Shown in pieces: positions 1 to 64,000 of a DNA stretch of 64,000 nucleotides. This DNA is from Nakazawaea peltata (lineage: Eukaryota; Ascomycota; Pichiomycetes; Alaninales; Pachysolenaceae), in assembly GCA_001599355.1 (NCBI GenBank), contig BCGQ01000006.1:62001-126000 (forward strand), read 5' to 3'. A program made the translations under genes and the position numbers. The notes below the pieces were generated by a model. That model was not told where the DNA came from. It did not search any database and worked only from the letters and a program-made list of their open reading frames with translations. Position 1 is the stretch's first letter; every line of letters starts with the position of its first letter.

Positions 1-1322
1 CTGAAATAGGTTCTTTAAGCTTAGAATTCACCAGATTATCGATAATAACCAAAGATATGACATATTTCACCTATGTCATGAACTCTATCGATGCCATTTT
101 GGAGTCCAAAGACGACTTCTTGATCAAAGGTCTTATACCTAACGAAGTAGATTTAAGTAGTTGTAGTGAAATATTCAGAGAGGAAGATATTGAAAATCTT
201 CCAGGTGGAAAAATACCTGATGGAGCAGAACGTGTGATTTTAACTTATGATTTAGACGATGATAATGAGGTGGTATACTGTGTTCCAGACCTCAAAAAGA
301 AAGTAAAGCCTGTAAACCAAGACAAACAAGTGTTCTCATTAGAAGGAAAATCCGACTCTTTCTACGAATACATGTTAAAACTCTATCATTTATTGAACGG
401 GAACTTAGGAAATGAATATTTGGACTTCTTAAGAGACTCCAAAGAGAAGATTAAGAAGTTTTTATTATTTAGACCTAATTCGGCAAACAAAGATCTTGTA
501 TTTTTGAATGAAGTCACCGTCACAAAATCTTCAAAAGATGGTTCTTTAGAAGTAACTCAACATAATACTGTCTCACACCTCTCTTGCTTTGCTGGTGGAT
601 TCTTTACTTTACTGAATAGAGTACTTTTTGACCATAAAGATTTAGAATTAGGTGAAAGATTGACAGACAGTTGCTTAACAATGTCTGAAAAGTTGGGTTT
701 ATTACCAGAATCATTCATGGTTGACAGTTGTGATACTTTGAAGAATTGTCACTATGACAAAAATCAAAGAATCAACTACATTAAAAAGCATACTTCGAGG
801 GAAAAGGTCGATTATAAACCCCCAGAGACTACTAGCCCTCTAATTAAAGATGGAATGGTAGAATATCATCTTAAATCTTCTAAGTCATTACCTTATCTGC
901 CCTATGACTCTGAAAAAAATGTATGGAAAACAGGTCAAGCAGCTAATCAGCCTGTGGAATTTGATCATATGGATGCTCGTCATTTATTACGTCCTGAATT
1001 AATCGAGTCCATCTTTGTTAATTTCAGAATCACAGGAGATCCTATCTATAGAGAGAGAGGATGGGATTTGTTTAAGAGAATCGTAGAGAACACGGCCAAA
1101 GAAGTCCAAAATACAGACGAGCATGAAATTGTACAAGCAACATTATTGGATATCACCAACCCTAATAGTGGAAGTTGGGATGAGTTAGAGAGTTGGTGGT
1201 ACTCAGAGACTTTGAAATACTTCTACTTACTTTTCCAGGACTCAAAAATGCTCAATTTGGATGAGTGGGTCTTCAATACCCAAGGACATCCTTTCAAGAA
1301 AGAGAAATACTGGTTGAACTAA
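1..1322 (+). CDS. MNS1: ER mannosyl-oligosaccharide alpha-1,2-mannosidase (GH47), 3' part
   Basis: C-terminal 439 residues of a glycoside hydrolase family 47 enzyme, which trims one mannose from Man9GlcNAc2 in the ER during N-glycan maturation and quality control. The reading frame is open from base 3 and begins with the conserved GSLSLEFTRLS segment, so the true start lies upstream of the window and the ATG at 57 is internal. Other family landmarks are the LSCFAGG segment near codon 180 of the fragment, LRPELIESIF, and the ending region with ELESWWYSETLKYFYLLF and FNTQGHP. The next gene is convergent and about 27 bp away. Family assignment is firm; orthology to yeast Mns1 rather than another GH47 paralogue is inferred from the sequence style. 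Confidence 0.9.
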   Translation, partial: EIGSLSLEFTRLSIITKDMTYFTYVMNSIDAILESKDDFLIKGLIPNEVDLSSCSEIFREEDIENLPGGKIPDGAERVILTYDLDDDNEVVYCVPDLKKKVKPVNQDKQVFSLEGKSDSFYEYMLKLYHLLNGNLGNEYLDFLRDSKEKIKKFLLFRPNSANKDLVFLNEVTVTKSSKDGSLEVTQHNTVSHLSCFAGGFFTLLNRVLFDHKDLELGERLTDSCLTMSEKLGLLPESFMVDSCDTLKNCHYDKNQRINYIKKHTSREKVDYKPPETTSPLIKDGMVEYHLKSSKSLPYLPYDSEKNVWKTGQAANQPVEFDHMDARHLLRPELIESIFVNFRITGDPIYRERGWDLFKRIVENTAKEVQNTDEHEIVQATLLDITNPNSGSWDELESWWYSETLKYFYLLFQDSKMLNLDEWVFNTQGHPFKKEKYWLN

Positions 1323-1348
1323 ACCAAATAAATAAATTAACTATGCAT

Positions 1349-3004
1349 CTATAAAACATTTCCACCATATTCATTCGTAGTGGTCTCCAAGAAACCTATT
1401 TGCTCATCGATCATCCCACAAATATGATCCCTGGTGATCCCAGCTTCTTCACGATCCTTGGTATACTGCAAATTCAACGTTGAGGCTCCAGAACAGAACA
1501 ATTCCTTCATGTTCTTGAACTGCAACAACTCAAAGTCGAACCCAAAATTGATTCCGTAGTACAATCTGGTCAATTTCTCACCTTCCCCCCTCTCTGTAAG
1601 CTCCTTGTACTCATAAAGATGGTACGGGTCGAGTTTAGGATGATGAGCATGGATGAAATAGAAATCCTCTTTCAAGTATGGGATGACCTTTTGGTATCCA
1701 GCAGGAGAAGAAGTTTCAGGAGGAATATCCATGTAGTATCTGTAATCTGAGATTGGGTCATATTGGAACATACAGGTCCCATGGAACTCTGTGGAAGTGT
1801 GATACCCTCCTGTTCCAGGACCCTTCTTGACTTGATAAAATGGTTCACCCATCACTTGGGCAGCTGCTAAGAAGGTGTCCTTGTCTCCTTCTCCCTGTGT
1901 CCCTTGGCCAATCAAAGGGTAGAAAAGAGAAGGCCCATAATAATTATAATAGAATGACAACATGATACTCCGTGCATGAAGGTTCTTACTGATCATAAGT
2001 TGACCTGATTCAGTAGAACTATCAGGAATGGAATTTTCACGATCATGTACCGGCACCTTAGACAAATCTTCCTCTCCATTTGAGTATGTGAAGAGAGGAG
2101 TAATGGTGTCAATGGAGCTACGAACCCTCTTACCCAATTTCAAATCGGCAATCTCATAAAACTGAGTACTAGTGGCTCTTTTCCAGTAATCTGGCCATGT
2201 AACAAGACCAGTATTATTGAAGGGAGAATGATCGAAAATATCGTCGATCTTGACCAACAGATTATTATCAGCGTCCATCATCAAGATGTTATCGAAGGAG
2301 GAAGCCAATATCAGAAGAGATTTCAACTGATATCCCTTGATATCCAAAGAATTTATAGTTTCTTCATCTGCAATATCACTAAGATAAATACATTTTGCGT
2401 TGAGTTCGGTGAAGGCAGAGCAGAGAGATGAGTCGTCGGGCTCTTCACCAGATGGGATGAAAACTTCAACTGGTAAAGTGGTTCCTCTGAATCTCAAGGT
2501 CTTGATCGATAATAACGCCAAAATCGAGAATTTTCCTCCTCCAACCATTACTATACCATTTCCTTTATAAAAACTGTCAGGAAATTGAGGCGGGATCCGC
2601 AGGCGGAAGTTCTGATGGCTCTCTTTGATATTCAGAAGTGTTTGTGGCTCAATCTTGTAGCATGCAGATAAATCATCTTCCAAATACACTTGATGATCAA
2701 ACTCCAGTCCAATTGTTTCCAATTGACAGTCCAGATCCCTCACCAAAGGTTCCTCTAACTGAGGGTCATACCTCAAAACATTGGAAAAAAAGGCCTCGAA
2801 AAATTCATGGCGCCCAAGACCGAGACCATGCCCCTTGGTTGGTTTCAGTGCAGGCTTCCTCATATTCTCACCATTGATAGGTCCATGTTCCCTCTCGTAC
2901 TCTCTAATTTTGCTGGTGAAATGCCATGTGGAAGTGGTGAACATCACAAAGACAAAAAGGCCCATCGTCATGAGTCGTCTCCGTCTTAGAGACCCAAACA
3001 GCAT
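1349..3004 (-). CDS. MNN2/MNN5-type alpha-1,2-mannosyltransferase
   Basis: A 551-residue type II Golgi membrane protein of the fungal mannosyltransferase family (Mnn2/Mnn5, Pfam Mannosyl_trans3), which adds alpha-1,2-mannose branches to N-glycan outer chains using GDP-mannose. After a short cytoplasmic tail with four consecutive arginines (residues 7-10) comes one hydrophobic anchor (about 12-28). The lumenal domain carries GIVMVGGGKFS, a DAD metal-binding motif near residue 244, and the Mnn2-group signature GQGTQGEGDKDTF. The frame is open upstream to a GTG at 3064, but the first ATG is at 3004 and gives the expected tail-anchor layout, so that start is used. The family has several paralogues in yeasts, so no single symbol is given. 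Confidence 0.88.
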   Translation of the reverse strand: MLFGSLRRRRLMTMGLFVFVMFTTSTWHFTSKIREYEREHGPINGENMRKPALKPTKGHGLGLGRHEFFEAFFSNVLRYDPQLEEPLVRDLDCQLETIGLEFDHQVYLEDDLSACYKIEPQTLLNIKESHQNFRLRIPPQFPDSFYKGNGIVMVGGGKFSILALLSIKTLRFRGTTLPVEVFIPSGEEPDDSSLCSAFTELNAKCIYLSDIADEETINSLDIKGYQLKSLLILASSFDNILMMDADNNLLVKIDDIFDHSPFNNTGLVTWPDYWKRATSTQFYEIADLKLGKRVRSSIDTITPLFTYSNGEEDLSKVPVHDRENSIPDSSTESGQLMISKNLHARSIMLSFYYNYYGPSLFYPLIGQGTQGEGDKDTFLAAAQVMGEPFYQVKKGPGTGGYHTSTEFHGTCMFQYDPISDYRYYMDIPPETSSPAGYQKVIPYLKEDFYFIHAHHPKLDPYHLYEYKELTERGEGEKLTRLYYGINFGFDFELLQFKNMKELFCSGASTLNLQYTKDREEAGITRDHICGMIDEQIGFLETTTNEYGGNVL

Positions 3005-5179
3005 TGTGGAAGTTGGTTGATACAGAATTCTTGACAGCCCAGTGATTGAATAAGTCGAATCCACCTCAATAAAAATCCTACCTTGTCAGTCCTCGAGTTT
3101 GGTCCCTTTAATTCCCAACACTCCCCTTCTCACCTCTTATTTTCACTCGCATATTATAGTTGCGCTCCATAAAATTTTGGCTCACTGTGTAAGCCGTTAG
3201 AAGACCATTTTTGTTCTATTTGGCTCTCGCTTGTTTAAGGTTTGGAAAACGAGAGCGGAGAGGCCGTAAAGTGTGCGCCAAATGCGCAGAAGGTGCAGAG
3301 GTGTTTCTACAGTGTAGGCGCGCGCGGAAAATTTGTAGAGAAATAAGGAAAATTAAGAGTATTATAAACGTTTACAGTTGGAGAGTTTGTAATTTGCTAA
3401 GGTGCAAAGGAGGGCACGATGAGAGCACTGAACATGGATGTTGAAGAATGTCAGACCACCCGATATCATGATCTATTTATGACGTAAGGAAACTAAGGGA
3501 AAGATTACATGAATCTAGAACGGTAGTTACCTACTCTACGAGTGAGAAGGTGAAATAGACCTGGGCTATTTCATCCTAATGGGTATTCACCGTAATGGTC
3601 ATTCACCCTAGTGGCCATTCCAATTATATTTTCATGTTCCTGGTTCCTGGCTCAGTTCGGTTCCAGATTCCTTTATTTCACCGTCCACCCCGACAAATAA
3701 CCAAACCTAAATATTCAGGAACATTTAGGTCCCTCGAAACCATATTCACTGCTATTGTTTTGGTTTGTCTGGATTCGTCAAACGAAACGAAAAGAAATTA
3801 TGCTAAACAATAACAAGATCTTTCTTTTTTTTCTTCTCCATTTATTGAGATCTAGATGAGATGATGTTGATTCTATGGGAGTCCAGATGAGAAGAATAAG
3901 AGTGATTGGAGTGTAGATGCTATGCTCAAACAACCCTTCAGAGCAAGGGATTCAAGGGATGGTCATCAATCATGAAGTCCAGATCAGATGATAAGATCTG
4001 GGTCCGATTATGCGACAATGACGTAATTAAACTCTAGTTCTAGATGCCGTTATGTAAAATTTTTGGTCCTCCTTAAAGTTTAGTCTACTGTGCCTTCTTT
4101 GTCCTGATCTGGGGTAAAAGCTTCTAGTTCAGGAAATTTTGGAAGGGGAAGAACATTGGTGCTTGAAACGATGAGCTAGATCGAGGTCAATGACAAACCG
4201 GTGCCAATGTCAAATATTTACTGGAGCTACATAAGTTCTGGACTGGAGGTGAGAAAGTGGGTGAATCTGAAATCAATTTGGCTGGAACTCGGCAAACCAA
4301 TTTCGCCCACACTTGCCTAATAACTTTTTAACTCTAAATCTCTATTGTCTAATTTACAAATTCCACCAGTAATTAACAATAAATCGAATATAAAATTTTT
4401 CTCCATCTCATCCCATTTCACCTTTTGCAGTAAAATACAAACATCACATATCCTTCTAGTCCCATTTTATCGTTGCACTTGTCCCCTCAGTCTTCGCCTC
4501 AGTCGTCGCCTCAGAGATTCTCTAATATTTTGCTTGCAAATCTCAATATTTACTAACAATTGCCCCCCATGGCGTTTTTTTATTTTTTTGTTTCCCTTTT
4601 AAACTTGGCTTCGACGCGCCTGGAATTAAGGTTTTGGGGAGGGGAAGAACGAGATCTCAAATCAACGTCCCAACACCGTCAGTTAACTAACCAACCTACA
4701 ACCAACTTCCGTCCACCAGATCACACCAGATCTCCTTTCTTCCTCCATCTAACAACCATTGTATCTTCTCAACTACCACTTTGTTGTTACTGTCCTATTC
4801 TTCGCTCGCGGAGATCGTACCTCTCTAAGGGGCTAAACTTGCATAAAATATGCAGGACGTGCAGAAATTCCTTCGTAAATACACCAAATTCGTTACAAAT
4901 TTCCTCCCTAATAATGATGCACCTCCAGGTTCAAAACAATGTCCTGCCTATAGTAGAGATCGCGTTGGTAGGCGCTGGTTTCTAGATTCTCTGGCTCTAG
5001 CGACCTGGGCTGTTCCTAGTGATTTGTCTGCACATTTACCTATTTCTTACGACTATTTACTTTTGAAGCTCTAGACAAAATTCTCATTTCAATTCACAAC
5101 TTAATCATATATATTTGGGTTAAAAAGTCCACTTTGACGAGACCATTCGATTAGAACCAGTCACTCTTTAACATTCACT
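3005..5179. other. Long intergenic region between divergent MNN2-like and PRY1-like genes
   Basis: About 2.2 kb without a convincing gene. It holds the promoters of the two flanking genes, a three-copy 16-bp imperfect tandem repeat at 3576-3620, and a TATA-like TATATAT at 5108-5114, about 70 bp before the PRY1-like ATG. Short open frames at 4560-4985 and 4850-5074 have no recognisable family and no supporting features. Confidence 0.6.
3576..3620. repeat. Three-copy ~16-bp imperfect tandem repeat
   Basis: Units CTAATGGGTATTCACC (3576-3591), GTAATGGTCATTCACC (3592-3607) and CTAGTGGCCATTC (3608-3620) lie head to tail in the MNN2-like/PRY1-like intergenic region. They could be clustered transcription-factor sites or a decaying minisatellite. 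Confidence 0.6.
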
Positions 5180-6244
5180 ATGAAATATTCTGTTCTTTTT
5201 GGCTTGGCCTCTTTTATGGCCGGTATCACGACCGCTGCTCCTCATGAACATCATGACCACAACTTAGAGAAGAGAGCTATTGATTGGGTTACCGTTTATG
5301 AGACCGTTACTGTTTTGGATGGTAAGACTTTGTATCATAGTACTGGTGCCGATGGTCAAGTTTATACTGTATTTGTTGAGCCTGGAGCTGCAACTAGTAC
5401 TTCTACTTCCGAGACTTCGACCGAGGCTACTACTGAGCCAACAACATCTGAAACTCCAGCAGCTGAGACTTCAACAACTCAGACTCCAGCTCAATCTCCA
5501 ACCACCTCTTCTGAGATTTCCTACACTTCATCAGTTGTATCATCAGTCTCTTCTCTGCCTGTGCAACTGAAACCATATGTCAGCACACTTACTACTGACC
5601 CAGCTTCTTCATCAAGCTCTTCTTCATCAAGTAAGAGCACTGCCTTGGTCATTGTCAAGGCTGCTACTAAGGCTGCTACTACCTCCAAGTCTTCGACTTC
5701 CACCACTCCAACCACTACAGCTACCCCAACCACCAAAGCTACTCCAACCACCACCACCACTCCAAAAATCATCAATGATGCTACCACCACCTCTTCCACA
5801 AAGGCCAGCACTGCTACTTCTTCAGACTTTGCTACTCAAATCTTGAACCAACACAACAAATACAGAGCCTTACATAGTGCCGGTGACTTAGAGTGGGATG
5901 ACACCTTGGCTTCTTATGCCTCTGACTACATTTCATCCAACGACGTTTGTTCTACCCACAACTTAGTCCACTCTGGTGGTAAATACGGTGAGAACTTGGC
6001 CATCGGATACACTTACACCGGCACTGTCGATGCTTGGTACAATGAGATCTCCGAATATGACTTCTCCAACCCAGGTTTCTCCTCTTCCACCGGTCATTTC
6101 ACCCAAGTTGTATGGAAGGCTACCACTAAGTTGGGCTGTGCATACCAATACTGTGGTTCTGAATGGTCTAACTACGTTGTTTGCGAATACCAAACTGCCG
6201 GTAACGTTGGTGGTGAATACGCTGCTAACGTCTTGGAATCATAA
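5180..6244 (+). CDS. Secreted CAP/SCP (PRY1/RBT4-like) sterol-binding glycoprotein
   Basis: A 354-residue secreted protein of the CAP superfamily (yeast Pry proteins, Candida Rbt4). These proteins bind and export sterols and free fatty acids. Residues 1-19 form a signal peptide ending at TTA|AP, followed by a Kex2-type KR at about residues 31-32. A long Ser/Thr-rich, probably O-mannosylated linker covers about 70-210. The CAP domain runs from about 216 to 345 with LNQHNKYRALH, GENLA, GHFTQVVWK and YVVCEYQTAGN signatures and the usual cysteines. No GPI-anchor tail is seen, so it is probably soluble or loosely wall-associated. The large upstream region suggests regulated expression. Confidence 0.9.
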   Translation: MKYSVLFGLASFMAGITTAAPHEHHDHNLEKRAIDWVTVYETVTVLDGKTLYHSTGADGQVYTVFVEPGAATSTSTSETSTEATTEPTTSETPAAETSTTQTPAQSPTTSSEISYTSSVVSSVSSLPVQLKPYVSTLTTDPASSSSSSSSSKSTALVIVKAATKAATTSKSSTSTTPTTTATPTTKATPTTTTTPKIINDATTTSSTKASTATSSDFATQILNQHNKYRALHSAGDLEWDDTLASYASDYISSNDVCSTHNLVHSGGKYGENLAIGYTYTGTVDAWYNEISEYDFSNPGFSSSTGHFTQVVWKATTKLGCAYQYCGSEWSNYVVCEYQTAGNVGGEYAANVLES

Positions 6245-6333
6245 ACTACATAAAAATCTTTAGATACCTTTTAAATACATTTATGGCTGATAGAAATATG
6301 CAATGATAGTTAGTTTTTATACGAAACAAAGTT

Positions 6334-7233
6334 TTAAGCAGTGACCTTTGTAGGTTGGTTGTCCTCATACTCGACCTCCAAGTTAACCTTTCTCTTCTTA
6401 GAAGGTCTCTTGGACTCAGCAGCAGCGTCTTCATCGTCTTCCTCGTCATCATCATCAGAAGAATCAGATCCTAACCACTTCTCGACATCGTCAATGTTAT
6501 CCAATCCCTCATAATCACTCTCATCATCATCATCGTCGTCATCCGATGTGAATTGCTCAACTTCCTCATCGTCATACTCCTCACCCTCTTGTTCTAATTC
6601 TCTCTCAAGGTTCAGCTCCTCTTCTTCTTCTTCCTCATCCTCCATTCTACCCAAGACACGTTTCCAGATCTTCTCATCAACGTTCAAAGGTTGGTCACCA
6701 TATGCACCACTCTTCAATCTGTCCAATAATTCCTTCTCAATTGCCTTCTCAATCTTAGCCAGAGCCAATGCCTTTCTCTCTCTGTTCTCCTCCTTTCTCT
6801 TCACCTTGTGCTTGACACCAACATAATGTCTCTCCTCATCCTTCAAAGCCAATCTTCTCTCCATCATCATGATCTGAGTCAATCTGGTGAATCTTTGCTT
6901 ACACTTGTGGATCGAAAACTTTCTCCAATACAACAAATTCTCATCGATCTGTTTCAATGCCTTGTTGTAATTCTTCGACAACTTGATTCTCTGCCAAAGT
7001 CTGTTCGGAGTATGAGCTCTCTCAGGAGTCTTGATACACAAATATAATCTACCATCGAAGTTTCTTACCGTGGCATATTTGGCATTGGCCAAAGGACAAG
7101 ACTGCCTTGTGCATAGCCCTGTGACATTGTAAGGGTCTCTACAGAAGTGTTCTCCTGTCTTCGTCTTAATTCTGTGCGAGTTACCGTAGAAGTTAATACA
7201 GTCCCAAATCACGTCGTCTGATACTGTCAGCAT
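6334..7233 (-). CDS. MAK16: Mak16, 60S ribosome biogenesis factor
   Basis: A 299-residue nucleolar protein needed for maturation of the 66S pre-ribosome and 60S subunit. The first ~185 residues match the Mak16 domain, starting [20 protein letters not shown], with the four early cysteines ([15 protein letters not shown] and [12 protein letters not shown]) and the conserved [15 protein letters not shown] stretch. The C-terminal third is very acidic (Asp/Glu runs about 195-265) and ends in a basic KKRK patch, as in the yeast protein. The upstream DNA has AAAATTTT-type (RRPE) elements and a CACGTG box, fitting co-regulation with other ribosome biogenesis genes. It is divergent from the F-box gene. 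Confidence 0.96.
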
Positions 7234-7614
7234 TTTTCACTCGATATGGCCTACTTTGATACCTCAAGATCCGATCAATTTGAGTCTTTAACCGCTGTTT
7301 GAAATAAAAAAAAAATTTTCTAAGAAAATTTTTTTCTTTCCTCTTCGCTCTTCGCTCTTCGCATCTCGAGAAAATTACCGAACTTGGAAATAGATGTAAT
7401 TTCCAAAAATGGCAATTTAATAAAATCGAAATATCCGCAGATCACGTGACTTCTTTCGACAAGATTATGCAGTAGATTTTTTAGATAAACAATTGGGTAG
7501 TCAACAGTTGGAAGTCAACAGTTGAAACTCAACAGGTGGAAGTCTCAAGCTACTGAAGAGCTCACTTGTTATTCAGATGATCTCACCAATAGTATAATTG
7601 ATATTCCATCTAAA
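7234..7614. promoter_or_regulatory. Divergent promoter of MAK16 and the F-box gene
   Basis: This region contains AAAAATTTT at 7311-7319 and CTAAGAAAATTTTTTTC at 7320-7336, which resemble the ribosomal RNA processing element (RRPE) known from yeast ribosome biogenesis genes. A CTCTTCG unit repeats three times at 7341-7361, and a TCACGTGA box (Cbf1-type E-box) has its core CACGTG at 7443-7448. The 15-mer CTAAGAAAATTTTTT also lies before FCF2 at 55161. Near 7496-7545 a short direct repeat of the form caacagttgRaagt precedes the F-box frame. Confidence 0.6.
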
Positions 7615-8526
7615 ATGATCGACCATCTTCCAACTGAATTAATCCTACAGATAGGGAGCTATTTGAACCAGAGGGATCTTGCAGCTTTGAGCCAGACCAG
7701 TCAAATTTTGAACCAAGCAACAGGGAATGCCATTTACCGTAATGTTGTTTTCGATTTCGATCAAATATACAAATATCAAAATAGAATTGGAGAAACCGTG
7801 GTTTGTGAAATAGAATCGATGATCCACCTTTTGAACTGCCCTCGGGCACTGCAAATCAGATCCTTGAAATTAAGCGGGTACTTAATTAAGGATTTCTCCA
7901 CTTGCAAATTGTTCAGGAGGTTCTTAGAGACCATGAAGTGCTTCATTTACAGTCATAATAACCATTTGACTTCATTCATCAATAATTCACTGATAATCGA
8001 TACTGGGCTAATGAGTACCCATTCTGAAATGGAGAGATTGTTAAGCACTGTCCCAATTGAGAGTCTCCAGGAGTTTAAATTTGCCAATTTGAATAGTTTC
8101 CTATCTTATGATCCTCATTCGATCAGCTGTTTGAGTAAAGTGTCTCTCGATTTGGTTTCGTCGTACCACGAGTCTGACCTCCAAGACGATATTTTTATAC
8201 AGAAATTGATAAATAGGTTGAAGGGGTTATTCCATGATAAGCTACAGGTTAGATTACGTCTTGATTTTAAGATGATGCAATTCCTCCAGAAAAATGAGTT
8301 CATGCATATCAGGCTGAAATACTTGCTGTTAGATCTAACCGACGCTTCCATTTTTGACGTTTCACCCTTCTACGAGTTATTTGACTTTCACGATATCACC
8401 TACTTGCACATAGATTGTAACAATTCCGAGACTAAGAAGTTGTTGATGGAGAGATTACAAAGTATTGGGACTTTAAAAAAACAAACTATCAACATAAAAT
8501 CATATACATACTACAATAAACTCTGA
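7615..8526 (+). CDS. F-box protein
   Basis: A 303-residue protein beginning directly with an F-box (residues 1-45): MIDHLPTELILQIGSYLNQ, then RDLAALSQTSQILN and IYRNVVF. F-boxes bind Skp1 and recruit substrates to SCF ubiquitin ligases. The rest is Leu-rich and could be divergent leucine-rich repeats, but no clear repeat register is visible, so the substrate cannot be guessed. The frame is open upstream to a TTG at 7522, but there is no in-frame ATG before 7615, and starting there places the F-box at the N-terminus as is usual. The 3' end is 3 bp from the convergent transporter gene. Confidence 0.75.
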   Translation: MIDHLPTELILQIGSYLNQRDLAALSQTSQILNQATGNAIYRNVVFDFDQIYKYQNRIGETVVCEIESMIHLLNCPRALQIRSLKLSGYLIKDFSTCKLFRRFLETMKCFIYSHNNHLTSFINNSLIIDTGLMSTHSEMERLLSTVPIESLQEFKFANLNSFLSYDPHSISCLSKVSLDLVSSYHESDLQDDIFIQKLINRLKGLFHDKLQVRLRLDFKMMQFLQKNEFMHIRLKYLLLDLTDASIFDVSPFYELFDFHDITYLHIDCNNSETKKLLMERLQSIGTLKKQTINIKSYTYYNKL

Positions 8527-8528
8527 GT

Positions 8529-9758
8529 TCACACCTCTGGTGGAACTGGTCTTTCTATTTGAGTCTTTGTAACGTCAGGACTCAGACTTGTATAGGTCAT
8601 GACAGCATTTACTATGAGTCCTGATCCAATAATAACAGAACCATAAGACGATGACATTTGTCTCAGTTGAGGTCCAGCATCCGATTGTCGTCTTCTAGAA
8701 ATTATGGGCAGAAGTAAAAGATTGGAAGTAGATTTGGCTCGTTGAACGATCCCTACAGCAGAACCAAGGGTTTCTGGTCCATGACCCAAACTTGATACCG
8801 GGCTAATTATAGAACTCAGGCCCAACTCATCGTCTATTGGAGAATCTGAATCAATGGCCCCATGACGCGGGGAGGTGGTGTCAAAAGAAACGTCGTGTAC
8901 CTCATCACCAGTTTTCGAGCCACTGATTAGCATAACACCAACGAAAACCAAACCTGTGCCAAGTCCAAACGTGCACAATTGATCCCATGAGGTGCGCGAG
9001 AACTCTTTAAACACCACTATAGAACTGGCAATTATACACAAATTGAAAAAAATATAATGCAACGGGATCACCACAGTACTGGAGTTTAATTTAAGGGCCC
9101 TGTTCAATTGATGGATTTGGAAGTATGAAGTTACAATAATAATGACTAATAATTCTGTGGGGACAAAAGAATTGAAAAGAGTGGAAATCGAATCTGAAAC
9201 AAATATCGATAATAATTTAGTTGCAATCACTGTATATGACCCAAAGATGGCCACTAAACATAGATACTCATATAATCCTCTACCGCGTCTATTGTAAATC
9301 GAGAGACATAAGATAGCTGTGAGCGACACTACCAAGTAAATGACGAAATTAACCGAGTAAATAGTATCTTCAAACAATTTCATAGGATCCTTCAGTGGAG
9401 CCTCATCACCCACCGAGAATATAATTAGCACCACACCAAAGCACAGTACTACAGTACCAAGGGCATCCTTAACACGTAGCACCTGGTCAAAAAATATAGG
9501 TGCTATGATGATATTACTGATCAAGGTGATGATCCCAAGAGAGCTAACGACGACAATTGGTAAATATCCATACGCTATGAAATTCTCAATCTCCCCTGTA
9601 GTTGTCAAACAAAAACCTAACCACCATTTGACAGACCGCATATACCGGGAGGTCTTCTGGAAATTGAGCCCCAATGAGATGAGGATATTCCCACTTACAC
9701 TGAACAGGATTCCGATCAGCTCGGCGAATGATATCATCTGGTGCTGATATAACGTCAT
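8529..9758 (-). CDS. NIPA-like (DUF803) magnesium transporter family protein
   Basis: A 409-residue polytopic membrane protein of the NIPA family within the drug/metabolite transporter superfamily; animal members transport Mg2+. About nine hydrophobic segments fill residues 1-300. Family landmarks are the early SGNILISLGLNFQK, KWWLGFCLTTTGEIENFIAYGYLPIVVVSSLGI, the ISNIIIAPIFF helix, and later QIHQLNRALKLNSSTVVIPLHYIFF. The last ~110 residues are a hydrophilic Ser-rich tail that probably faces the cytosol and carries phosphorylation sites. Transport specificity in fungi is not established, so magnesium is only the family default. It is divergent from a small unknown gene. Confidence 0.82.
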   Translation of the reverse strand: MTLYQHQMISFAELIGILFSVSGNILISLGLNFQKTSRYMRSVKWWLGFCLTTTGEIENFIAYGYLPIVVVSSLGIITLISNIIIAPIFFDQVLRVKDALGTVVLCFGVVLIIFSVGDEAPLKDPMKLFEDTIYSVNFVIYLVVSLTAILCLSIYNRRGRGLYEYLCLVAIFGSYTVIATKLLSIFVSDSISTLFNSFVPTELLVIIIVTSYFQIHQLNRALKLNSSTVVIPLHYIFFNLCIIASSIVVFKEFSRTSWDQLCTFGLGTGLVFVGVMLISGSKTGDEVHDVSFDTTSPRHGAIDSDSPIDDELGLSSIISPVSSLGHGPETLGSAVGIVQRAKSTSNLLLLPIISRRRQSDAGPQLRQMSSSYGSVIIGSGLIVNAVMTYTSLSPDVTKTQIERPVPPEV

Positions 9759-9956
9759 ACCAACGCCATGCTTCGATCTTTGGGGGGTTCAAATAGGACA
9801 CACGCGGCTTCGTATAACCGAAGCAGGCCAAACGAGGAAGTGAGATGCTAAGTGTTTACGAAAATCGTAACTCCAGAGTTTTATTAAGGCGCAGCCCGGC
9901 TAAACGCGCACTCAGTCTGTCGCGCCAATTTGCTCACAATTTACAACTTTACATCC

Positions 9957-9964
9957 TATAAATA
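9957..9964 (+). promoter_or_regulatory. TATA box that decides the start of the small gene
   Basis: TATAAATA lies only 4 bp before the ATG at 9968. Transcription should therefore begin downstream of that ATG, which makes the second in-frame ATG at 10007 the likely translation start. Confidence 0.55.
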
Positions 9965-10006
9965 GAAATGATCCCCCTCATCTCAACTTCAATTAGAAAC
10001 ATCAAG

Positions 10007-10216
10007 ATGACCACCCCTACTGAAAACCAATCGAAACAAGAAAAGCTTGAGAAATTTCTAGCTGAGAATGGAGACGATTTGAAGCTTAATATTGGAGGAA
10101 AATTGAAATCTCTGCATGAACTTCAAAGACCTCACTCTTTCAAGCCCCCTGTCAATGGATTGCTACAGGGAAACAACCATAGACCTACAGGTGAAGGTGA
10201 AGAGAAGAAACAATAA
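10007..10216 (+). CDS. Small hydrophilic protein, unknown function
   Basis: A 69-residue charged protein starting MTTPTENQSKQEKLEKFLAEN. I do not recognise it. It has an amphipathic N-terminal helix (residues 6-20), a middle LNIGGKLKSLHELQRPHS segment and a Gly/Lys-rich tail, with no membrane segment or cysteine. An in-frame ATG at 9968 would add 13 residues, but it sits almost on the TATA box. The TATA box, a separate promoter shared with the divergent transporter gene, and an AT-rich 3' flank support a real transcript. Function cannot be inferred. Confidence 0.55.
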   Translation: MTTPTENQSKQEKLEKFLAENGDDLKLNIGGKLKSLHELQRPHSFKPPVNGLLQGNNHRPTGEGEEKKQ

Positions 10217-10377
10217 TGTGTAGTTGATAGGAAAATATTATGATTATTTAATGATAAGGAAAAGTAATAAATTCATTTGAGCGGAAAAATGTCATTCAAG
10301 CGAATAGCTAAGTGTATTGTGAAGATCTTTTCCAACAGGATCGTCTACCGAATTGCATCCCAATGCCTTTCCAATGT

Positions 10378-13170
10378 CTATCCAATTATATATTTAAGAT
10401 TCTCCAATGACCCCCTACCTACGAAATCACTAATAATTTGCAAGTTATCATCCTTCTTAGAAGAGCTGTTCAAGACATTCAAGAACAAATCATTTCTTTC
10501 CAGCGTCTCTTCTTGTTGTTTTCTGATAGACTCAATCTCATCGATCTCATTAATACATCTTGGACATCTATAGTTGTCTTTTTCAGGAGCCGATGCTTCG
10601 AAGTCGTTGAGACAGTCCAAATGGAAACTATGTCCACATTTGAAATGAACCACTGGCAATTTTAAACTCTGCTGACATGTGAGACATTTCGTAGTCTGAA
10701 TAGTCGAGGTGGAACTTGTCATCTCTTTAATCTCTTCCATCAAATCTTGGTTCTCTTTCTCATATGATGAAATCAAACTCTCATTCTTGTTGATATTTTT
10801 ACGTATCGAACTCACATACTCAATTAGCAATTTCTTCACTATTCCAACCCGTGGAACATCATTGAGAGACGTGATTTCGATGATCTCTAATGGTGATAAG
10901 ATTTTGAGGGACATGATCTTATCGAATAAGTAGTCGAATTCTGCCTCTTCAATTTGAGAGTAAATCGCCTCACTTGAACAATAAAATCCCAATGCCAATT
11001 TGAATAACACAGGTTCTTCTTCCCCATATTTATGCAATATACTGATAGCTCTTTTCAAATCCTTGGAAACCGTGCAAGATCTATAGTAATCAATGATATT
11101 TTCACCGTTAATCGCACTGTAAAACTCATCATCTAAATGGAAATTATTCAATTGACAAATCAATAGCACTTGGTCGAAACTGAGTTGGTCTTTATGTTGA
11201 GTTACCAAATCTCTCAGAGCAGTACTCCATTTCTTATTCTCTTCCTCCTCACTAGCAAGCAGTGTATAAATCTCAAACAACGTAATTATCAAATCCTTCT
11301 TATCATTCATATCACCATCAAACTTCTCGTATGAACTCAAACATGACTCTAAAAAGTATACAAATTCTTTCTTGTTCTTTGTGAAATGTTTGAAAATGAG
11401 TCGAGGCTTTGGAGGGAGATAAGTTGGGGCCTTCGATTGGCTAGAACTTTCTGATACCTCCTCTTTGGTGTCTTCAGTCTTGGAGTCACTGAATAATGAA
11501 GGAGAACATTTACCTTTACTTTCGAACTTCCCTGTGAATATTCTAATCAAAAGCTCAGTAGTCTCATTTGGTCTTTTGTCTAGTAAATTTTTCACCAAAT
11601 TCAAATGTGCCGACAACAACACATTCAACAAGTCACCAATCGATAACGTATTGCAATATTCTAACACTTTGTCGAACTTTTGCAAATCATTCATTTGGAT
11701 ATCGATCACCAACTGGTATTCGTCATAGAACAATGCAAGTTTTGTGGCAACATCATAAAATTGAGAGTCACGACATAGCTGAATAACAGTATCCAAATCA
11801 AATGACTGAGCTCCCAGATTCAACTTATCAATAAAGTCCGAAAGCTCTTGTTTAGATTTTAACTTTATATAACAACACATCAATAATGTGAGATGATCAG
11901 CTTTGGAGTATCCAAGCTCAAACATTTTATTCAAATACCTGATCAAGTTGCCCAAATTGTGGTTTGCTTTGAATCTTTTAATGACATCACTGGTCTCTGT
12001 ATCTTCCTTGAGACATAAAATAAACTGGTCCATTGACAGGTCATACTCTTGTTGATCGTAAAGATAAGTTGCATATTGTTGTTGGATGTCAATTGGATCC
12101 AACTTATGTTTCTTCAGCATCTCAATAGCGATTGGATATAAATTACGTTGGACAACAATCTCCAATTGTTTCTCAATAGATTTCTCCACCAACTTATACA
12201 ATAAACCATCACTACTCAAGACATAAACATCACTATTCCACTCAAATACTTCCTTAGCAGAAGAGGAAATAGTGTTATTCATGATGATTTGTCTACTCTC
12301 ATAGTCAAATATGGTAAGCCTTGTAGTAGTTGAGTTGGAGGTGATAGGTGACGCAAGCAATAAATAATTGTTAGTAGTACAGTTGTAGACCATCTTCTTC
12401 TGACTCTCAAATTGTATACTGGCCAATTTCTGCGAGCTATTATAAAAAGTAATCAGTTTCTCATTAGCCACAATAAGTTGTTTGGTAGTGTAATTGAATG
12501 TGGAGTTGCCCAACTCAGCTCCAGAAGTCCTATCCAAGATCAGCATAGGTTTAGTCTTCCCATTGGTGGGCATTGTCAATGTTTTACTGATAGTCGTGAC
12601 AAATAACAAATCATTGATCAAGTATACCCCTGTAATTGGGTCAATATCTCTATAAATCAATCTCTGTCTTGAGCCCTTATCATGAATGATATCTCCTCTG
12701 ACTAATATCACATTACCATTACCGAAACCAAAAGCCAAGAGGCTGAAATCAGTGGTGGCATCCATACATGTGATAGGGTAGTTGTTTTCGTCATTGTGGA
12801 TCTCCACTTGTGAGTGGAACGAATGTTTATTGACACCTTCCGGATTCTTCACCACCTCATTCAAATCCCATATCTTAAGTAAGCTAGGAGACCCGATTTT
12901 CTCGGCCAAAGTCATGATAAAAGGGGTCCGCTTGATACTCTGGACCTTTATTAAGTTATAAGAGATGTCATAAGTCTCGAACAGCGCCAAAAACTCGAAC
13001 TTGGTATTCAATATCTTGATCGTCGTGCCACTGTTAAATATTAAGTGTGAGGGTGTAGCACAGATACACGATAACTGGGGGTTACTGAACAAAGAATCCT
13101 CCGCCGCACCATATTGTGGATCCCTTATGGGAATGATATCAAAGAACTGGAACTGTCTACTCAATTCCAT
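10378..13170 (-). CDS. PEP5: Vps11/Pep5, RING subunit of HOPS and CORVET tethering complexes
   Basis: A 930-residue subunit shared by the HOPS and CORVET complexes, which tether endosomes and vacuoles before SNARE-mediated fusion. The N-terminal ~330 residues look like the beta-propeller, and the middle is the helical clathrin-heavy-chain-like repeat region. The C-terminus has a RING finger at about 829-872: CLTC, then HFKCGHSFHLDC and CPRC. Length (yeast Vps11 is about 1,030), domain order and the start MELSRQFQFFDIIPIRDP all fit the family. The upstream GGCGCTTAGCTTTA element at 13218-13231 is one of several similar motifs in this window. Confidence 0.93.
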   Translation of the reverse strand: MELSRQFQFFDIIPIRDPQYGAAEDSLFSNPQLSCICATPSHLIFNSGTTIKILNTKFEFLALFETYDISYNLIKVQSIKRTPFIMTLAEKIGSPSLLKIWDLNEVVKNPEGVNKHSFHSQVEIHNDENNYPITCMDATTDFSLLAFGFGNGNVILVRGDIIHDKGSRQRLIYRDIDPITGVYLINDLLFVTTISKTLTMPTNGKTKPMLILDRTSGAELGNSTFNYTTKQLIVANEKLITFYNSSQKLASIQFESQKKMVYNCTTNNYLLLASPITSNSTTTRLTIFDYESRQIIMNNTISSSAKEVFEWNSDVYVLSSDGLLYKLVEKSIEKQLEIVVQRNLYPIAIEMLKKHKLDPIDIQQQYATYLYDQQEYDLSMDQFILCLKEDTETSDVIKRFKANHNLGNLIRYLNKMFELGYSKADHLTLLMCCYIKLKSKQELSDFIDKLNLGAQSFDLDTVIQLCRDSQFYDVATKLALFYDEYQLVIDIQMNDLQKFDKVLEYCNTLSIGDLLNVLLSAHLNLVKNLLDKRPNETTELLIRIFTGKFESKGKCSPSLFSDSKTEDTKEEVSESSSQSKAPTYLPPKPRLIFKHFTKNKKEFVYFLESCLSSYEKFDGDMNDKKDLIITLFEIYTLLASEEEENKKWSTALRDLVTQHKDQLSFDQVLLICQLNNFHLDDEFYSAINGENIIDYYRSCTVSKDLKRAISILHKYGEEEPVLFKLALGFYCSSEAIYSQIEEAEFDYLFDKIMSLKILSPLEIIEITSLNDVPRVGIVKKLLIEYVSSIRKNINKNESLISSYEKENQDLMEEIKEMTSSTSTIQTTKCLTCQQSLKLPVVHFKCGHSFHLDCLNDFEASAPEKDNYRCPRCINEIDEIESIRKQQEETLERNDLFLNVLNSSSKKDDNLQIISDFVGRGSLENLKYIIG

Positions 13171-13345
13171 CTTGAATGTCGCCTCTCAAGTCGTCCTGCT
13201 TTCGTCTCCCTTCTAACGGCGCTTAGCTTTAAAGAATTTGATGTTTTTCGCTCCTATTTCTTTGGGGGGTAGATTATTTCCTAGGGAAATTGGGGCGGTC
13301 TAAATTGGGGGTTACGGAGATGTTTCAGAGTTGGGTTGGTGCAAG

Positions 13346-13353
13346 TATATAAA
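13346..13353 (+). promoter_or_regulatory. TATA box before the DH-like gene
   Basis: TATATAAA ends 3 bp before the ATG at 13356, so that ATG is unlikely to be in the mRNA. The next in-frame ATG at 13404 is preferred. Confidence 0.5.
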
Positions 13354-13403
13354 GGATGGGCTATGGAGAGGAGATTTGGCGGTTGGGTATATGTGAAAGG
13401 AAA

Positions 13404-14732
13404 ATGTCGGTTGCGACAAGGTGTAGTTCGGTTTATTCAGAAATTTCAAGTATTTCCACCGCTCAAAGTGATGAGGAACTATCTAAAATAGTCTCTCTCT
13501 ATAAGATGGAGAACCCTTATAAGAGTATCCACATAGAAACCTCGATGTTATATTTCAAGATAGTGAATTATGAGAAATACTTTTTCAAGAAACTTCAGAG
13601 ATTAGATCTGTTTCAAAATAGTTTACAAATGGATCCCTATTTGAAGAGACTTGTGTTTGGTGGTTTGGGGAATCTTATTGAAATTAATCTGGTATTTCTT
13701 AGTCAGCTCAATGTGTTCAACCCTCTCAATTTCCCAGTCCAGTCTTTTATTGATCATGCCGATAGGACAGGTCGATTAGTGGAATCATATTCGAGGACAT
13801 TCCCAATCCTTCAGTTAGGAATATGTCATTTCAAGGAGACGTACTCAAAACTGTTTCTGAAATGTGAACAATATACTGATTGGATGACCTATCCGGTTCA
13901 ATATCTAAATTATTATCATTGTTTGGATCAGGAATTTAGGTTGCAGGCTGGAGTACCTCTTTCTCAAACCCCACATTTCAATTTGTTCAGTATAGACGAA
14001 GTAGCAGAGCTAGTAAATAAAATGAACCATAATTTACAAACCTTAGAATCAGAATATCAATCTATAAGGTTGAATAATCCAATCAATGTCTACTTCCCTC
14101 ATATGAGGAGAATATTACATAGCTGTTTAAGAATTTCAATGGGATCCACCATTCCTCCATCAGAATTATATCAAGATAATTACGTACGGTCTATATATCA
14201 AATGATGATTCATTCTTTAGATACATGGATGCATACTTATAAATCTCACTGGGACGAGTTCTTCAATCAGATCGAATCATGTCTTGTAATGTTGAATCCC
14301 TTGAAACTGGTGATATCTTCCTACAAAAAATTGACAAACAAAAATTTCAAAGAAACAATTCAAATTGAACTTCATTGTCTCACCGAGCTTCCAAAAATGA
14401 TCTTATTAACTGATAAGTTGCATAAGTTGATAATTTCAAAATTCAATCTTCTTCTCTCAACTACTCTAAAAGAAATTTGGAACAGTAACCCCCCTAATAC
14501 CACGAGCGATATAATCCAAATGTACACTCTTAACAGGGATCAAAATTTGCAACTTCTCCAAGATCTGGAATCCCATTCTCTTCAAGTTCTATCCCTCCAC
14601 GGTTCGCCTTACATTGTCCCCCAAAGCAAATCCATCACTATCACCAAACTTTTATCCCCTTCCCCTAACCCCTCTGGTGCGCACCAAAGGTCGGTCTCAA
14701 GCCGGAGGAAAAAGATCCTTCTGCGCAAGTAA
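13404..14732 (+). CDS. Putative DH-domain (RhoGEF-like/Fus2-like) protein
   Basis: A 442-residue all-helical protein. The segment from about 40 to 220 has the look of a Dbl-homology domain: an early IETSMLYFKIVNYEKYFFKKL helix, then LIEINLVFLSQL, and YPVQYLNYYHCLDQ. The second half (about 220-400) is helical and could be BAR-like, an arrangement seen in the yeast cell-fusion protein Fus2. This assignment is by eye and weak, and no PH domain follows. The C-terminus is Ser/Pro-rich and ends in basic residues. The chosen start gives MSVATRCSSVYSEISS; an ATG 48 bp upstream lies on the TATA box. Treat the function as a hypothesis. Confidence 0.5.
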   Translation: MSVATRCSSVYSEISSISTAQSDEELSKIVSLYKMENPYKSIHIETSMLYFKIVNYEKYFFKKLQRLDLFQNSLQMDPYLKRLVFGGLGNLIEINLVFLSQLNVFNPLNFPVQSFIDHADRTGRLVESYSRTFPILQLGICHFKETYSKLFLKCEQYTDWMTYPVQYLNYYHCLDQEFRLQAGVPLSQTPHFNLFSIDEVAELVNKMNHNLQTLESEYQSIRLNNPINVYFPHMRRILHSCLRISMGSTIPPSELYQDNYVRSIYQMMIHSLDTWMHTYKSHWDEFFNQIESCLVMLNPLKLVISSYKKLTNKNFKETIQIELHCLTELPKMILLTDKLHKLIISKFNLLLSTTLKEIWNSNPPNTTSDIIQMYTLNRDQNLQLLQDLESHSLQVLSLHGSPYIVPQSKSITITKLLSPSPNPSGAHQRSVSSRRKKILLRK

Positions 14733-15046
14733 TGGCCAGCACAGACATGTCGCAGTGAGGGCTCCCGCCTAAATGGCTGCTGCGCAACCTCTCTGCACCA
14801 AATAATAGCCGAGAAGCATCGGCTTCTGAGACACGATGAGCTACAACTGACTTCAAATAGCATACATAATCGAAATTATATGTGGATTAAGAATATATAT
14901 GAGTAAATAAGATAACAAAAGAATTCAAAAAAGTGGACTCTCAATGGTTCAATTACAAAATAATGACATCTTTGGGGCACCAAAAAAAAGGGGATACCAC
15001 CAAAGAGATAATAAAAAAAAGTAAATATTTGAGGGGGTCAAGTGAT
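14733..15046. other. Convergent intergenic region
   Basis: The region between the 3' ends of the DH-like gene and the reticulon gene. A GC-rich first half contains a small hairpin with AGCCGA/TCGGCT stems near 14806-14823. The second half is AT-rich, as expected for 3' ends. No RNA gene could be recognised. Confidence 0.5.
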
Positions 15047-15895
15047 TTACAAAGCAGCTTGTGCTTCGGCTTGACTCTTCTTGATCTCAGACTCCAATTT
15101 GTTGATGTCAACCTCGGACTCTTCAATAGTGGAGGACAACTTGGAAGTTGGGACAGATGGTAAATCGATACCGGAAGAAACAGCAGCTGGTTCGGCAGCT
15201 TCAGTAGTCTTAACAGCTGGAGTAGCAGAAGCACCGTCAACAGTGGTGGAAGCGGTTCTGTTCTTTGGCAACTTAGCCTTGATGAAAGCACCAACTGGAC
15301 CCAGCTTTTCCAAGTAAGGAGCAGACTTTTCCTTAGCAATCAGTTGCAATTCCAAAGTCTTCAGCTTCAGGATCTTGGTGTATTCCTTGATCAGCTTGTC
15401 GATTTGTTCCTTGTTATTCTCGTAAACAATTGGTAAAGTGAAGACCAGAATGGTAGAGGTCAAAACCAAAGTGAAGACGGAGATCCAAGAAGTAAGCTTG
15501 TAAAGGAAGTAGGCAATGAGAGCAGCCTTGAAAGTTTGCTCAATGTCCTTGGCGTAGATCAAGTGTTGGATCTCTTGCTCAGCAACCTTCAAGTAAGTGC
15601 TGATATGACCAGAGATGGCACCGGCATTCTTCTCGAAGAAGTTGGAGTAAGCAGGTCTGAATTTAGTGACAAAACCAGTACCAAAGATCAACTTGCCACT
15701 GTATTCGGCAACAGCAGACAAGATCAATGCGTAGAAGGACAACCTAAGGATCAAGTTGATGATGTTGAAATATTTCAACGAAATTAAACTGAAAACAATA
15801 CCTCCAAAGACCTTACCGGTCTCGGCTGGGTTCTTCCAGGTCAATAAACCAGTAGACTTCTTAGAAATGCAAGCTCCGCCACAACAAGTAGACAT
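15047..15895 (-). CDS. RTN1: Reticulon-like ER-shaping protein
   Basis: A 282-residue reticulon that bends ER membrane into tubules. The reticulon homology domain covers about residues 17-200. It starts with LLTWKNPAETGKVFGGIVFSL-type sequence and has two long hydrophobic hairpins (about 29-63 and 123-160) separated by a ~60-residue loop. The C-terminal third is hydrophilic, with KEKSAPYLEKLGPVGAFIKAKLP followed by an Ala/Thr/Glu-rich tail. The N-terminus has two cysteine pairs (STCCGGACISKK), which might be lipidated. Yeasts often have two paralogues (Rtn1, Rtn2); the symbol is the best guess. The clean codon use (few CTG) suggests good expression. Confidence 0.88.
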   Translation of the reverse strand: MSTCCGGACISKKSTGLLTWKNPAETGKVFGGIVFSLISLKYFNIINLILRLSFYALILSAVAEYSGKLIFGTGFVTKFRPAYSNFFEKNAGAISGHISTYLKVAEQEIQHLIYAKDIEQTFKAALIAYFLYKLTSWISVFTLVLTSTILVFTLPIVYENNKEQIDKLIKEYTKILKLKTLELQLIAKEKSAPYLEKLGPVGAFIKAKLPKNRTASTTVDGASATPAVKTTEAAEPAAVSSGIDLPSVPTSKLSSTIEESEVDINKLESEIKKSQAEAQAAL

Positions 15896-16212
15896 TTTAT
15901 GGGCTTTTCAAATATGACTTTCTCTATTACGACACAAACAGCGGTATTAAACAATTGTCGAAATCCAGATCTCTTTCCAAACTGAATCAACTAGACTATA
16001 ACACTGTTCACAATGAAATCAATGATCCAATCGATCTACCTAAATCAATTTTATTAAGAAAATTTATCAGCTGAAACTGGGAATTAGGGAAAAAAATTTT
16101 CGAAAGGCAATTGCACAGTGAGAGGCACATGAAAAGTGCGGTTACAAAGGAAAAAACTTCCATATGCAGTTGCTTTTATTTGGATAGCTCACGAGATAGC
16201 GAAGTGGGAAGT

Positions 16213-16261
16213 GGGAGAAGGGGAGGGAGAGGGAGAGGAAGGGGAAGGGGAAGAGGGAGGA
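16213..16261. repeat. 49-nt homopurine (G/A) tract
   Basis: Every base from 16213 to 16261 is G or A, with several GGG/GGGG runs. Such tracts can form triplex or G-quadruplex DNA and often act as nucleosome-free promoter elements. Confidence 0.8.
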
Positions 16262-16282
16262 TGGTAGTATGGAGGAGAGTAT

Positions 16283-16331
16283 GGAGGTGAGTGTGAATAT
16301 CAAAGATGGCACTGCGGAGGTGAGTGTGAAT
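16283..16331 (+). repeat. 16-bp direct repeat
   Basis: GGAGGTGAGTGTGAAT occurs at 16283-16298 and again at 16316-16331, just after the purine tract. Confidence 0.8.
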
Positions 16332-16911
16332 GGAATCACATGACTACTTTTGGTAGTTGTACCACAACTCAAATGTTCGTTGCTCTGATCTCTACCACAA
16401 ATCTATCGCTTGCGTTTCCCACAGATTATCTCCTGTCTTATCCAATTGGTTATCAGGAGCAAAAGTTTGATTTTGTTCCTTATTTTGCTGCCTAAGGAGG
16501 CGAAAATTGTATGAAGGTTGCGCTGAAAGTCGTGTATGAAATATCAATCAAGAGACTAAGGTAATGAGGTGATGGATGGAACTACAAACAAATACGGCAC
16601 AACTACAACTTGTCACAGTACAAGCTGTCACAGTACAAACCGTCATAGTGGTGTATTTCTCAAACCCCGTCCTCTGTCTTGAGTTGTTCCATAGTTTCTT
16701 CCATAGTATTTTCCATAGTATTTCTCCACTGATTTCTCTACTGGTTTTCCCCTACTAAACCTTAATATTTCCTTACTATTTCCTTACTATTTCTCACTGT
16801 TTGTTCCTTACTATTTCCCTAACATTACCCCTTTCTTAGAGAAAAATTCCCAATTCTTAAGCGAACAAAGGTGTCTTCGATCTTCAACCTGCTCTAATCC
16901 CCATTTTCACT

Positions 16912-17456
16912 ATGGCTTCATATTCATTATTAGACAGAATCTTTTACTATTTCTTGTGAGTATTCCATCCAACCCACTCAATCCCCGAAATATTCTAACC
17001 TCGTCCAGCTTGATCCATATCCCAATCACCATCTTTATGGACTGTGTATTGGTGATCCCACCAGAATACCAATTGCCAATCACAAGAACTTTAAGCGAAT
17101 ACCATGTCATTCAAAACAAGGACTTCTTATTAGAAGATCCCTCGAAACATCTATGGCTTCAATTGTTCGGACTGATCGAATTGTTCTTCCAATTGCCTTA
17201 CTTTGTGTTGAACGTCACTAACAGATTGCCATACAAACCAATTTGGGACTTAGTATACCTGGTGAACGTGTTTTTATCGACATTATGTTGCTTAGTATAC
17301 GTGATATTCCAATATGAAGACTACTCGTTGACATTAACAGAGGCTGCCAATTTATTCTTTGTCTACGTACCGTTTGTGGTGATTTCAATTTTAATCTTCG
17401 TTGATTCCTTTAAAAAGTTGGCCAAAGCCCTTGATAACAAACCAAAAATAGAATGA
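16912..17456 (+). CDS. EMA19: EMA19/TMEM97-family (EXPERA) ER membrane protein, spliced
   Basis: Joined exons 16912-16955 and 17009-17456 encode 163 residues. The protein matches the sigma-2 receptor/TMEM97 (MAC30) family, whose yeast member is Ema19 (YLR050C). Human TMEM97 has YFLSHIPITLFMD and this protein has YYFFLIHIPITIFMD across the splice junction. The later ELFFQLPYF and VYVPFVVISILIFV segments also fit. There are four transmembrane helices. The 53-nt intron has a GTGAGT donor at 16956, a TTCTAAC branch site at about 16994 and a CAG acceptor ending at 17008. Without splicing, exon 1 hits TGA at once. It is convergent with ACB1. Confidence 0.9.
16956..17008 (+). other. Intron in EMA19 (53 nt)
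   Basis: GTGAGT donor, TTCTAAC branch (one base off TACTAAC) and CAG acceptor. Removal joins codons for F and FL to rebuild the conserved HIPIT block. Confidence 0.88.
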
Positions 17457-17504
17457 TATATAAAAAATTATATATAAAAGACTAGATCAGTATCCCTTTT
17501 TTAT

Positions 17505-17817
17505 TTAAGCATTGTACTTAGCAATCAAAGAGTCAGCTAACTCAATGTATTGCTTCTCAGCATCCTCTTGGGAAGTACCCTTCAACTTGTCCCAACTCTC
17601 CCATTTGTACTTTCCCTTGAAGTCAAAAACACCTGGCTTAGCAGTGGTGTTGTCACCAACAGTGGCTTGCTTGTACAATCCGTACAATTGCAACAACTCA
17701 TCATCGTTAGGTCTCTTAGTCAAGTTAGAGACAGCGTTAGCCTGTTCTGTTAGTATTCTGTCTTCTTCCTCCCTCTTCCACTTCACTTACCTTTTCAGTG
17801 AATTCCAGAGAAACCAT
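17505..17817 (-). CDS. ACB1: Acyl-CoA-binding protein, spliced
   Basis: Exon 1 is 17791-17817 (nine codons) and exon 2 is 17505-17744, giving an 88-residue ACBP that buffers and delivers long-chain acyl-CoA in the cytosol. Exon 2 has LLQLYGLYKQATVGDN, KYKWESWDKLKG, and the DAEKQYIELADSLIAKY ending. Exon 1 reads MVS-CTG-EFTEK. ACBPs of this type start MVSAEF, so this CTG (17806-17808) is one of the clearest alanine positions in the window. The 46-nt intron has GTAAGT, TACTAAC and CAG. An unspliced reading from within the intron would lose the true N-terminus. Confidence 0.96.
17745..17790 (-). other. Intron in ACB1 (46 nt)
   Basis: On the minus strand it reads GTAAGT at 17790-17785, TACTAAC at 17758-17752 and CAG ending at 17745. 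It is very short even for a yeast. Confidence 0.92.
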
Positions 17818-17948
17818 TTTTATCCTTGTTAAGCTCAATTAATAACAGTACCGAATATAATTGAAAGTTCCGAATCGCTCATCGATTTTTAACATCAAAA
17901 AGTGGCACTAATTTTTTGTTGGCGTTGTTGTGTCAGCAGACCAGAAAA

Positions 17949-17957
17949 GTCGTGCAC
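17949..17957. promoter_or_regulatory. GTCGTGCAC motif before NUFM
   Basis: Reverse complement of GTGCACGAC, 76 bp before the NUFM ATG at 18033. The same word lies before SPP41-like, RSC, the SIRT5-like gene and GRX8. Confidence 0.45.
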
Positions 17958-18032
17958 AAAACACCAAACCCTTCCCCACCACAATCAAGGCATGTGCGGA
18001 GAAACTGTGAGGAGAGAAAAAGAAGGGGTAAA

Positions 18033-18494
18033 ATGGGGCGATTAAACTCGGCTTTAAAATCGAACATTGAGCTTGAAGGGTGTAGTAAGATGAGATATAC
18101 CAAGTTTTTGAGACAGGCAGAGGAGGTCTTAATCAAGACCAGCATTGGAAATCCGACCGGATTGACCGGATTGCTGCAACATCCTAATCCTAGACCTACT
18201 TTGATGTCCATTTACAAGGCAACATTAAAGAATTTGGACGCCAAGTTCCCAAAGGATTCAATTTACAAACAAAGTGTGGAGAACTTCACTAAAGAGAGAT
18301 TAAAGATCGTTGAAGAGGAAGAGATCGTTGAAAAGATCGAACGTAGGATCGGAAATGGTTTGATTGAGGAGTTGATCATCCAGGCCAATGATGAATACGA
18401 GTTGAGTTCCCAAATGCTGGAGTGGAAATGTTGGGAAGAATTAGAAGAGAAGCCATTAGAAGACCAATGGGTATACTTTGGTAAGAAGAGTTAA
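18033..18494 (+). CDS. Mitochondrial complex I subunit NUFM (NDUFA5/B13/29.9-kDa family)
   Basis: An accessory subunit of the peripheral arm of NADH:ubiquinone oxidoreductase. The core TGLTGL, then SIYKATLKNLDAKFPKDSIYKQSVENFT, the EELIIQANDEYELSSQM segment and EWKCWEEL...DQWVYF match NDUFA5. The first ATG (18033) gives 153 residues. An ATG at 18090 (MRYTKFLRQAEEVL, 134 residues) resembles other fungal members and could be the real start. Presence of this gene means the organism has proton-pumping complex I, which Saccharomyces lost. CTG in the QM-CTG-EWK position would read alanine, the common fungal residue there. Confidence 0.88.
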   Translation: MGRLNSALKSNIELEGCSKMRYTKFLRQAEEVLIKTSIGNPTGLTGLLQHPNPRPTLMSIYKATLKNLDAKFPKDSIYKQSVENFTKERLKIVEEEEIVEKIERRIGNGLIEELIIQANDEYELSSQMLEWKCWEELEEKPLEDQWVYFGKKS

Positions 18495-18506
18495 TCTCTA
18501 TACTAT

Positions 18507-18553
18507 TTATTATTATTTATTCACTATTTATTTATTTATTTATTTATTTATTA
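18507..18553. repeat. TTTA-rich microsatellite
   Basis: Irregular TATTTATT copies ending in a run of TTTA units lie in the 3' flank of NUFM, probably serving as AT-rich termination/polyadenylation sequence. Confidence 0.7.
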
Positions 18554-18694
18554 TCATCTATTGATTAACTTAAGGTGGAGTGTAGAAGATATTCGTAATT
18601 TGCTAAGTGTTGATTTTCTTTAGCGCTATTGAAGATCAAATAGCCAACAGAGTAGACGGTGGTGACCAAGTGATACGCTGTTTTGATATTGAAA

Positions 18695-19699
18695 ATGGAT
18701 ACTAAACTGATTGAGAAATTGGCAAAATTGATCAAGTCGTACAAAACACCTCCCCGGATCGTATTTCTGAACGGAGCTGGTATCTCTACCTCTTGTGGTA
18801 TTCCTGACTTTAGAAGCCCGGGAACAGGATTGTACGATAACTTGAGTAAATTGAACTTGCCATACCTGGAACTGGTTTTTGATATTGAATATTTCGAAGA
18901 AAACCCAAAACTGTTCTATTTATTGCTGAAAGATATTTATCCAGGTCAGTACAAACCGTCTCATTATCACTACTTCATCAAGTTTTGTGAAGAGAAGAAG
19001 CTTGTGAAGAGATGCTACACCCAGAATATCGACACGCTTGAAAGGTTGACAGGATTGAGTGATGAACTTATTGTCGAGCTGCATGGATCGTTTGGTGGAA
19101 ATCATTGTATCAAGTGCTCTCTGCCAATGTCGGTGCTGGATATGGCTGAGAAGATCCAATCTCAAGAGATTGCTGTTTGTGATAAATGTGACGGTCTCGT
19201 TAAACCGGATATTGTATTTTTCGGAGAGCTGCTTCCTGAGAAATTCTGGAATTTATGGGATAAGGATCAAGATGATGTCGATATTTTGATAGTATGTGGT
19301 ACATCGTTACTGGTGTATCCATTTGCACTGTTACCATCGGATGTGGGTAAGAAAGTCCATAGAGTATTAATTAATAAGGAATTGGTTGGAGATTTCAAGG
19401 TGAATCCGAAAAAGGATGATATTGTGATTTTAGGAGATATCGATGAGGTGGTAGCGAAGTTGGTGAAATATTTGGATTGGGATGAAGAGTTTTGGAGATT
19501 GATAGAGGAATCTGATAAGTTGTTTAGTGAGAAGAAGTTGAGTTTGAAGTTGGAGCAAATTGAGGAGGATATTGGGAAGGGAAATAGCGAAGAGAATAGC
19601 GAGGAGGAGAAAGAGGAGAAAGAAGAGAAACAGAAACAAACAGATGACAAAGACCTCGACCAATTGGATCAAGAATTATCAGAATTAAAACTTAAATAA
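18695..19699 (+). CDS. HST2: Hst2-type NAD-dependent protein deacetylase (sirtuin)
   Basis: A 334-residue class I sirtuin of the Hst2/SIRT2 type, which removes acetyl groups from histones and other proteins using NAD+. Visible motifs are NGAGISTSCGIPDFRSPGTG (from residue 26), TQNIDTLER, catalytic histidine 130 in the E-x-HGSF block, two CxxC zinc pairs, KPDIVFFGE and the VCGTSLLVYPF nucleotide-binding segment. The C-terminal ~50 residues are a Glu/Lys-rich tail. Several in-frame CTG codons fall on conserved alanines: codon 129 (E-A-HGSF), codon 179 (FGE-A-LP) and codon 78 (LL-A-KDIYPG). The frame begins earlier at a TTG (18683), but the first ATG is 18695. Confidence 0.95.
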   Translation: MDTKLIEKLAKLIKSYKTPPRIVFLNGAGISTSCGIPDFRSPGTGLYDNLSKLNLPYLELVFDIEYFEENPKLFYLLLKDIYPGQYKPSHYHYFIKFCEEKKLVKRCYTQNIDTLERLTGLSDELIVELHGSFGGNHCIKCSLPMSVLDMAEKIQSQEIAVCDKCDGLVKPDIVFFGELLPEKFWNLWDKDQDDVDILIVCGTSLLVYPFALLPSDVGKKVHRVLINKELVGDFKVNPKKDDIVILGDIDEVVAKLVKYLDWDEEFWRLIEESDKLFSEKKLSLKLEQIEEDIGKGNSEENSEEEKEEKEEKQKQTDDKDLDQLDQELSELKLK

Positions 19700-20837
19700 A
19701 ACAATTACTCCCTAATACATTACCCATTGCACTCTGATCTGATTTGACACGTCCCGAGAAGCGCACCTTAACTATGTAAATTTTCGCAGCATAAAATTTT
19801 CTATGCAGAGATTTGTCGTAGAAGAATGCATAAATTTAGCAGTTTTCTAAGGGGAAGAATTATTGGGGCGCAAGGGATGGCGGGCCGGGAAGAGTTGGGG
19901 TAGGGCCGGACGGGGACGGGCAGGGTCGGAGCAAGCAACTGAAAGACTCAAGCCAAACATCCGATCAATGGTATAACCTGATAATCGTCAACTATACCCT
20001 GAAGACGCTAATAAGAGTATCTACCAGGCTGTGTATAGAATCTCCCCCTTTCAATACTTGCATGCATACCAAACTGAAATTAGTGCCTTGCACAGCAAGA
20101 ATACGCCTAAAAATCAATTTTAACACACAACATACAAAAAGTAAGTAATTAACAGAGAACGAAAGACCCAAATACAAACAAACAGCGCACAGAAGAAGTA
20201 AAAAAAAAATTTTGTTTTTTTTATTTTGACTCCGATTTTTACCTCGAGGTTTATAGTTAAAAGAGTAGATTGATCTCATCATATCGGTCACTGTATCGGC
20301 TATAATTCGGTCTCGATTGCACAGGAATCGTAAGTATCCACCGTAGTGTGATTTATGACATCAAAAATGGGGGAAATACGGGGCAACCACTTGGATTCTC
20401 ATGGCCCCAAATCAAGGCAGTACCTTACTCCTGATTTCAGAGTTGGCCCAGTCATTTTTCTTTGACGCGCACCGTACAAGGAACAATGTCTGGATCAGGG
20501 GGGGGGAAAACCAAGGGAAAACGCAGAAACTCCAGGGAATTATACAAGGGTAAGAAGAACATAAGCAAGTTGGTGTTGTAATTTGAAGCAGTGTACCATA
20601 TACGATAAACTACGCATTGACCACTAAACCACTATACTACCGCACCACTACAGCATTACACCACTACACTACCATACCACTGACCATTGATCTATCTGTC
20701 ACTACCTGCACCTTCACTTCCTTGAAGTTCCTGACCTTCCTTGGCTCCCTTCATTTTCCTTCTGATTCCAAGAGTTTTTCTCACCATTTCCCGCCATTAA
20801 TCCATATAAGACTCCAATACTAATCATTCAGACTACA
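19700..20837. other. Intergenic region / SVL3 promoter
   Basis: About 1.1 kb. A GC-rich patch at 19860-19935 with many GGG runs contrasts with the AT-rich surroundings. Poly-A and poly-T runs lie at about 20201-20224. There is an 8-G run near 20500 and CCACTA-type short repeats at 20630-20690. No gene is supported. Confidence 0.5.
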
Positions 20838-22229
20838 ATGACATCCCAAACCAACATATTAGCAGGTAAGTAAACTCAGAAAGCACAGCAAGCACAGCGC
20901 AGCAAGCACAGTGACCACCGCAAGCACGGTCACACCTCACCAGCCACTTATACTAACTACTCCAGTCGGAAATAACCCAAACTTAGCCTTCTATAGTTGG
21001 AGACTGTTCCAATCAAAACTCTGTGACGTCACCATCATCACCAATGATGACTCAAAAGCTCCTTCCAATAACTACCAATTCTACAGCTCCCAATTCGGCA
21101 ACTCAAGATTCTCTTTATCAAGAGTCCATTCCAATTTAGATGCCTTCCAACAAATGGTGCCTCTGAATCAAATCAAATTCGACCTCATATTCTTAAGTGC
21201 CACTTCCTTACAAGAGATTAGCACGGTATCACAGCAATTGAGTACTATTTTGGAAAGATCCGCCTCCAACGGTATAGTGCCTACAGTTATCGTCGAATCT
21301 ACCGATTATGTCAATTTGGAATCAACCGTTCAGAAATGCTTACAAGTGTCGATCCCCATCGAGGTCTTGGCCATAATGACAGATTATGACGTTCGTTTAT
21401 TATCACCAAACTGCTATAAAGTTATGGAGAGTAAGAAAGAAAGTGAATTGGTCTATATTGGTAAGGGACAGTATGAGAAACCCAAATATTCGAGCCTGCA
21501 AGTGGCTTTAATCAACAAATTGGGTAACATTTTGGAGAACATCGGTCTCGACGTGTACAAATTGTCGACTCCACTTGAATTTCTTTCATATCAATGGAAA
21601 TTCGCCTTACCACAGATCGCTCTCGGTCCGTTATCCATCATATTCGAGCAACCTTATCCGGAAGCATTGTATGACTACTTATTGGCGAAGCCGTTGATCT
21701 CCGGATTGATCTTGGAGATCATTAGCGTCATCAAGACTATGAACTGTAAATTATTCAAAGGTTATGACAGTGAGACTTCTATGATCCAACGTTGCATTCA
21801 GTTAGATCCAAAGAAACCCAATAAGAGTGGGAACTTTTTGGAGGCTCCTAAATTGTTCTACAATTTCTATAATTCCAATGATCTTTATTTGGACCTTTTA
21901 CTTTTACAACCTATATTCCTTGCTGATGATTTCCAGATCAAAACCCCTTACTTGGAGTTTTTGTATCTGGTGTTAACAAAGTTCCAGGATAATAATTTGA
22001 GTGGGCCTGATAATAATAAGTCTATGTTTTGGATGCGTAAGAATGAGATCAATATGGAATATTTGAAGATGAAGAGTATTGAGGAGACTCAAATGAGTCA
22101 ACAACAAGCACAAGAACTTGATCAAGAGAGAATGATGTTACAACAACAGCTGCAAGAGTTACTGCAACAGCAACAACAGTTACAACAGCAACAGCAGCAG
22201 TTAGCACAACAGCAACAGCAATTCCAAAG

Positions 22230-22262
<33 letters not shown>

Positions 22263-23649
22263 ACTGCTGCTGCTGCTGCTGCTCACAGGTCTGTCTGTTC
22301 CTATGAATGGATCAAGTTCTAATGGTTCTCAACAAAGAGAAGTCTCAGCTACCTCTCAAACTAGTCAAGTTCCTGACCTGCAATTGGAGCAACCACAGCA
22401 GCAACTGCCCGCACCACTGGCTCAGTCACAACAACAATCTCAACTGTACAGTACTCCTCAATTAAATGATACGTTAGAAGATTTGACCGATATTGCAGTT
22501 TATGGTGCTCAATTGAATGGAGAATCTTTCTCTCCTCAACAGCAGACCCAATATCAACAATCTCAACCTTCTCAGCCACCAGTTGCTAATAATATCTATG
22601 CTCAACAGAATTATCAACGCCAGATTCAAAATAAGAGTGCACCACAGCAGTACCCATCTCAACATGTTGCTGCTCCTAGAGTACAAAACCAACAACAATC
22701 ATATTCTAATGGTCCTGTTCCAGTTCAGACACAATACTCTCCACAATCAGCTCATGTACAACCAGTAGTTCAACAGCAGTATTACCAACAGCCAATGCAA
22801 CAACAAGTACCAATGCAACAACAGGTACCAATGCAACAGCCAATGCAACAACAAATGCCAATGCAACAGCCAATGCAACAGTCAATGCAACAACCAATGC
22901 AACCAATGCAACCAATGCAACCAATGCTGCAAAGAAGAATGAGCGCAATGCCTGTAATGCCATCCCACCAATCTCAACTGTTTTATCCTCCTGGACCTCC
23001 AAAACCAACTTCAAGAAAAAATAGACGTTCTGCATTTCCTGGAACCATGGGAAACCTCGACTTTGGTGGTCATGGAGGTATGCCTGGTGCCAATAGACCT
23101 GTATTGAACAATGCTTCATCTGCTCCAAACGGTGCTCCAATGTCCAATGGAAGTCGTATGAAACATCTGCAAAGTTTCAACGTGATGAACAACAGTAGTA
23201 GAGCTTCTGTATTTGGTATGGTTGCTCAACCTCAACCTCAAATGTATCAACCTCAACCTGTGATGCAACAGCCTCAAGCATCTCAGTCTCAATACTTTGG
23301 TAGACAGCTGTCCCAAGGTGATATCTCTACGAGTACGGTGATTCAGAATGGTCAGCAGCAACCTGTCCCACCTCAACCAATCAATGGTACCACTACTACA
23401 TACAATGGATACACAACTAGTCTGAATCAAAGTGCTGATGAGTTAGATCACAATGGATCTCATCTGAAATCTCAAACAGTCCATACTTTTTCGACACTGA
23501 ACACAGACTTGAATGGATCTACACCGGCTGAACTGAAGCCAGAAGCTCCATTGCCTGAGCCAAAACCTTTAGGAGCTACAGCTACAACTACAGAGACCAA
23601 TCCTGAGCAGAAAAAGAAGAAGAAGGGTCTTTTTGGACGTAAGAAGTAA
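20838..23649 (+). CDS. SVL3: SVL3/PAM1-family protein with Q-rich C-terminal half, spliced
   Basis: Exons 20838-20865 and 20966-23649 encode 903 residues. The N-terminus after splicing reads MTSQTNILAVGNNPNLAFYS, a Rossmann-like start, and the first ~380 residues resemble ketopantoate reductase, as in yeast Svl3/Pam1 (bud-neck and endocytosis-related proteins of unclear biochemistry). Residues from about 395 are Gln-rich, with a long poly-Q tract followed by six consecutive CTG codons (22264-22281), which read poly-Ala under this code. Tandem MQQP repeats lie at about 22795-22925. The C-terminus KKKKKGLFGRKK is strongly basic and may bind membrane. The in-frame GTG at 20911 is not the start; the 100-nt intron explains the true N-terminus. 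Confidence 0.85.
20866..20965 (+). other. Intron in SVL3 (100 nt)
   Basis: GTAAGT donor at 20866, perfect TACTAAC at 20951-20957, CAG acceptor ending at 20965. Splicing converts a ten-codon frame that stops at TAA into the family-type ILAVGNNPN start. A nearer CAG at 20909-20911 keeps frame but lacks a branch site. Confidence 0.85.
22120..22284 (+). repeat. CAA/CAG poly-Gln tract followed by (CTG)6
   Basis: A glutamine-coding CAR run inside SVL3 is immediately followed by six in-frame CTG codons and a CTC. The CAG and CTG stretches are complementary on one strand and could fold into a hairpin. Confidence 0.85.
22795..22928 (+). repeat. Imperfect tandem repeat coding M-Q-Q-P units
   Basis: CCAATGCAACAAC-like 9-15-bp units repeat within SVL3 and encode PMQQQ/VPMQQ/PMQPMQ peptides. 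The tract is low complexity and probably length-variable between strains. Confidence 0.75.
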
Positions 23650-24079
23650 TGGAATAAATAGTAAATAGAGAGCTAGTATTGATATATATGTAGGGTATGA
23701 GGTATGTTCTGCCAAGCCAATTCCACGACTCTCTCCAAGACACTCACGATCAATCCCTCAGTCCCCACCTTTCCCAAGCTCACCCATTTCTTATCAGATA
23801 TTTTTTCCCACGAAATCACCTTCCTAAAAAGGAAAGAACTTTCACCTCATCTTGCTGTCAAAGGAAAAAACAAACACTGATAAGGTTTGGGGGGTTATCA
23901 GAGGGGAGCAGATGCTAACTGTTACCAAAATAGGTAAATTTGAACGATGGATCGGAGGGATCAATGGAGAGATTAGAGATATGGTGGTTATGATATGATA
24001 TAAATAAAATGGGATTTCCCCTGTCGTTGTCCTCACCTATAGATTCAGTGCTAACTTTCACTAACCCCCCTACAATTCA
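23650..24079. other. Intergenic region before the Rieske oxygenase gene
   Basis: 430 bp. It is pyrimidine-rich near 23740-23860, with GGGGGG at 23887-23894 and a CCCCCC just before the next ATG. I see no gene here. Confidence 0.5.
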
Positions 24080-25372
24080 ATGTTCGCTAGATTGACATCG
24101 GCTCTCCCTGGTGGAGGCTCTGCTGCAGAGCAGAATAAAAGACAGAAACCTGCAGGTACTCCAAAGGAGTTTTTAAACGAGAAAATTACTAAACTGGGTG
24201 AGCATACTTTACCAGCTTCATGGTGGACATCCAATGCTATTTTTGAGTTGGAGAAAAGAGCCATTTTCAATAAATGTTGGTTATATACCACTCATGTTTC
24301 GAGATTTTCAAAACCGGGAGACTATTTCCAGTTCACCGTTGTTGGGTTGAATTTCTTCTTGATCAAAACTAAGCAAAATGAGATCAAACTGTTCCATAAC
24401 GTTTGTCGTCACAGAGCTTATCCAATTGTTAAAAAAGAGAATGGATCTTCGAGAATATTGGGTTGCAAATATCATGGCTGGTCTTATAATACAGATGGAG
24501 ACTTGACTAAAGCTCCACAATTCGATGAGGTTCCAGGATTCAAGAAGGAAGAGAATGGTCTTTTCCAAATCAAGACCCATATCACCAACCAAGGTTTGAT
24601 TTTCATCAACTTTGATCAGTCAGACGACGTTATTCCATTTGAAGACTGGTTCAAAGGTTTGACTACTGAGATGGAGGAGTACGATTTCAGTGACTACGAG
24701 TACGAGATGAGTTACGAGTTGGACGGTCAATTCAACTGGAAAACCTTGATGGACGGTTATCAAGAATGCTACCATTGTCCTACAGCTCATCCAGGTTTAT
24801 CCAAACTGTTTGATATTCCTAACACATACAAAGTGGTTCCAAGAGAGAACTACTGTCGTCATTATGCCAAGATCAACGAGAGCCCAGAAAACGTTGGTGG
24901 TGATTTCAACGGTTTATGGTGTTACTTGTTCCCAACTAACGGTATCAACTGTTATTCTCCAGCTTGGTATAGTATCAGGGTGTTACCCCTCTCACCAAGT
25001 CATACAATCTTACAGTATGACATCTTCTGTAAGAAAGGGTTGTCGGAGGAGAAGAAGAAAGAGTTCATCGATTTCTTGCAAATGGTGGAGATTGAGGATT
25101 TCAACTTGTGTGAATTGACCCAGAAGAACTTGAACCAAGGTATTTATTCGACTGGATTTTTACATCCAACTAAGGAGAACGGTGTGTTATACTATCAAAA
25201 CAGAGTGAAGGATTTGGTCAAGGCTCATTTCCAACTCGAGAAAGAACTGGGATCCGAAATCAATCCTGCCGTCGTAGGTGGTAAAGCACCTTCTCAGGAA
25301 GCTGTCGAGTTAGACCTGATGTGTAAAGAATTGGAGTGTAAGGGAATGAACCCTGAGTCTCTTGAGTGGTAA
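24080..25372 (+). CDS. Rieske-type non-heme iron oxygenase, choline monooxygenase-like
   Basis: A 430-residue Rieske oxygenase alpha-subunit-like protein. The [2Fe-2S] site is C109-x-H111 ... C129-x2-H132. The catalytic iron site has H232 and H237 in DGYQECYHCPTAHPGL, with a later EIEDFN aspartate near 340. Layout and the ASWWTSNAIFELEKRAIF N-terminus match fungal/plant choline monooxygenase-like enzymes, which oxidise choline to betaine aldehyde; the substrate here is not proven. The N-terminus has basic and hydroxylated residues but no clear transit peptide. A CTG at 24389-24391 falls in the IK-A-FHNVCRHRAYP block, where alanine is usual. Confidence 0.88.
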   Translation: MFARLTSALPGGGSAAEQNKRQKPAGTPKEFLNEKITKLGEHTLPASWWTSNAIFELEKRAIFNKCWLYTTHVSRFSKPGDYFQFTVVGLNFFLIKTKQNEIKLFHNVCRHRAYPIVKKENGSSRILGCKYHGWSYNTDGDLTKAPQFDEVPGFKKEENGLFQIKTHITNQGLIFINFDQSDDVIPFEDWFKGLTTEMEEYDFSDYEYEMSYELDGQFNWKTLMDGYQECYHCPTAHPGLSKLFDIPNTYKVVPRENYCRHYAKINESPENVGGDFNGLWCYLFPTNGINCYSPAWYSIRVLPLSPSHTILQYDIFCKKGLSEEKKKEFIDFLQMVEIEDFNLCELTQKNLNQGIYSTGFLHPTKENGVLYYQNRVKDLVKAHFQLEKELGSEINPAVVGGKAPSQEAVELDLMCKELECKGMNPESLEW

Positions 25373-25842
25373 AATAAATTTTTTGAGCGTACTACAAAAT
25401 TGTAAATAATAGTAGGTAGAGAGGTAGACAGAGGTAGACAGAGCTACACAAAAGGTAGACAAAAATTTCAACAGTATAATGTGTAAGAGATTATGACCGA
25501 AAGAATCAGATGGATAGATCATCAAACGGAGATACACTCTTGCAATAGTTTAATCTCAAATCCATCCTTCAAGCAGAGCTGTTCCCAATGAACAGAAATA
25601 CTACCGGGCTTTCGAACCTTTTGCACAGAAATTTTAAGATCAAAAGGTGACGCCCGATGATGGATTTTGTAGTCTAAAGAAGATGAGAAAGAGTTGAAAA
25701 AAGGGCACAACGGCCCCTTTTTATAGTCGAGAGCAAAAAAATTTTCATATTAAAAGGTCGTGTACGGTACAAAATAAATTAGAGTTATCATTAGATTAGA
25801 CATAACAGGGGGATGGGAGGGACACTAGGCTAAGTAAATATA
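25373..25842. other. Convergent intergenic region
   Basis: 470 bp between the Rieske and SPP41-like 3' ends. It contains short GGTAGACA repeats near 25420-25460, GAAAAAAGGGCACAA at 25696-25710 (an exact copy in the opposite orientation occurs at 54336-54350), and GGTCGTGTAC at 25756-25765. No gene was recognised, though a promoter for a non-coding transcript cannot be excluded. Confidence 0.45.
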
Positions 25843-28800
25843 TCACCATTTAGGTCTTTGGAATCCCAGAGGTTTAGTAATTCCAGCACGCAGTAACTGC
25901 TTCCGTGGGGAATCTCCAATCGGAACAGGTCCCGATGAAGCCCCAGGTGATGAGTCTCTTGAGCTCTTGGAAGACGGTCCAGAGAGAGCATATGAAGGGA
26001 CCGCTGGAGATCCGGGTCTTTTATATTGAGGTAACTTGAAAGGAGTACGAGCTGCATTCCACAGCATTTTGAATGCTTCTTGAACACCTCCCGTAGCACT
26101 GACCCTTCCCGGTAGAGTTGAGTCAGTCTTGGCTCTCTTTATATCATCGCTAATTGGTGGTGTTTCGTTACTTCTCTTGACAGAATTTACTAATGGAGGT
26201 GGTTTGGCGATTGGTGTTTTGGAAGAATCACTTCTCAGAGCAACTCTAGATTGAGAAGATCCAGTCGCATTTCTGAAGATCTTGGTCAAATCTTTGTCGG
26301 GCAATTTAGAAGGTGGATCTACAGGTTTTGGAGCAACCGAGTCGGCCTTACTCTCATTACTCAGTCCCGGAACATGGAACGAGGATACAGCTCCATCCGG
26401 AACGCCTGCGACATTCTCTGTGAGGGATGGTGAAGCAAATGATGAATATCCATCTTCTGAAGTCAACGATTTCCTATTTGAAACAATAGATGAGATCAAA
26501 TTGGTCAAAGTAGTTGGAAGATTTGGATCAGACGAACTTGTATTGTTGATAGCATCGGATATAGCTTTTGTGGCCAGAGCAGAATTGATATTTCTTTGTT
26601 CAAGAATCTCAACTAAACCTTTCAAAAGAGCCGGAGATTGTTTTTTGGAAGCTGAGCTAGATGAAGAGTCACCACCGGTCAGAACAGTCTTAGTGACAGT
26701 CTCGGATTTAACTACAGATGAAGATTCAGATTTAGGATCCAGCTGAGGACGAGCAGCAAACGTGGACGTTTCAAATCCACTAGTGGCATTAGCCGCAAGT
26801 TCCTCAGGTTTCAATGGGTTCGAAAACCTTTGTTGTCGTCTCTTCCTTCTCTTCTCCAATTCAGACTCGATCCATTTCTGTTTCTCTTCACTATCCTTCT
26901 CACCAAACAACAACTGAGCTCTTTTAACTACTCTAAATTTCAAATCGTTATCTCTATTTCTCTCAGCATTAGTCATTCTCCATTTCTTCTTTCTTTCTCT
27001 ATTATTTTGACGAATTCTTTCTTTCAACTCGGGGGCATCAAACTTGGCTTTGGTCTTCTTATTAAGAGCTTGTCTAGATCTCGTAGATGCTATCGATCCT
27101 GCAATATTAGAGATTGTCTGAGTGATGGCTGCGGTCATCGAAGACGTATTAGATGTGTTGAATGGGAATGCAGAAGATATCAGAGACGCCGAAGAAGCGG
27201 CCGAACCTGGACCGGAAGCAGCAGGTAAAGAGCCTGAAGATTTCTTCAAATTCTCAATTGTGGAATTAATCACTCCCAAAGTCTCTTTAGAAGTACTATC
27301 GGTTTGTTTTGACATGAAATCTTTGGCCAAAAGTAAAGCATCAAGTAAGCTTTGCTCACCAGAGGTCTTCAGACCTTTAGCAGGCTGAGCAGGCTTCGTA
27401 GGCACCGAAGGTTTCTCTGATTGCAGACCTAAATGCGCTTGGAATTTAGAAACAAGAGGTTGAGATCTATCAGGAGTGTCAGTCACAGAAGGTGAGGGCA
27501 CTGGCTTCTCATTGGTCTTAACTTGTTGAAGCGTTTCAATATTCGAATAGTCTCTCTTTGGAGCAGTCTTCATTGAAGATCTAGTTAATGCTAATGTCTC
27601 GGCAATTGATAACTTCTTCTTACCTGTTTTTGGGTCCTCAGTTTTCAGCTTGGTCTCATCGACAGAGACAGGGATGGTGGAAGGTTTCAGAGTATCTGAT
27701 GGTACAGAAGCTGGAGCAGACTCCAAGACAACTTGACTGGTTACATCCAGACTCTCTACCTCTTGCTTTGACTTACGTTTCGGCTTAGTCTTTACCTCAG
27801 TTTGCTCAGTGCTTTGAAGTTTCTTGGTCTTCTTCAGCTTCAGTTCTTTCTTCTGACTCAGATCACCCGAAAATAATGACGAAATTGCATTACTCAAAGC
27901 TTCTTTATGTTGGTCCAAACTAGTGTCTTTATCTTCCAATAAATGTTGCTGGTTCATTGCCAACTCGAAAGCATTCTGTAACATATCACTCATCTGAGGC
28001 AGATCTATGTCTTCTTTGTAAGGTTCTTCCTCTTCACTGAAACTGAAATCTTCATCATCCGAGCTTAAAATATCACTTTCGTTACCCTCGACGACATTTT
28101 TCACCATCTCCAGCAAGGCAGCTTGTAAATCTGAGGATTGTTCCGACTCACCGGCAAGTTGTTCAATGTCATTGAGGAAACTGTCTGGGAGATGTCCAGG
28201 TTTAGATGCAGTTGCCTTTTGTTTCCCACGGGACTTCTTAGATAAGGTCAGAGCTGTACTCTTTTGGGAGGCAGTCAGCTTCGTCAGCTTGACAGTAGAC
28301 GTCGGCACTGACGTCGGCACTGATGGTTTTGGTGGCAGTGACAGCTTCAGAGGAGGTCCAGCATCTTCTGACTCGGTAATTACATGTTCTTGAGATAAAT
28401 AGGTGGATTTGAGAGCTTCATTAATGGCGTCATGGAGTTCAGATTCATGAGAATCAGCCACAGTTGCCTCATTTTCCGCCACAACACTCTCCTGATGATC
28501 CACAGGCTCCTCTACAGCCTTCGAAGATTGCTCCGCTCCCTCATCTTCATGAACTTTACTCACTACTTCATTAGCTAACTGGGCTAAAATGTTCTCGAAA
28601 TCATTGCCGTCGGTCGGCTCTTCTGTCTCTGGCAGTTGAGACGGCACGTGATCAACATGCTCAGTCAGATGAATATCAGAGCCCTCTTGATTCTCCAGTT
28701 GTTCTTCCTCTCCATAATGGTCCATAATACCCAGCACCACATTAGCAAAATCCAAATGATACGGATCGTCCTCATTATTGGTAGACAGCTGAGTCGAGCC

Positions 28801-29094
28801 ATGCTCCGATACTTCCTCTTGAACGCTCTCCTGTAGAAGATCATGTAACTGCTTATCGTAGTCTATTCCATGGTCATTATCGTTGTCTATTCCATGGCTA
28901 TTATCGTTGTCATGTTGTTCATGTTCCTGGTCGTCATTATCTACAACTTGTTAGTCTTTGAGCTAAGGGCGCTTAATTTAAAAGGGGGGGATTAACTTAC
29001 GCTGTGGATTAGGCAGATGATCTCCTTCCGAGTCCTGGAAAGCTTTCATAAGCACGTCATCGATGACCTGATGCAACTCGGATTCTTCAGACAT
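25843..29094 (-). CDS. SPP41-like nuclear protein with DUF3020 domain, spliced
   Basis: Exons 29001-29094 and 25843-28940 encode about 1,063 residues. The exon 1 product MSEESELHQVIDDVLMKAFQ and the following acidic repeats are typical of Spp41-like proteins. A basic DUF3020 block, about 170 codons after the midpoint, reads KERIRQNNRERKKKWRMTNA and then RNRDNDLKFRVVKRAQLLFG. In yeast, SPP41 is a negative regulator of the splicing genes PRP3 and PRP4. Most of the rest is Ser/Pro/Lys-rich and probably disordered. A start inside exon 2 would miss the N-terminal domain. GTGCACGACC and a G-rich block lie just upstream. Confidence 0.75.
28941..29000 (-). other. Intron in the SPP41-like gene (60 nt)
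   Basis: Minus strand: GTAAGT at 29000-28995, GACTAAC branch, TAG acceptor at 28941. The phase joins a C to AT to give His and keeps the long frame open. It contains the word GGGCGCTTAATTTA (28967-28980) on the plus strand. Confidence 0.85.
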
Positions 29095-29399
29095 CGCTGT
29101 TTTAGTTGTGTCCGATACCGCCCAGCTGTTTCTTCAGCTTCGTTATCAAAAGGAGTGAAATGAAAAGGATAAACAATTTTTTATTTTTTAGGGATGAGGT
29201 TGGTTAGAGGTGCACGACCATTTGGGAATCTTTGGGGGATTTTTGGGGGGATATTTGGGGGGCTCTCTGGGGATCTTTGGGGGTAAGGAAGCGAATGCAT
29301 AGCCGCGAATACACAGAAGCGAATACATAGAGGCACTCACATACAGATCACAATAATACACATACTACTAAGGTTCACAAAAAATACTCTATGTCTTTA
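29095..29399. promoter_or_regulatory. Promoter of the SPP41-like gene with GTGCACGACC and G-runs
   Basis: GTGCACGACC at 29210-29219 lies 116 bp before the ATG. From 29222 to 29283 there are six runs of three to six G, a possible G-quadruplex region, followed by GCGAATACAYAG-type short repeats at 29290-29335. Confidence 0.5.
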
Positions 29400-30188
29400 T
29401 TAAACATACTCAAACTTAATCACCACCCCAAAATCATCCTTCTTCAATACAAAATTACAACTCTTATTAATATCCGTCTTAAGATAATCTCCAAGATTCA
29501 ATTGGAATCCTCCCGGCAATACAATCCCCAAATTCTCATCTTTAAGAGACAAATAATCATTGGCAAACGTAAACCGATACACAAATCCAGGAAGAAAAGT
29601 ATACAACTTCCTCTTGTCTTGACCTAAGAAATACTTTTGACGTTTAGTGGAATCTGAAGGGATGTCAATCTCTTCATTCTCCCCCGTCAGACTTGAAAGA
29701 TTTTCTGACCAGTCATCATTTTCCTTAGCTGCGGATTCCAATTCTGCGTGAATGATATTGAAACTACTGAGCGCCTTCCCATAAATCCAGGGGTGATCCG
29801 CATAAACATCACTTTCACAACTGGGGTCAACAAATCTATTGAAAACTTTCAATCCAAACGAGGTTCCATAGGGAAGATAATCTCTAATGGGGGCGTCAAA
29901 ATCATTCCCGAATTTCAACTCATCACCATTAATTTCCCTGGTGGGACAGAACTCAATCTTAATACAAATATTATTTTCCAGTGGCGACTCATATTTGGAG
30001 TTCTCCTCATTATATTCATCACATCCTTTGAACTTCAGTATATCTACAGCAACTTTAAAGCTCCCTAAATGAGATTTGAGTAAAATGGAATGCCCTGTGT
30101 TTACTGGCACCAATTGCGATTCCTCACCATCGCAATGAACCGAGATTTTCAATCTCTGTTTCTTCTCTTCCTCTACGTTCTCTCCCAT
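29400..30188 (-). CDS. DUF1769 (Duc1-like) family protein
   Basis: A 262-residue soluble protein. The stretch PYGTSFGLKVFNRFVDPSCE followed by DVYADHPWIYGKALSSFN resembles the DUF1769 signature found across fungi; the fission yeast member Duc1 acts at the cell cortex. The N-terminus is charged and the rest is predicted mixed alpha/beta with no membrane segment. Family assignment rests on one motif recognised by eye. It lies between the KAP114 3' side and the SPP41-like promoter, on the same strand as both. Confidence 0.65.
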   Translation of the reverse strand: MGENVEEEKKQRLKISVHCDGEESQLVPVNTGHSILLKSHLGSFKVAVDILKFKGCDEYNEENSKYESPLENNICIKIEFCPTREINGDELKFGNDFDAPIRDYLPYGTSFGLKVFNRFVDPSCESDVYADHPWIYGKALSSFNIIHAELESAAKENDDWSENLSSLTGENEEIDIPSDSTKRQKYFLGQDKRKLYTFLPGFVYRFTFANDYLSLKDENLGIVLPGGFQLNLGDYLKTDINKSCNFVLKKDDFGVVIKFEYV

Positions 30189-30295
30189 CTACAATTCAAT
30201 CTATTAATTTATTCTATTAAGTGCTAGACAGGAAATGTCAAATAATGCAAAATAACTGCAGACGATACATTGCTTGCGCATGATTCGTAAATTGC

Positions 30296-33200
30296 TCAGC
30301 TTTGATTAGCGAAATCGATGAGGACCTTCTTTTCTTCCGGATCCAAATAGTTGAAGATGTTCTGGAAATACAGGTCAGATGCCACGGTCTTGAAAAATGA
30401 ACGAAGTAAAGTCAATTCTTCACTGGAGTCGGTATTTGGACGGGCCTCATCTTCTTCGTCATCATTATCAAGCTCAGCAAATTCTTCGTACTCATTTAAA
30501 TCTTCCCAATCATCCCCATCTTCTGTAGACAGATTTTCCTGCGCATTTTTCCCTTGATTGCCCATAAGTTTGACCGCAGATTCAATGAATGAATTATCAG
30601 GCTGAGAAAGAAGGAATTTGATCTCATTAATAAACAACTTGATTGTCTTCAAAGGCAGTGGGATTTGAACGAATTTCAAGTTCTTCTTCATTGATCTCGT
30701 AATAATTGTATCGGATGAGAATTGACCAGGAACTAATTGGTCGGAATTAACAAGAATCTCATCCAAAATTGGTGATTTCAATAAAAATACTTCAATCAAT
30801 GCCTTGATATTTAATACGATCTTATTGAATCCTCTGACAGTCTCGAAAGTTTGAAGCCAGATAGGAACTACTTTTTGAACCAGTTTAACCCCATCAAGTT
30901 CAAAATCACAAAGGAAATTCAATGTCTGTTGAGGGGAGGAAATCGTAAGATTGGCAAAAATCAAGATTAAACTCTCAATTGTAGGGAATTCTTTAGCTAC
31001 GATCAATCTTCTAGTGACTGTTTGTAAGATTTGTTCCAAATATTGGCTAACATCGGAGTTACTGGCGAAATTTTGGATCAATTTGGTGATCAAATCTCCT
31101 ACATTCAGAATCAGTTGATCACTTAATTCTGGAGATAAGTACTTTGACACAATTTGAAGTAAAGTGTCCATTCCTCCATTATATGAAGAGATAAACATTG
31201 CAGTTTCTTCATGACTGAGAAGTTTATTGAACAGTTCATTGGAAATCTGCAAAAGTTGATCATCATCCGTAGAAAGAATCAATTTTGTCATTGCTGGGAA
31301 TACAGCTTCGAAAAGTTCTTTAGTTAAAGTCCTATTTTCATCGATAAAGGTGATCAAAAACTCCAAAGTCAAATCCAAAGCTGGAGAAAATTCAATCTTT
31401 CCAGATGAAGAATCAGGTGTCGCTTCACTTAAAATATTCAATAAGAAAGGAAGAGCTTCATTACATTGAATCATGAATTGTTCCATTGAAATTCCTTCAA
31501 ATAAATCAGAAAGACATTCTCTTCCTGAATCAACTAATCCAAGATTCGAAGCATCCTGATAACAGATTTCAAGAATTAATCTAAGGACAGTTCCTTGAGT
31601 AGTTAATATCGTATTGTCAATGCAAATTGCAATAGATAAACTTTCCAAGAGAATCACATTTGCGTCTTCTTCACTATCCGCTCTTAAGTACTGGATAAGC
31701 TCAATAACTCTGGATTGGATCTCGGAATTCATGTTTTTACTTCTAATGCAATAATTAAAGTAGGTAAAAGAGAACAATACACTGATTTTGGTCAAATCAG
31801 TAGTCAGATACAAAAAGAGCTGCTGTAAAGTCTTTAAACCAAAACTTTGAGGGTCTATTTGGGTATCAAATCTCGAGAAAAATCTAGGAAGAATAAGAAT
31901 GACTCTTGAGGTCAAGAATTCATTGTTTTGATTGGTCTCTAAGATTGAAAGTAATTGGTTCAAGAAATCAACAAGCGAGACAGGAAGTTGCAAATCTTCC
32001 TCCTCGTTCTGTAAAAGACTTCCAAGGATAAATATGACGGACTCTTTCAAATCAGAATCATTTCCAGAGATAATTTGACCAAGTTTTTCATATATTTTGA
32101 GGAATATAATTTGATAATCTGTGGTTAAATCACAGAGATAATCAGCTACGGAATTTCTAGTTTGTAAATCGATATTTAACCCACTTTCCTCAGTAGCGAA
32201 AGTGTTGAAATCAGCCGACCACTCTTCTTTCATCAGTTCTGGTAAGACAGAGATTTGAATTAATGAGTAAAGGAACCTGTCCAATAATTCAGGACTGTTT
32301 CCAAATGAAAGTAATGGAGAGATATTGTTGATGAATTGTAAAATCTCGGAAAAAAGAGCACTGAAGAATTTTGTGATGTCAAAATTCTCAATTTGGATCT
32401 TCGCAAAGGCTGCGAAATCCTGGAATTTGGCATCCTCATCCTTCGGAGTCAATTCATTGACGAGAGACAAGTCACTAATAGCTAAATGACTCAGTAAATC
32501 TATAATAGTTTTGAATTTCCTTTGGAACATATGATTGAAATCGTTGGAAATAGTGTTAAGACACTTATAAATCTCCAACTTGAAAGCCTGAGGAGAAATA
32601 AATTGATAAGACAGCTGCTGGCCAACAACTTGTTCAAGTAATTTCATTAAAAGATTGATGGAATCCTCAATACACAGCTTAATAAAGCTTTTTCTTGCAG
32701 CAGTGAGATTTAACTGGGTGGATAACTGTTGTAAACAAACTTGGAACAATTTCAAAGTCTCAATCTTGATCTCTAATGGATAAGATTCTTCCATTAATAA
32801 AGTAGAACAATTCAAAATGATCAGTTGACCGACTTGACCCTCAAAAAATTGCTCATCGGTGACCAAATCATCAAATAAATCTTTCAACACAGATAATCCA
32901 CCAAGCATCTTGTAGAACTCATTGGATCTGACCAAGACATACAACTCATCTAAGAGTGTAGGCCATTCATCGGGATAATCCACCAGAGAGATTTGTATGA
33001 TGGCATAAGAGGCACTATTTCTGACTTTTGAGTCCTCGGACGAAATAAGCGCCAACAACAGAGCTCTAATAGTCAGTTTCAGGTCCTGATGAACACAATC
33101 ACCACCTTCAAAAGAGTTGAACAGTGGAGACCAAAACCGAGGAACAAGACGTTTCACATGCAATAAAGCAGCTTGTCTATAAGGGACTGGAACCGACTCG

Positions 33201-33346
33201 GTAGAGGCGATCTGAACCAAAGTGACAAGCGCCACAGAGGGATCGGTACGGACGACTTGTAAAAAGTCGGTCTCAGCACGGATTCTCGTGTTATTATCAG
33301 AAGAACTCTGATCAACTATAAGTTTCTGAATAATATCCTGTGACAT
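30296..33346 (-). CDS. KAP114: Importin Kap114 (importin-9 type karyopherin)
   Basis: A 1,016-residue HEAT-repeat nuclear import receptor; yeast Kap114 carries TBP, histones H2A/H2B and Nap1 into the nucleus. The N-terminus (IIQKLIVDQSSSDNNTRIRA, then YRQAALLHVKRLVPRFW) is a typical Ran-binding importin-beta N-terminal domain. The near-C-terminal acidic insert DGDDWEDLNEYEEFAELDND followed by SSEELTLLRSFFKTV is characteristic of Kap114/importin-9. The promoter has AAGTTAAGCGCC (33378-33389) and CGAAGAGCGAAGAGC (33410-33424), plus GGTCGTGTGTT near 33460, all related to motifs elsewhere in this window. Confidence 0.93.
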   Translation of the reverse strand: MSQDIIQKLIVDQSSSDNNTRIRAETDFLQVVRTDPSVALVTLVQIASTESVPVPYRQAALLHVKRLVPRFWSPLFNSFEGGDCVHQDLKLTIRALLLALISSEDSKVRNSASYAIIQISLVDYPDEWPTLLDELYVLVRSNEFYKMLGGLSVLKDLFDDLVTDEQFFEGQVGQLIILNCSTLLMEESYPLEIKIETLKLFQVCLQQLSTQLNLTAARKSFIKLCIEDSINLLMKLLEQVVGQQLSYQFISPQAFKLEIYKCLNTISNDFNHMFQRKFKTIIDLLSHLAISDLSLVNELTPKDEDAKFQDFAAFAKIQIENFDITKFFSALFSEILQFINNISPLLSFGNSPELLDRFLYSLIQISVLPELMKEEWSADFNTFATEESGLNIDLQTRNSVADYLCDLTTDYQIIFLKIYEKLGQIISGNDSDLKESVIFILGSLLQNEEEDLQLPVSLVDFLNQLLSILETNQNNEFLTSRVILILPRFFSRFDTQIDPQSFGLKTLQQLFLYLTTDLTKISVLFSFTYFNYCIRSKNMNSEIQSRVIELIQYLRADSEEDANVILLESLSIAICIDNTILTTQGTVLRLILEICYQDASNLGLVDSGRECLSDLFEGISMEQFMIQCNEALPFLLNILSEATPDSSSGKIEFSPALDLTLEFLITFIDENRTLTKELFEAVFPAMTKLILSTDDDQLLQISNELFNKLLSHEETAMFISSYNGGMDTLLQIVSKYLSPELSDQLILNVGDLITKLIQNFASNSDVSQYLEQILQTVTRRLIVAKEFPTIESLILIFANLTISSPQQTLNFLCDFELDGVKLVQKVVPIWLQTFETVRGFNKIVLNIKALIEVFLLKSPILDEILVNSDQLVPGQFSSDTIITRSMKKNLKFVQIPLPLKTIKLFINEIKFLLSQPDNSFIESAVKLMGNQGKNAQENLSTEDGDDWEDLNEYEEFAELDNDDEEDEARPNTDSSEELTLLRSFFKTVASDLYFQNIFNYLDPEEKKVLIDFANQS

Positions 33347-34280
33347 CAGTGCACAATAGCCTACAAGTTATTCGCTTAAGTTAAGCGCCTTAAAGAGCGA
33401 GATCGAGACCGAAGAGCGAAGAGCTTTTTTTGTAGCAAAGATTTTCAGGGGACGCGTTTGGTCGTGTGTTGAAGACCAAAAATGGATGAGGTTGAATAGG
33501 CTACGGTAGACTACGGTGGTGGATTAGAGGGGGAGGAAGAGGGCTTGGAAAGCGAATAGTGAGGATTTACAATGAAATGTATTGAGATGTGGAGGGGTGG
33601 AGGGGTGGAGGGGTAAGCATCACAGATCCCGAATAATCGATCCCGGGTAATTTTGTGGGGTCCCTATCAAGTTTCCGCTACGAAGATACTCCGATAGAAA
33701 AAAAAAAACACTCACCACCACGCATAATACTGGATTATTTAGGCCTCTCATTAGGACCATAGGCTATAATTGCTGTAGAGCTGAATGACCAGGCTATAAA
33801 GTTTAAACAATTAATATTGATTGTGGTCATACAAACCTTTACTCTCTAAATCATCTACTCTAAAACATCGGTTTCTAGAATCCGTTCTAGAATCTTCACC
33901 ACCGCAACTATATCCCTCATCTATTACTAACATCCTGTCAAATCCACCCCATCTCGTGCCCACCCACTTTAATAATATTGTAGTAATAAATTGGTAATCT
34001 GCTGACACATTCTCTCGGTGTCCTTCTCCATGCATAGTAATGAGTCCCGGTTAGAGAGGTGTTTCCCACCTTAACTGCGCTACACAGTACTCCTGTGGGA
34101 AAAAATATTCCGGCTATTTCGCAACACACCCCCCGAATCCGGACTTCCTCGCTGAAAAATCCCCGTTTTCCACTTTTTTCTTTTTCCTTCCCCTGATCAC
34201 TTATAAATTCGACGGATCCCTCTGGCAATTGTAGAATTCAATTTATTTAATATCCATTAAAAAGTTTATTAATTTGAAAA
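33347..34280. promoter_or_regulatory. Divergent promoter region KAP114/TAL1
   Basis: 934 bp. It holds the KAP114-side motifs (33378-33424 and about 33460), a triple GGAGGGGT repeat at 33591-33614, a Reb1-like CCGGGTAA at 33643-33650, and a TATAAA at 34202-34207, 74 bp before the TAL1 ATG. Confidence 0.55.
33591..33614 (+). repeat. Three tandem copies of GGAGGGGT
   Basis: Perfect 8-bp tandem repeat, three units, in the KAP114/TAL1 promoter region. AGGGG cores resemble stress-response elements. Confidence 0.85.
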
Positions 34281-35258
34281 ATGTCTAACTCTTTAGCTCA
34301 ATTGAAGGCCTCTGGTACCGTTGTCGTTGCTGACACTGGTGATTTCGAATCCATTGCCAAGTACACCCCACAAGATGCCACCACCAACCCATCTTTGATC
34401 TTGGCTGCCACCAAGAAGCCAGAGTACGCCAAGTTGATCGACACCGCTGTTGCTTACGCCAAGGAACACGCTGAAGGTGTTGATGCTCAAGCTTCTTTGG
34501 CCATGGACAGATTGCTTGTCGAATTCGGTAAGGAGATCTTGCAAATTGTCCCAGGTAGAGTCTCTACCGAAGTTGACGCCAGATTGTCCTTCGACAAGGA
34601 AGGTTCCGTCAAGAAGGCTTTGGAAATCATTGAGTTGTACGAGTCTGTTGGTATCAGCAAGGAAAGAGTCTTGATCAAGTTGGCTTCCACTTGGGAAGGT
34701 ATCCAAGCTGCCAGAGAATTGGAGGCCAAGCACGGTATTCACTGTAACTTGACTCTTTTGTTCTCTTTTGCTCAAGCTGTTGCTTGTGCTGAGGCCGGTG
34801 TCACCTTGATTTCTCCATTCGTTGGTAGAATCTTGGATTGGTTCAAGGCTAACGGTGGTGAGGCTTCTTACACTGGTGAGACCGACCCAGGAGTCATCTC
34901 TGTCAGAAACATCTTCAACTACTACAAGAAGTACGGTTACAAGACCATTGTTATGGGTGCTTCTTTCAGAAACGTCGATGAGATCAAGGCTTTGGCTGGT
35001 GTCGACTACTTGACCATCTCCCCAGGTTTATTGGAGTCCTTGTTGACCTCTGAGGATCCTGTTCCAAAGGTTTTGGACGCCGCTGCCGCTGCTTCCCTTG
35101 ACATTGAGAAGGTCACCTTCGTCGATGACGAGGCTGCCTTCAGATACTCTTTGAACGAGGACCAAATGGCCACCGAGAAGTTGTCCCAAGGTATCAGAGG
35201 TTTCTCTGCCGACTGTATCACCTTGTTGAACAAGTTGAAGGAGAAGGTTTCTGCTTAA
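34281..35258 (+). CDS. TAL1: Transaldolase
   Basis: A 325-residue transaldolase of the non-oxidative pentose phosphate pathway, transferring a dihydroxyacetone unit via a Schiff base. Lysine 133 in [11 protein letters not shown] is the catalytic Lys, and DATTNPSLI holds the conserved N-terminal Asp region. Length and the sequence [20 protein letters not shown] are typical. Codon use is extremely biased (TTG for Leu, GCT/GCC for Ala). I found no in-frame CTG in the whole gene, as expected for a highly expressed gene under a reassigned CUG. A TATA box lies about 75 bp upstream. Confidence 0.98.
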
Positions 35259-35331
35259 ATCATTTTATAAAATAATGAAACAATATTGATGCTTACAACA
35301 AATGTAGATATTTATTTATTCATATTATTCA

Positions 35332-36339
35332 TCACAACTTTTCGGTCAATTCTGGGATGATTTCAAACAAATCACCAACTAAACCGACATCGGCAACACC
35401 AAAGATTGGTGATTCTTCGTCTTTATTAATAGCAACAATCACTTTACTGTCTTTCATACCGGCTAAATGTTGAATGGCACCACTAATACCAATGGCCAAG
35501 TACAATTCTGGGGCGACAACTTTACCAGTTTGACCGATTTGTAAAGAGTTATCACAGAAACCTGAATCGACAGCAGCTCTGGAAGCACCTACAGCAGCTT
35601 GTAATTTAGTGGCTAATGGCTCTAAAAGCAGATCGAATTGTTCCTTGGATTTCAAAGCTCTACCACCACTAACAACAACCTTGGCAGAACCCAAATCTGG
35701 TCTAGATGATTGAACGATATTCTCACTAACCCATTCAACAGAAGAGTCAACAGCAGTAGAGGCGGAGAATTCTTCAATTGGAATCTCAGCTTCGGCTCCA
35801 GCCTCAGGAATAGGGAAAGATGAAGTTCTGAACGAGGCCAATACAAATTTCTCACCAGTCTTAACAGTGGATACGGCGTTACCGGCATAAATTGGTCTCT
35901 TGAATTGGACAGGAGACTCAACCTTGATGACATCAGAAATAGGTTGCACATCCAACAACAGACCTACTCTAGGCAAGATGTTCTTACCATTAGCTGAAGT
36001 TGGAGTGACAAAGTGGGAGAAACCCTTAGCTTGTATGAGATCGACAATCAATGGGGATGTGAATTCAGGTAAAAGATGTTCATATTTCAGGTCCTCGTTA
36101 ACAACGATTTGGCTGACATGGCTCCCATAAGCGAATAATTGAGGAGCAACGGTCTTAGCAGATGGTCCAAGTACCAACAGAGTGACTGGGAAACCCAACT
36201 CCTTAGCGGCGGCTAATCCTGACAACGAAGAAGGGGTGATTTTACCATTGGCGGCTTCGACAAAGGCCAAAGTCGATTGGAATCTGGCAGTACTTGCTTG
36301 ACGAACAGCAATTCTAACAGCAGAAATGGATCTAAACAT
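35332..36339 (-). CDS. AIM45: Electron transfer flavoprotein alpha subunit, mitochondrial
   Basis: A 335-residue ETF-alpha, which accepts electrons from acyl-CoA and other matrix dehydrogenases and passes them to ETF:ubiquinone oxidoreductase. The N-terminus (MFRSISAVRIAVRQASTARF) is a classic matrix-targeting peptide. The C-terminal FAD domain has VVSGGRALKS, GQTGKVVAPELYLAIGISGA, and the ending GVADVGLVGDLFEIIPELTE. Yeast calls this gene AIM45. The frame extends to a TTG six bases upstream, but the first ATG is 36339. It is convergent with TAL1. Confidence 0.95.
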   Translation of the reverse strand: MFRSISAVRIAVRQASTARFQSTLAFVEAANGKITPSSLSGLAAAKELGFPVTLLVLGPSAKTVAPQLFAYGSHVSQIVVNEDLKYEHLLPEFTSPLIVDLIQAKGFSHFVTPTSANGKNILPRVGLLLDVQPISDVIKVESPVQFKRPIYAGNAVSTVKTGEKFVLASFRTSSFPIPEAGAEAEIPIEEFSASTAVDSSVEWVSENIVQSSRPDLGSAKVVVSGGRALKSKEQFDLLLEPLATKLQAAVGASRAAVDSGFCDNSLQIGQTGKVVAPELYLAIGISGAIQHLAGMKDSKVIVAINKDEESPIFGVADVGLVGDLFEIIPELTEKL

Positions 36340-36677
36340 ATTCAAGTGTGAAGTCTCGTGCCCTTTGATCTCTCTACCTTCGGTTCAGTTTTGAGGATCT
36401 TGAAAATTCTCACAATTTTTCGCTTCTTTTTGACTTTTCACCTTTTTTTGACTCTGGCCAGAGCGCCCCAATGACGAAATTGCGAAACCGGACTTGAACG
36501 CGAAGAGGAACGGGAGTTTTTTTTGGCACAAAATACACTACCCGAGGCCCGGGCGGGATTTTCCTGATTTGCAAGGGGTTCCGGGCGCCAAAATGGACTG
36601 GAATGGCCCAGCATTTTGTTAGGGGGATTATAGATGGAGATAGGCATATATAGAGTTATTGATATAGACATTCCAAA
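36340..36677. other. Divergent promoter ETF-alpha/YFH7
   Basis: 338 bp. T-rich strings with repeated TTTTTGACTTTTCACC-like sequence lie near 36420-36450, followed by GC-rich DNA (CCCGAGGCCCGGGCGGG near 36541). A TATA-like ATATATAG lies near 36647. Confidence 0.45.
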
Positions 36678-37709
36678 ATGACCACTTCTGATGAAACAGA
36701 TCTGAAAATGTATACTACTTATCAAGAATTACTGTTAAGGGCCATGGAGCTCTTAAAACAATCACACCAAGCCCGGGTAATCATTGTTATTATAGGGACC
36801 CCTGGTAGTGGAAAATCGACAGTGCTGCAAAAAGTGTGTGATATGATTAACAGTAATGCGGAGTCGGGGTCAATGATACAGTCTGTCGATGGAGACGACG
36901 GACACGACCTCCATTCTTTCATAGATTCTTTAGATACCGAACAGCTCACACTCAATATCGAAGATGACCTGTTTGTCCCTTATAAAAAATGGAACCACGA
37001 TAAGACTAAACTAGAAATATTTGGTAAAGGCGGGGAAGATACAAAAATAAGTTTGGATTTTACAAATTCTCATAGTGCCAATGACGCAAAATTAGCAACG
37101 GTTGTTCCCATGGATGGGTTTCATTTGACTCGTCTGCAATTGAGCTCATTCAAAGACCCGGAAACCGCCACTTTCAGGCGTGGGGCCCCATTCACTTTTG
37201 ATAACACAAATCTTCTTTCCTTGGTGAAAACAATCAAATATTCCACCACCATGGCTAACCCCCCACTTATAAAGTTGCCAAGTTTCTCCCACCTGAAAAA
37301 AGACCCATCTCCTGACGAAATCTCCATCGACCCCTCCTCCAGGATCATTATAATGGAGGGGTTATATTTTCTCCTTGAAAATGACGCTGTTTTCAACGAG
37401 ATCCCAAAGGTGTTACGTCACACCGCGCAGGTACATAAAGATCTTTTGATCAACGATCCATCGTCCCCTCCGAAGGAATCTCCGATCACTTCGGTTTCCC
37501 CACACGAAGGTGTAGAATATTGGAAAATCCATGTCCCATTAGAACAAAACCTGATTAGAGTCCTGAAAAGACATTTACAAAGTGGCATTGTGAAAACTCT
37601 TGAAGAAGGTACCCAAAGATTCAACCTCAATGATAAACCAAATGGTGAGTATATGATGCTGAATTCTGTTCCTTGTGATTTAGATATCTACAGTGTGGAT
37701 GAAGAATAG
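36678..37709 (+). CDS. YFH7: YFH7-like P-loop kinase (uridine kinase fold)
   Basis: A 343-residue putative ATP-dependent kinase related to phosphoribulokinase/uridine kinase. It has a Walker A GTPGSGKST at about residue 41, the PMDGFHLTR substrate segment, RRGAPFTFD, and Walker B-like IIIMEGLYFLL. The insert of about 60 residues after the P-loop and the VPLEQNLIRVLKRHLQSGI helix are shared with yeast Yfh7, whose substrate is unknown. The length (yeast 353) agrees. The stop is 16 bp from the convergent RCK2 gene. Confidence 0.88.
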   Translation: MTTSDETDLKMYTTYQELLLRAMELLKQSHQARVIIVIIGTPGSGKSTVLQKVCDMINSNAESGSMIQSVDGDDGHDLHSFIDSLDTEQLTLNIEDDLFVPYKKWNHDKTKLEIFGKGGEDTKISLDFTNSHSANDAKLATVVPMDGFHLTRLQLSSFKDPETATFRRGAPFTFDNTNLLSLVKTIKYSTTMANPPLIKLPSFSHLKKDPSPDEISIDPSSRIIIMEGLYFLLENDAVFNEIPKVLRHTAQVHKDLLINDPSSPPKESPITSVSPHEGVEYWKIHVPLEQNLIRVLKRHLQSGIVKTLEEGTQRFNLNDKPNGEYMMLNSVPCDLDIYSVDEE

Positions 37710-37724
37710 AAATGCATTGTTAAT

Positions 37725-39629
37725 TTATTTGGACGGGATCAGGTCGGTGTTACCACATTTGTCACTGCCGGCCAATTTCCGTCTGCTCAACATCGTCGAG
37801 GCGTTCAACCTCAAATCAAAATTTTGCATAGTGTTAGTCATATAGTCAGTCTTATCGTTATCGTTATCGTTAATAATGCTGGAATTTTTAAGCAGTTGTA
37901 GCCTAAACGCTCTTGGTTCTTGTCTAGATCTTGACGGAGGTGGAGGTGAGGTGAACCGTTGATTAGATGGTGCTGGTGTCTTTGGGAGAGCACAGAAGTT
38001 AGCAGATGCGGCACATTGACTCATTGAATCTTCATGTAATTTTTGTCTGTCAAAATGAATACATTCGGTCATACAAGATTTCGATTTTCCAATGATTGAA
38101 GTTGGCAGATTCAGTGACGTTGTTTTTGCTAATACACGGAAAGAGTCGTCATCACTACCATTATCACTGTCATCATCGTCATCGTCATCATCGTCATCGT
38201 CATCATCGTCATCATCATCATCGTCATCGTCATCCTCCTCCTCATCTGTACTATCTAAATCACTACTAAGCTCGTTTAAAATCTCATCTTCATGCGTAGT
38301 TTGGAGTGTCGGCAGCTTTTGCAGTAACTGCAGAGCATTAGAAGTATCGAACGCAAATCTAATCAGCTCCAGTCTTGGTGTCAAAAGTAAACTCTCTCCA
38401 GTCTCATTCAGAACTGGTTGTTGATACAATTTCCTCATTGGAGATCTCTCAGGAAGCGGTGAAGATACCCTCTCAACCACCGCTGATTTCTTCATCCATG
38501 GATGTTCCAACATCTGGTCAATAGTATATCTTTTCCTCGCATCTACAGTTAAGAGTTTGCTTACCAAATCCTTCAGGGAATCAGAAATCTCATTCCACCA
38601 TGGTTTCAAGAAAGTATAATCTCCCTTGGCTACTTTTCTAGCCAATACTTTAGGATCACTATCGTAAAATGGAGGGAACCCACAAAGTAAAGTGTACAAC
38701 ACACACCCAAGAGAGAAACAATCAACAGCTTTAGAATAACTTTCATCTTTCAAGATCTCAGGTGCCGTATATCCTTGAGTCCCAACTGGCGTCTTAGTAG
38801 TATTATGATCCCATAAAATCTTGGATAAACCAAAATCGGCAATTTTAACTACACCAACAGTCAGGGATCCAAGTCCAGGTATAAATACACCTTCGTCCAA
38901 CTTTGTGTCGTCATCAGAGGCCCGTCTTAATGCAATCAGTTCTCCTTTAGATCTAGGAGTGAATTCAATAGGAACAAATAAAAGATTCTCAGGTTTGATA
39001 TCACGGTGAACAACACCAACGTCATTATGCAAATATTGTAACAGTTTAGCCACCTGGTAAACCACATGTCTCGAAAGATCCTCACTGAAATAAGTATATT
39101 TGATGATTTGGTTGAAAATCTCTCCCCCTTGTACCAATTCCATCATGAGATAACAGTAAGTTTCACTATTCTTGAATGAATACAACTGTACCACGTTATC
39201 ATGGTTGATCTTGGACATAATGGAGATCTCTTTCAACACCGAATTAACCTGCTGCAACGACATATTGGACTTGTCGATAATCTTAATGGCAATATACTCC
39301 AGTGTCTCAGTATCAAACAGCCTATAAACCTTACTGAAAGCACCCTCACCAATCACTTCAAGTAATCGATAACGAGGGAAGATCTCACTATACTTGGTGG
39401 AATCATCCGATGCATTAGAACAAGAGATCAGAGTATCGCCAGTTTCACACTCTCCGCTACTTGTCATTCCCGACACAGCCGGGGTGCTTGAGCCTGAAGC
39501 CCCACCGGAGTTCTGCTCAGGCACACCATTTACCGCCGTTGCAACCACGTCTCCAGAACCCAGAGAACTGCTCTCACGGTCCCGTCCCTCCCCTCTAATA
39601 AAGCTTCTGATATTCCCTAATACCGTCAT
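37725..39629 (-). CDS. RCK2: RCK2-type MAPK-activated protein kinase
   Basis: A 634-residue CaMK-group Ser/Thr kinase like yeast Rck1/Rck2, which act downstream of the Hog1 stress MAPK and reduce translation elongation. The kinase domain spans about 86-385 with GEGAFSKVYR, the AIKIIDKS lysine, VVHRDIKPENLL, a family-specific insert of about 45 residues, KIADFGLSKILWD, TQGYTAPEIL and HPWMKK. A run of about 20 aspartates (coded by GAT/GAC, 38152-38235) lies in the tail. A CTG in QVAK-CTG-LQYLH falls where kinases usually have alanine. Promoter region 39630-40609. Confidence 0.9.
   Translation of the reverse strand: MTVLGNIRSFIRGEGRDRESSSLGSGDVVATAVNGVPEQNSGGASGSSTPAVSGMTSSGECETGDTLISCSNASDDSTKYSEIFPRYRLLEVIGEGAFSKVYRLFDTETLEYIAIKIIDKSNMSLQQVNSVLKEISIMSKINHDNVVQLYSFKNSETYCYLMMELVQGGEIFNQIIKYTYFSEDLSRHVVYQVAKLLQYLHNDVGVVHRDIKPENLLFVPIEFTPRSKGELIALRRASDDDTKLDEGVFIPGLGSLTVGVVKIADFGLSKILWDHNTTKTPVGTQGYTAPEILKDESYSKAVDCFSLGCVLYTLLCGFPPFYDSDPKVLARKVAKGDYTFLKPWWNEISDSLKDLVSKLLTVDARKRYTIDQMLEHPWMKKSAVVERVSSPLPERSPMRKLYQQPVLNETGESLLLTPRLELIRFAFDTSNALQLLQKLPTLQTTHEDEILNELSSDLDSTDEEEDDDDDDDDDDDDDDDDDDDDDDSDNGSDDDSFRVLAKTTSLNLPTSIIGKSKSCMTECIHFDRQKLHEDSMSQCAASANFCALPKTPAPSNQRFTSPPPPSRSRQEPRAFRLQLLKNSSIINDNDNDKTDYMTNTMQNFDLRLNASTMLSRRKLAGSDKCGNTDLIPSK
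38152..38235. repeat. GAT/GAC (poly-Asp) microsatellite in RCK2
   Basis: ATC/GTC triplets alternate on the plus strand for about 84 bp and code for an uninterrupted aspartate run on the minus strand. Confidence 0.85.
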
Positions 39630-40609
39630 ATATCAGATCGACTCTTCTCACCTACGTAACTTCCTTCTACTTGAATAATCTCGTGCTCAAATTATCTCAA
39701 CCAGGATCGCTCCTGCTTTAAAATACTTTTTCCCTCCTTAAAAATGGAATTTCGTTCTGTCTTAATTTTTGTTTCTTTTTCACCGCGCACAGGTTCCGCA
39801 CAAGGTTCCGCACAAAGTGCCTTAGAATTACGCAGAGAGAGTCCCGCACAAAGGTTTGTTTTGTCCTTTCTTTTTTAAGCAAGAAAGGCGGAGTTATCAA
39901 GTTTGGGTCAGAGTATTTGGTGCCAATATGACCAGACCTTAGACATATACTCGATCAGACAGATCACAGACATATACTTGATCAGATCTAAGTTGGTTAC
40001 AGGAATTTCTCTCCTATTTGTATCGTCATATTTATAGAAACTGTGCCGTCTCGTTACTGCAATCTGCGTTATCATCCAGGCACTCACTGCGAAAAAATTA
40101 CTCCAAACTCGCATTTGGTAAATAAAAAAACAATAGGATTTCTAGTCCCCCTGCTTTGTATTTTAGTGGAGTAAATAAACAGATGACTGGTGATTTGGTT
40201 AGGACTGATTTTTGGAATTTTTGGGAAGTAGGGGGTATCGTTTATTGGTTATTGAGTAGGTTGTGGTTGTCATTTGGCTTTAAGATTCTAAGCGATTCAT
40301 TTTGTTCATCCACTTCCCGTGTCTCACTTATCTCATTTCTCTCTTTTTTATTCTTTTCTCCCCTGTTCTTTCATTTCACCCTAACTCCTCTCATTTACTA
40401 CCTCATTTGGAATTACTTTCCCTACAGAACATAATCACTCTAATTTGAAATGTGGAGTTCGTTCCTAGTCCCATTTTTGCTCCCCATGTGCTTTTCTTGG
40501 CGACTCATCTTCTATCAGTTACACTTTCTCTAAAGATTTGACATATATTTTTATTATGACGTCACACTATTTTTCTTTTACTAAAAATTACACTAAATAT
40601 AGAAATCAC
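39630..40609. promoter_or_regulatory. RCK2 promoter region with short direct repeats
   Basis: 980 bp upstream of RCK2, and downstream of the RSC gene. TTCCGCACAA-like units occur at about 39793-39818, with a CCCGCACAAAG at about 39844. A pair of AGACATATACTYGATCAGA units lies at about 39941-39987. The remainder is T-rich; an open frame at 40156-40434 has no recognised homology and looks accidental. Confidence 0.5.
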
Positions 40610-43600
40610 CTACAGAATAGTAGCCTTAGCTTCATTAGCAGCCTTTATCTTGTAAGCCAAATATTCTGCAGAGAATCCAAATCTTTGTCTTCTGATCGAA
40701 GGCACTTGTTCATCAAAAGCCTCATGAGTCTTTTGCTGTTCATCTCCATTTATCTCCTCTTCCTCTTCGTTCTCTTTCTTTTGCTCTTCAGACTCAACGT
40801 GCTTACGACGTCTACTAGTAGTTGGTAACCCATCGAAGAATTCTTCCGGTGCCAAAATTTCTTCTTTTTTCACTTCCAGCTGCCCCAAAATTTTAGAATC
40901 AAATTCGATCCCTTCCCCGCGACCATATCTTAAAATAGTTTCGTTTCTTTTTAATCCGACGCTTGGGTCCAAAATACGGTTTTGAATATACAATGGGATT
41001 CCTCTGAACCATACGGAAGAAGTTTTTGATTTCTTTTTCTTGGAGTCTTCTTCATCATCTGAATCTTCCTCATCTGAGTCCTCATCTGCCTTTCTCTTTT
41101 TCGATAATTGCTCATGTTTTTTCAATTCGGCAATAATGTATGAAGCCGAAGTCTTCATCAACCTGTCTTTATTCAGATCGTCCATCTTATTATAGAACAG
41201 TTCAGCTAACTCGGCATTATCAATGATCTGTTGCTCAAGTTTACTTGGTAAGATGAACAGCTGAGAAGAAGATGCTTGTTGGTACAGAGAAGTCGAGTGC
41301 ATCACCTGGTTATAAGGACTTGGAACAACTTTGCCAGTGAAAGTCTGTTGGTAATACAGACCCCTCTTGAATCCGTACATTCTCGCATTCTGATACAGTT
41401 GCAGAGCATAATCATTCCCACCATAATCTTGACCATCTGCTCCAGCTTGGTGCTGTTGTTGCAGTCTTTGGATCATACTAGAATAATTGAATGCTTCCAG
41501 ATGCAGCTGTTGCTGCGCACTCAATTGCAGCAGCGAAGGTCCTCTCGAAGGAATGATGGTATGCAATTTAGCAGGAGCATCGGCACCCATAGATGCAGAT
41601 GAAGAGTGAGGAGAAGCTGCTGCTGCTGCAGGCCCAGGAGTATTAGATCCACTAGCTTGTTGTTGCAAACTTAAAGATTTCAGCTCAGTCATAGGAATAT
41701 CATTTCTAGTACCAATATTGTTCAAATTAGTGATGGTTTTTCTGAGAACCAAATTTCTGGCAGGACTCGATAAATACTGTCCTAAATCATCATCCAACAG
41801 AGGTGGTCTCTTATATACAGCACCGATTAATGGTGGGGCATTCAATGAAGCAATAATTGGTTGAGGAATTGGGTCTCTTTCAGTAGCATTTGGAGGTAAA
41901 AGATGCATCAAAGGTGAGGTATATTTCTGTAAAAATCTTAATCCACCATTTGGTAATGGGATAATTGGATCATCAATTTCTCTAACCTCATCGGGAATAC
42001 AAGCTCTCCAAGTTCTAATCTTGTTGAAATTCTTATCATGGTCGGAATATCTAAACTCACAGATAAACATTGGACCATAAACTTTGAACAGAGGTTCTCC
42101 TCTTTGATATCTGGTGAAATAGTTAACATAACATGGACCTATAATATCTTCTACTAAATGATCTCTGTATTGACCTGTCTTGAAAACTTCATTCTCGTAG
42201 AATAATCTGTCCACTCTATGGACAGTCTGCTCTGGTCTATAGTACCAACATACGTTGATATATCTTTTATTACCATCTTCTGGAGTGAACCAAATTCTGA
42301 ATATCTGCAGAGGAATTGGTTTTGTCTCATCGTTTGGATTCTTCAATAAAACCCAATCTCCAATCTTATATTTTCTTCCATTCTGTTCGACATCATCGAT
42401 AGGTACTCTAACACCATGGGTATCACTTGAGAAATACGAAGAGTCCGGTTTCAGTAACTCTTCACTAACAAGAGCACGACAAATAGATTCAAACTCCAAA
42501 GCATCATTCATCAATCCAGGATCCAGCATAGTGGAAAAATAAGTTTTATAATTCTCAATCATGACAAATAAATCATTCAAGAACCCTTCAACATCCTGAT
42601 ATTTTCTCTGTTTGATCTTGGTTCTAATATTATCAAGCAGTAACGGATTAGAAGTCTTTCTATAAAACTCTCTATGCTTATCTTGAGAAGGTAATCTATC
42701 GAACAAGAGATACAACAGATCTCCAGTTCTTGGACTTCTCAGTTTCTTCATCATACGCATGATATTCTTAGCTCTTTGTTCATATGGTTTGTCAATGACT
42801 GGAGGTTTTCCTCTTTTATTCCAATTCTCAAAGATCCCCTTCTGATCTGGATGTGGAGCCAACAGTGTGGTGGTATTCAATACAATCGGAGAAGGTCTAG
42901 GAACCATTGTCGGGTTCTTATCTAATGTAGGTACTTGTTCGACCGGTATCAGAGGATAATCACGAAGAGCATCCTCAGGGACAGTATGATGAGAATAACT
43001 TGGAGCTGTAGCTGCCGATATATCGTACACGACCTCTTGATGTCTTGGTACCTGTGGTGGAGGTGAAGCCAGTTGAGAAAAAGACGAGTATTGATCTCTT
43101 AATGGATCAATTACCGGTGTATTCATACTACTAGTGACATTTGGAGTGATAATGGCGGCGGCGGGAGTGGCCGATTCACTATGAACATCCTCAATCTCGG
43201 GCTCCAGTTCAGCCTCAGCAGACTCAGCAACTGGCTCATCACCAGGAAGTGGCCCCAAATAAGGATAAGACACTCTTCCATGACCAAAAACTTTCGGATC
43301 ATTCTGTAAAGTAGGAATTACCACCTCTTTAATATAATTATCTAACACCACCGCACTTTCATGGTACTCTGAGCCGATTTCGTTAAAATAGCGCGCGTTC
43401 CAAGTGATTTGGGTCATATCAACGACAAATTCCTGTGCGGTGGAATATCGATTGGCCTTAATCAGTTGCAGAATTTTGTGCAAAGACATCGGTTTTAAGA
43501 TGATTTTGTAGTAATCGATGAAGGCACGTACTGGTAAGGCATGGAATGCCTCTCTTATAGGGACGGGAGATTCTAAGTCATAAGCTTTATCGACGAGAGG

Positions 43601-43672
43601 TTTCAATTTCTTATTAAGATAGGTTTTATCCAGACCTTCGGCCTTTGGATCTTTAATCTTGATCTTCACCAT
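40610..43672 (-). CDS. RSC2: RSC chromatin-remodelling subunit Rsc1/Rsc2-like (two bromodomains + BAH)
   Basis: A 1,020-residue subunit of the RSC complex. Bromodomain 1 is at about 25-120 (PVRAFIDYYKIILKPMSLHK ... ARYFNE). Bromodomain 2 is at about 290-400 (LLYLLFDRLPSQDKHREFYR ... YKTYFS). A BAH domain at about 440-560 contains YKIGDWVLLKNPNDETKPIP and VCWYYRPEQTVHR. A Q/H/Ala-rich linker and an acidic-basic region (DSDEEDSDDEEDSKKKKSK) follow, ending with QRFGFSAEYLAYKIKAANEA. Yeasts other than Saccharomyces usually have a single such gene, so RSC1 and RSC2 are equally fitting names. It is divergent from the SIRT5-like gene. Confidence 0.92.
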   Translation of the reverse strand: MVKIKIKDPKAEGLDKTYLNKKLKPLVDKAYDLESPVPIREAFHALPVRAFIDYYKIILKPMSLHKILQLIKANRYSTAQEFVVDMTQITWNARYFNEIGSEYHESAVVLDNYIKEVVIPTLQNDPKVFGHGRVSYPYLGPLPGDEPVAESAEAELEPEIEDVHSESATPAAAIITPNVTSSMNTPVIDPLRDQYSSFSQLASPPPQVPRHQEVVYDISAATAPSYSHHTVPEDALRDYPLIPVEQVPTLDKNPTMVPRPSPIVLNTTTLLAPHPDQKGIFENWNKRGKPPVIDKPYEQRAKNIMRMMKKLRSPRTGDLLYLLFDRLPSQDKHREFYRKTSNPLLLDNIRTKIKQRKYQDVEGFLNDLFVMIENYKTYFSTMLDPGLMNDALEFESICRALVSEELLKPDSSYFSSDTHGVRVPIDDVEQNGRKYKIGDWVLLKNPNDETKPIPLQIFRIWFTPEDGNKRYINVCWYYRPEQTVHRVDRLFYENEVFKTGQYRDHLVEDIIGPCYVNYFTRYQRGEPLFKVYGPMFICEFRYSDHDKNFNKIRTWRACIPDEVREIDDPIIPLPNGGLRFLQKYTSPLMHLLPPNATERDPIPQPIIASLNAPPLIGAVYKRPPLLDDDLGQYLSSPARNLVLRKTITNLNNIGTRNDIPMTELKSLSLQQQASGSNTPGPAAAAASPHSSSASMGADAPAKLHTIIPSRGPSLLQLSAQQQLHLEAFNYSSMIQRLQQQHQAGADGQDYGGNDYALQLYQNARMYGFKRGLYYQQTFTGKVVPSPYNQVMHSTSLYQQASSSQLFILPSKLEQQIIDNAELAELFYNKMDDLNKDRLMKTSASYIIAELKKHEQLSKKRKADEDSDEEDSDDEEDSKKKKSKTSSVWFRGIPLYIQNRILDPSVGLKRNETILRYGRGEGIEFDSKILGQLEVKKEEILAPEEFFDGLPTTSRRRKHVESEEQKKENEEEEEINGDEQQKTHEAFDEQVPSIRRQRFGFSAEYLAYKIKAANEAKATIL

Positions 43673-43991
43673 CGTTCCACTCCTTGAAAAAAACCAATTT
43701 TTGTACCGTCTCTTGACTTTTTGATCCCTCCTTGATTCTCTTACACGCCCATAGGTAATTTTTATGAAGGGGGAGGGAAAAACTATGGAAGAGGTTGTTT
43801 ATTTTTTGGAAACTAGATTGGGTGTGCACGACTACATATTTGGGATATGATTCACGACCAGAAATGTTTGGGAGATGCGCACTACTAGAGGTGTTTCGGA
43901 GAATGTGCACGACCAAATACTTCAGTACTGGACTACCCATCAACTGTTGATCAACGACCTCTTCAATTACAACCACCTGGTATACAAGGCC
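43673..43991. promoter_or_regulatory. Bidirectional promoter RSC/SIRT5-like with a cluster of GCACGAC motifs
   Basis: GTGCACGAC at 43824-43832, TTCACGACCA at 43851-43860, GCGCACTACT near 43878 and GTGCACGACC at 43905-43914 form a cluster between the two divergent genes, often followed by a TTTGGGA. The same word occurs singly before other genes in this window. Confidence 0.55.
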
Positions 43992-44930
43992 ATGTCAGAT
44001 GAAAACGAGCATCCCGCGAAACGACGTCGTGTCAATACACCGAAAGATATGCGTTTACAAAAATTTCATGACTATCTCCTACAATGCAAAAGTATCCTCA
44101 GCCTTTGTGGAGCAGGACTTGGTCTGTCATCAGGTCTTGCTACATTTAGAGGTTCAGGAGGATTATGGAAGAATTTCTCATCGATTGATTTGGCTACCCC
44201 GGATCTGTTTGATATAGACCCGGGTTTGGTATGGCAATTCTACACCTACCGAAGATATTGTGCTTTGCAGGCAAAGCCCAATGATGCTCATCTACTGTTA
44301 TCGAAGCTAGCTAAGGCAAAGGGTATCAATTACTTAACTTTGAATCAAAATGTCGATAATCTTTGTGTGCGAGCAGGTCATCCGAAAAATAACTATTTAG
44401 AACTTCATGGTAATTTATTTGATTTGAAATGCACGAACTTCTTGTGTTCTTATAACGAGACTGAGAATTTCAAGCATCCCTTAACTCCTCTGCTTAAAGA
44501 TTGTGAAGAAGAATTCAAGACCCAAAATGTGGCTCCCGACTCATCCCCAGAATTCACCCCTGTAAACACTATACTGGAGAAAGATCTCCCCACCTGCCCT
44601 TCTTGTAAAACTGGTCTTCTCCGCCCCGGGGTGGTCTGGTTTGGCGAATCGCTTCCTTTAAAAGTGATCGACAAAGTGGATGAATTCTTGGTGAAAAATG
44701 ATCCGGTAGATCTCATCTTGGTCATTGGGACTAGTGCATCCGTATGGCCCCTGGCCGGATATATCGACCGAGTCAAACAACAAGGTGGGAAAGTTGCTAT
44801 TTTTAACACAGAAATAGACGATCTCGAAGAGCTCGAAAACACTAACGGTAACCCTGACTACGACGGATTTGGGTTCTTGGGAGATGCAGCAGAATTACTT
44901 CCAACTCTGCTTCTGCCATTGATACAATAG
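43992..44930 (+). CDS. Class III (SIRT5-like) NAD-dependent lysine deacylase
   Basis: A 312-residue sirtuin of the SIRT5 type. The GAGLG-x-SSGLATFRG nucleotide motif is followed by Y84-x-x-R87 (WQFYTYRR). In human SIRT5 the equivalent Tyr and Arg bind the carboxylate of succinyl, malonyl or glutaryl lysine. Catalytic H139 (LHGNLF), NQNVDNL and zinc cysteines (CTNFLC ... CPSC) are present. CTG codons fall on conserved alanines: 45 (GLG-A-SSG), 72 (ATPD-A-FD), 102 (HL-A-LSKL) and 254 (VWP-A-AGYI). The frame could extend to an ATG at 43875, but that lies inside the promoter-motif cluster. Residues 8-15 hold a basic AKRRRV patch. Confidence 0.85.
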   Translation: MSDENEHPAKRRRVNTPKDMRLQKFHDYLLQCKSILSLCGAGLGLSSGLATFRGSGGLWKNFSSIDLATPDLFDIDPGLVWQFYTYRRYCALQAKPNDAHLLLSKLAKAKGINYLTLNQNVDNLCVRAGHPKNNYLELHGNLFDLKCTNFLCSYNETENFKHPLTPLLKDCEEEFKTQNVAPDSSPEFTPVNTILEKDLPTCPSCKTGLLRPGVVWFGESLPLKVIDKVDEFLVKNDPVDLILVIGTSASVWPLAGYIDRVKQQGGKVAIFNTEIDDLEELENTNGNPDYDGFGFLGDAAELLPTLLLPLIQ

Positions 44931-45103
44931 AACTTTAAATACCATGCATTTGTATATATAATAAATGGAGCATTTCTTTACTCTTTTACTTAATAAATAC
45001 GACTTCAAATTGCTCTTATATACTATCGAATCTATTCGCAATTGTTATTTTGTTATATTGGGGAAAGAGGAAATACAAACTTAAAACTTAAATCACACTT
45101 CGT

Positions 45104-46585
45104 TTAGAAGTTGATGGTCTTGTCGAAGGTTCCCAAAGCAGCTTCCTTGAAAGCTTCAGACAAGGTTGGGTGGGCATGACAAACTCTAGCGATATCCTCA
45201 GTAGAAGCACCGTACTCAAGAGCCAAACCAGCCTCGGCGATCATCTCACCAGCGTTTGGACCAATGATGTGAACACCAAGAACTCTTTGAGTCTCGGCAT
45301 CGGCAAGGAACTTGACGAAACCTTCGGTGTCCATGTTGGTCTTAGCTCTGGAGTTGGCAATGAATGGGAATTTACCAACCTTGTACTTGATACCGGCCTC
45401 CTTCAATTGCTCTTCGGTTTGACCAACCCAAGCGACTTCTGGGTGAGAGTACATAACAGATGGGATGTTACCGTAGTTGACGTGACCATGACCGTGCTTG
45501 ATGTACTCGACAGCGGCAATACCTTCTTCTTCAGCCTTGTGGGCCAACATAGGACCGTAAGTGACATCACCAATGACTCTGATGTGTGGGTGCTTAGACT
45601 TGAACTCGGAGTCAATGACTAATCTACCTCTGTTGTCAACTTCGACACCAGTGTTCTCCAATCCCAAACCTTCAATGTATGGTCTACGTCCTACAGCGAC
45701 CAACAAGACATCAGCCTCAAGAGACTCGCTCTTACCGGTCTTCTTGTTCTCGTAAGTGATGTTGACAACGTCACCGCTTCTCTCACCACTGACAACCTTA
45801 GCACCCAACTTGAACTTGAAACCTTGCTTTTGCAAGAATTTTTGGGTGGTCTTGGCAACTTCACCATCCATGGAAGCACCAATGGCATCTTGGAACTCCA
45901 AAACAGTGACTTCAGATCCCAATCTAGAGTAAACGGAACCCATTTCCAAACCAATGATACCACCACCAATGATGGCAAGTCTCTTTGGAACCTCCTTCAA
46001 GGACAAAGCACCGGTAGAAGAGACAATTCTCTCCTCATCAATAGTGATACCTGGGAATGGAGTGACCTCGGAACCAGTGGCGATGATGAAGTGGTCGGCA
46101 TTCAAAACGGCCTCCTCACCACCCTCAATTGGGGTGACCTTAACACTGTTCTCATCGAGGAACTCACCGTTACCCTTGTAGTACTTGACACCGTTCTTCT
46201 TGAAAAGCATTTCAATACCACCAGTCAATTGCTTGACACAAGTGTCCTTGGCCTTTTGGAAGTTGTCAATGTTCAACTTAACATCACCAACATCGATACC
46301 TCTGTTCTTGGTGTCGTGTAAGATGGTGTGGTACAAGTGAGAGTTGTTCAACAAAGCCTTGGATGGAATACAACCAACGTTCAAACAGGTTCCTCCCAAA
46401 CTACCTCTCTTCTCGATACAAGCGGTGTCGAAACCTAATTGAGCAGCCTTGATGGCGGCAACGTAACCACCTGGACCACCTCCAATGATAACAATGTCGT
46501 GCTTCTTGGCAGCAGCATCAGCCAAAGTTCTAATTTGGTAAGACAAAGTCTTAGTAGTTGGACGAATGAAAGATGATCTCAACAT
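45104..46585 (-). CDS. LPD1: Dihydrolipoamide dehydrogenase (E3), mitochondrial
   Basis: A 493-residue flavoprotein that re-oxidises dihydrolipoamide in the pyruvate and 2-oxoglutarate dehydrogenase complexes, the glycine cleavage system and branched-chain dehydrogenase. The transit peptide ([20 protein letters not shown]) covers about 1-25. The FAD motif [12 protein letters not shown] precedes the redox disulfide C67-C72 in GGTCLNVGC, the NAD motif is [12 protein letters not shown], and the [13 protein letters not shown] block carries the active-site His-Glu. The length is as in other yeasts. It is strongly codon biased. It is divergent from GRX8 across a 370-bp promoter. Confidence 0.97.
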
Positions 46586-46955
46586 TTCTCAAGTATATAC
46601 AATCTTGTTTGATTCTGGTTTAATTTCAAATCGATCTTCAAATGAATTCAAAAATAGCGAAAATTTTCGACCCGCTTCTTGCTGTACTCAGCTCATTTGA
46701 CAAAAGGGGGAGGATTAGTATGGTGAAAAAGGATCACTTCAAGCCGGGTCCTGGATTACTAAAAGAAGGAGCACGGGGGCGGTGGCGCGGGAACAAATCG
46801 GGTCCGGGTCCGAGAATTCGGTGAAATGTGCACGACTTTAGGTGAGCGGATTACAAAAGCGGATTACGAATTGTGGATTACGAATTGTGGATACAAATTG
46901 ATACTTTTGGATTATTAAGATTTCTAATCGAGGAAGAGTACGATTGAAGTTGAAT
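46586..46955. promoter_or_regulatory. Bidirectional promoter LPD1/GRX8
   Basis: GTGCACGAC at 46828-46836, 120 bp before the GRX8 ATG. Near 46855-46895 a GCGGATTACAAA/GTGGATTACGAATT/GTGGATACAAATT-type unit repeats three times. GC-rich DNA at 46750-46820. Confidence 0.5.
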
Positions 46956-47282
46956 ATGTCTGCTGAATACGTTCAAAAAGCTAAAGATATCATTAATAAG
47001 CACCAATTTTTGATGCTCTCCAAGTCATGGTGTCCTGATTGTCATTATGCTGAGAAAGTATTAAGACAATATGGAGTCTTTGAGAAGGTTGAAGTGCTCG
47101 AACTTGATAAGATGGCCGATCAAGAGGAGGCTGTCGAGTTAGAGAAAGGATTTACTTCAATTGTTGGTAGAAAATGGGTTCCTACTTTCTTCTTCAACCA
47201 TGAAGTTTACAAGACTGAATTGCTGGATCTTGAGAAGGCTGGAGAAACTGAGACTGCTTTGAAAGCTGTCGGTTTGTTATAA
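46956..47282 (+). CDS. GRX8: Glutaredoxin with CPDC active site (Grx8-like)
   Basis: A 108-residue dithiol glutaredoxin. The active site is SWCPDC (C26, C29), the unusual motif of yeast Grx8 instead of CPYC, and the pattern S-W-C-P-D-C-x-Y-A is shared. Later GRKWVPTFFFNHEVY gives the cis-proline (VPT) loop that binds glutathione, and the chain ends KAVGLL much as Grx8 ends. It is cytosolic, with no targeting signal. The ATG at 46956 is used; the frame also runs up to a TTG at 46944. Confidence 0.85.
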   Translation: MSAEYVQKAKDIINKHQFLMLSKSWCPDCHYAEKVLRQYGVFEKVEVLELDKMADQEEAVELEKGFTSIVGRKWVPTFFFNHEVYKTELLDLEKAGETETALKAVGLL

Positions 47283-50200
47283 TACCTGCCGCCAACAATA
47301 ATTTATAGGGATATACCAAGCGCTATCGGAAGGGCATGCCCTCAGTGGGCCTTCCCTTGCTTTCTATAGATTTAGCAATCAGGAACTGATAAATGTAAAC
47401 ATTATATTACTCACTTTGGTGACATTTTGTCTCAAGTGTCTCAATTCCTGCCTCTTGGTTTCCTCTCTTGTATAGAAATTGAGCAAATACAAAAATGTCT
47501 CTCATTTTACTATTGCCCCATGCCTCAACTCTAGCATGGAAGAGAGTTTTGATGTAATATTGCAGATCTTATAACAAGCATAGATCTTCCAAGTTGCCTC
47601 TTTAACTGCACAATCCTCCTCTTCGCCCCATTCTATACAATGTAATATACCACATCGATTTCTATACTTACTGTAGACTCTCTTTGAGATGCGCGTCACT
47701 TAGTTTTTTTTTTCTTCACGTAGATCCCTTCGAACCCCCAATAAGACCTTAAAGTTGACTAGTGTATGAGGCAAGGGGGATTATAGCCTTGAAGTGCCTG
47801 GACAATCTCGACATACAGAGCTCATCAAAAATCTGTATAAGTGAGTTTAACTTCATATTGTTGGGATCCCCTCTTGTTATAGCAGTTAATATTGCGTGCC
47901 CTCGTCCAGCGCCACAGTTATAAGCTGATCTTTAATGCTATGGTAATTGTAAGACAACTCCTCAACTTAGAGAGCCTGTTTCCGTCGAATAATGACCCCA
48001 ATCTGGCCGCTACGTCATGCCCCATCTGTCTCTCTCCCTAATCAGAGATTGAAGAGCCCTCGAGGGAAAGACACTTTCCCTAAAAAGAAAGTGAGACAGG
48101 GTTAGCATTTTTTGGTGTTTCGCACACCCAGGATGCCCCTACCTGAGCATTTTCTTGCCGGAATTCTGTCAATTTCTCAAACACAATCTCCACTTGATAT
48201 ATGGGGTTGCCTAAGGGCACGGGTCTCTCGACTCACTTCACAGATCGTGTTACCTTGACAAGTTGTCTATGGCAATTATACCCGCAAATTAAGGTCTTGT
48301 AAAATACCCATCAACTTGCGAAAATTTTAATCCTGTCCCTCTAACGCACTATAACCCCCACGTAAGAAAATACCACGGTGTATCTATTTAATCTATACAT
48401 CGAAAACAGGCGCCTCGCAGCTCTAAACCGTTCAATACAGCTCCCAGCTTACACGAGCACTCAAGCTATACTCTTCCGGCGGAATCTTATGCAAGATGAA
48501 AGTGTAAACAGGCAAAATCTCTAAGCTGCATAATAGGGCAAATTTTCTTGAGTTTGTCTTTCAACTAATGCTATACGCGAAAAAGGTGAAAAGGTAGGTG
48601 TGAGTGAGTGAATTAAACCATTCATATTAGTCCTTTGTTGGGAGGCAATCTTGTAATGGTTTCTCTTAGATGAGGGAGGTGGTATGTTTAGTAGCTGTTA
48701 AGTTGTAGAATTATTTTTGAACCGTCACCACAGATATTCACAAATCAATAAGATGGGGACCTGACTAGGGGGCTTGATTGCATCATTATAATTATTAGGG
48801 GCGAGTTGAGGAATTATGATCGGCAGAGAACTCTAAGAATTTGCCCTTCGAACTGTAAATGACCATCATATTACTGATAATGTAACTAAACTTCTGTCTC
48901 AAGCCCATCATACTCTTGCCCATACATAATTCCGGGACGACAGGCATTGTTCTCAAATAGAATTTCTATAATAGATCTTACTTTCTTGCCCTTTCCTTTA
49001 GCCAAGTAGAATCTCACGGATAAGTTTTAATTAATTCTACGGTGAATAAATTCCAAAGCCTTCATTTTGAAACGACAGCAATGTTGGAATTGTTTCCCAG
49101 CCCAACAGAGTGGAGTGATTGTTGTTGCTTAGACTTCTATACGGTGATTCAGGAAACCTCTCACATCCGCCTTCCCCGTACATATTATTGGACTTAGCCT
49201 TCCAATAATTTGCCCTTGCCCTCTCCACAAAATCTTTATCTAATTTATGCGATCTAATTATCATGACAGGGGTTAGCAAAATGACAGGAAGTTATCACTA
49301 AAGAAATTGATGAAGTGTCAAAGACGAGCCAAGGGGGTGAATTTTTAATCTGAAGACTTGTTCCTTGATCTTTGATCGGCCAGGATCATTCTTCTTCAAG
49401 GTCTACATGAGTTGGGTAGGGGACGGAGAACAACAAAAAGAGGCATATACGTTTACTATATCACTTCCTGAGACTGTTAAGACCGGTCAATTGGCTACAA
49501 CCAATGAATTCCTCTCAAATTTAGTACGTAAAGAAATTGTGGTGTTATTAATCTACGGTACCCTCTCTCTGTTGTTCGAGTTGTTTCCACTGGAGAAATT
49601 GAAATTTGTTCAAGAAAGTACGATGGACTGGACTGAATGTTTTACTTGAAAGAGAATAATTTTACACCAAAACAGCTAAAATTAAACCCTTTTGGGATTA
49701 ATTGAAGCCAGGTTCTGATTCACTTTTAATTTAAAGCCGATGACCTCGAATATTTTGTGCAGTGTTGTTTCCGTCGTACTAGTAGATTTCAGCTCATTGC
49801 TGAACTTAAGTCGTTGGACAGAGTAAAATTCTTCGAGGAAATAGTACGACCTGCCTGCTTTTGCCCTCGATCTATAGATGCCTTTGTACTAATTAATTGA
49901 GTTGAATGTGTTAAATCCCGCCTTCGGAAGTGATCGTTAAGACAAATTGGCATGTATTTTCTTCAACTACTTTTAATATCGCAAACACCAAATCCCGATC
50001 CTCTCTCAATATATACCCTTTAACATATATCCTCCTCTAATATGATCACCACCTATCTGTCTTCTCTACTACTCTCCTTACCAAAAAAAATATCCCCTTT
50101 TTTTTTTAAGGAGAAAGGGCACAAAAAAAATAAAAAATTAGAGCTCATGCACCTTTATGCAGATCGAGTATACTTGATAAGAGGCTACCCGCATGACAAT

Positions 50201-50535
50201 TAATTTCTCTTTTCTTTTGCATGCAGGTAAAAAAGCATAGACTGTTTTGCTCTCTTTCTATTTATCACGGTGTTGCAGTAGAGAGTAGATGTTCAAGGGT
50301 TGAGATGTATTTTTATATAAATAACAAACTCCCTTATGATTTTATTAGGTGTCGTCTATTAGTTTAGTTTAATTTCGAGGTACTTCTTGTTATATCTGAT
50401 TTCATCATCTCAAATTCAATAGGTGACGCAAGGAAGCTTCCAGAGACTCGCTCGGTTATCCCCTTCCAGATACATCAAACCTTAAAAATCATAACACAAC
50501 ACACAACATCCCTACTACCTCAATACCCCAACAAG
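47283..50535. other. 3.25-kb gene-poor interval upstream of an unknown Q/P-rich gene
   Basis: No frame over 95 codons and none recognisable. Notable pieces are an imperfect palindrome at 47326-47355 (GGAAGGGCATGCCC ... GGGCCTTCCC) and a perfect 8-bp hairpin at 48063-48081 (AGGGAAAG, loop ACA, CTTTCCCT). There are many TTGCCCT/AGGGCAA words (47512, 48533, 48843, 48986, 49209-49219, 49861), AAAGGGCACAAA at 50114-50125 and a pyrimidine-rich leader (50440-50535). It could be a long regulatory region, host a non-coding RNA, or contain eroded old sequence. I could not decide. Confidence 0.5.
48063..48081. other. Perfect 8-bp hairpin in the gene-poor interval
   Basis: AGGGAAAG (48063-48070), 3-nt loop, CTTTCCCT (48074-48081). 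It could be part of a structured RNA or a factor-binding palindrome. Confidence 0.6.
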
Positions 50536-51600
50536 ATGGAAGACTTACATTTGAATACTTGCTTATGTACCCCACAAGGAGAGCTCCCACCACCTGTTGC
50601 CTTGGGTAAATCTGTCGATGATCACCAACCACAACAGCTCCCTCCTATTCAGACTCAACAGACTGGTCCTTTGGGCCTCGACCAGCTCACAGATATTTCC
50701 GGAATGGAAGGAAATCCTGAATTGTTGAATATGCTTCTCATTCAGAATCTGTTATTCCAATTCCAAGGTCAACCACAGCTGAACCAACCCCCAAATTTGT
50801 CTCTGCCCCAATACTCCTTCCAGTCCTCTACAGAGTCTCCGGTAGAGTCAGAAGAGGCCAATACCAACATGGTACCATTGACCCCAACTAATTTACATCT
50901 TGCCTCGATGCATTCGCCGCATACCCCTCCAACCCGACTTCAGGAACTGATGCCATATCCGTCCTCGGAATCATCCCCAGGAGATTACTACACAGATGTT
51001 GAATCAGAAGTTGAACAAACTCAGAGGAATGGGGCCAACATGGATCAACATCTTATCAATTCAGGAGAAGATTATTCACACCCTTTCATCCCAGCACCAC
51101 CTTTACTTATGACACCTGCCAATGACATCGAGGCCTCCTCTTTATGGTATGGTAATTCTCATAGTATTGAGTCGACACCTCAAAGTGTGAACATGCCACC
51201 TTATACCCCATACTCCAACATAGTTCACTACTATCAGCCACAGTTCCACCAGTTCAATAGCCAAATGATCACTCCTCCTGATGATTACAGGCACATGTCC
51301 GAAGGATCTCCAAAGACTTTCAAACACAGATACAGCAGTGGTGGAAGAATCACCAAAAGATCTAGCAATGAAAGTCTCAACAGTCCAATTCACATGGATA
51401 ACAGGCAGAGATTACATAAAAGACATTCTGAGCCTTTCATTAGATCACCTTCTAAGGTAAATGACAATTTTATCCGTGAATACGAAGATTTGAAGATTTT
51501 GACCGCCAAGAGTGGTGTCAAGAAGACAAACCAAGGTTACAAGAACTTCATCAACTACAAATTTTCCACAGATAAAATGGCCAAGAAGGCTGGGAAGTAA
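50536..51600 (+). CDS. Unknown Q/P/S-rich protein, possible transcriptional regulator
   Basis: A 354-residue protein I do not recognise. It is rich in Gln, Pro, Ser and Asn, with no membrane segment and no zinc-finger or homeodomain. The first 250 residues look disordered, with several TP/SP sites (VPLTPTNL, HSPHTPPTR, SSESSPGDYY). The last ~100 are basic and more ordered (FKHRYSSGGRITKRSSNESL, RQRLHKRHSEPFIRSPS, then YEDLKILTAKSGVKKTNQGY), which could bind nucleic acid or a partner. It sits behind the longest intergenic region of the window and has a long C/T-rich leader, both typical of highly regulated yeast regulators. The function is a guess. Confidence 0.6.
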   Translation: MEDLHLNTCLCTPQGELPPPVALGKSVDDHQPQQLPPIQTQQTGPLGLDQLTDISGMEGNPELLNMLLIQNLLFQFQGQPQLNQPPNLSLPQYSFQSSTESPVESEEANTNMVPLTPTNLHLASMHSPHTPPTRLQELMPYPSSESSPGDYYTDVESEVEQTQRNGANMDQHLINSGEDYSHPFIPAPPLLMTPANDIEASSLWYGNSHSIESTPQSVNMPPYTPYSNIVHYYQPQFHQFNSQMITPPDDYRHMSEGSPKTFKHRYSSGGRITKRSSNESLNSPIHMDNRQRLHKRHSEPFIRSPSKVNDNFIREYEDLKILTAKSGVKKTNQGYKNFINYKFSTDKMAKKAGK

Positions 51601-51891
51601 ACTCAGCCCTGTTCAATCTTATATTTTACATTGAGATTCAATTTTATTGATTTCAGTTCACTCACACTCTCGTTACACAAACTACATTCGTTCCATTCAT
51701 TCAGACCTTGCTATTATCAATTCTAATTATACCCAAGTCGCCCTTGGTGGCTACTAAAGTCATGGTCATAGCTGATCTATCTGTGTTTTTTTGATACATC
51801 TACCCGTTTCGTTTCATTTTGATGTCACTTCTGTACTTTTAACCTTTGTTCATAATACATATATATACTGTACTTTACTAAAGCGTAGTAT

Positions 51892-52350
51892 TCAAGATCT
51901 CTCCAAAATATCCAGAAGAATCTGGCATTTCAGGAATATCTTATTCCTTTCTTCATGTAAACTTTCTAATCTCTCAGTCATACGTTCTCTTAACCCAACT
52001 AACTTCTCATGATATAAAGAGAGCTGCTCTTCAAGAACCTGCTTATCAGTTTCGCTCAATTGGTCAATCTTTACCTTCGTTGGTACCACCAGCTTCTGGT
52101 TAGAGAACCGTTGTAACTCTTGGAACACTTCAACATTACTCAAACTGGACAAATTGAAAATCTCCGCCACCGCTTCATCAGAAATCGATTCAGGGTTATT
52201 CAATACCATCTCATATTTGGCCAAATCATCCTCCAATGTCTTAATTAGAAGTTCACGATCGACATACGACACCGGTTTGTCCATTAACTCTTTCACAATC
52301 TCCAGCGACATCTTTTCTCTCAATCTCTTTCTCAATATCTTTCCCACCAT
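51892..52350 (-). CDS. Small coiled-coil protein, unknown function
   Basis: A 152-residue, almost entirely helical protein with heptad-like Leu/Ile patterns in two blocks (about 28-70 and 98-150). I do not recognise a specific family. Size and make-up are like small kinetochore or complex-assembly subunits, but that is only an analogy. The first ATG (52350) gives MVGKILRKRLREKMSLEIVK; an internal ATG at 52311 (MSLEIVKELMDK) is also plausible. It is divergent from FRS2 across 220 bp that include CACGTG at 52436-52441. Confidence 0.6.
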   Translation of the reverse strand: MVGKILRKRLREKMSLEIVKELMDKPVSYVDRELLIKTLEDDLAKYEMVLNNPESISDEAVAEIFNLSSLSNVEVFQELQRFSNQKLVVPTKVKIDQLSETDKQVLEEQLSLYHEKLVGLRERMTERLESLHEERNKIFLKCQILLDILERS

Positions 52351-52573
52351 CCCCCCTCACCCTTGTTCCGCCATATAATTCAAATCAGCTCCCAACCGCT
52401 GGCGCGTACTAAACCAGTGATCTGCCATCAGATCTCACGTGTCAATAGAGCCCCTTATTCTACCACAAAAAATCGCTGCGAAAAAATTCAACGTTGAAAA
52501 AAAATTACTCATAAAGATTTGTCGGCGGTTAATGAGGAAGTGTTGGAGAGAGACAAGATAAGTCAATAGGAAC

Positions 52574-54064
52574 ATGTCTGATTTACAGCAAAAGGTTTTG
52601 AAGGTTGTTGACGAGAGCAACGGGGTTGTGGAGAACACCTTGGATGCCTTCCCAGAGATTGACTCTGCCGTCATAAAGGGTGTCTTAGACTCCTTACTGG
52701 CTAGAGAGATGATTAAATACGATACTTTGGAGAAGCAAGTGTACACTTTGACCAAGGAAGGTGAGGATATCTTTGCCAATGGTTCTTATGAATATAGATT
52801 GTTGGAGTTGATCACCTCGAAAGTAGAAGGTTTGAAGATTTCAGAAGTTGGTAAGACTATGGGTAAAAACGGATCGATTGGTCAAGCTAGAGCTTTCAAG
52901 AATAAGTGGTTATCTAAGGAAGGTGATACTTTGGTTTCTAACTTCAAGGATTCTGATTTGCCAAAGGATCAAACCGCTATATATTTGAAAGAAATTAAAG
53001 AGAAGGGTACAATTAGCGATCTGAAAGAATTACTGGATTTGAAGAAGAGAAAGTTGGTCAACTTGAATAAGATCTTATCCTACAAGGTTTACAAAGGAAC
53101 TAATTTCTCTTTGGAAGTAAAACAATTGGAGACTGAGATAACGAGTGAGATGGTTTCTTCTGGCTCTTGGAAGGAAGCCGAATTCAAACCTTATAACTTC
53201 AACTCTGAAGGTGTCTTACCTCCATCTGGTGCTTTACACCCATTGATGAAAGTTAGAGAAGAATTCAGACAAATCTTCTTCGGTATGGGTTTCACCGAAA
53301 TGCCTTCCAACCAGTACGTTGAGACTGGTTTCTGGAACTTCGATACTTTATTTGTTCCACAACAGCATCCAGCTAGAGATTTACAAGATACTTTCTACTT
53401 GAAGGATCCAGTCAAGGCCAAGAAGCCAGAAGATTTGCAATTCTGGGATAACATTAAGAAAGTTCATGAAGAAGGTGCATATGGTTCTATTGGTTACAGA
53501 TACCCATGGAAGGAGGATGAATCCTTAAGAATGGTATTGAGAACCCACACCACCGCCATTTCCTCCTATATGTTGAAAGAATTAGCAAAGGATCCAAAGC
53601 CAGCTAGATTTTTCTCCATCGATCGTGTCTTCAGAAATGAAGCTGTCGATCTGACACATTTGGCCGAGTTCCACCAAGTTGAAGGTGTGTTGGCCGACTA
53701 CAACTTGACCTTGGGTGACTTGATCAAGTTCATGGAATCCTTCTTCGACAAGATGGGTGTCCACGGTTTGAGATTCAAGCCAACTTATAACCCATACACC
53801 GAGCCATCTTTAGAAATTTACGCTTGGCACAACGGTTTGGCCAAATGGGTCGAAATTGGTAACTCCGGTATGTTCAGACCAGAAATGTTAGAAAGTATGG
53901 GTTTACCAAAGAACATGAGAGTCTTGGGATGGGGTTTGTCGTTGGAAAGACCAACTATGATCAAATATGGTGTCTCTAACATCAGAGAGTTGTTAGGACA
54001 CAAGGTCAGTTTAGATTTCATCGAAACCAACCCGGCCGCCAGATTAGACGAGGACTTAGTCTAG
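52574..54064 (+). CDS. FRS2: Phenylalanyl-tRNA synthetase alpha subunit, cytosolic
   Basis: A 496-residue catalytic subunit of the cytosolic (alpha-beta)2 PheRS that charges tRNA-Phe. N-terminal winged-helix domains (to about 200) are followed by the class II core. The core contains KPYNFNSEG-type linker sequence, SSGALHPL-like motif 1 region, FFGMGFTEMPSNQYVETGFW, motif 2 (FRNEAVD ... HLAEFHQVEG) and motif 3 (GWGLSLERPTMI). Codon 360 is CTG (53651-53653) inside the almost invariant AVD-A-THLAEFHQ block, where yeast and other eukaryotes have Ala. This is one of the strongest single codon markers here. Confidence 0.97.
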   Translation: MSDLQQKVLKVVDESNGVVENTLDAFPEIDSAVIKGVLDSLLAREMIKYDTLEKQVYTLTKEGEDIFANGSYEYRLLELITSKVEGLKISEVGKTMGKNGSIGQARAFKNKWLSKEGDTLVSNFKDSDLPKDQTAIYLKEIKEKGTISDLKELLDLKKRKLVNLNKILSYKVYKGTNFSLEVKQLETEITSEMVSSGSWKEAEFKPYNFNSEGVLPPSGALHPLMKVREEFRQIFFGMGFTEMPSNQYVETGFWNFDTLFVPQQHPARDLQDTFYLKDPVKAKKPEDLQFWDNIKKVHEEGAYGSIGYRYPWKEDESLRMVLRTHTTAISSYMLKELAKDPKPARFFSIDRVFRNEAVDLTHLAEFHQVEGVLADYNLTLGDLIKFMESFFDKMGVHGLRFKPTYNPYTEPSLEIYAWHNGLAKWVEIGNSGMFRPEMLESMGLPKNMRVLGWGLSLERPTMIKYGVSNIRELLGHKVSLDFIETNPAARLDEDLV

Positions 54065-54726
54065 ATTTCTGATATATAGTAAATCATTTTTAATAATCTT
54101 TTCAAAAGTATTCGTAAATTGCTCTGTAAGATGATGGATCTGAGATGAGACCGGATTTTATGGGCATGTAAGATTTTGATGGGATATGCGATGGATGAAT
54201 TCCAGAACACTCTACATGGCTGTGGAAGCTCCGGTTAGCACTTTATGCATTTCATCTGTCTAAGTGGGTCTTGAGACATTGAAGAAAGTTGAAATTTGAA
54301 TTTGACCTGTGATGACTGAGATGAGGCAGCCCTTTTTGTGCCCTTTTTTCTCTGTCTCAAGAAGGGCCCTACAAAGGTGGTATTAGATGTCAAATTTTAC
54401 AGGAAGAAACAGAAATTCCAGGATTTAGATACGATCTTACAAGAGTTCTTACGTTACAATATGATTCTCGATGTAATAAAACTCGATCGTCATCTTATTG
54501 CTAATGCCCCGTTGCCCTAACATTGCTGCCCCTTCAGTTCAAATTTTCGCTTGCTCGCATTTTGCGCAGTAACAAAGCAATAAAACCCCCTTATGTCATC
54601 GCCCTGAAATCGACAAACCCAAATAGCAAACAGTTCACGTAATTATATATAAGGTGATGATTCGCACCTTAACTACAACCACATCATTCTACAAAACTAT
54701 ATCAGTTTAATAATTATCTACAAATC
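54065..54726. promoter_or_regulatory. PMP3 promoter region
   Basis: 662 bp. TTGTGCCCTTTTTTC at 54336-54350 is the reverse complement of a 15-mer at 25696-25710. There is a CCCCT stress-element core at 54587-54591 and TTATATATAA at 54643-54652, about 75 bp before the ATG. The small open frame 54338-54520 overlaps these elements and looks accidental. Confidence 0.5.
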
Positions 54727-54956
54727 ATGGCTTTCACTTGTTCTGACATTTTCAAAATCATTTTGGCTATCTTTTTACCTCCATTAGGTGTTTTCTTAGA
54801 GGTTGGTTTAGGTAGTCAATTCTGGATCAATGTCATCTTGACTATCTTGGGTTACATCCCAGGTATTATTCATGCTCTTTATGTGGTAAGTATTCCAATA
54901 CCTCCTTAACTGTTTGACACATCAATACTAACAAATACTAGATTTTGAAATTCTAA
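54727..54956 (+). CDS. PMP3: Pmp3-type plasma-membrane proteolipid, spliced
   Basis: Exons 54727-54885 and 54942-54956 encode 57 residues. This is the PMP3/UPF0057 family: MAFTCSDIFKIILAIFLPPL, then GVFLEVG, then NVILTILGYIPGIIHALYV joined to ILKF. It has two transmembrane helices. In yeast Pmp3 affects membrane potential and salt tolerance, and the gene is stress-induced, in line with the STRE-like and TATA elements upstream. The last exon has only four codons plus stop; without splicing the protein would end SIPIPP instead of the family ILKF/Y ending. Confidence 0.93.
54886..54941 (+). other. Intron in PMP3 (56 nt), near the 3' end
   Basis: GTAAGT donor at 54886, TACTAAC at 54926-54932, TAG acceptor ending 54941. 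It is placed near the stop codon rather than the usual 5' position of yeast introns. Confidence 0.92.
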
Positions 54957-55250
54957 TAGGGCTGGATCATTTCCCCTGCAATCCAAGTAGATCCCTTATA
55001 TTGTATTCCATATTGTATTTAAAGTTGCTCAACTTGAGTTAATGTACATTTCTGCGCATATGATAAACTGTAGCGACAACGTTCTATTACTTTGAACTAA
55101 AGCCTCTTCTCAGTGTATCCCTAATTAATTAGGTTGAGCATTTTACGATTAATCTCTCCCCTAAGAAAATTTTTTCTCCCCTATTTAAAAAATTTTATGG
55201 ATATATCTTAAGAAGGCTCATCACTGTCACAAAAGAACCGCCCAAACAAC
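54957..55250. promoter_or_regulatory. FCF2 promoter with RRPE-like elements
   Basis: CTAAGAAAATTTTTTC at 55161-55176 and AAAAAATTTT at 55187-55196 lie 55-90 bp before the FCF2 ATG. The first shares 15 bases with the MAK16 promoter. Both genes act in ribosome biogenesis. Confidence 0.6.
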
Positions 55251-55916
55251 ATGTCTACACGTTTAACAAGAAGTAAACAGACATCGCTTGAAAAGGATGA
55301 CCTGACGGTGCTAAATACTCAAGAAGTTTCACTTGAATCCCTTTTTGATGACTTGAAAAATGAGATCTCTCAATCTTCTAAGGCTCAAGATGACGATGAC
55401 CAGAATAATAAGGACAAAGAATTCAATAAAATCAGAGATACCATCAAAAAACTCCCGAAATTGGAATCATCATTGGACAAAGAAACCCCAAAGAACCAAA
55501 AATCCACATCCAGTACTAGAGAAGTGATATTTGATCCTATAACCCTCAAACAGAAAAAGACAGTAGTGGAAACCTCTGGGAAGGAGTGGTTTAACATGCC
55601 TAAACCGGAAGTTACCAAGGAGGTGAAAAATGATCTTCTTTTGATTGCCAAAAGAGATGTATTAGATCCAAAGAGGCATTATAAGAAACAAAAATGGGTC
55701 CAACCTAAATATTTCCAAGTGGGTGAGATCATAAATGACCATTACTCTTCTAACTTGACTAAGAAACAAAAAGGTACCTCATTGGTTAATGAATTATTGG
55801 TAGATGGAGATGCCAAGAAGTATTTCAAGAGAAAATACACCGAGATTCAAGACCAAAAGACTAGTGGAAGAATGAAAGACTATAAAAAGCGTCAACAAAT
55901 GAGAAAGAAATTTTAA
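55251..55916 (+). CDS. FCF2: Fcf2, pre-rRNA processing factor
   Basis: A 221-residue nucleolar protein needed for early cleavages of 35S pre-rRNA and 40S synthesis. The Fcf2 domain fills about 105-205: GKEWFNMPKPEVTKEVKNDL, then LLIAKRDVLDPKRHYKK, FQVGEIINDHYSS and TLVNELL-like sequence, with the C-terminal basic MKDYKKRQQMRKKF end common to the family. The N-terminal 100 residues are charged and low-complexity. Length and ending match yeast Fcf2 (217). Confidence 0.93.
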   Translation: MSTRLTRSKQTSLEKDDLTVLNTQEVSLESLFDDLKNEISQSSKAQDDDDQNNKDKEFNKIRDTIKKLPKLESSLDKETPKNQKSTSSTREVIFDPITLKQKKTVVETSGKEWFNMPKPEVTKEVKNDLLLIAKRDVLDPKRHYKKQKWVQPKYFQVGEIINDHYSSNLTKKQKGTSLVNELLVDGDAKKYFKRKYTEIQDQKTSGRMKDYKKRQQMRKKF

Positions 55917-55962
55917 TCTACAAGCTCAATAAATGAATAAATAATTTTGCATTCAAAACGTC

Positions 55963-57618
55963 TCAGTAAAACTTATCAAAGATTTCTATCTTCTTAAAAT
56001 TACGCTCTCTGATATTATCCCATAACCACTTCAATTCCTGTTCTGAAGTCAGTTCCTTTTTCTGTTCATCTTTACCCAATAATTCGTTAATCGTGTAGTG
56101 GAACTCAAAGAGAGTTTGAGATGCCACTAATAAGTTCAAAAAAAAGTTCCTCAACGAGAGGATTTTATAGAAATACAACAATGGTTCATCCTTCTTATCA
56201 GTAGGAGATTGTTTCAAAGATTGAAGGAATTTGCTCTGCTTTATCGAAATCGTAGCCACTTTTCTTCTGAAGTCCTGCTCCAAATTAAATTCCTTGAAAA
56301 GATCAGAGTTTGTTAAATATTCGATAAATTCTTCTTCAGAGCAACTCTCTGGAATCACTTGTACTCTTATGAGTTCCTCCTTGATATTCTTGTTGAACTT
56401 TATCACCACGTTCTTCTTTCCCAACTTCTTCTCGAAGAGAATAAACCTATTTTGCATTACATTTCTTATGAATTTCTTGAAATTCAAATCAGTTTTAGGA
56501 ATATAGTTCTTTTGTTGTCTTCTGTAAGATGATATCAACTTGACTAATTCACTTTGGAACCCATCTTGGATTTTATATCTTCTATTACCATTAACTGTGA
56601 TTTCTGGGAGATCATTATTCCAAGAAGGGGGTAACTCGCTCACGATTAATGAACATCTGATCAAATTTAAATTCCAATCGATTAGTTGCAAATTATCGTT
56701 CTTCAATATTTTCAGAATAGCTTCATTCAACTGAGTGAATACTTCATACCCAAGGTTATTGTGTTTCAAGTTATTATATTCCTTGATATCACTGATGGCT
56801 TGTTCCAAACTTATGAAATTAGACTCACTTCTTCTGAAAGTGGAGGTTGTCAGAATTGATTCGGATGTTGTTTGTAACGAGTCAGAAGTTGCAATTCTGC
56901 TCATTGGATGTCCCATAACGGGTGTCTCCGTGTTGGTATTACTTTTCAATATGTTGGTAATCGAAGGTAAGGCGACATTTTTCAGTGAACTCGGTGAACG
57001 AGGCGAATATGAGTTATCGGACAAAACGGATCTATTGGTAGAAACAGATTTCAATGACGTAGAAGAAAAGATAGAGTTCCCAGATGTTGAGGAAGAAGAG
57101 CTTATCGAATTATTAGTGAAAGTCTTCGTTATTGGCATATTCAACTGCTGGTAACTTGGGAGCAGTGATGTATAAACATTTGATCGGAGTGATGCTGCCG
57201 AAGATGAATTTGTAGTCAGAATGGATGGAAGTGAAATCTGAGGTTGTAATCTATTTGAATCTTCACTTTGCCGTGTGAATTGTATTGTTGGTGAGGGAGT
57301 CTTTTCATTGACTCTAGTTGTCTTGTTCTCATTTCTGGTGAAGAAAGACGGTAGTATTGATGTTCTTGACTTCGATATTGAATGTGAGTTGGATCTTTTT
57401 ATAAGTAATTCTGGCTTTCTTAAAAATGATGATTCGGATTCTTGTGAATCTATAGAGTTGGCAGTATTATCATCTGTCGGTATTAGTGTTGTATTTCTGT
57501 TATTATTATTGGAACCACCACCATTATTATTCAAATTGTTGAAAACTTCAGCTCTAGCCTTATTAGTGAACAGTTCAGGTGGTTTCGTCCTTGTATCTGA
57601 TGTACTTGGTAAGAACAT
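55963..57618 (-). CDS. STD1: Std1/Mth1-family glucose-sensing corepressor
   Basis: A 551-residue protein of the Std1/Mth1 family, which in yeast links glucose receptors (Snf3/Rgt2) to the repressor Rgt1 and the Snf1 kinase. The short N-terminal PPELFTNKARAEVFNNL matches PPEYTDRARDEIRKRL of Std1. Near 310, LIDWNLNLIRCSLIVSELPP resembles LLDWDLNDIRSLLIVEKLRP, and EEFIEYLTNSDLFKEFNLEQ also fits. The N-terminal 260 residues are Ser/Asn-rich and disordered. It has a 1.5-kb promoter, long for a yeast, with a possible Mig1-like CCGGGG near 58063. Confidence 0.82.
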   Translation of the reverse strand: MFLPSTSDTRTKPPELFTNKARAEVFNNLNNNGGGSNNNNRNTTLIPTDDNTANSIDSQESESSFLRKPELLIKRSNSHSISKSRTSILPSFFTRNENKTTRVNEKTPSPTIQFTRQSEDSNRLQPQISLPSILTTNSSSAASLRSNVYTSLLPSYQQLNMPITKTFTNNSISSSSSTSGNSIFSSTSLKSVSTNRSVLSDNSYSPRSPSSLKNVALPSITNILKSNTNTETPVMGHPMSRIATSDSLQTTSESILTTSTFRRSESNFISLEQAISDIKEYNNLKHNNLGYEVFTQLNEAILKILKNDNLQLIDWNLNLIRCSLIVSELPPSWNNDLPEITVNGNRRYKIQDGFQSELVKLISSYRRQQKNYIPKTDLNFKKFIRNVMQNRFILFEKKLGKKNVVIKFNKNIKEELIRVQVIPESCSEEEFIEYLTNSDLFKEFNLEQDFRRKVATISIKQSKFLQSLKQSPTDKKDEPLLYFYKILSLRNFFLNLLVASQTLFEFHYTINELLGKDEQKKELTSEQELKWLWDNIRERNFKKIEIFDKFY

Positions 57619-59123
57619 TGTTGTGAGTAGTAATTCTGTCTGTGATGAGACGAGAATATATGAATGAGATTTGCAAGTTGATCTAATATTTCATTAATCC
57701 TTTGATTAGACTTAACACGTTACTAATACATCAAAATAACAATCATAAAAATGGCTCGTTACCACCTTATATTTAAAACGAGAGAGGAGGAAAATTTTTA
57801 CATATACAAAGAACAATACTTTTAAAATGCGGGTTCTAATACAGCAAAAAAACATAGAAGGAGAAGAAGATGGGGGACCAACATGCCGGAGCTTCGGGGC
57901 GGGCGTTGTCTGCCCTTTCTGGACCACAGATGCAGATACTTGGTTTGCGGAGAGGTGATCCTGCCCCATTTTCGTTTGCCCATTCCCAAAACACAAACGG
58001 GGACAAGGCAAAAAAATGATCATGCAACGGGCGGTAGATATAGAGGAAAAAGAAATGAAATTATTCCGGGGTTCCTTCTACTTTGGTTTTATGCGCGTGC
58101 ATTTGCCTGATTTTCTCTATGTTACATTTATTTCCGCACTGTCGGTTAAGAGAAAAGCAGATAATGGGGGGCAGCGTTAAGAGAAATTTCTAAGAGGCTC
58201 TTTATGGTAAACAAGCGATAGGGTATAGTAATGTACGATTATGTAGACTATTGAACAGAGGAATGAAGAGCTCCCGATTGACAGCGTTGTCATCCGCTCG
58301 TCTAGATCGAGGCTTGTTCGGTTCCTCTTTTTGCCAGGCCATTTCAATTGACCAAGCTTAACAACGCATAATTGTTCACCCCACTTTTTTTCCAACTTCG
58401 TCATAATAAAAGAAAAGCATGCAAGAAAAAATTAATTTCTGGAGCGCAGCAACCGGAATAATTCAACGCCGTAACATCCTCACTGCTGTTTAGGGGAACA
58501 GAAAAATTACGGCACAGACAATAATCCACCGAGCGCATTACTGCTTGTCGGAATTTCTTGTCCCTTGTGCAGATTCCGGATACCTAAACTCCTGCCCTTT
58601 TTGCTTGAAATCGATAGACATCTCTGATAGCTTCCAACGTTGGAGCTTTGAATATATCATTTGTCTTTCATCAACTTCCTACTTGCCGAAAATATTTGCT
58701 CTCTTACTTTTGAAAGCCTATTTTGCACAGAGGAAATCCCGGCCTTTTTTGCACGGAAGCAAAAAAAAAAAATTGTTTTTCTCTCCGGAATAAAAAGCAC
58801 CCTCTTCTGCTGCAGTGTGCGTACTTCACTCTGATTCGTTGATTTGTCCCGGAGCCATCTCCATACTTTGACAGCAGAACCCCATCACGCTACCATTTAT
58901 TGGCTCTCCTCACTCCACGGCATCTAATCATCTGTCGGGAGATAATGGACTGCCAGGGTCCGTCTACTCTTTATCCATAAACGCAATATTAATTATATAA
59001 CCTTTTTTCAAGTTCGGCGTTTTGTCCGCTGCTGTGGGATTTACCTTAAATAGTTTTCTCTGAGCAGAATTTTATTGCGTATACGAAAAGGGGGCGTTAC
59101 CTTATCTTGAGAGCCTTCGATTC
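57619..59123. promoter_or_regulatory. Long STD1 promoter / intergenic region
   Basis: About 1.5 kb between the 3' end of the GATA gene and the STD1 start (same strand). GC-rich words (CGGGGCGGGCG near 57893, AAATTATTCCGGGG near 58055-58068, GGGGGG near 58164, several TCCGGA/TCCGGAG) and AT-rich strings alternate. No credible gene; small frames at 57883-58110 and 58545-58793 have no recognised homology. Confidence 0.5.
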
Positions 59124-60659
59124 TCATTCTAGATCACCTGGCATTCGCCTATCATTTCCTTTATTGCTAGTTCTTCTCTCAACCATAATAGCAGCCGCCA
59201 GCTCCACTCCGACTCTTCTAGTTAATTTACCATGGAACAACCCACAAGCATTGCATAAGGTCCTCGATCCGTAAGGACCCCTTCTCCATTCAGGAGTTTC
59301 TGTTTCACCACATTGAACACAAACCATCTTCTCCTGTTTACTTAATTCTGTATTTAAGAAATCATCGTTATGAACTGATCTTCTTTTAATCCTTTGTTTT
59401 TTGGAATCCGATTTGCTCTTGGTTGGTTTTGTCACTTTTGTTGGACTTACTTGTGGGCTAATAAGTGTCGATCTCAGGATACCTTCATCGGCTTCGTTTA
59501 CTGTAAAAGTTGGAGACTGTTTGGTGAAATCAATCTCATTGAAAGGTTTGTTCTTGTTGGTGGGCCGACCCAGTTTCTTGGATTTCCGATGCACATCTCC
59601 AGTAGAGTTTTGGTTTGTAAGATTCGTGGGACTAATCCCTGAAGCTGAACTTATCAAACCCATCCATAAGTTCAAGTTATCTTTGATAGTAGAACTGTCA
59701 GAGATCAGAGATGAAAGTAACAGTCTGGGGACATTATTCACGAAGACATCAAGTGCATCTTTGTTTATCACCGTTTGTACATTATTGTCTTTGTTACTCA
59801 ACATGATTTGTCGATCAGTGACATTCCTGCTGTTACTCTCATAAGTGTATCTGGAAAGATCCATATCCACTCCAGTTGCAAATCCCAAGACTCTTTCTGC
59901 TGTTGTCTTTAAATCTTTAATAGAATTAAGCAATTGTATTTTTGCATTTGTATCCGCATTATCCGGAGCAGTTGAGATTTTGGAGGAAGGGGGTCTCTTG
60001 AGATTTCTCAAACCATGGTTAAGCGTACTTGTAGGTATTGATGCTCTTCTTCCTTCAAAGTATTCCTTGTCACCAAGGGATCCACGGACATCTGTAAATG
60101 TTAAACCTCCTTCCGATGGATGACGTGTTATAGAGTCTCTTCTAAGAGGTGACGCTGGTGGGAACAGGCTGACTGAAGATGTGGATCGATGTGCTACATA
60201 ACCAGAGGACCTTAGTGGTAGATTAAAACCTTGAGGGGTCTCTGAAGATACAGACTTAAAAGTATTTGGTGTCCCATTTATTGTGTTCTGGTTGAAATAT
60301 GATGGGTATGATGTTCCCAGATCTATACTTGAAGTACGAGGAGGAAAAGTGTAGCTGAATCTTGAAACCAGTGAATTGGAGTCAGTTGAAGTTACCAAAG
60401 AATTTGGATTTTCAGTCACAGGATTTCGAAAGAATTGTTCGCCACTGATACCTCTCAGACTGAAACTTTTGTGAAGACTGGAAATTTGAGGATCACCATT
60501 ATGAGTGCTTCTAACATTAGCAGCACCCCTTTCATGCACTCCATTATCCCCAAATTCTGAAATAAGCTGATCAAAAGATGGAAGCTTCCTATGATTCGAG
60601 GAAGTGTTGGTGGTGTCTTTGTTAGGAAGCTGCATCAGGTGAATTTTATCTACCAACAT
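59124..60659 (-). CDS. GATA-type zinc-finger transcription factor (BRG1/GAT2-like)
   Basis: A 511-residue regulator with one GATA finger near the C-terminus (about 447-475): CVQC-x18-CNAC containing TPEWRRGPYGSRTL and GLFHGKL. The x18 spacing and WRRGP-GSRTLCNACGLF style place it with the Candida Brg1/Gat2 and yeast Gat3/Ash1 group rather than the x17 nitrogen regulators. A basic stretch (KQRIKRRSVHN) precedes it. The first 350 residues are Ser/Asn/Thr-rich. A GTG one codon before the ATG at 60659 extends the frame but is not used. A TATA element (60716-60725) lies about 58 bp upstream within a 1.57-kb promoter shared with VRP1. Confidence 0.85.
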   Translation of the reverse strand: MLVDKIHLMQLPNKDTTNTSSNHRKLPSFDQLISEFGDNGVHERGAANVRSTHNGDPQISSLHKSFSLRGISGEQFFRNPVTENPNSLVTSTDSNSLVSRFSYTFPPRTSSIDLGTSYPSYFNQNTINGTPNTFKSVSSETPQGFNLPLRSSGYVAHRSTSSVSLFPPASPLRRDSITRHPSEGGLTFTDVRGSLGDKEYFEGRRASIPTSTLNHGLRNLKRPPSSKISTAPDNADTNAKIQLLNSIKDLKTTAERVLGFATGVDMDLSRYTYESNSRNVTDRQIMLSNKDNNVQTVINKDALDVFVNNVPRLLLSSLISDSSTIKDNLNLWMGLISSASGISPTNLTNQNSTGDVHRKSKKLGRPTNKNKPFNEIDFTKQSPTFTVNEADEGILRSTLISPQVSPTKVTKPTKSKSDSKKQRIKRRSVHNDDFLNTELSKQEKMVCVQCGETETPEWRRGPYGSRTLCNACGLFHGKLTRRVGVELAAAIMVERRTSNKGNDRRMPGDLE

Positions 60660-62228
60660 CACCTTTTGACTAGTTGACTGAAATGAATTGTCGATAAGAT
60701 AATTGATGCAATAAATTATATATAAGCTAAATCGAAGAATTTTGTTTTTAAAAGGTATTATGCCAACATCTGTTCTGCAACCAAAAGTAGGGATACCATG
60801 TTTTACAAAGTTTGTAGGTCACTTGTTATTTGAAAGCGAACTGTAAATTATGCATGATCTGATCTTATGCCTCATCTAGTAGCAATAATTACATTAAGAA
60901 TTTCATGTACAGAATACCGATACTCATACACCCCTCAATTTGAATAGTTTAGTCATATTGTTTGCTGCATGATGTTATACACGGAAGATGGCGAATAAAT
61001 AATATTCGTTTCAGTGATAGGGGTTCAAGGGTCCATAAATAGTACATGAAAGCCAATAAAAATGAGAGGATTCGAAATGAAATTCAAAAATGTCACCTGT
61101 CTTAATGAATAGGGGAATATGTCATTGCCTCAATACAATCGAACTCAATTGCCACTCTCCATAGAATTTTATTTACCCCAACATACTTGGTAACCCCCCA
61201 ATAGCAATAATATTAGGGAAAATCAGCAGAAAGTTAGAATTGGAGAGGTGCATTTAAGCTTGAACTTTAATTTGGCTCTTATTTAAACTCTTGGCCTTAT
61301 GACACAAAATAATAGAAATCAGTTGATCTAGATCATCTCGTTTCTCTAAAGCGAAAAGTATGATTAGATATGCAGGTTAAGAAAGTTTAATTCTAAGCAA
61401 ATGTCAAATAATAGTTGGTTTTACTGGTTATACTCCGCTTCGCCTTAGATAAAATAAGAGATGTCAAATTAAAGTAGCTACAACGAGCAATAAATCCGTA
61501 TCCAGATTATTCAGCAGCGCTTATCAAAGCTCAAATTTACGAAGGCTAGTTTTAATACGTAGTCAATATCTACACTAAAAGAGAGTTTGTCACGTGATAT
61601 GTACCATTCTTGATCTGAGTAAGAAATCCAACAGATTGACTTCCACTATAAATAATGAAATATTATAATTTCGACTCAAGATAAGTATGAATAAATTGTT
61701 CTAGGCTTCGCTTTGAATCATTATACCACTGACAAAGGTATAAGGATCTTCGAAGAAGCCTCATGTAGGGAAGAAAAGTACAGGAAATGAGGCAGAGCAT
61801 GGATTTAATGGAACTAATAAATGACTGACGACGTCTGTCCTCACAATGGTATCACTTATCATTCACATTTCATCGATCTAGATTTCAAAGAACCGGAATT
61901 TCAATCCATGGCCAAGAAATCTCCAGATTCATTCACAAGATCGTATATCCACTACTCATCTCTCCTTCTCCACCCCCTTTACAGTAACCCTTATATAAAA
62001 ATAGTTGAGAAAAATAAAAATTTTCTTTTAAAGTGAGAATATTATTGACACGTGTATTTTGGGTTAAATCAAGCTGGCAGAACGGACCTCCCGCGCGCTT
62101 TCGATCTGCCCCCTTTCTGAGCCTCTCTGTAAAGGAGCTTTTTAATGACGGCGCTTAACTTTAGACACGGATTAGTTATAGATCTAGGAGATTCAAGGAC
62201 AAGATCAAGGTTCAATTCATAACACATT
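60660..62228. promoter_or_regulatory. Divergent promoter GATA factor/VRP1
   Basis: About 1.57 kb of AT-rich DNA. It has a TTATATATAAG element at 60716-60726, CACGTG boxes at 61591-61596 and 62049-62054, and GGCGCTTAACTTTA at 62150-62163, 66 bp before the VRP1 ATG. A 71-codon frame at 61821-62036 is unsupported. Confidence 0.55.
62150..62163 (+). promoter_or_regulatory. GGCGCTTAACTTTA element before VRP1
   Basis: Nearly identical to GGCGCTTAGCTTTA before PEP5 (13218-13231), the reverse of AAGTTAAGCGCC before KAP114 (33378-33389), and GGGCGCTTAATTTA in the SPP41-like intron (28967-28980). Confidence 0.5.
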
Positions 62229-64000
62229 ATGGCTGCTCCACCTCCACCACCACCTCCGCCTCCACCTCCAATGGGTGCTCCAAGTGGCGATCTCCCCTCT
62301 AGACCTCCTCCTACTGCTATGGCTGGAAGGGATGCGTTACTCAAGTCTATTCAACAAGGTAAAAGGTTGAAGCTGACCACTACAAATGACCGTAGTGCTC
62401 CTCAGGTAAGTGGATCATCATCATCATCGAGTTCACCGGCTCCCGGAATTCCTCTGTTCCCAATGGGCGGTCTTCCTAGCCTGCCTTCGATCCCGTCGGC
62501 TCGACCATCAAAATCAACACCTGGATCATCAGCCCCACCAGTGCCTTCTGCACCTCAATTGGGGGACATATTTGCTAATGGAATGCCTCAATTGAAACAT
62601 AGAGCTGGAGGTGCTTCCACTGGGGCTCTGTCGACCCCATTAAGTGCTCCTCCTATCCCACCATCGTCACTGCCTCTGATTCCATCAATTCCAAGTTCGA
62701 GACCGGGTAAATCTCTGCCTTCGGCACCAGCAATGCCAACTCATAGACCTAATAAATCGGTTTCATCAACTCTGCCGCCCATTCCTGGGAGTCTGGCACC
62801 ACTGCCCCCACCAATACCATCTGCTGCAGTTCCACCAATACCAAGCTCAGCGGTTCCTCCTCTTCCAAGTGCTTCGGTACCTGCTATTCCAAGTTCGCTG
62901 GCCCCACCAGCACCACCAGCACCACCAGCACCAGCTCCGGTATCAGCCAACTCTTCAAGTCCTCCTAAAGCACCAGCTTTGCCTTCTGGAGGTTTACCGT
63001 TCTTGGCTCAGATCAACGCTAGAAGAGATGAAAGTCATGTGGTAGATGAGACAAGTGCAACAGCTACACCTTCACCTCCACCTCTTCCATCCACTGGAGT
63101 CCCTGCCCCACCACCTCTTCCATCCACTGGAGTCCCTGCCCCACCACCTCTTCCTTCCACTGGTGCCCCTCCCCCTCCACCACTTCCATCTACTGGGGCA
63201 CCACCTCCACCACCACTTCCTTCAACACTGGTACCCCCACCACCTCCTCTTCCATCATCAGGAGCTCCAAAACTGCCTTCGATTCCTCTGGCTCCAGCTT
63301 TACCGACTGCTTCTGCTCCGCCACCGCCACCTCTTCCTCAACAATCGCTGCCGTCAGCTGCTCCTGCAAAACCAAGTGCTCCAGCTCTGGGAGGCTTACC
63401 TTTCTTGGCTGAAATCAATGCCAGAAGAGATGAATCCAATGTGGTGGATGGTTCCTCAACTCCAAAGTCTTCAAACAGTTCTCTGAAACCACCATCACTG
63501 CCTCTGCCACCATCAATCCCAGCTCCTGTATCAATTCCAGCACCGGCAATTCCACAATCAGCACCACCACCACCTAAACTGCCAGCTCCTATATCAATTC
63601 CGGCTCCTATTATTCCACAGTCTACCCCACAACCTCCAAGACTGCCAGCACCACTGATAGTACCTTCGCTGCCTCTGATTCCTGTCTCTGCAGCACCTCT
63701 GTTGCCTTCAGCACCTCCACCTCCAACATCGGCAGCTCCACCATCACTTCCTCCTTCATTACCTCCTTCGTTACCATCACTGCCAGCTCCGACCCCTCAA
63801 AGGAACACTTCTCAAACTAAGGCAGCTCCACCGCCACCACCTCCAACTACTCAATCCACCCCAGCTACTGCAGGACATAGCAAACAAAGGATCTTTGGTC
63901 ATAACAATGCACCTGCACCGTCTCAACCAGACCTGTCTACAATGCAAGCCGGTTCAAGCTTGAGAAAAATTGACGCTTCTCTGTATACTATTGGAGGTGC
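62229..64000 (+). CDS. VRP1: Verprolin (WIP family), 5' part
   Basis: An open frame from the ATG at 62229 to the window end (590 codons, no stop), so the 3' end is missing. It is verprolin, which binds G-actin, Las17/WASP and type I myosins at cortical actin patches. It starts with a poly-Pro stretch, then a WH2 actin-binding motif at about 33-58 (RDALLKSIQQGKRLK-x-TTTNDRSAP). The rest is Pro/Ser/Ala-rich with two GGLPFLA-INARRDES-like repeats and five to six PPPLPSTGVPA units (63081-63275). About 28 CTG codons are present, many in S/P-x-P contexts where Ala is natural and Leu is not. The CTG at WH2 codon 49 also suits Ala. Confidence 0.9.
   Translation, partial: MAAPPPPPPPPPPPMGAPSGDLPSRPPPTAMAGRDALLKSIQQGKRLKLTTTNDRSAPQVSGSSSSSSSPAPGIPLFPMGGLPSLPSIPSARPSKSTPGSSAPPVPSAPQLGDIFANGMPQLKHRAGGASTGALSTPLSAPPIPPSSLPLIPSIPSSRPGKSLPSAPAMPTHRPNKSVSSTLPPIPGSLAPLPPPIPSAAVPPIPSSAVPPLPSASVPAIPSSLAPPAPPAPPAPAPVSANSSSPPKAPALPSGGLPFLAQINARRDESHVVDETSATATPSPPPLPSTGVPAPPPLPSTGVPAPPPLPSTGAPPPPPLPSTGAPPPPPLPSTLVPPPPPLPSSGAPKLPSIPLAPALPTASAPPPPPLPQQSLPSAAPAKPSAPALGGLPFLAEINARRDESNVVDGSSTPKSSNSSLKPPSLPLPPSIPAPVSIPAPAIPQSAPPPPKLPAPISIPAPIIPQSTPQPPRLPAPLIVPSLPLIPVSAAPLLPSAPPPPTSAAPPSLPPSLPPSLPSLPAPTPQRNTSQTKAAPPPPPPTTQSTPATAGHSKQRIFGHNNAPAPSQPDLSTMQAGSSLRKIDASLYTIGG
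63081..63275 (+). repeat. 33-bp tandem repeat in VRP1
   Basis: Units coding PPPLPSTGVPA are repeated about five times with drift (GVPA, GVPA, GAPP, GAPP, LVPP). These are profilin/SH3-type binding motifs. Confidence 0.85.

Follow-up and report, generated by a model that had tools for sequence, protein, structure and literature searches.

As of 2018, the only sense codon known to be reassigned in the nuclear genes of eukaryotes was CUG, and this in budding yeasts alone (PMC5951914), which is why any CUG-reassigned member is useful for asking how reassignment happened. In the CUG-Ser1 (Serinales) and CUG-Ser2 (Ascoideales) yeasts, for which translation table 12 is used, the same codon was reassigned via a new tRNA with the CAG anticodon (PMC5951914). 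These two groups decode CTG as serine, whereas the CTG codons analysed here were not found to be placed at conserved serines.

The alanine meaning of CTG has been on record for Pachysolen since 2016, and by 2018 it was known for Nakazawaea and Peterozyma as well; these three genera make up the Ala clade (PMC5951914). Pachysolen and Nakazawaea are placed in the Pachysolenaceae, order Alaninales, and the relevant part of PMC11540330 treats the CUG-Ala code as a trait of the order. According to the parts of the literature consulted, 17 Alaninales genomes have been counted (PMC12322030), the five CUG-Ala species were excluded from one codon-usage study (PMC6701816), and a correction for the CUG-Ala code was made in 2024 (PMC11540330).

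The mechanism suggested by the clade literature would involve an alanine tRNA with its anticodon mutated to CAG, which would read CUG (PMC5951914). Such a tRNA could be charged by alanyl-tRNA synthetase because this enzyme does not use the anticodon, and the original tRNA-Leu(CAG) would have been lost. The part of PMC8645108 consulted states that the anticodon serves as an identity element in all tRNAs but those for Leu, Ser and Ala.

Since the alanine reading of CTG has already been published and NCBI lists a table for it (genetic code 26, the Pachysolen tannophilus nuclear code), the DNA described here represents a further member, and the code itself is not new. CTG means alanine in both table 26 and our sequence, and no difference between them was found, the other codons having been checked merely as controls.

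Results

The window, i.e., the whole stretch of 64,000 nucleotides that was analysed, is in our estimation almost certainly nuclear DNA of a CUG-Ala budding yeast (order Alaninales) in which CTG is translated as alanine according to NCBI table 26. This estimate is based on the sequence. Two tests that are largely independent, the residues found in homologues and the Pfam scores, support alanine as the best of the CTG readings tried; in both of them the leucine and serine readings are clearly worse. The preliminary description of this DNA, which had proposed CTG = Ala, is thus borne out by the homologue-residue counts and by the Pfam sums.

For the first test, ten proteins of the window were each compared with the closest solved homologue, and every CTG codon within the used alignment rows was considered. 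The ten genes contain 113 CTG codons; 71 were within the used rows and one of these was opposite a gap, so that 70 were scored. The ends of the KAP114 and PEP5 alignments were left out of the residue count, and where several chains were listed per gene the first one alone was entered. A second ETF alpha homologue, which would give Ala at 24/72, was left out so that no codon counts twice. Since the queries were translated with CTG = Leu, the count is biased against alanine.

The table of CTG codons against orthologues, which had been proposed as a check, showed alanine as the commonest partner (22/70), followed by Glu and Leu (7 each), Ser (6), Pro, Asp and Gly (4 each), Met, Phe and Gln (3 each), Lys and Val (2 each), and Cys, Asn and Arg (1 each), while Thr was found at none. 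Alanine stood opposite only 11 of the 468 other leucine codons in the same genes, leucine being found at 242 of them (Fisher p = 9e-14 for alanine at CTG vs the other Leu codons). At the 194 GCN codons, Ala was found 77 times and Leu 9 times, and at the 333 serine codons, Ser 116 times and Ala 34 times. From these counts we infer that CTG behaves like a GCN codon.

The picture is sharper in the well-conserved subset of 29 CTG sites, where at least half of the flanking residues are identical and no gap occurs within three residues. Alanine was opposite 13 of them, Met and Ser 3 each and Leu 1; conserved leucine positions are therefore avoided by CTG (1/29, vs 95/148 at other Leu codons of the same subset). 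The log-likelihoods over all 70 sites were −178.9 for Ala, −206.2 for Thr, −213.9 for Ser and −252.5 for Leu. Over the 29 sites they were −66.9 for Ala, −88.2 for Ser, −88.4 for Thr and −114.0 for Leu, alanine being ahead by about 21 log units over Ser and about 47 over Leu. As a control, the right amino acid was called for 52 of 56 other codons with the first version of the residue table.

The CTG codons named previously in five genes are all in frame at the positions given. ACB1, an acyl-CoA-binding protein gene on the minus strand (17505..17817), was named from its sequence and is described here from sequence and reading frame. Its exon 1 (17817-17791, 9 codons) carries CTG as codon 4 (17808-17806) and is followed by a putative intron at about 17790-17742, the ends of which are suggested by GTAAGT, TACTAAC and the frame, and by exon 2 (17741-17505). 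The other named codons are at 18926, 19079 and 19229 in the HST2-like sirtuin gene (18695..19699, plus strand, 12 CTG), at 44124, 44205, 44295 and 44751 in the SIRT5-like sirtuin gene (43875..44930, plus, 10 CTG), at 24389 in a Rieske oxygenase gene of the carnitine monooxygenase-like type (24080..25372, plus, 5 CTG), and at 53651 in FRS2, encoding the phenylalanyl-tRNA synthetase alpha subunit (52574..54064, plus, 4 CTG).

Of the nine sites tested against the closest solved homologue, eight had the alanine claimed for them, namely HST2 codons 78 and 129, the four SIRT5-like sites, Rieske codon 104 and FRS2 codon 360; the claim failed at HST2 codon 179, opposite which yeast Hst2 has Asp. Two of the eight are equivocal. 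At FRS2 360, Ala occurs in three of the five chains listed and Ser in the other two, with Ala in 0/30 archaeal homologues, and at HST2 129 yeast Hst2 has Ala while 17/30 archaeal homologues have Leu. Over all aligned CTG codons, alanine was found at 4/11 in yeast Hst2 for the HST2-like protein and at 5/6 in sirtuin-5 for the SIRT5-like one.

The remaining genes of the residue count are on the minus strand. Alanine was opposite 5 of the 15 CTG codons aligned to a residue in the KAP114-like importin (30296..33346, 18 CTG) and 3 of the 4 aligned in the CaMK-like protein kinase (37725..39629, 18 CTG); ETF alpha (35332..36339) has 4 CTG codons. The RSC1/RSC2-like bromodomain-BAH protein (40610..43672, 30 CTG) showed alanine at none of its 14 CTG codons aligned with yeast Rsc2, where Gly was found three times and Ser, Leu and Glu twice each. 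In PEP5/VPS11 (10378..13170, 9 CTG) alanine was found at 1 of 8 aligned codons, codon 352 (12117), as judged by yeast Pep5, and in MAK16 (6334..7233, 3 CTG) codon 158 (6762) corresponds to Ala in the three Mak16 chains listed. Since the last two genes are left of 17505 and show the same, the limits proposed earlier (17505-64000) were too narrow, and the alanine reading applies to the whole window.

Distant homologues of three proteins (SIRT5-like, HST2-like and FRS2) came from the phylum to which an Asgard archaeon belongs, with 30 loci for each protein and 89/90 remaining after the length filter; of the 26 CTG sites, 4 had too low an occupancy to be kept. The scores at the 22 sites retained were −4.1 for Lys, −8.2 for Ala, −10.0 for Ser, −10.1 for Glu and −12.3 for Leu, and 41 of 48 other codons were recovered by the same method. 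In these archaeal proteins, Ala was found opposite SIRT5-like codons 84 (6/29), 111 (29/29), 141 (8/29) and 293 (22/29) and HST2 codon 78 (7/30), and it was absent or not among the commonest residues at HST2 129, HST2 179 and FRS2 360. In a proline-rich ORF at 62226, recurring 5-mers with CTG replaced were counted 16 times for Ala, 13 for Pro, 12 for Ile, 11 for Ser and 3 for Leu; longer words match seldom there, without favouring Ala.

For the second test, Pfam scores of 20 genes were compared under three readings of CTG, namely Ala, Leu and Ser. The other seven of the 27 ORFs with Pfam matches under table 26 (F-box, CAP, EBP, SPP41, FCF2, GATA and WH2 proteins) had no Leu and Ser runs. Summed over 28 domains, the scores were 3341.4 bits for Ala, 3312.8 for Ser and 3250.9 for Leu. 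The alanine reading scored higher than the leucine one in 23 domains, lower in 2 (by 0.1 bit each) and equal in 3; against serine it was higher in 19, lower in 6 and equal in 3. The gain for Ala, Leu and Ser respectively is seen in SIR2 of the HST2-like gene (201.2, 193.3 and 198.5 bits), the Rieske domain (62.6, 58.0 and 58.9), the ETF domain of ETF alpha (131.7, 123.7 and 127.1) and the Pkinase domain of the CaMK-like kinase (247, 238.5 and 241.5). In the RSC-like protein, BAH favours Ala and the bromodomain favours Ser.

Overlapping or weak families (PK_Tyr_Ser-Thr, VPS11_N, Clathrin, tRNA-synt_2, tRNA-synt_2b, tRNA_synthFbeta, and the thioredoxin, AAA-type and RING families) were kept outside the sum. 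Among them, tRNA-synt_2b favours Leu (28.1 vs 26.3 bits), Clathrin favours Ser (34.8 vs 32.4) and PK_Tyr_Ser-Thr favours Gly (118.4 vs 117.6). Thr and Gly were additionally tried as readings of CTG in three genes only (4 domains) and rejected, the sums being 698.8 bits for Ala, 687.4 for Thr, 686.2 for Ser, 680.4 for Gly and 672.8 for Leu. Near-ties with Ala occurred: Thr came within 1.2 bits in SIR2 and 0.1 in ETF_alpha, and Gly within 0.9 in the kinase.

Discussion

Under the standard code CTG would encode leucine, and the alanine matches would be picked coincidences. Leucine does occur opposite 7 of the 70 CTG codons, yet at the other leucine codons of the same genes it occurs at 242/468 (p = 7e-12), and this reading is 74 log units (70 sites) and 90.5 Pfam bits below alanine; the Leu counts refute it, and we assign it a practically negligible probability. 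A serine meaning, as expected for a CUG-Ser1 or CUG-Ser2 yeast and table 12, fits better than leucine (by 61.9 bits in the Pfam sum), and six of the 28 domains score higher with Ser than with Ala: the bromodomain (87.1 vs 82.8 bits), NIPA, Duc1, HEAT_IPO9, PRK and ETF_alpha. Nevertheless, serine is behind alanine by 28.6 bits over the 28 domains, by 35 log units at the 70 sites and by 21 at the 29 best ones. It stands opposite CTG at 6/70 (3/29 with conserved flanks), against 116/333 at real serine codons, so that both the residue and the Pfam tests reject this reading, and we consider it extremely improbable.

A subtler possibility is mixed decoding, in which most CTG codons would be read as Ala and a sizeable share as Leu by a second tRNA or through mischarging. 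The leucine frequency at CTG (7/70) is indeed slightly above that at GCN codons (9/194), and stochastic Ser/Leu decoding is described for Ascoidea (in the part of PMC8645108 consulted). However, at the conserved-flank sites leucine is as infrequent at CTG (1/29) as at GCN codons (2/77), several of the leucine matches adjoin gaps, and the queries themselves carried Leu at CTG. For Pachysolen the same part of that paper reports more than 99% Ala and calls an earlier figure of 10% Leu mistaken. We therefore hold a sizeable leucine share to be very unlikely, and the alanine meaning is used below.

The preliminary placement with Pachysolen and Nakazawaea, in the group that also includes Peterozyma, is supported, its basis being the meaning of the codon and not a tree: the CUG-Ala group is the sole one with CTG = Ala in PMC5951914 and in the relevant part of PMC11540330. 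The likeness to the CUG-Ala clade or Alaninales (PMC5951914 and the same part of PMC11540330) consists in the same codon meaning together with a budding-yeast gene content. The alanine identity element G3:U70 had been suggested as a further check; the 64-kb window contains no tRNA genes, so tRNA-Ala(CAG) was not seen there. The complex I subunit mentioned earlier proved to be a real gene, of the NDUFA5 family. Its presence, we take it, rules out yeasts without complex I.

CTG occurs in 30 of the 32 ORFs counted, so gene predictions made with table 1 or 12 would give wrong residues at these codons. It represents 275 of 14742 codons, a frequency of 0.0187, vs 0.003-0.006 quoted as the average of reassigned species for three GAL genes (in the part of PMC8084343 consulted), and 275 of 1017 alanine codons (27%). 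CTG is not one substitution away from any GCN codon, yet it is a major alanine codon here. Its density tracks neither that of GCN (rho 0.00) nor that of the other leucine codons (rho −0.13) across the 32 ORFs.

The share of CTG among the alanine codons drops as the use of preferred codons rises (Spearman −0.68, p = 2e-5, 32 ORFs, with the preferred set chosen from recall). In the two most codon-biased genes, a transaldolase-like one (34281..35258, plus) and a dihydrolipoamide dehydrogenase-like one (45104..46585, minus), both named from sequence without a family search, CTG is absent beside 41 and 42 GCN codons. This avoidance fits a codon decoded by a scarce tRNA. In the parts of the literature consulted, no value was seen for the proportion of alanine codons that are CTG in the CUG-Ala clade. 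Should CTG be much less used in the majority of other Alaninales, one can tentatively suggest, as a rather doubtful possibility, that a reassigned sense codon has here been fully regained while selection against its tRNA is still visible. A run of six CTG codons (22264..22281, plus) lies directly 3' of a CAA/CAG tract, and under table 26 the whole reads as poly-Gln followed by six Ala.

Other features of the window

The ketopantoate-reductase-like, glutamine-rich protein (20838-23649), recognised by a match to the ApbA_C family, has an open frame which, on reading-frame inspection, extends upstream past its first ATG at 21154. Further upstream, an ATG at 20838 is followed by GTAAGT at 20866, and these sequence signals suggest a short first exon for this gene. 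At 22137-22281, a tract rich in CAA/CAG leads directly into six CTG codons, and with CTG read as alanine it encodes poly-Gln followed by six Ala. The adjoining CAG and CTG runs are complementary to each other.

By homologue comparison, the Rieske oxygenase (24080-25372) is similar to bacterial carnitine monooxygenase, and an enzyme of this type is perhaps unusual for a budding yeast. The intron of ACB1, the acyl-CoA-binding protein gene, was placed at 17742-17790 (about 49 bases) from GTAAGT, TACTAAC and the reading frame, and only about 8 bases separate the branch A from the AG used.

No gene could be named within the approximately 3 kb at 47283-50500, where the longest stop-to-stop frame is 102 codons (49341-49649) and the G+C content is an ordinary 40% or so. 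At 62226-63998, G+C climbs to 52%; this interval encodes the proline-rich WH2-motif protein, verprolin-like, which is truncated by the window end and has 28 CTG codons in the part inside the window. A match to the snoRNA snR46 (Rfam RF01253, 63.5 bits) lies at 61597-61762 on the minus strand.
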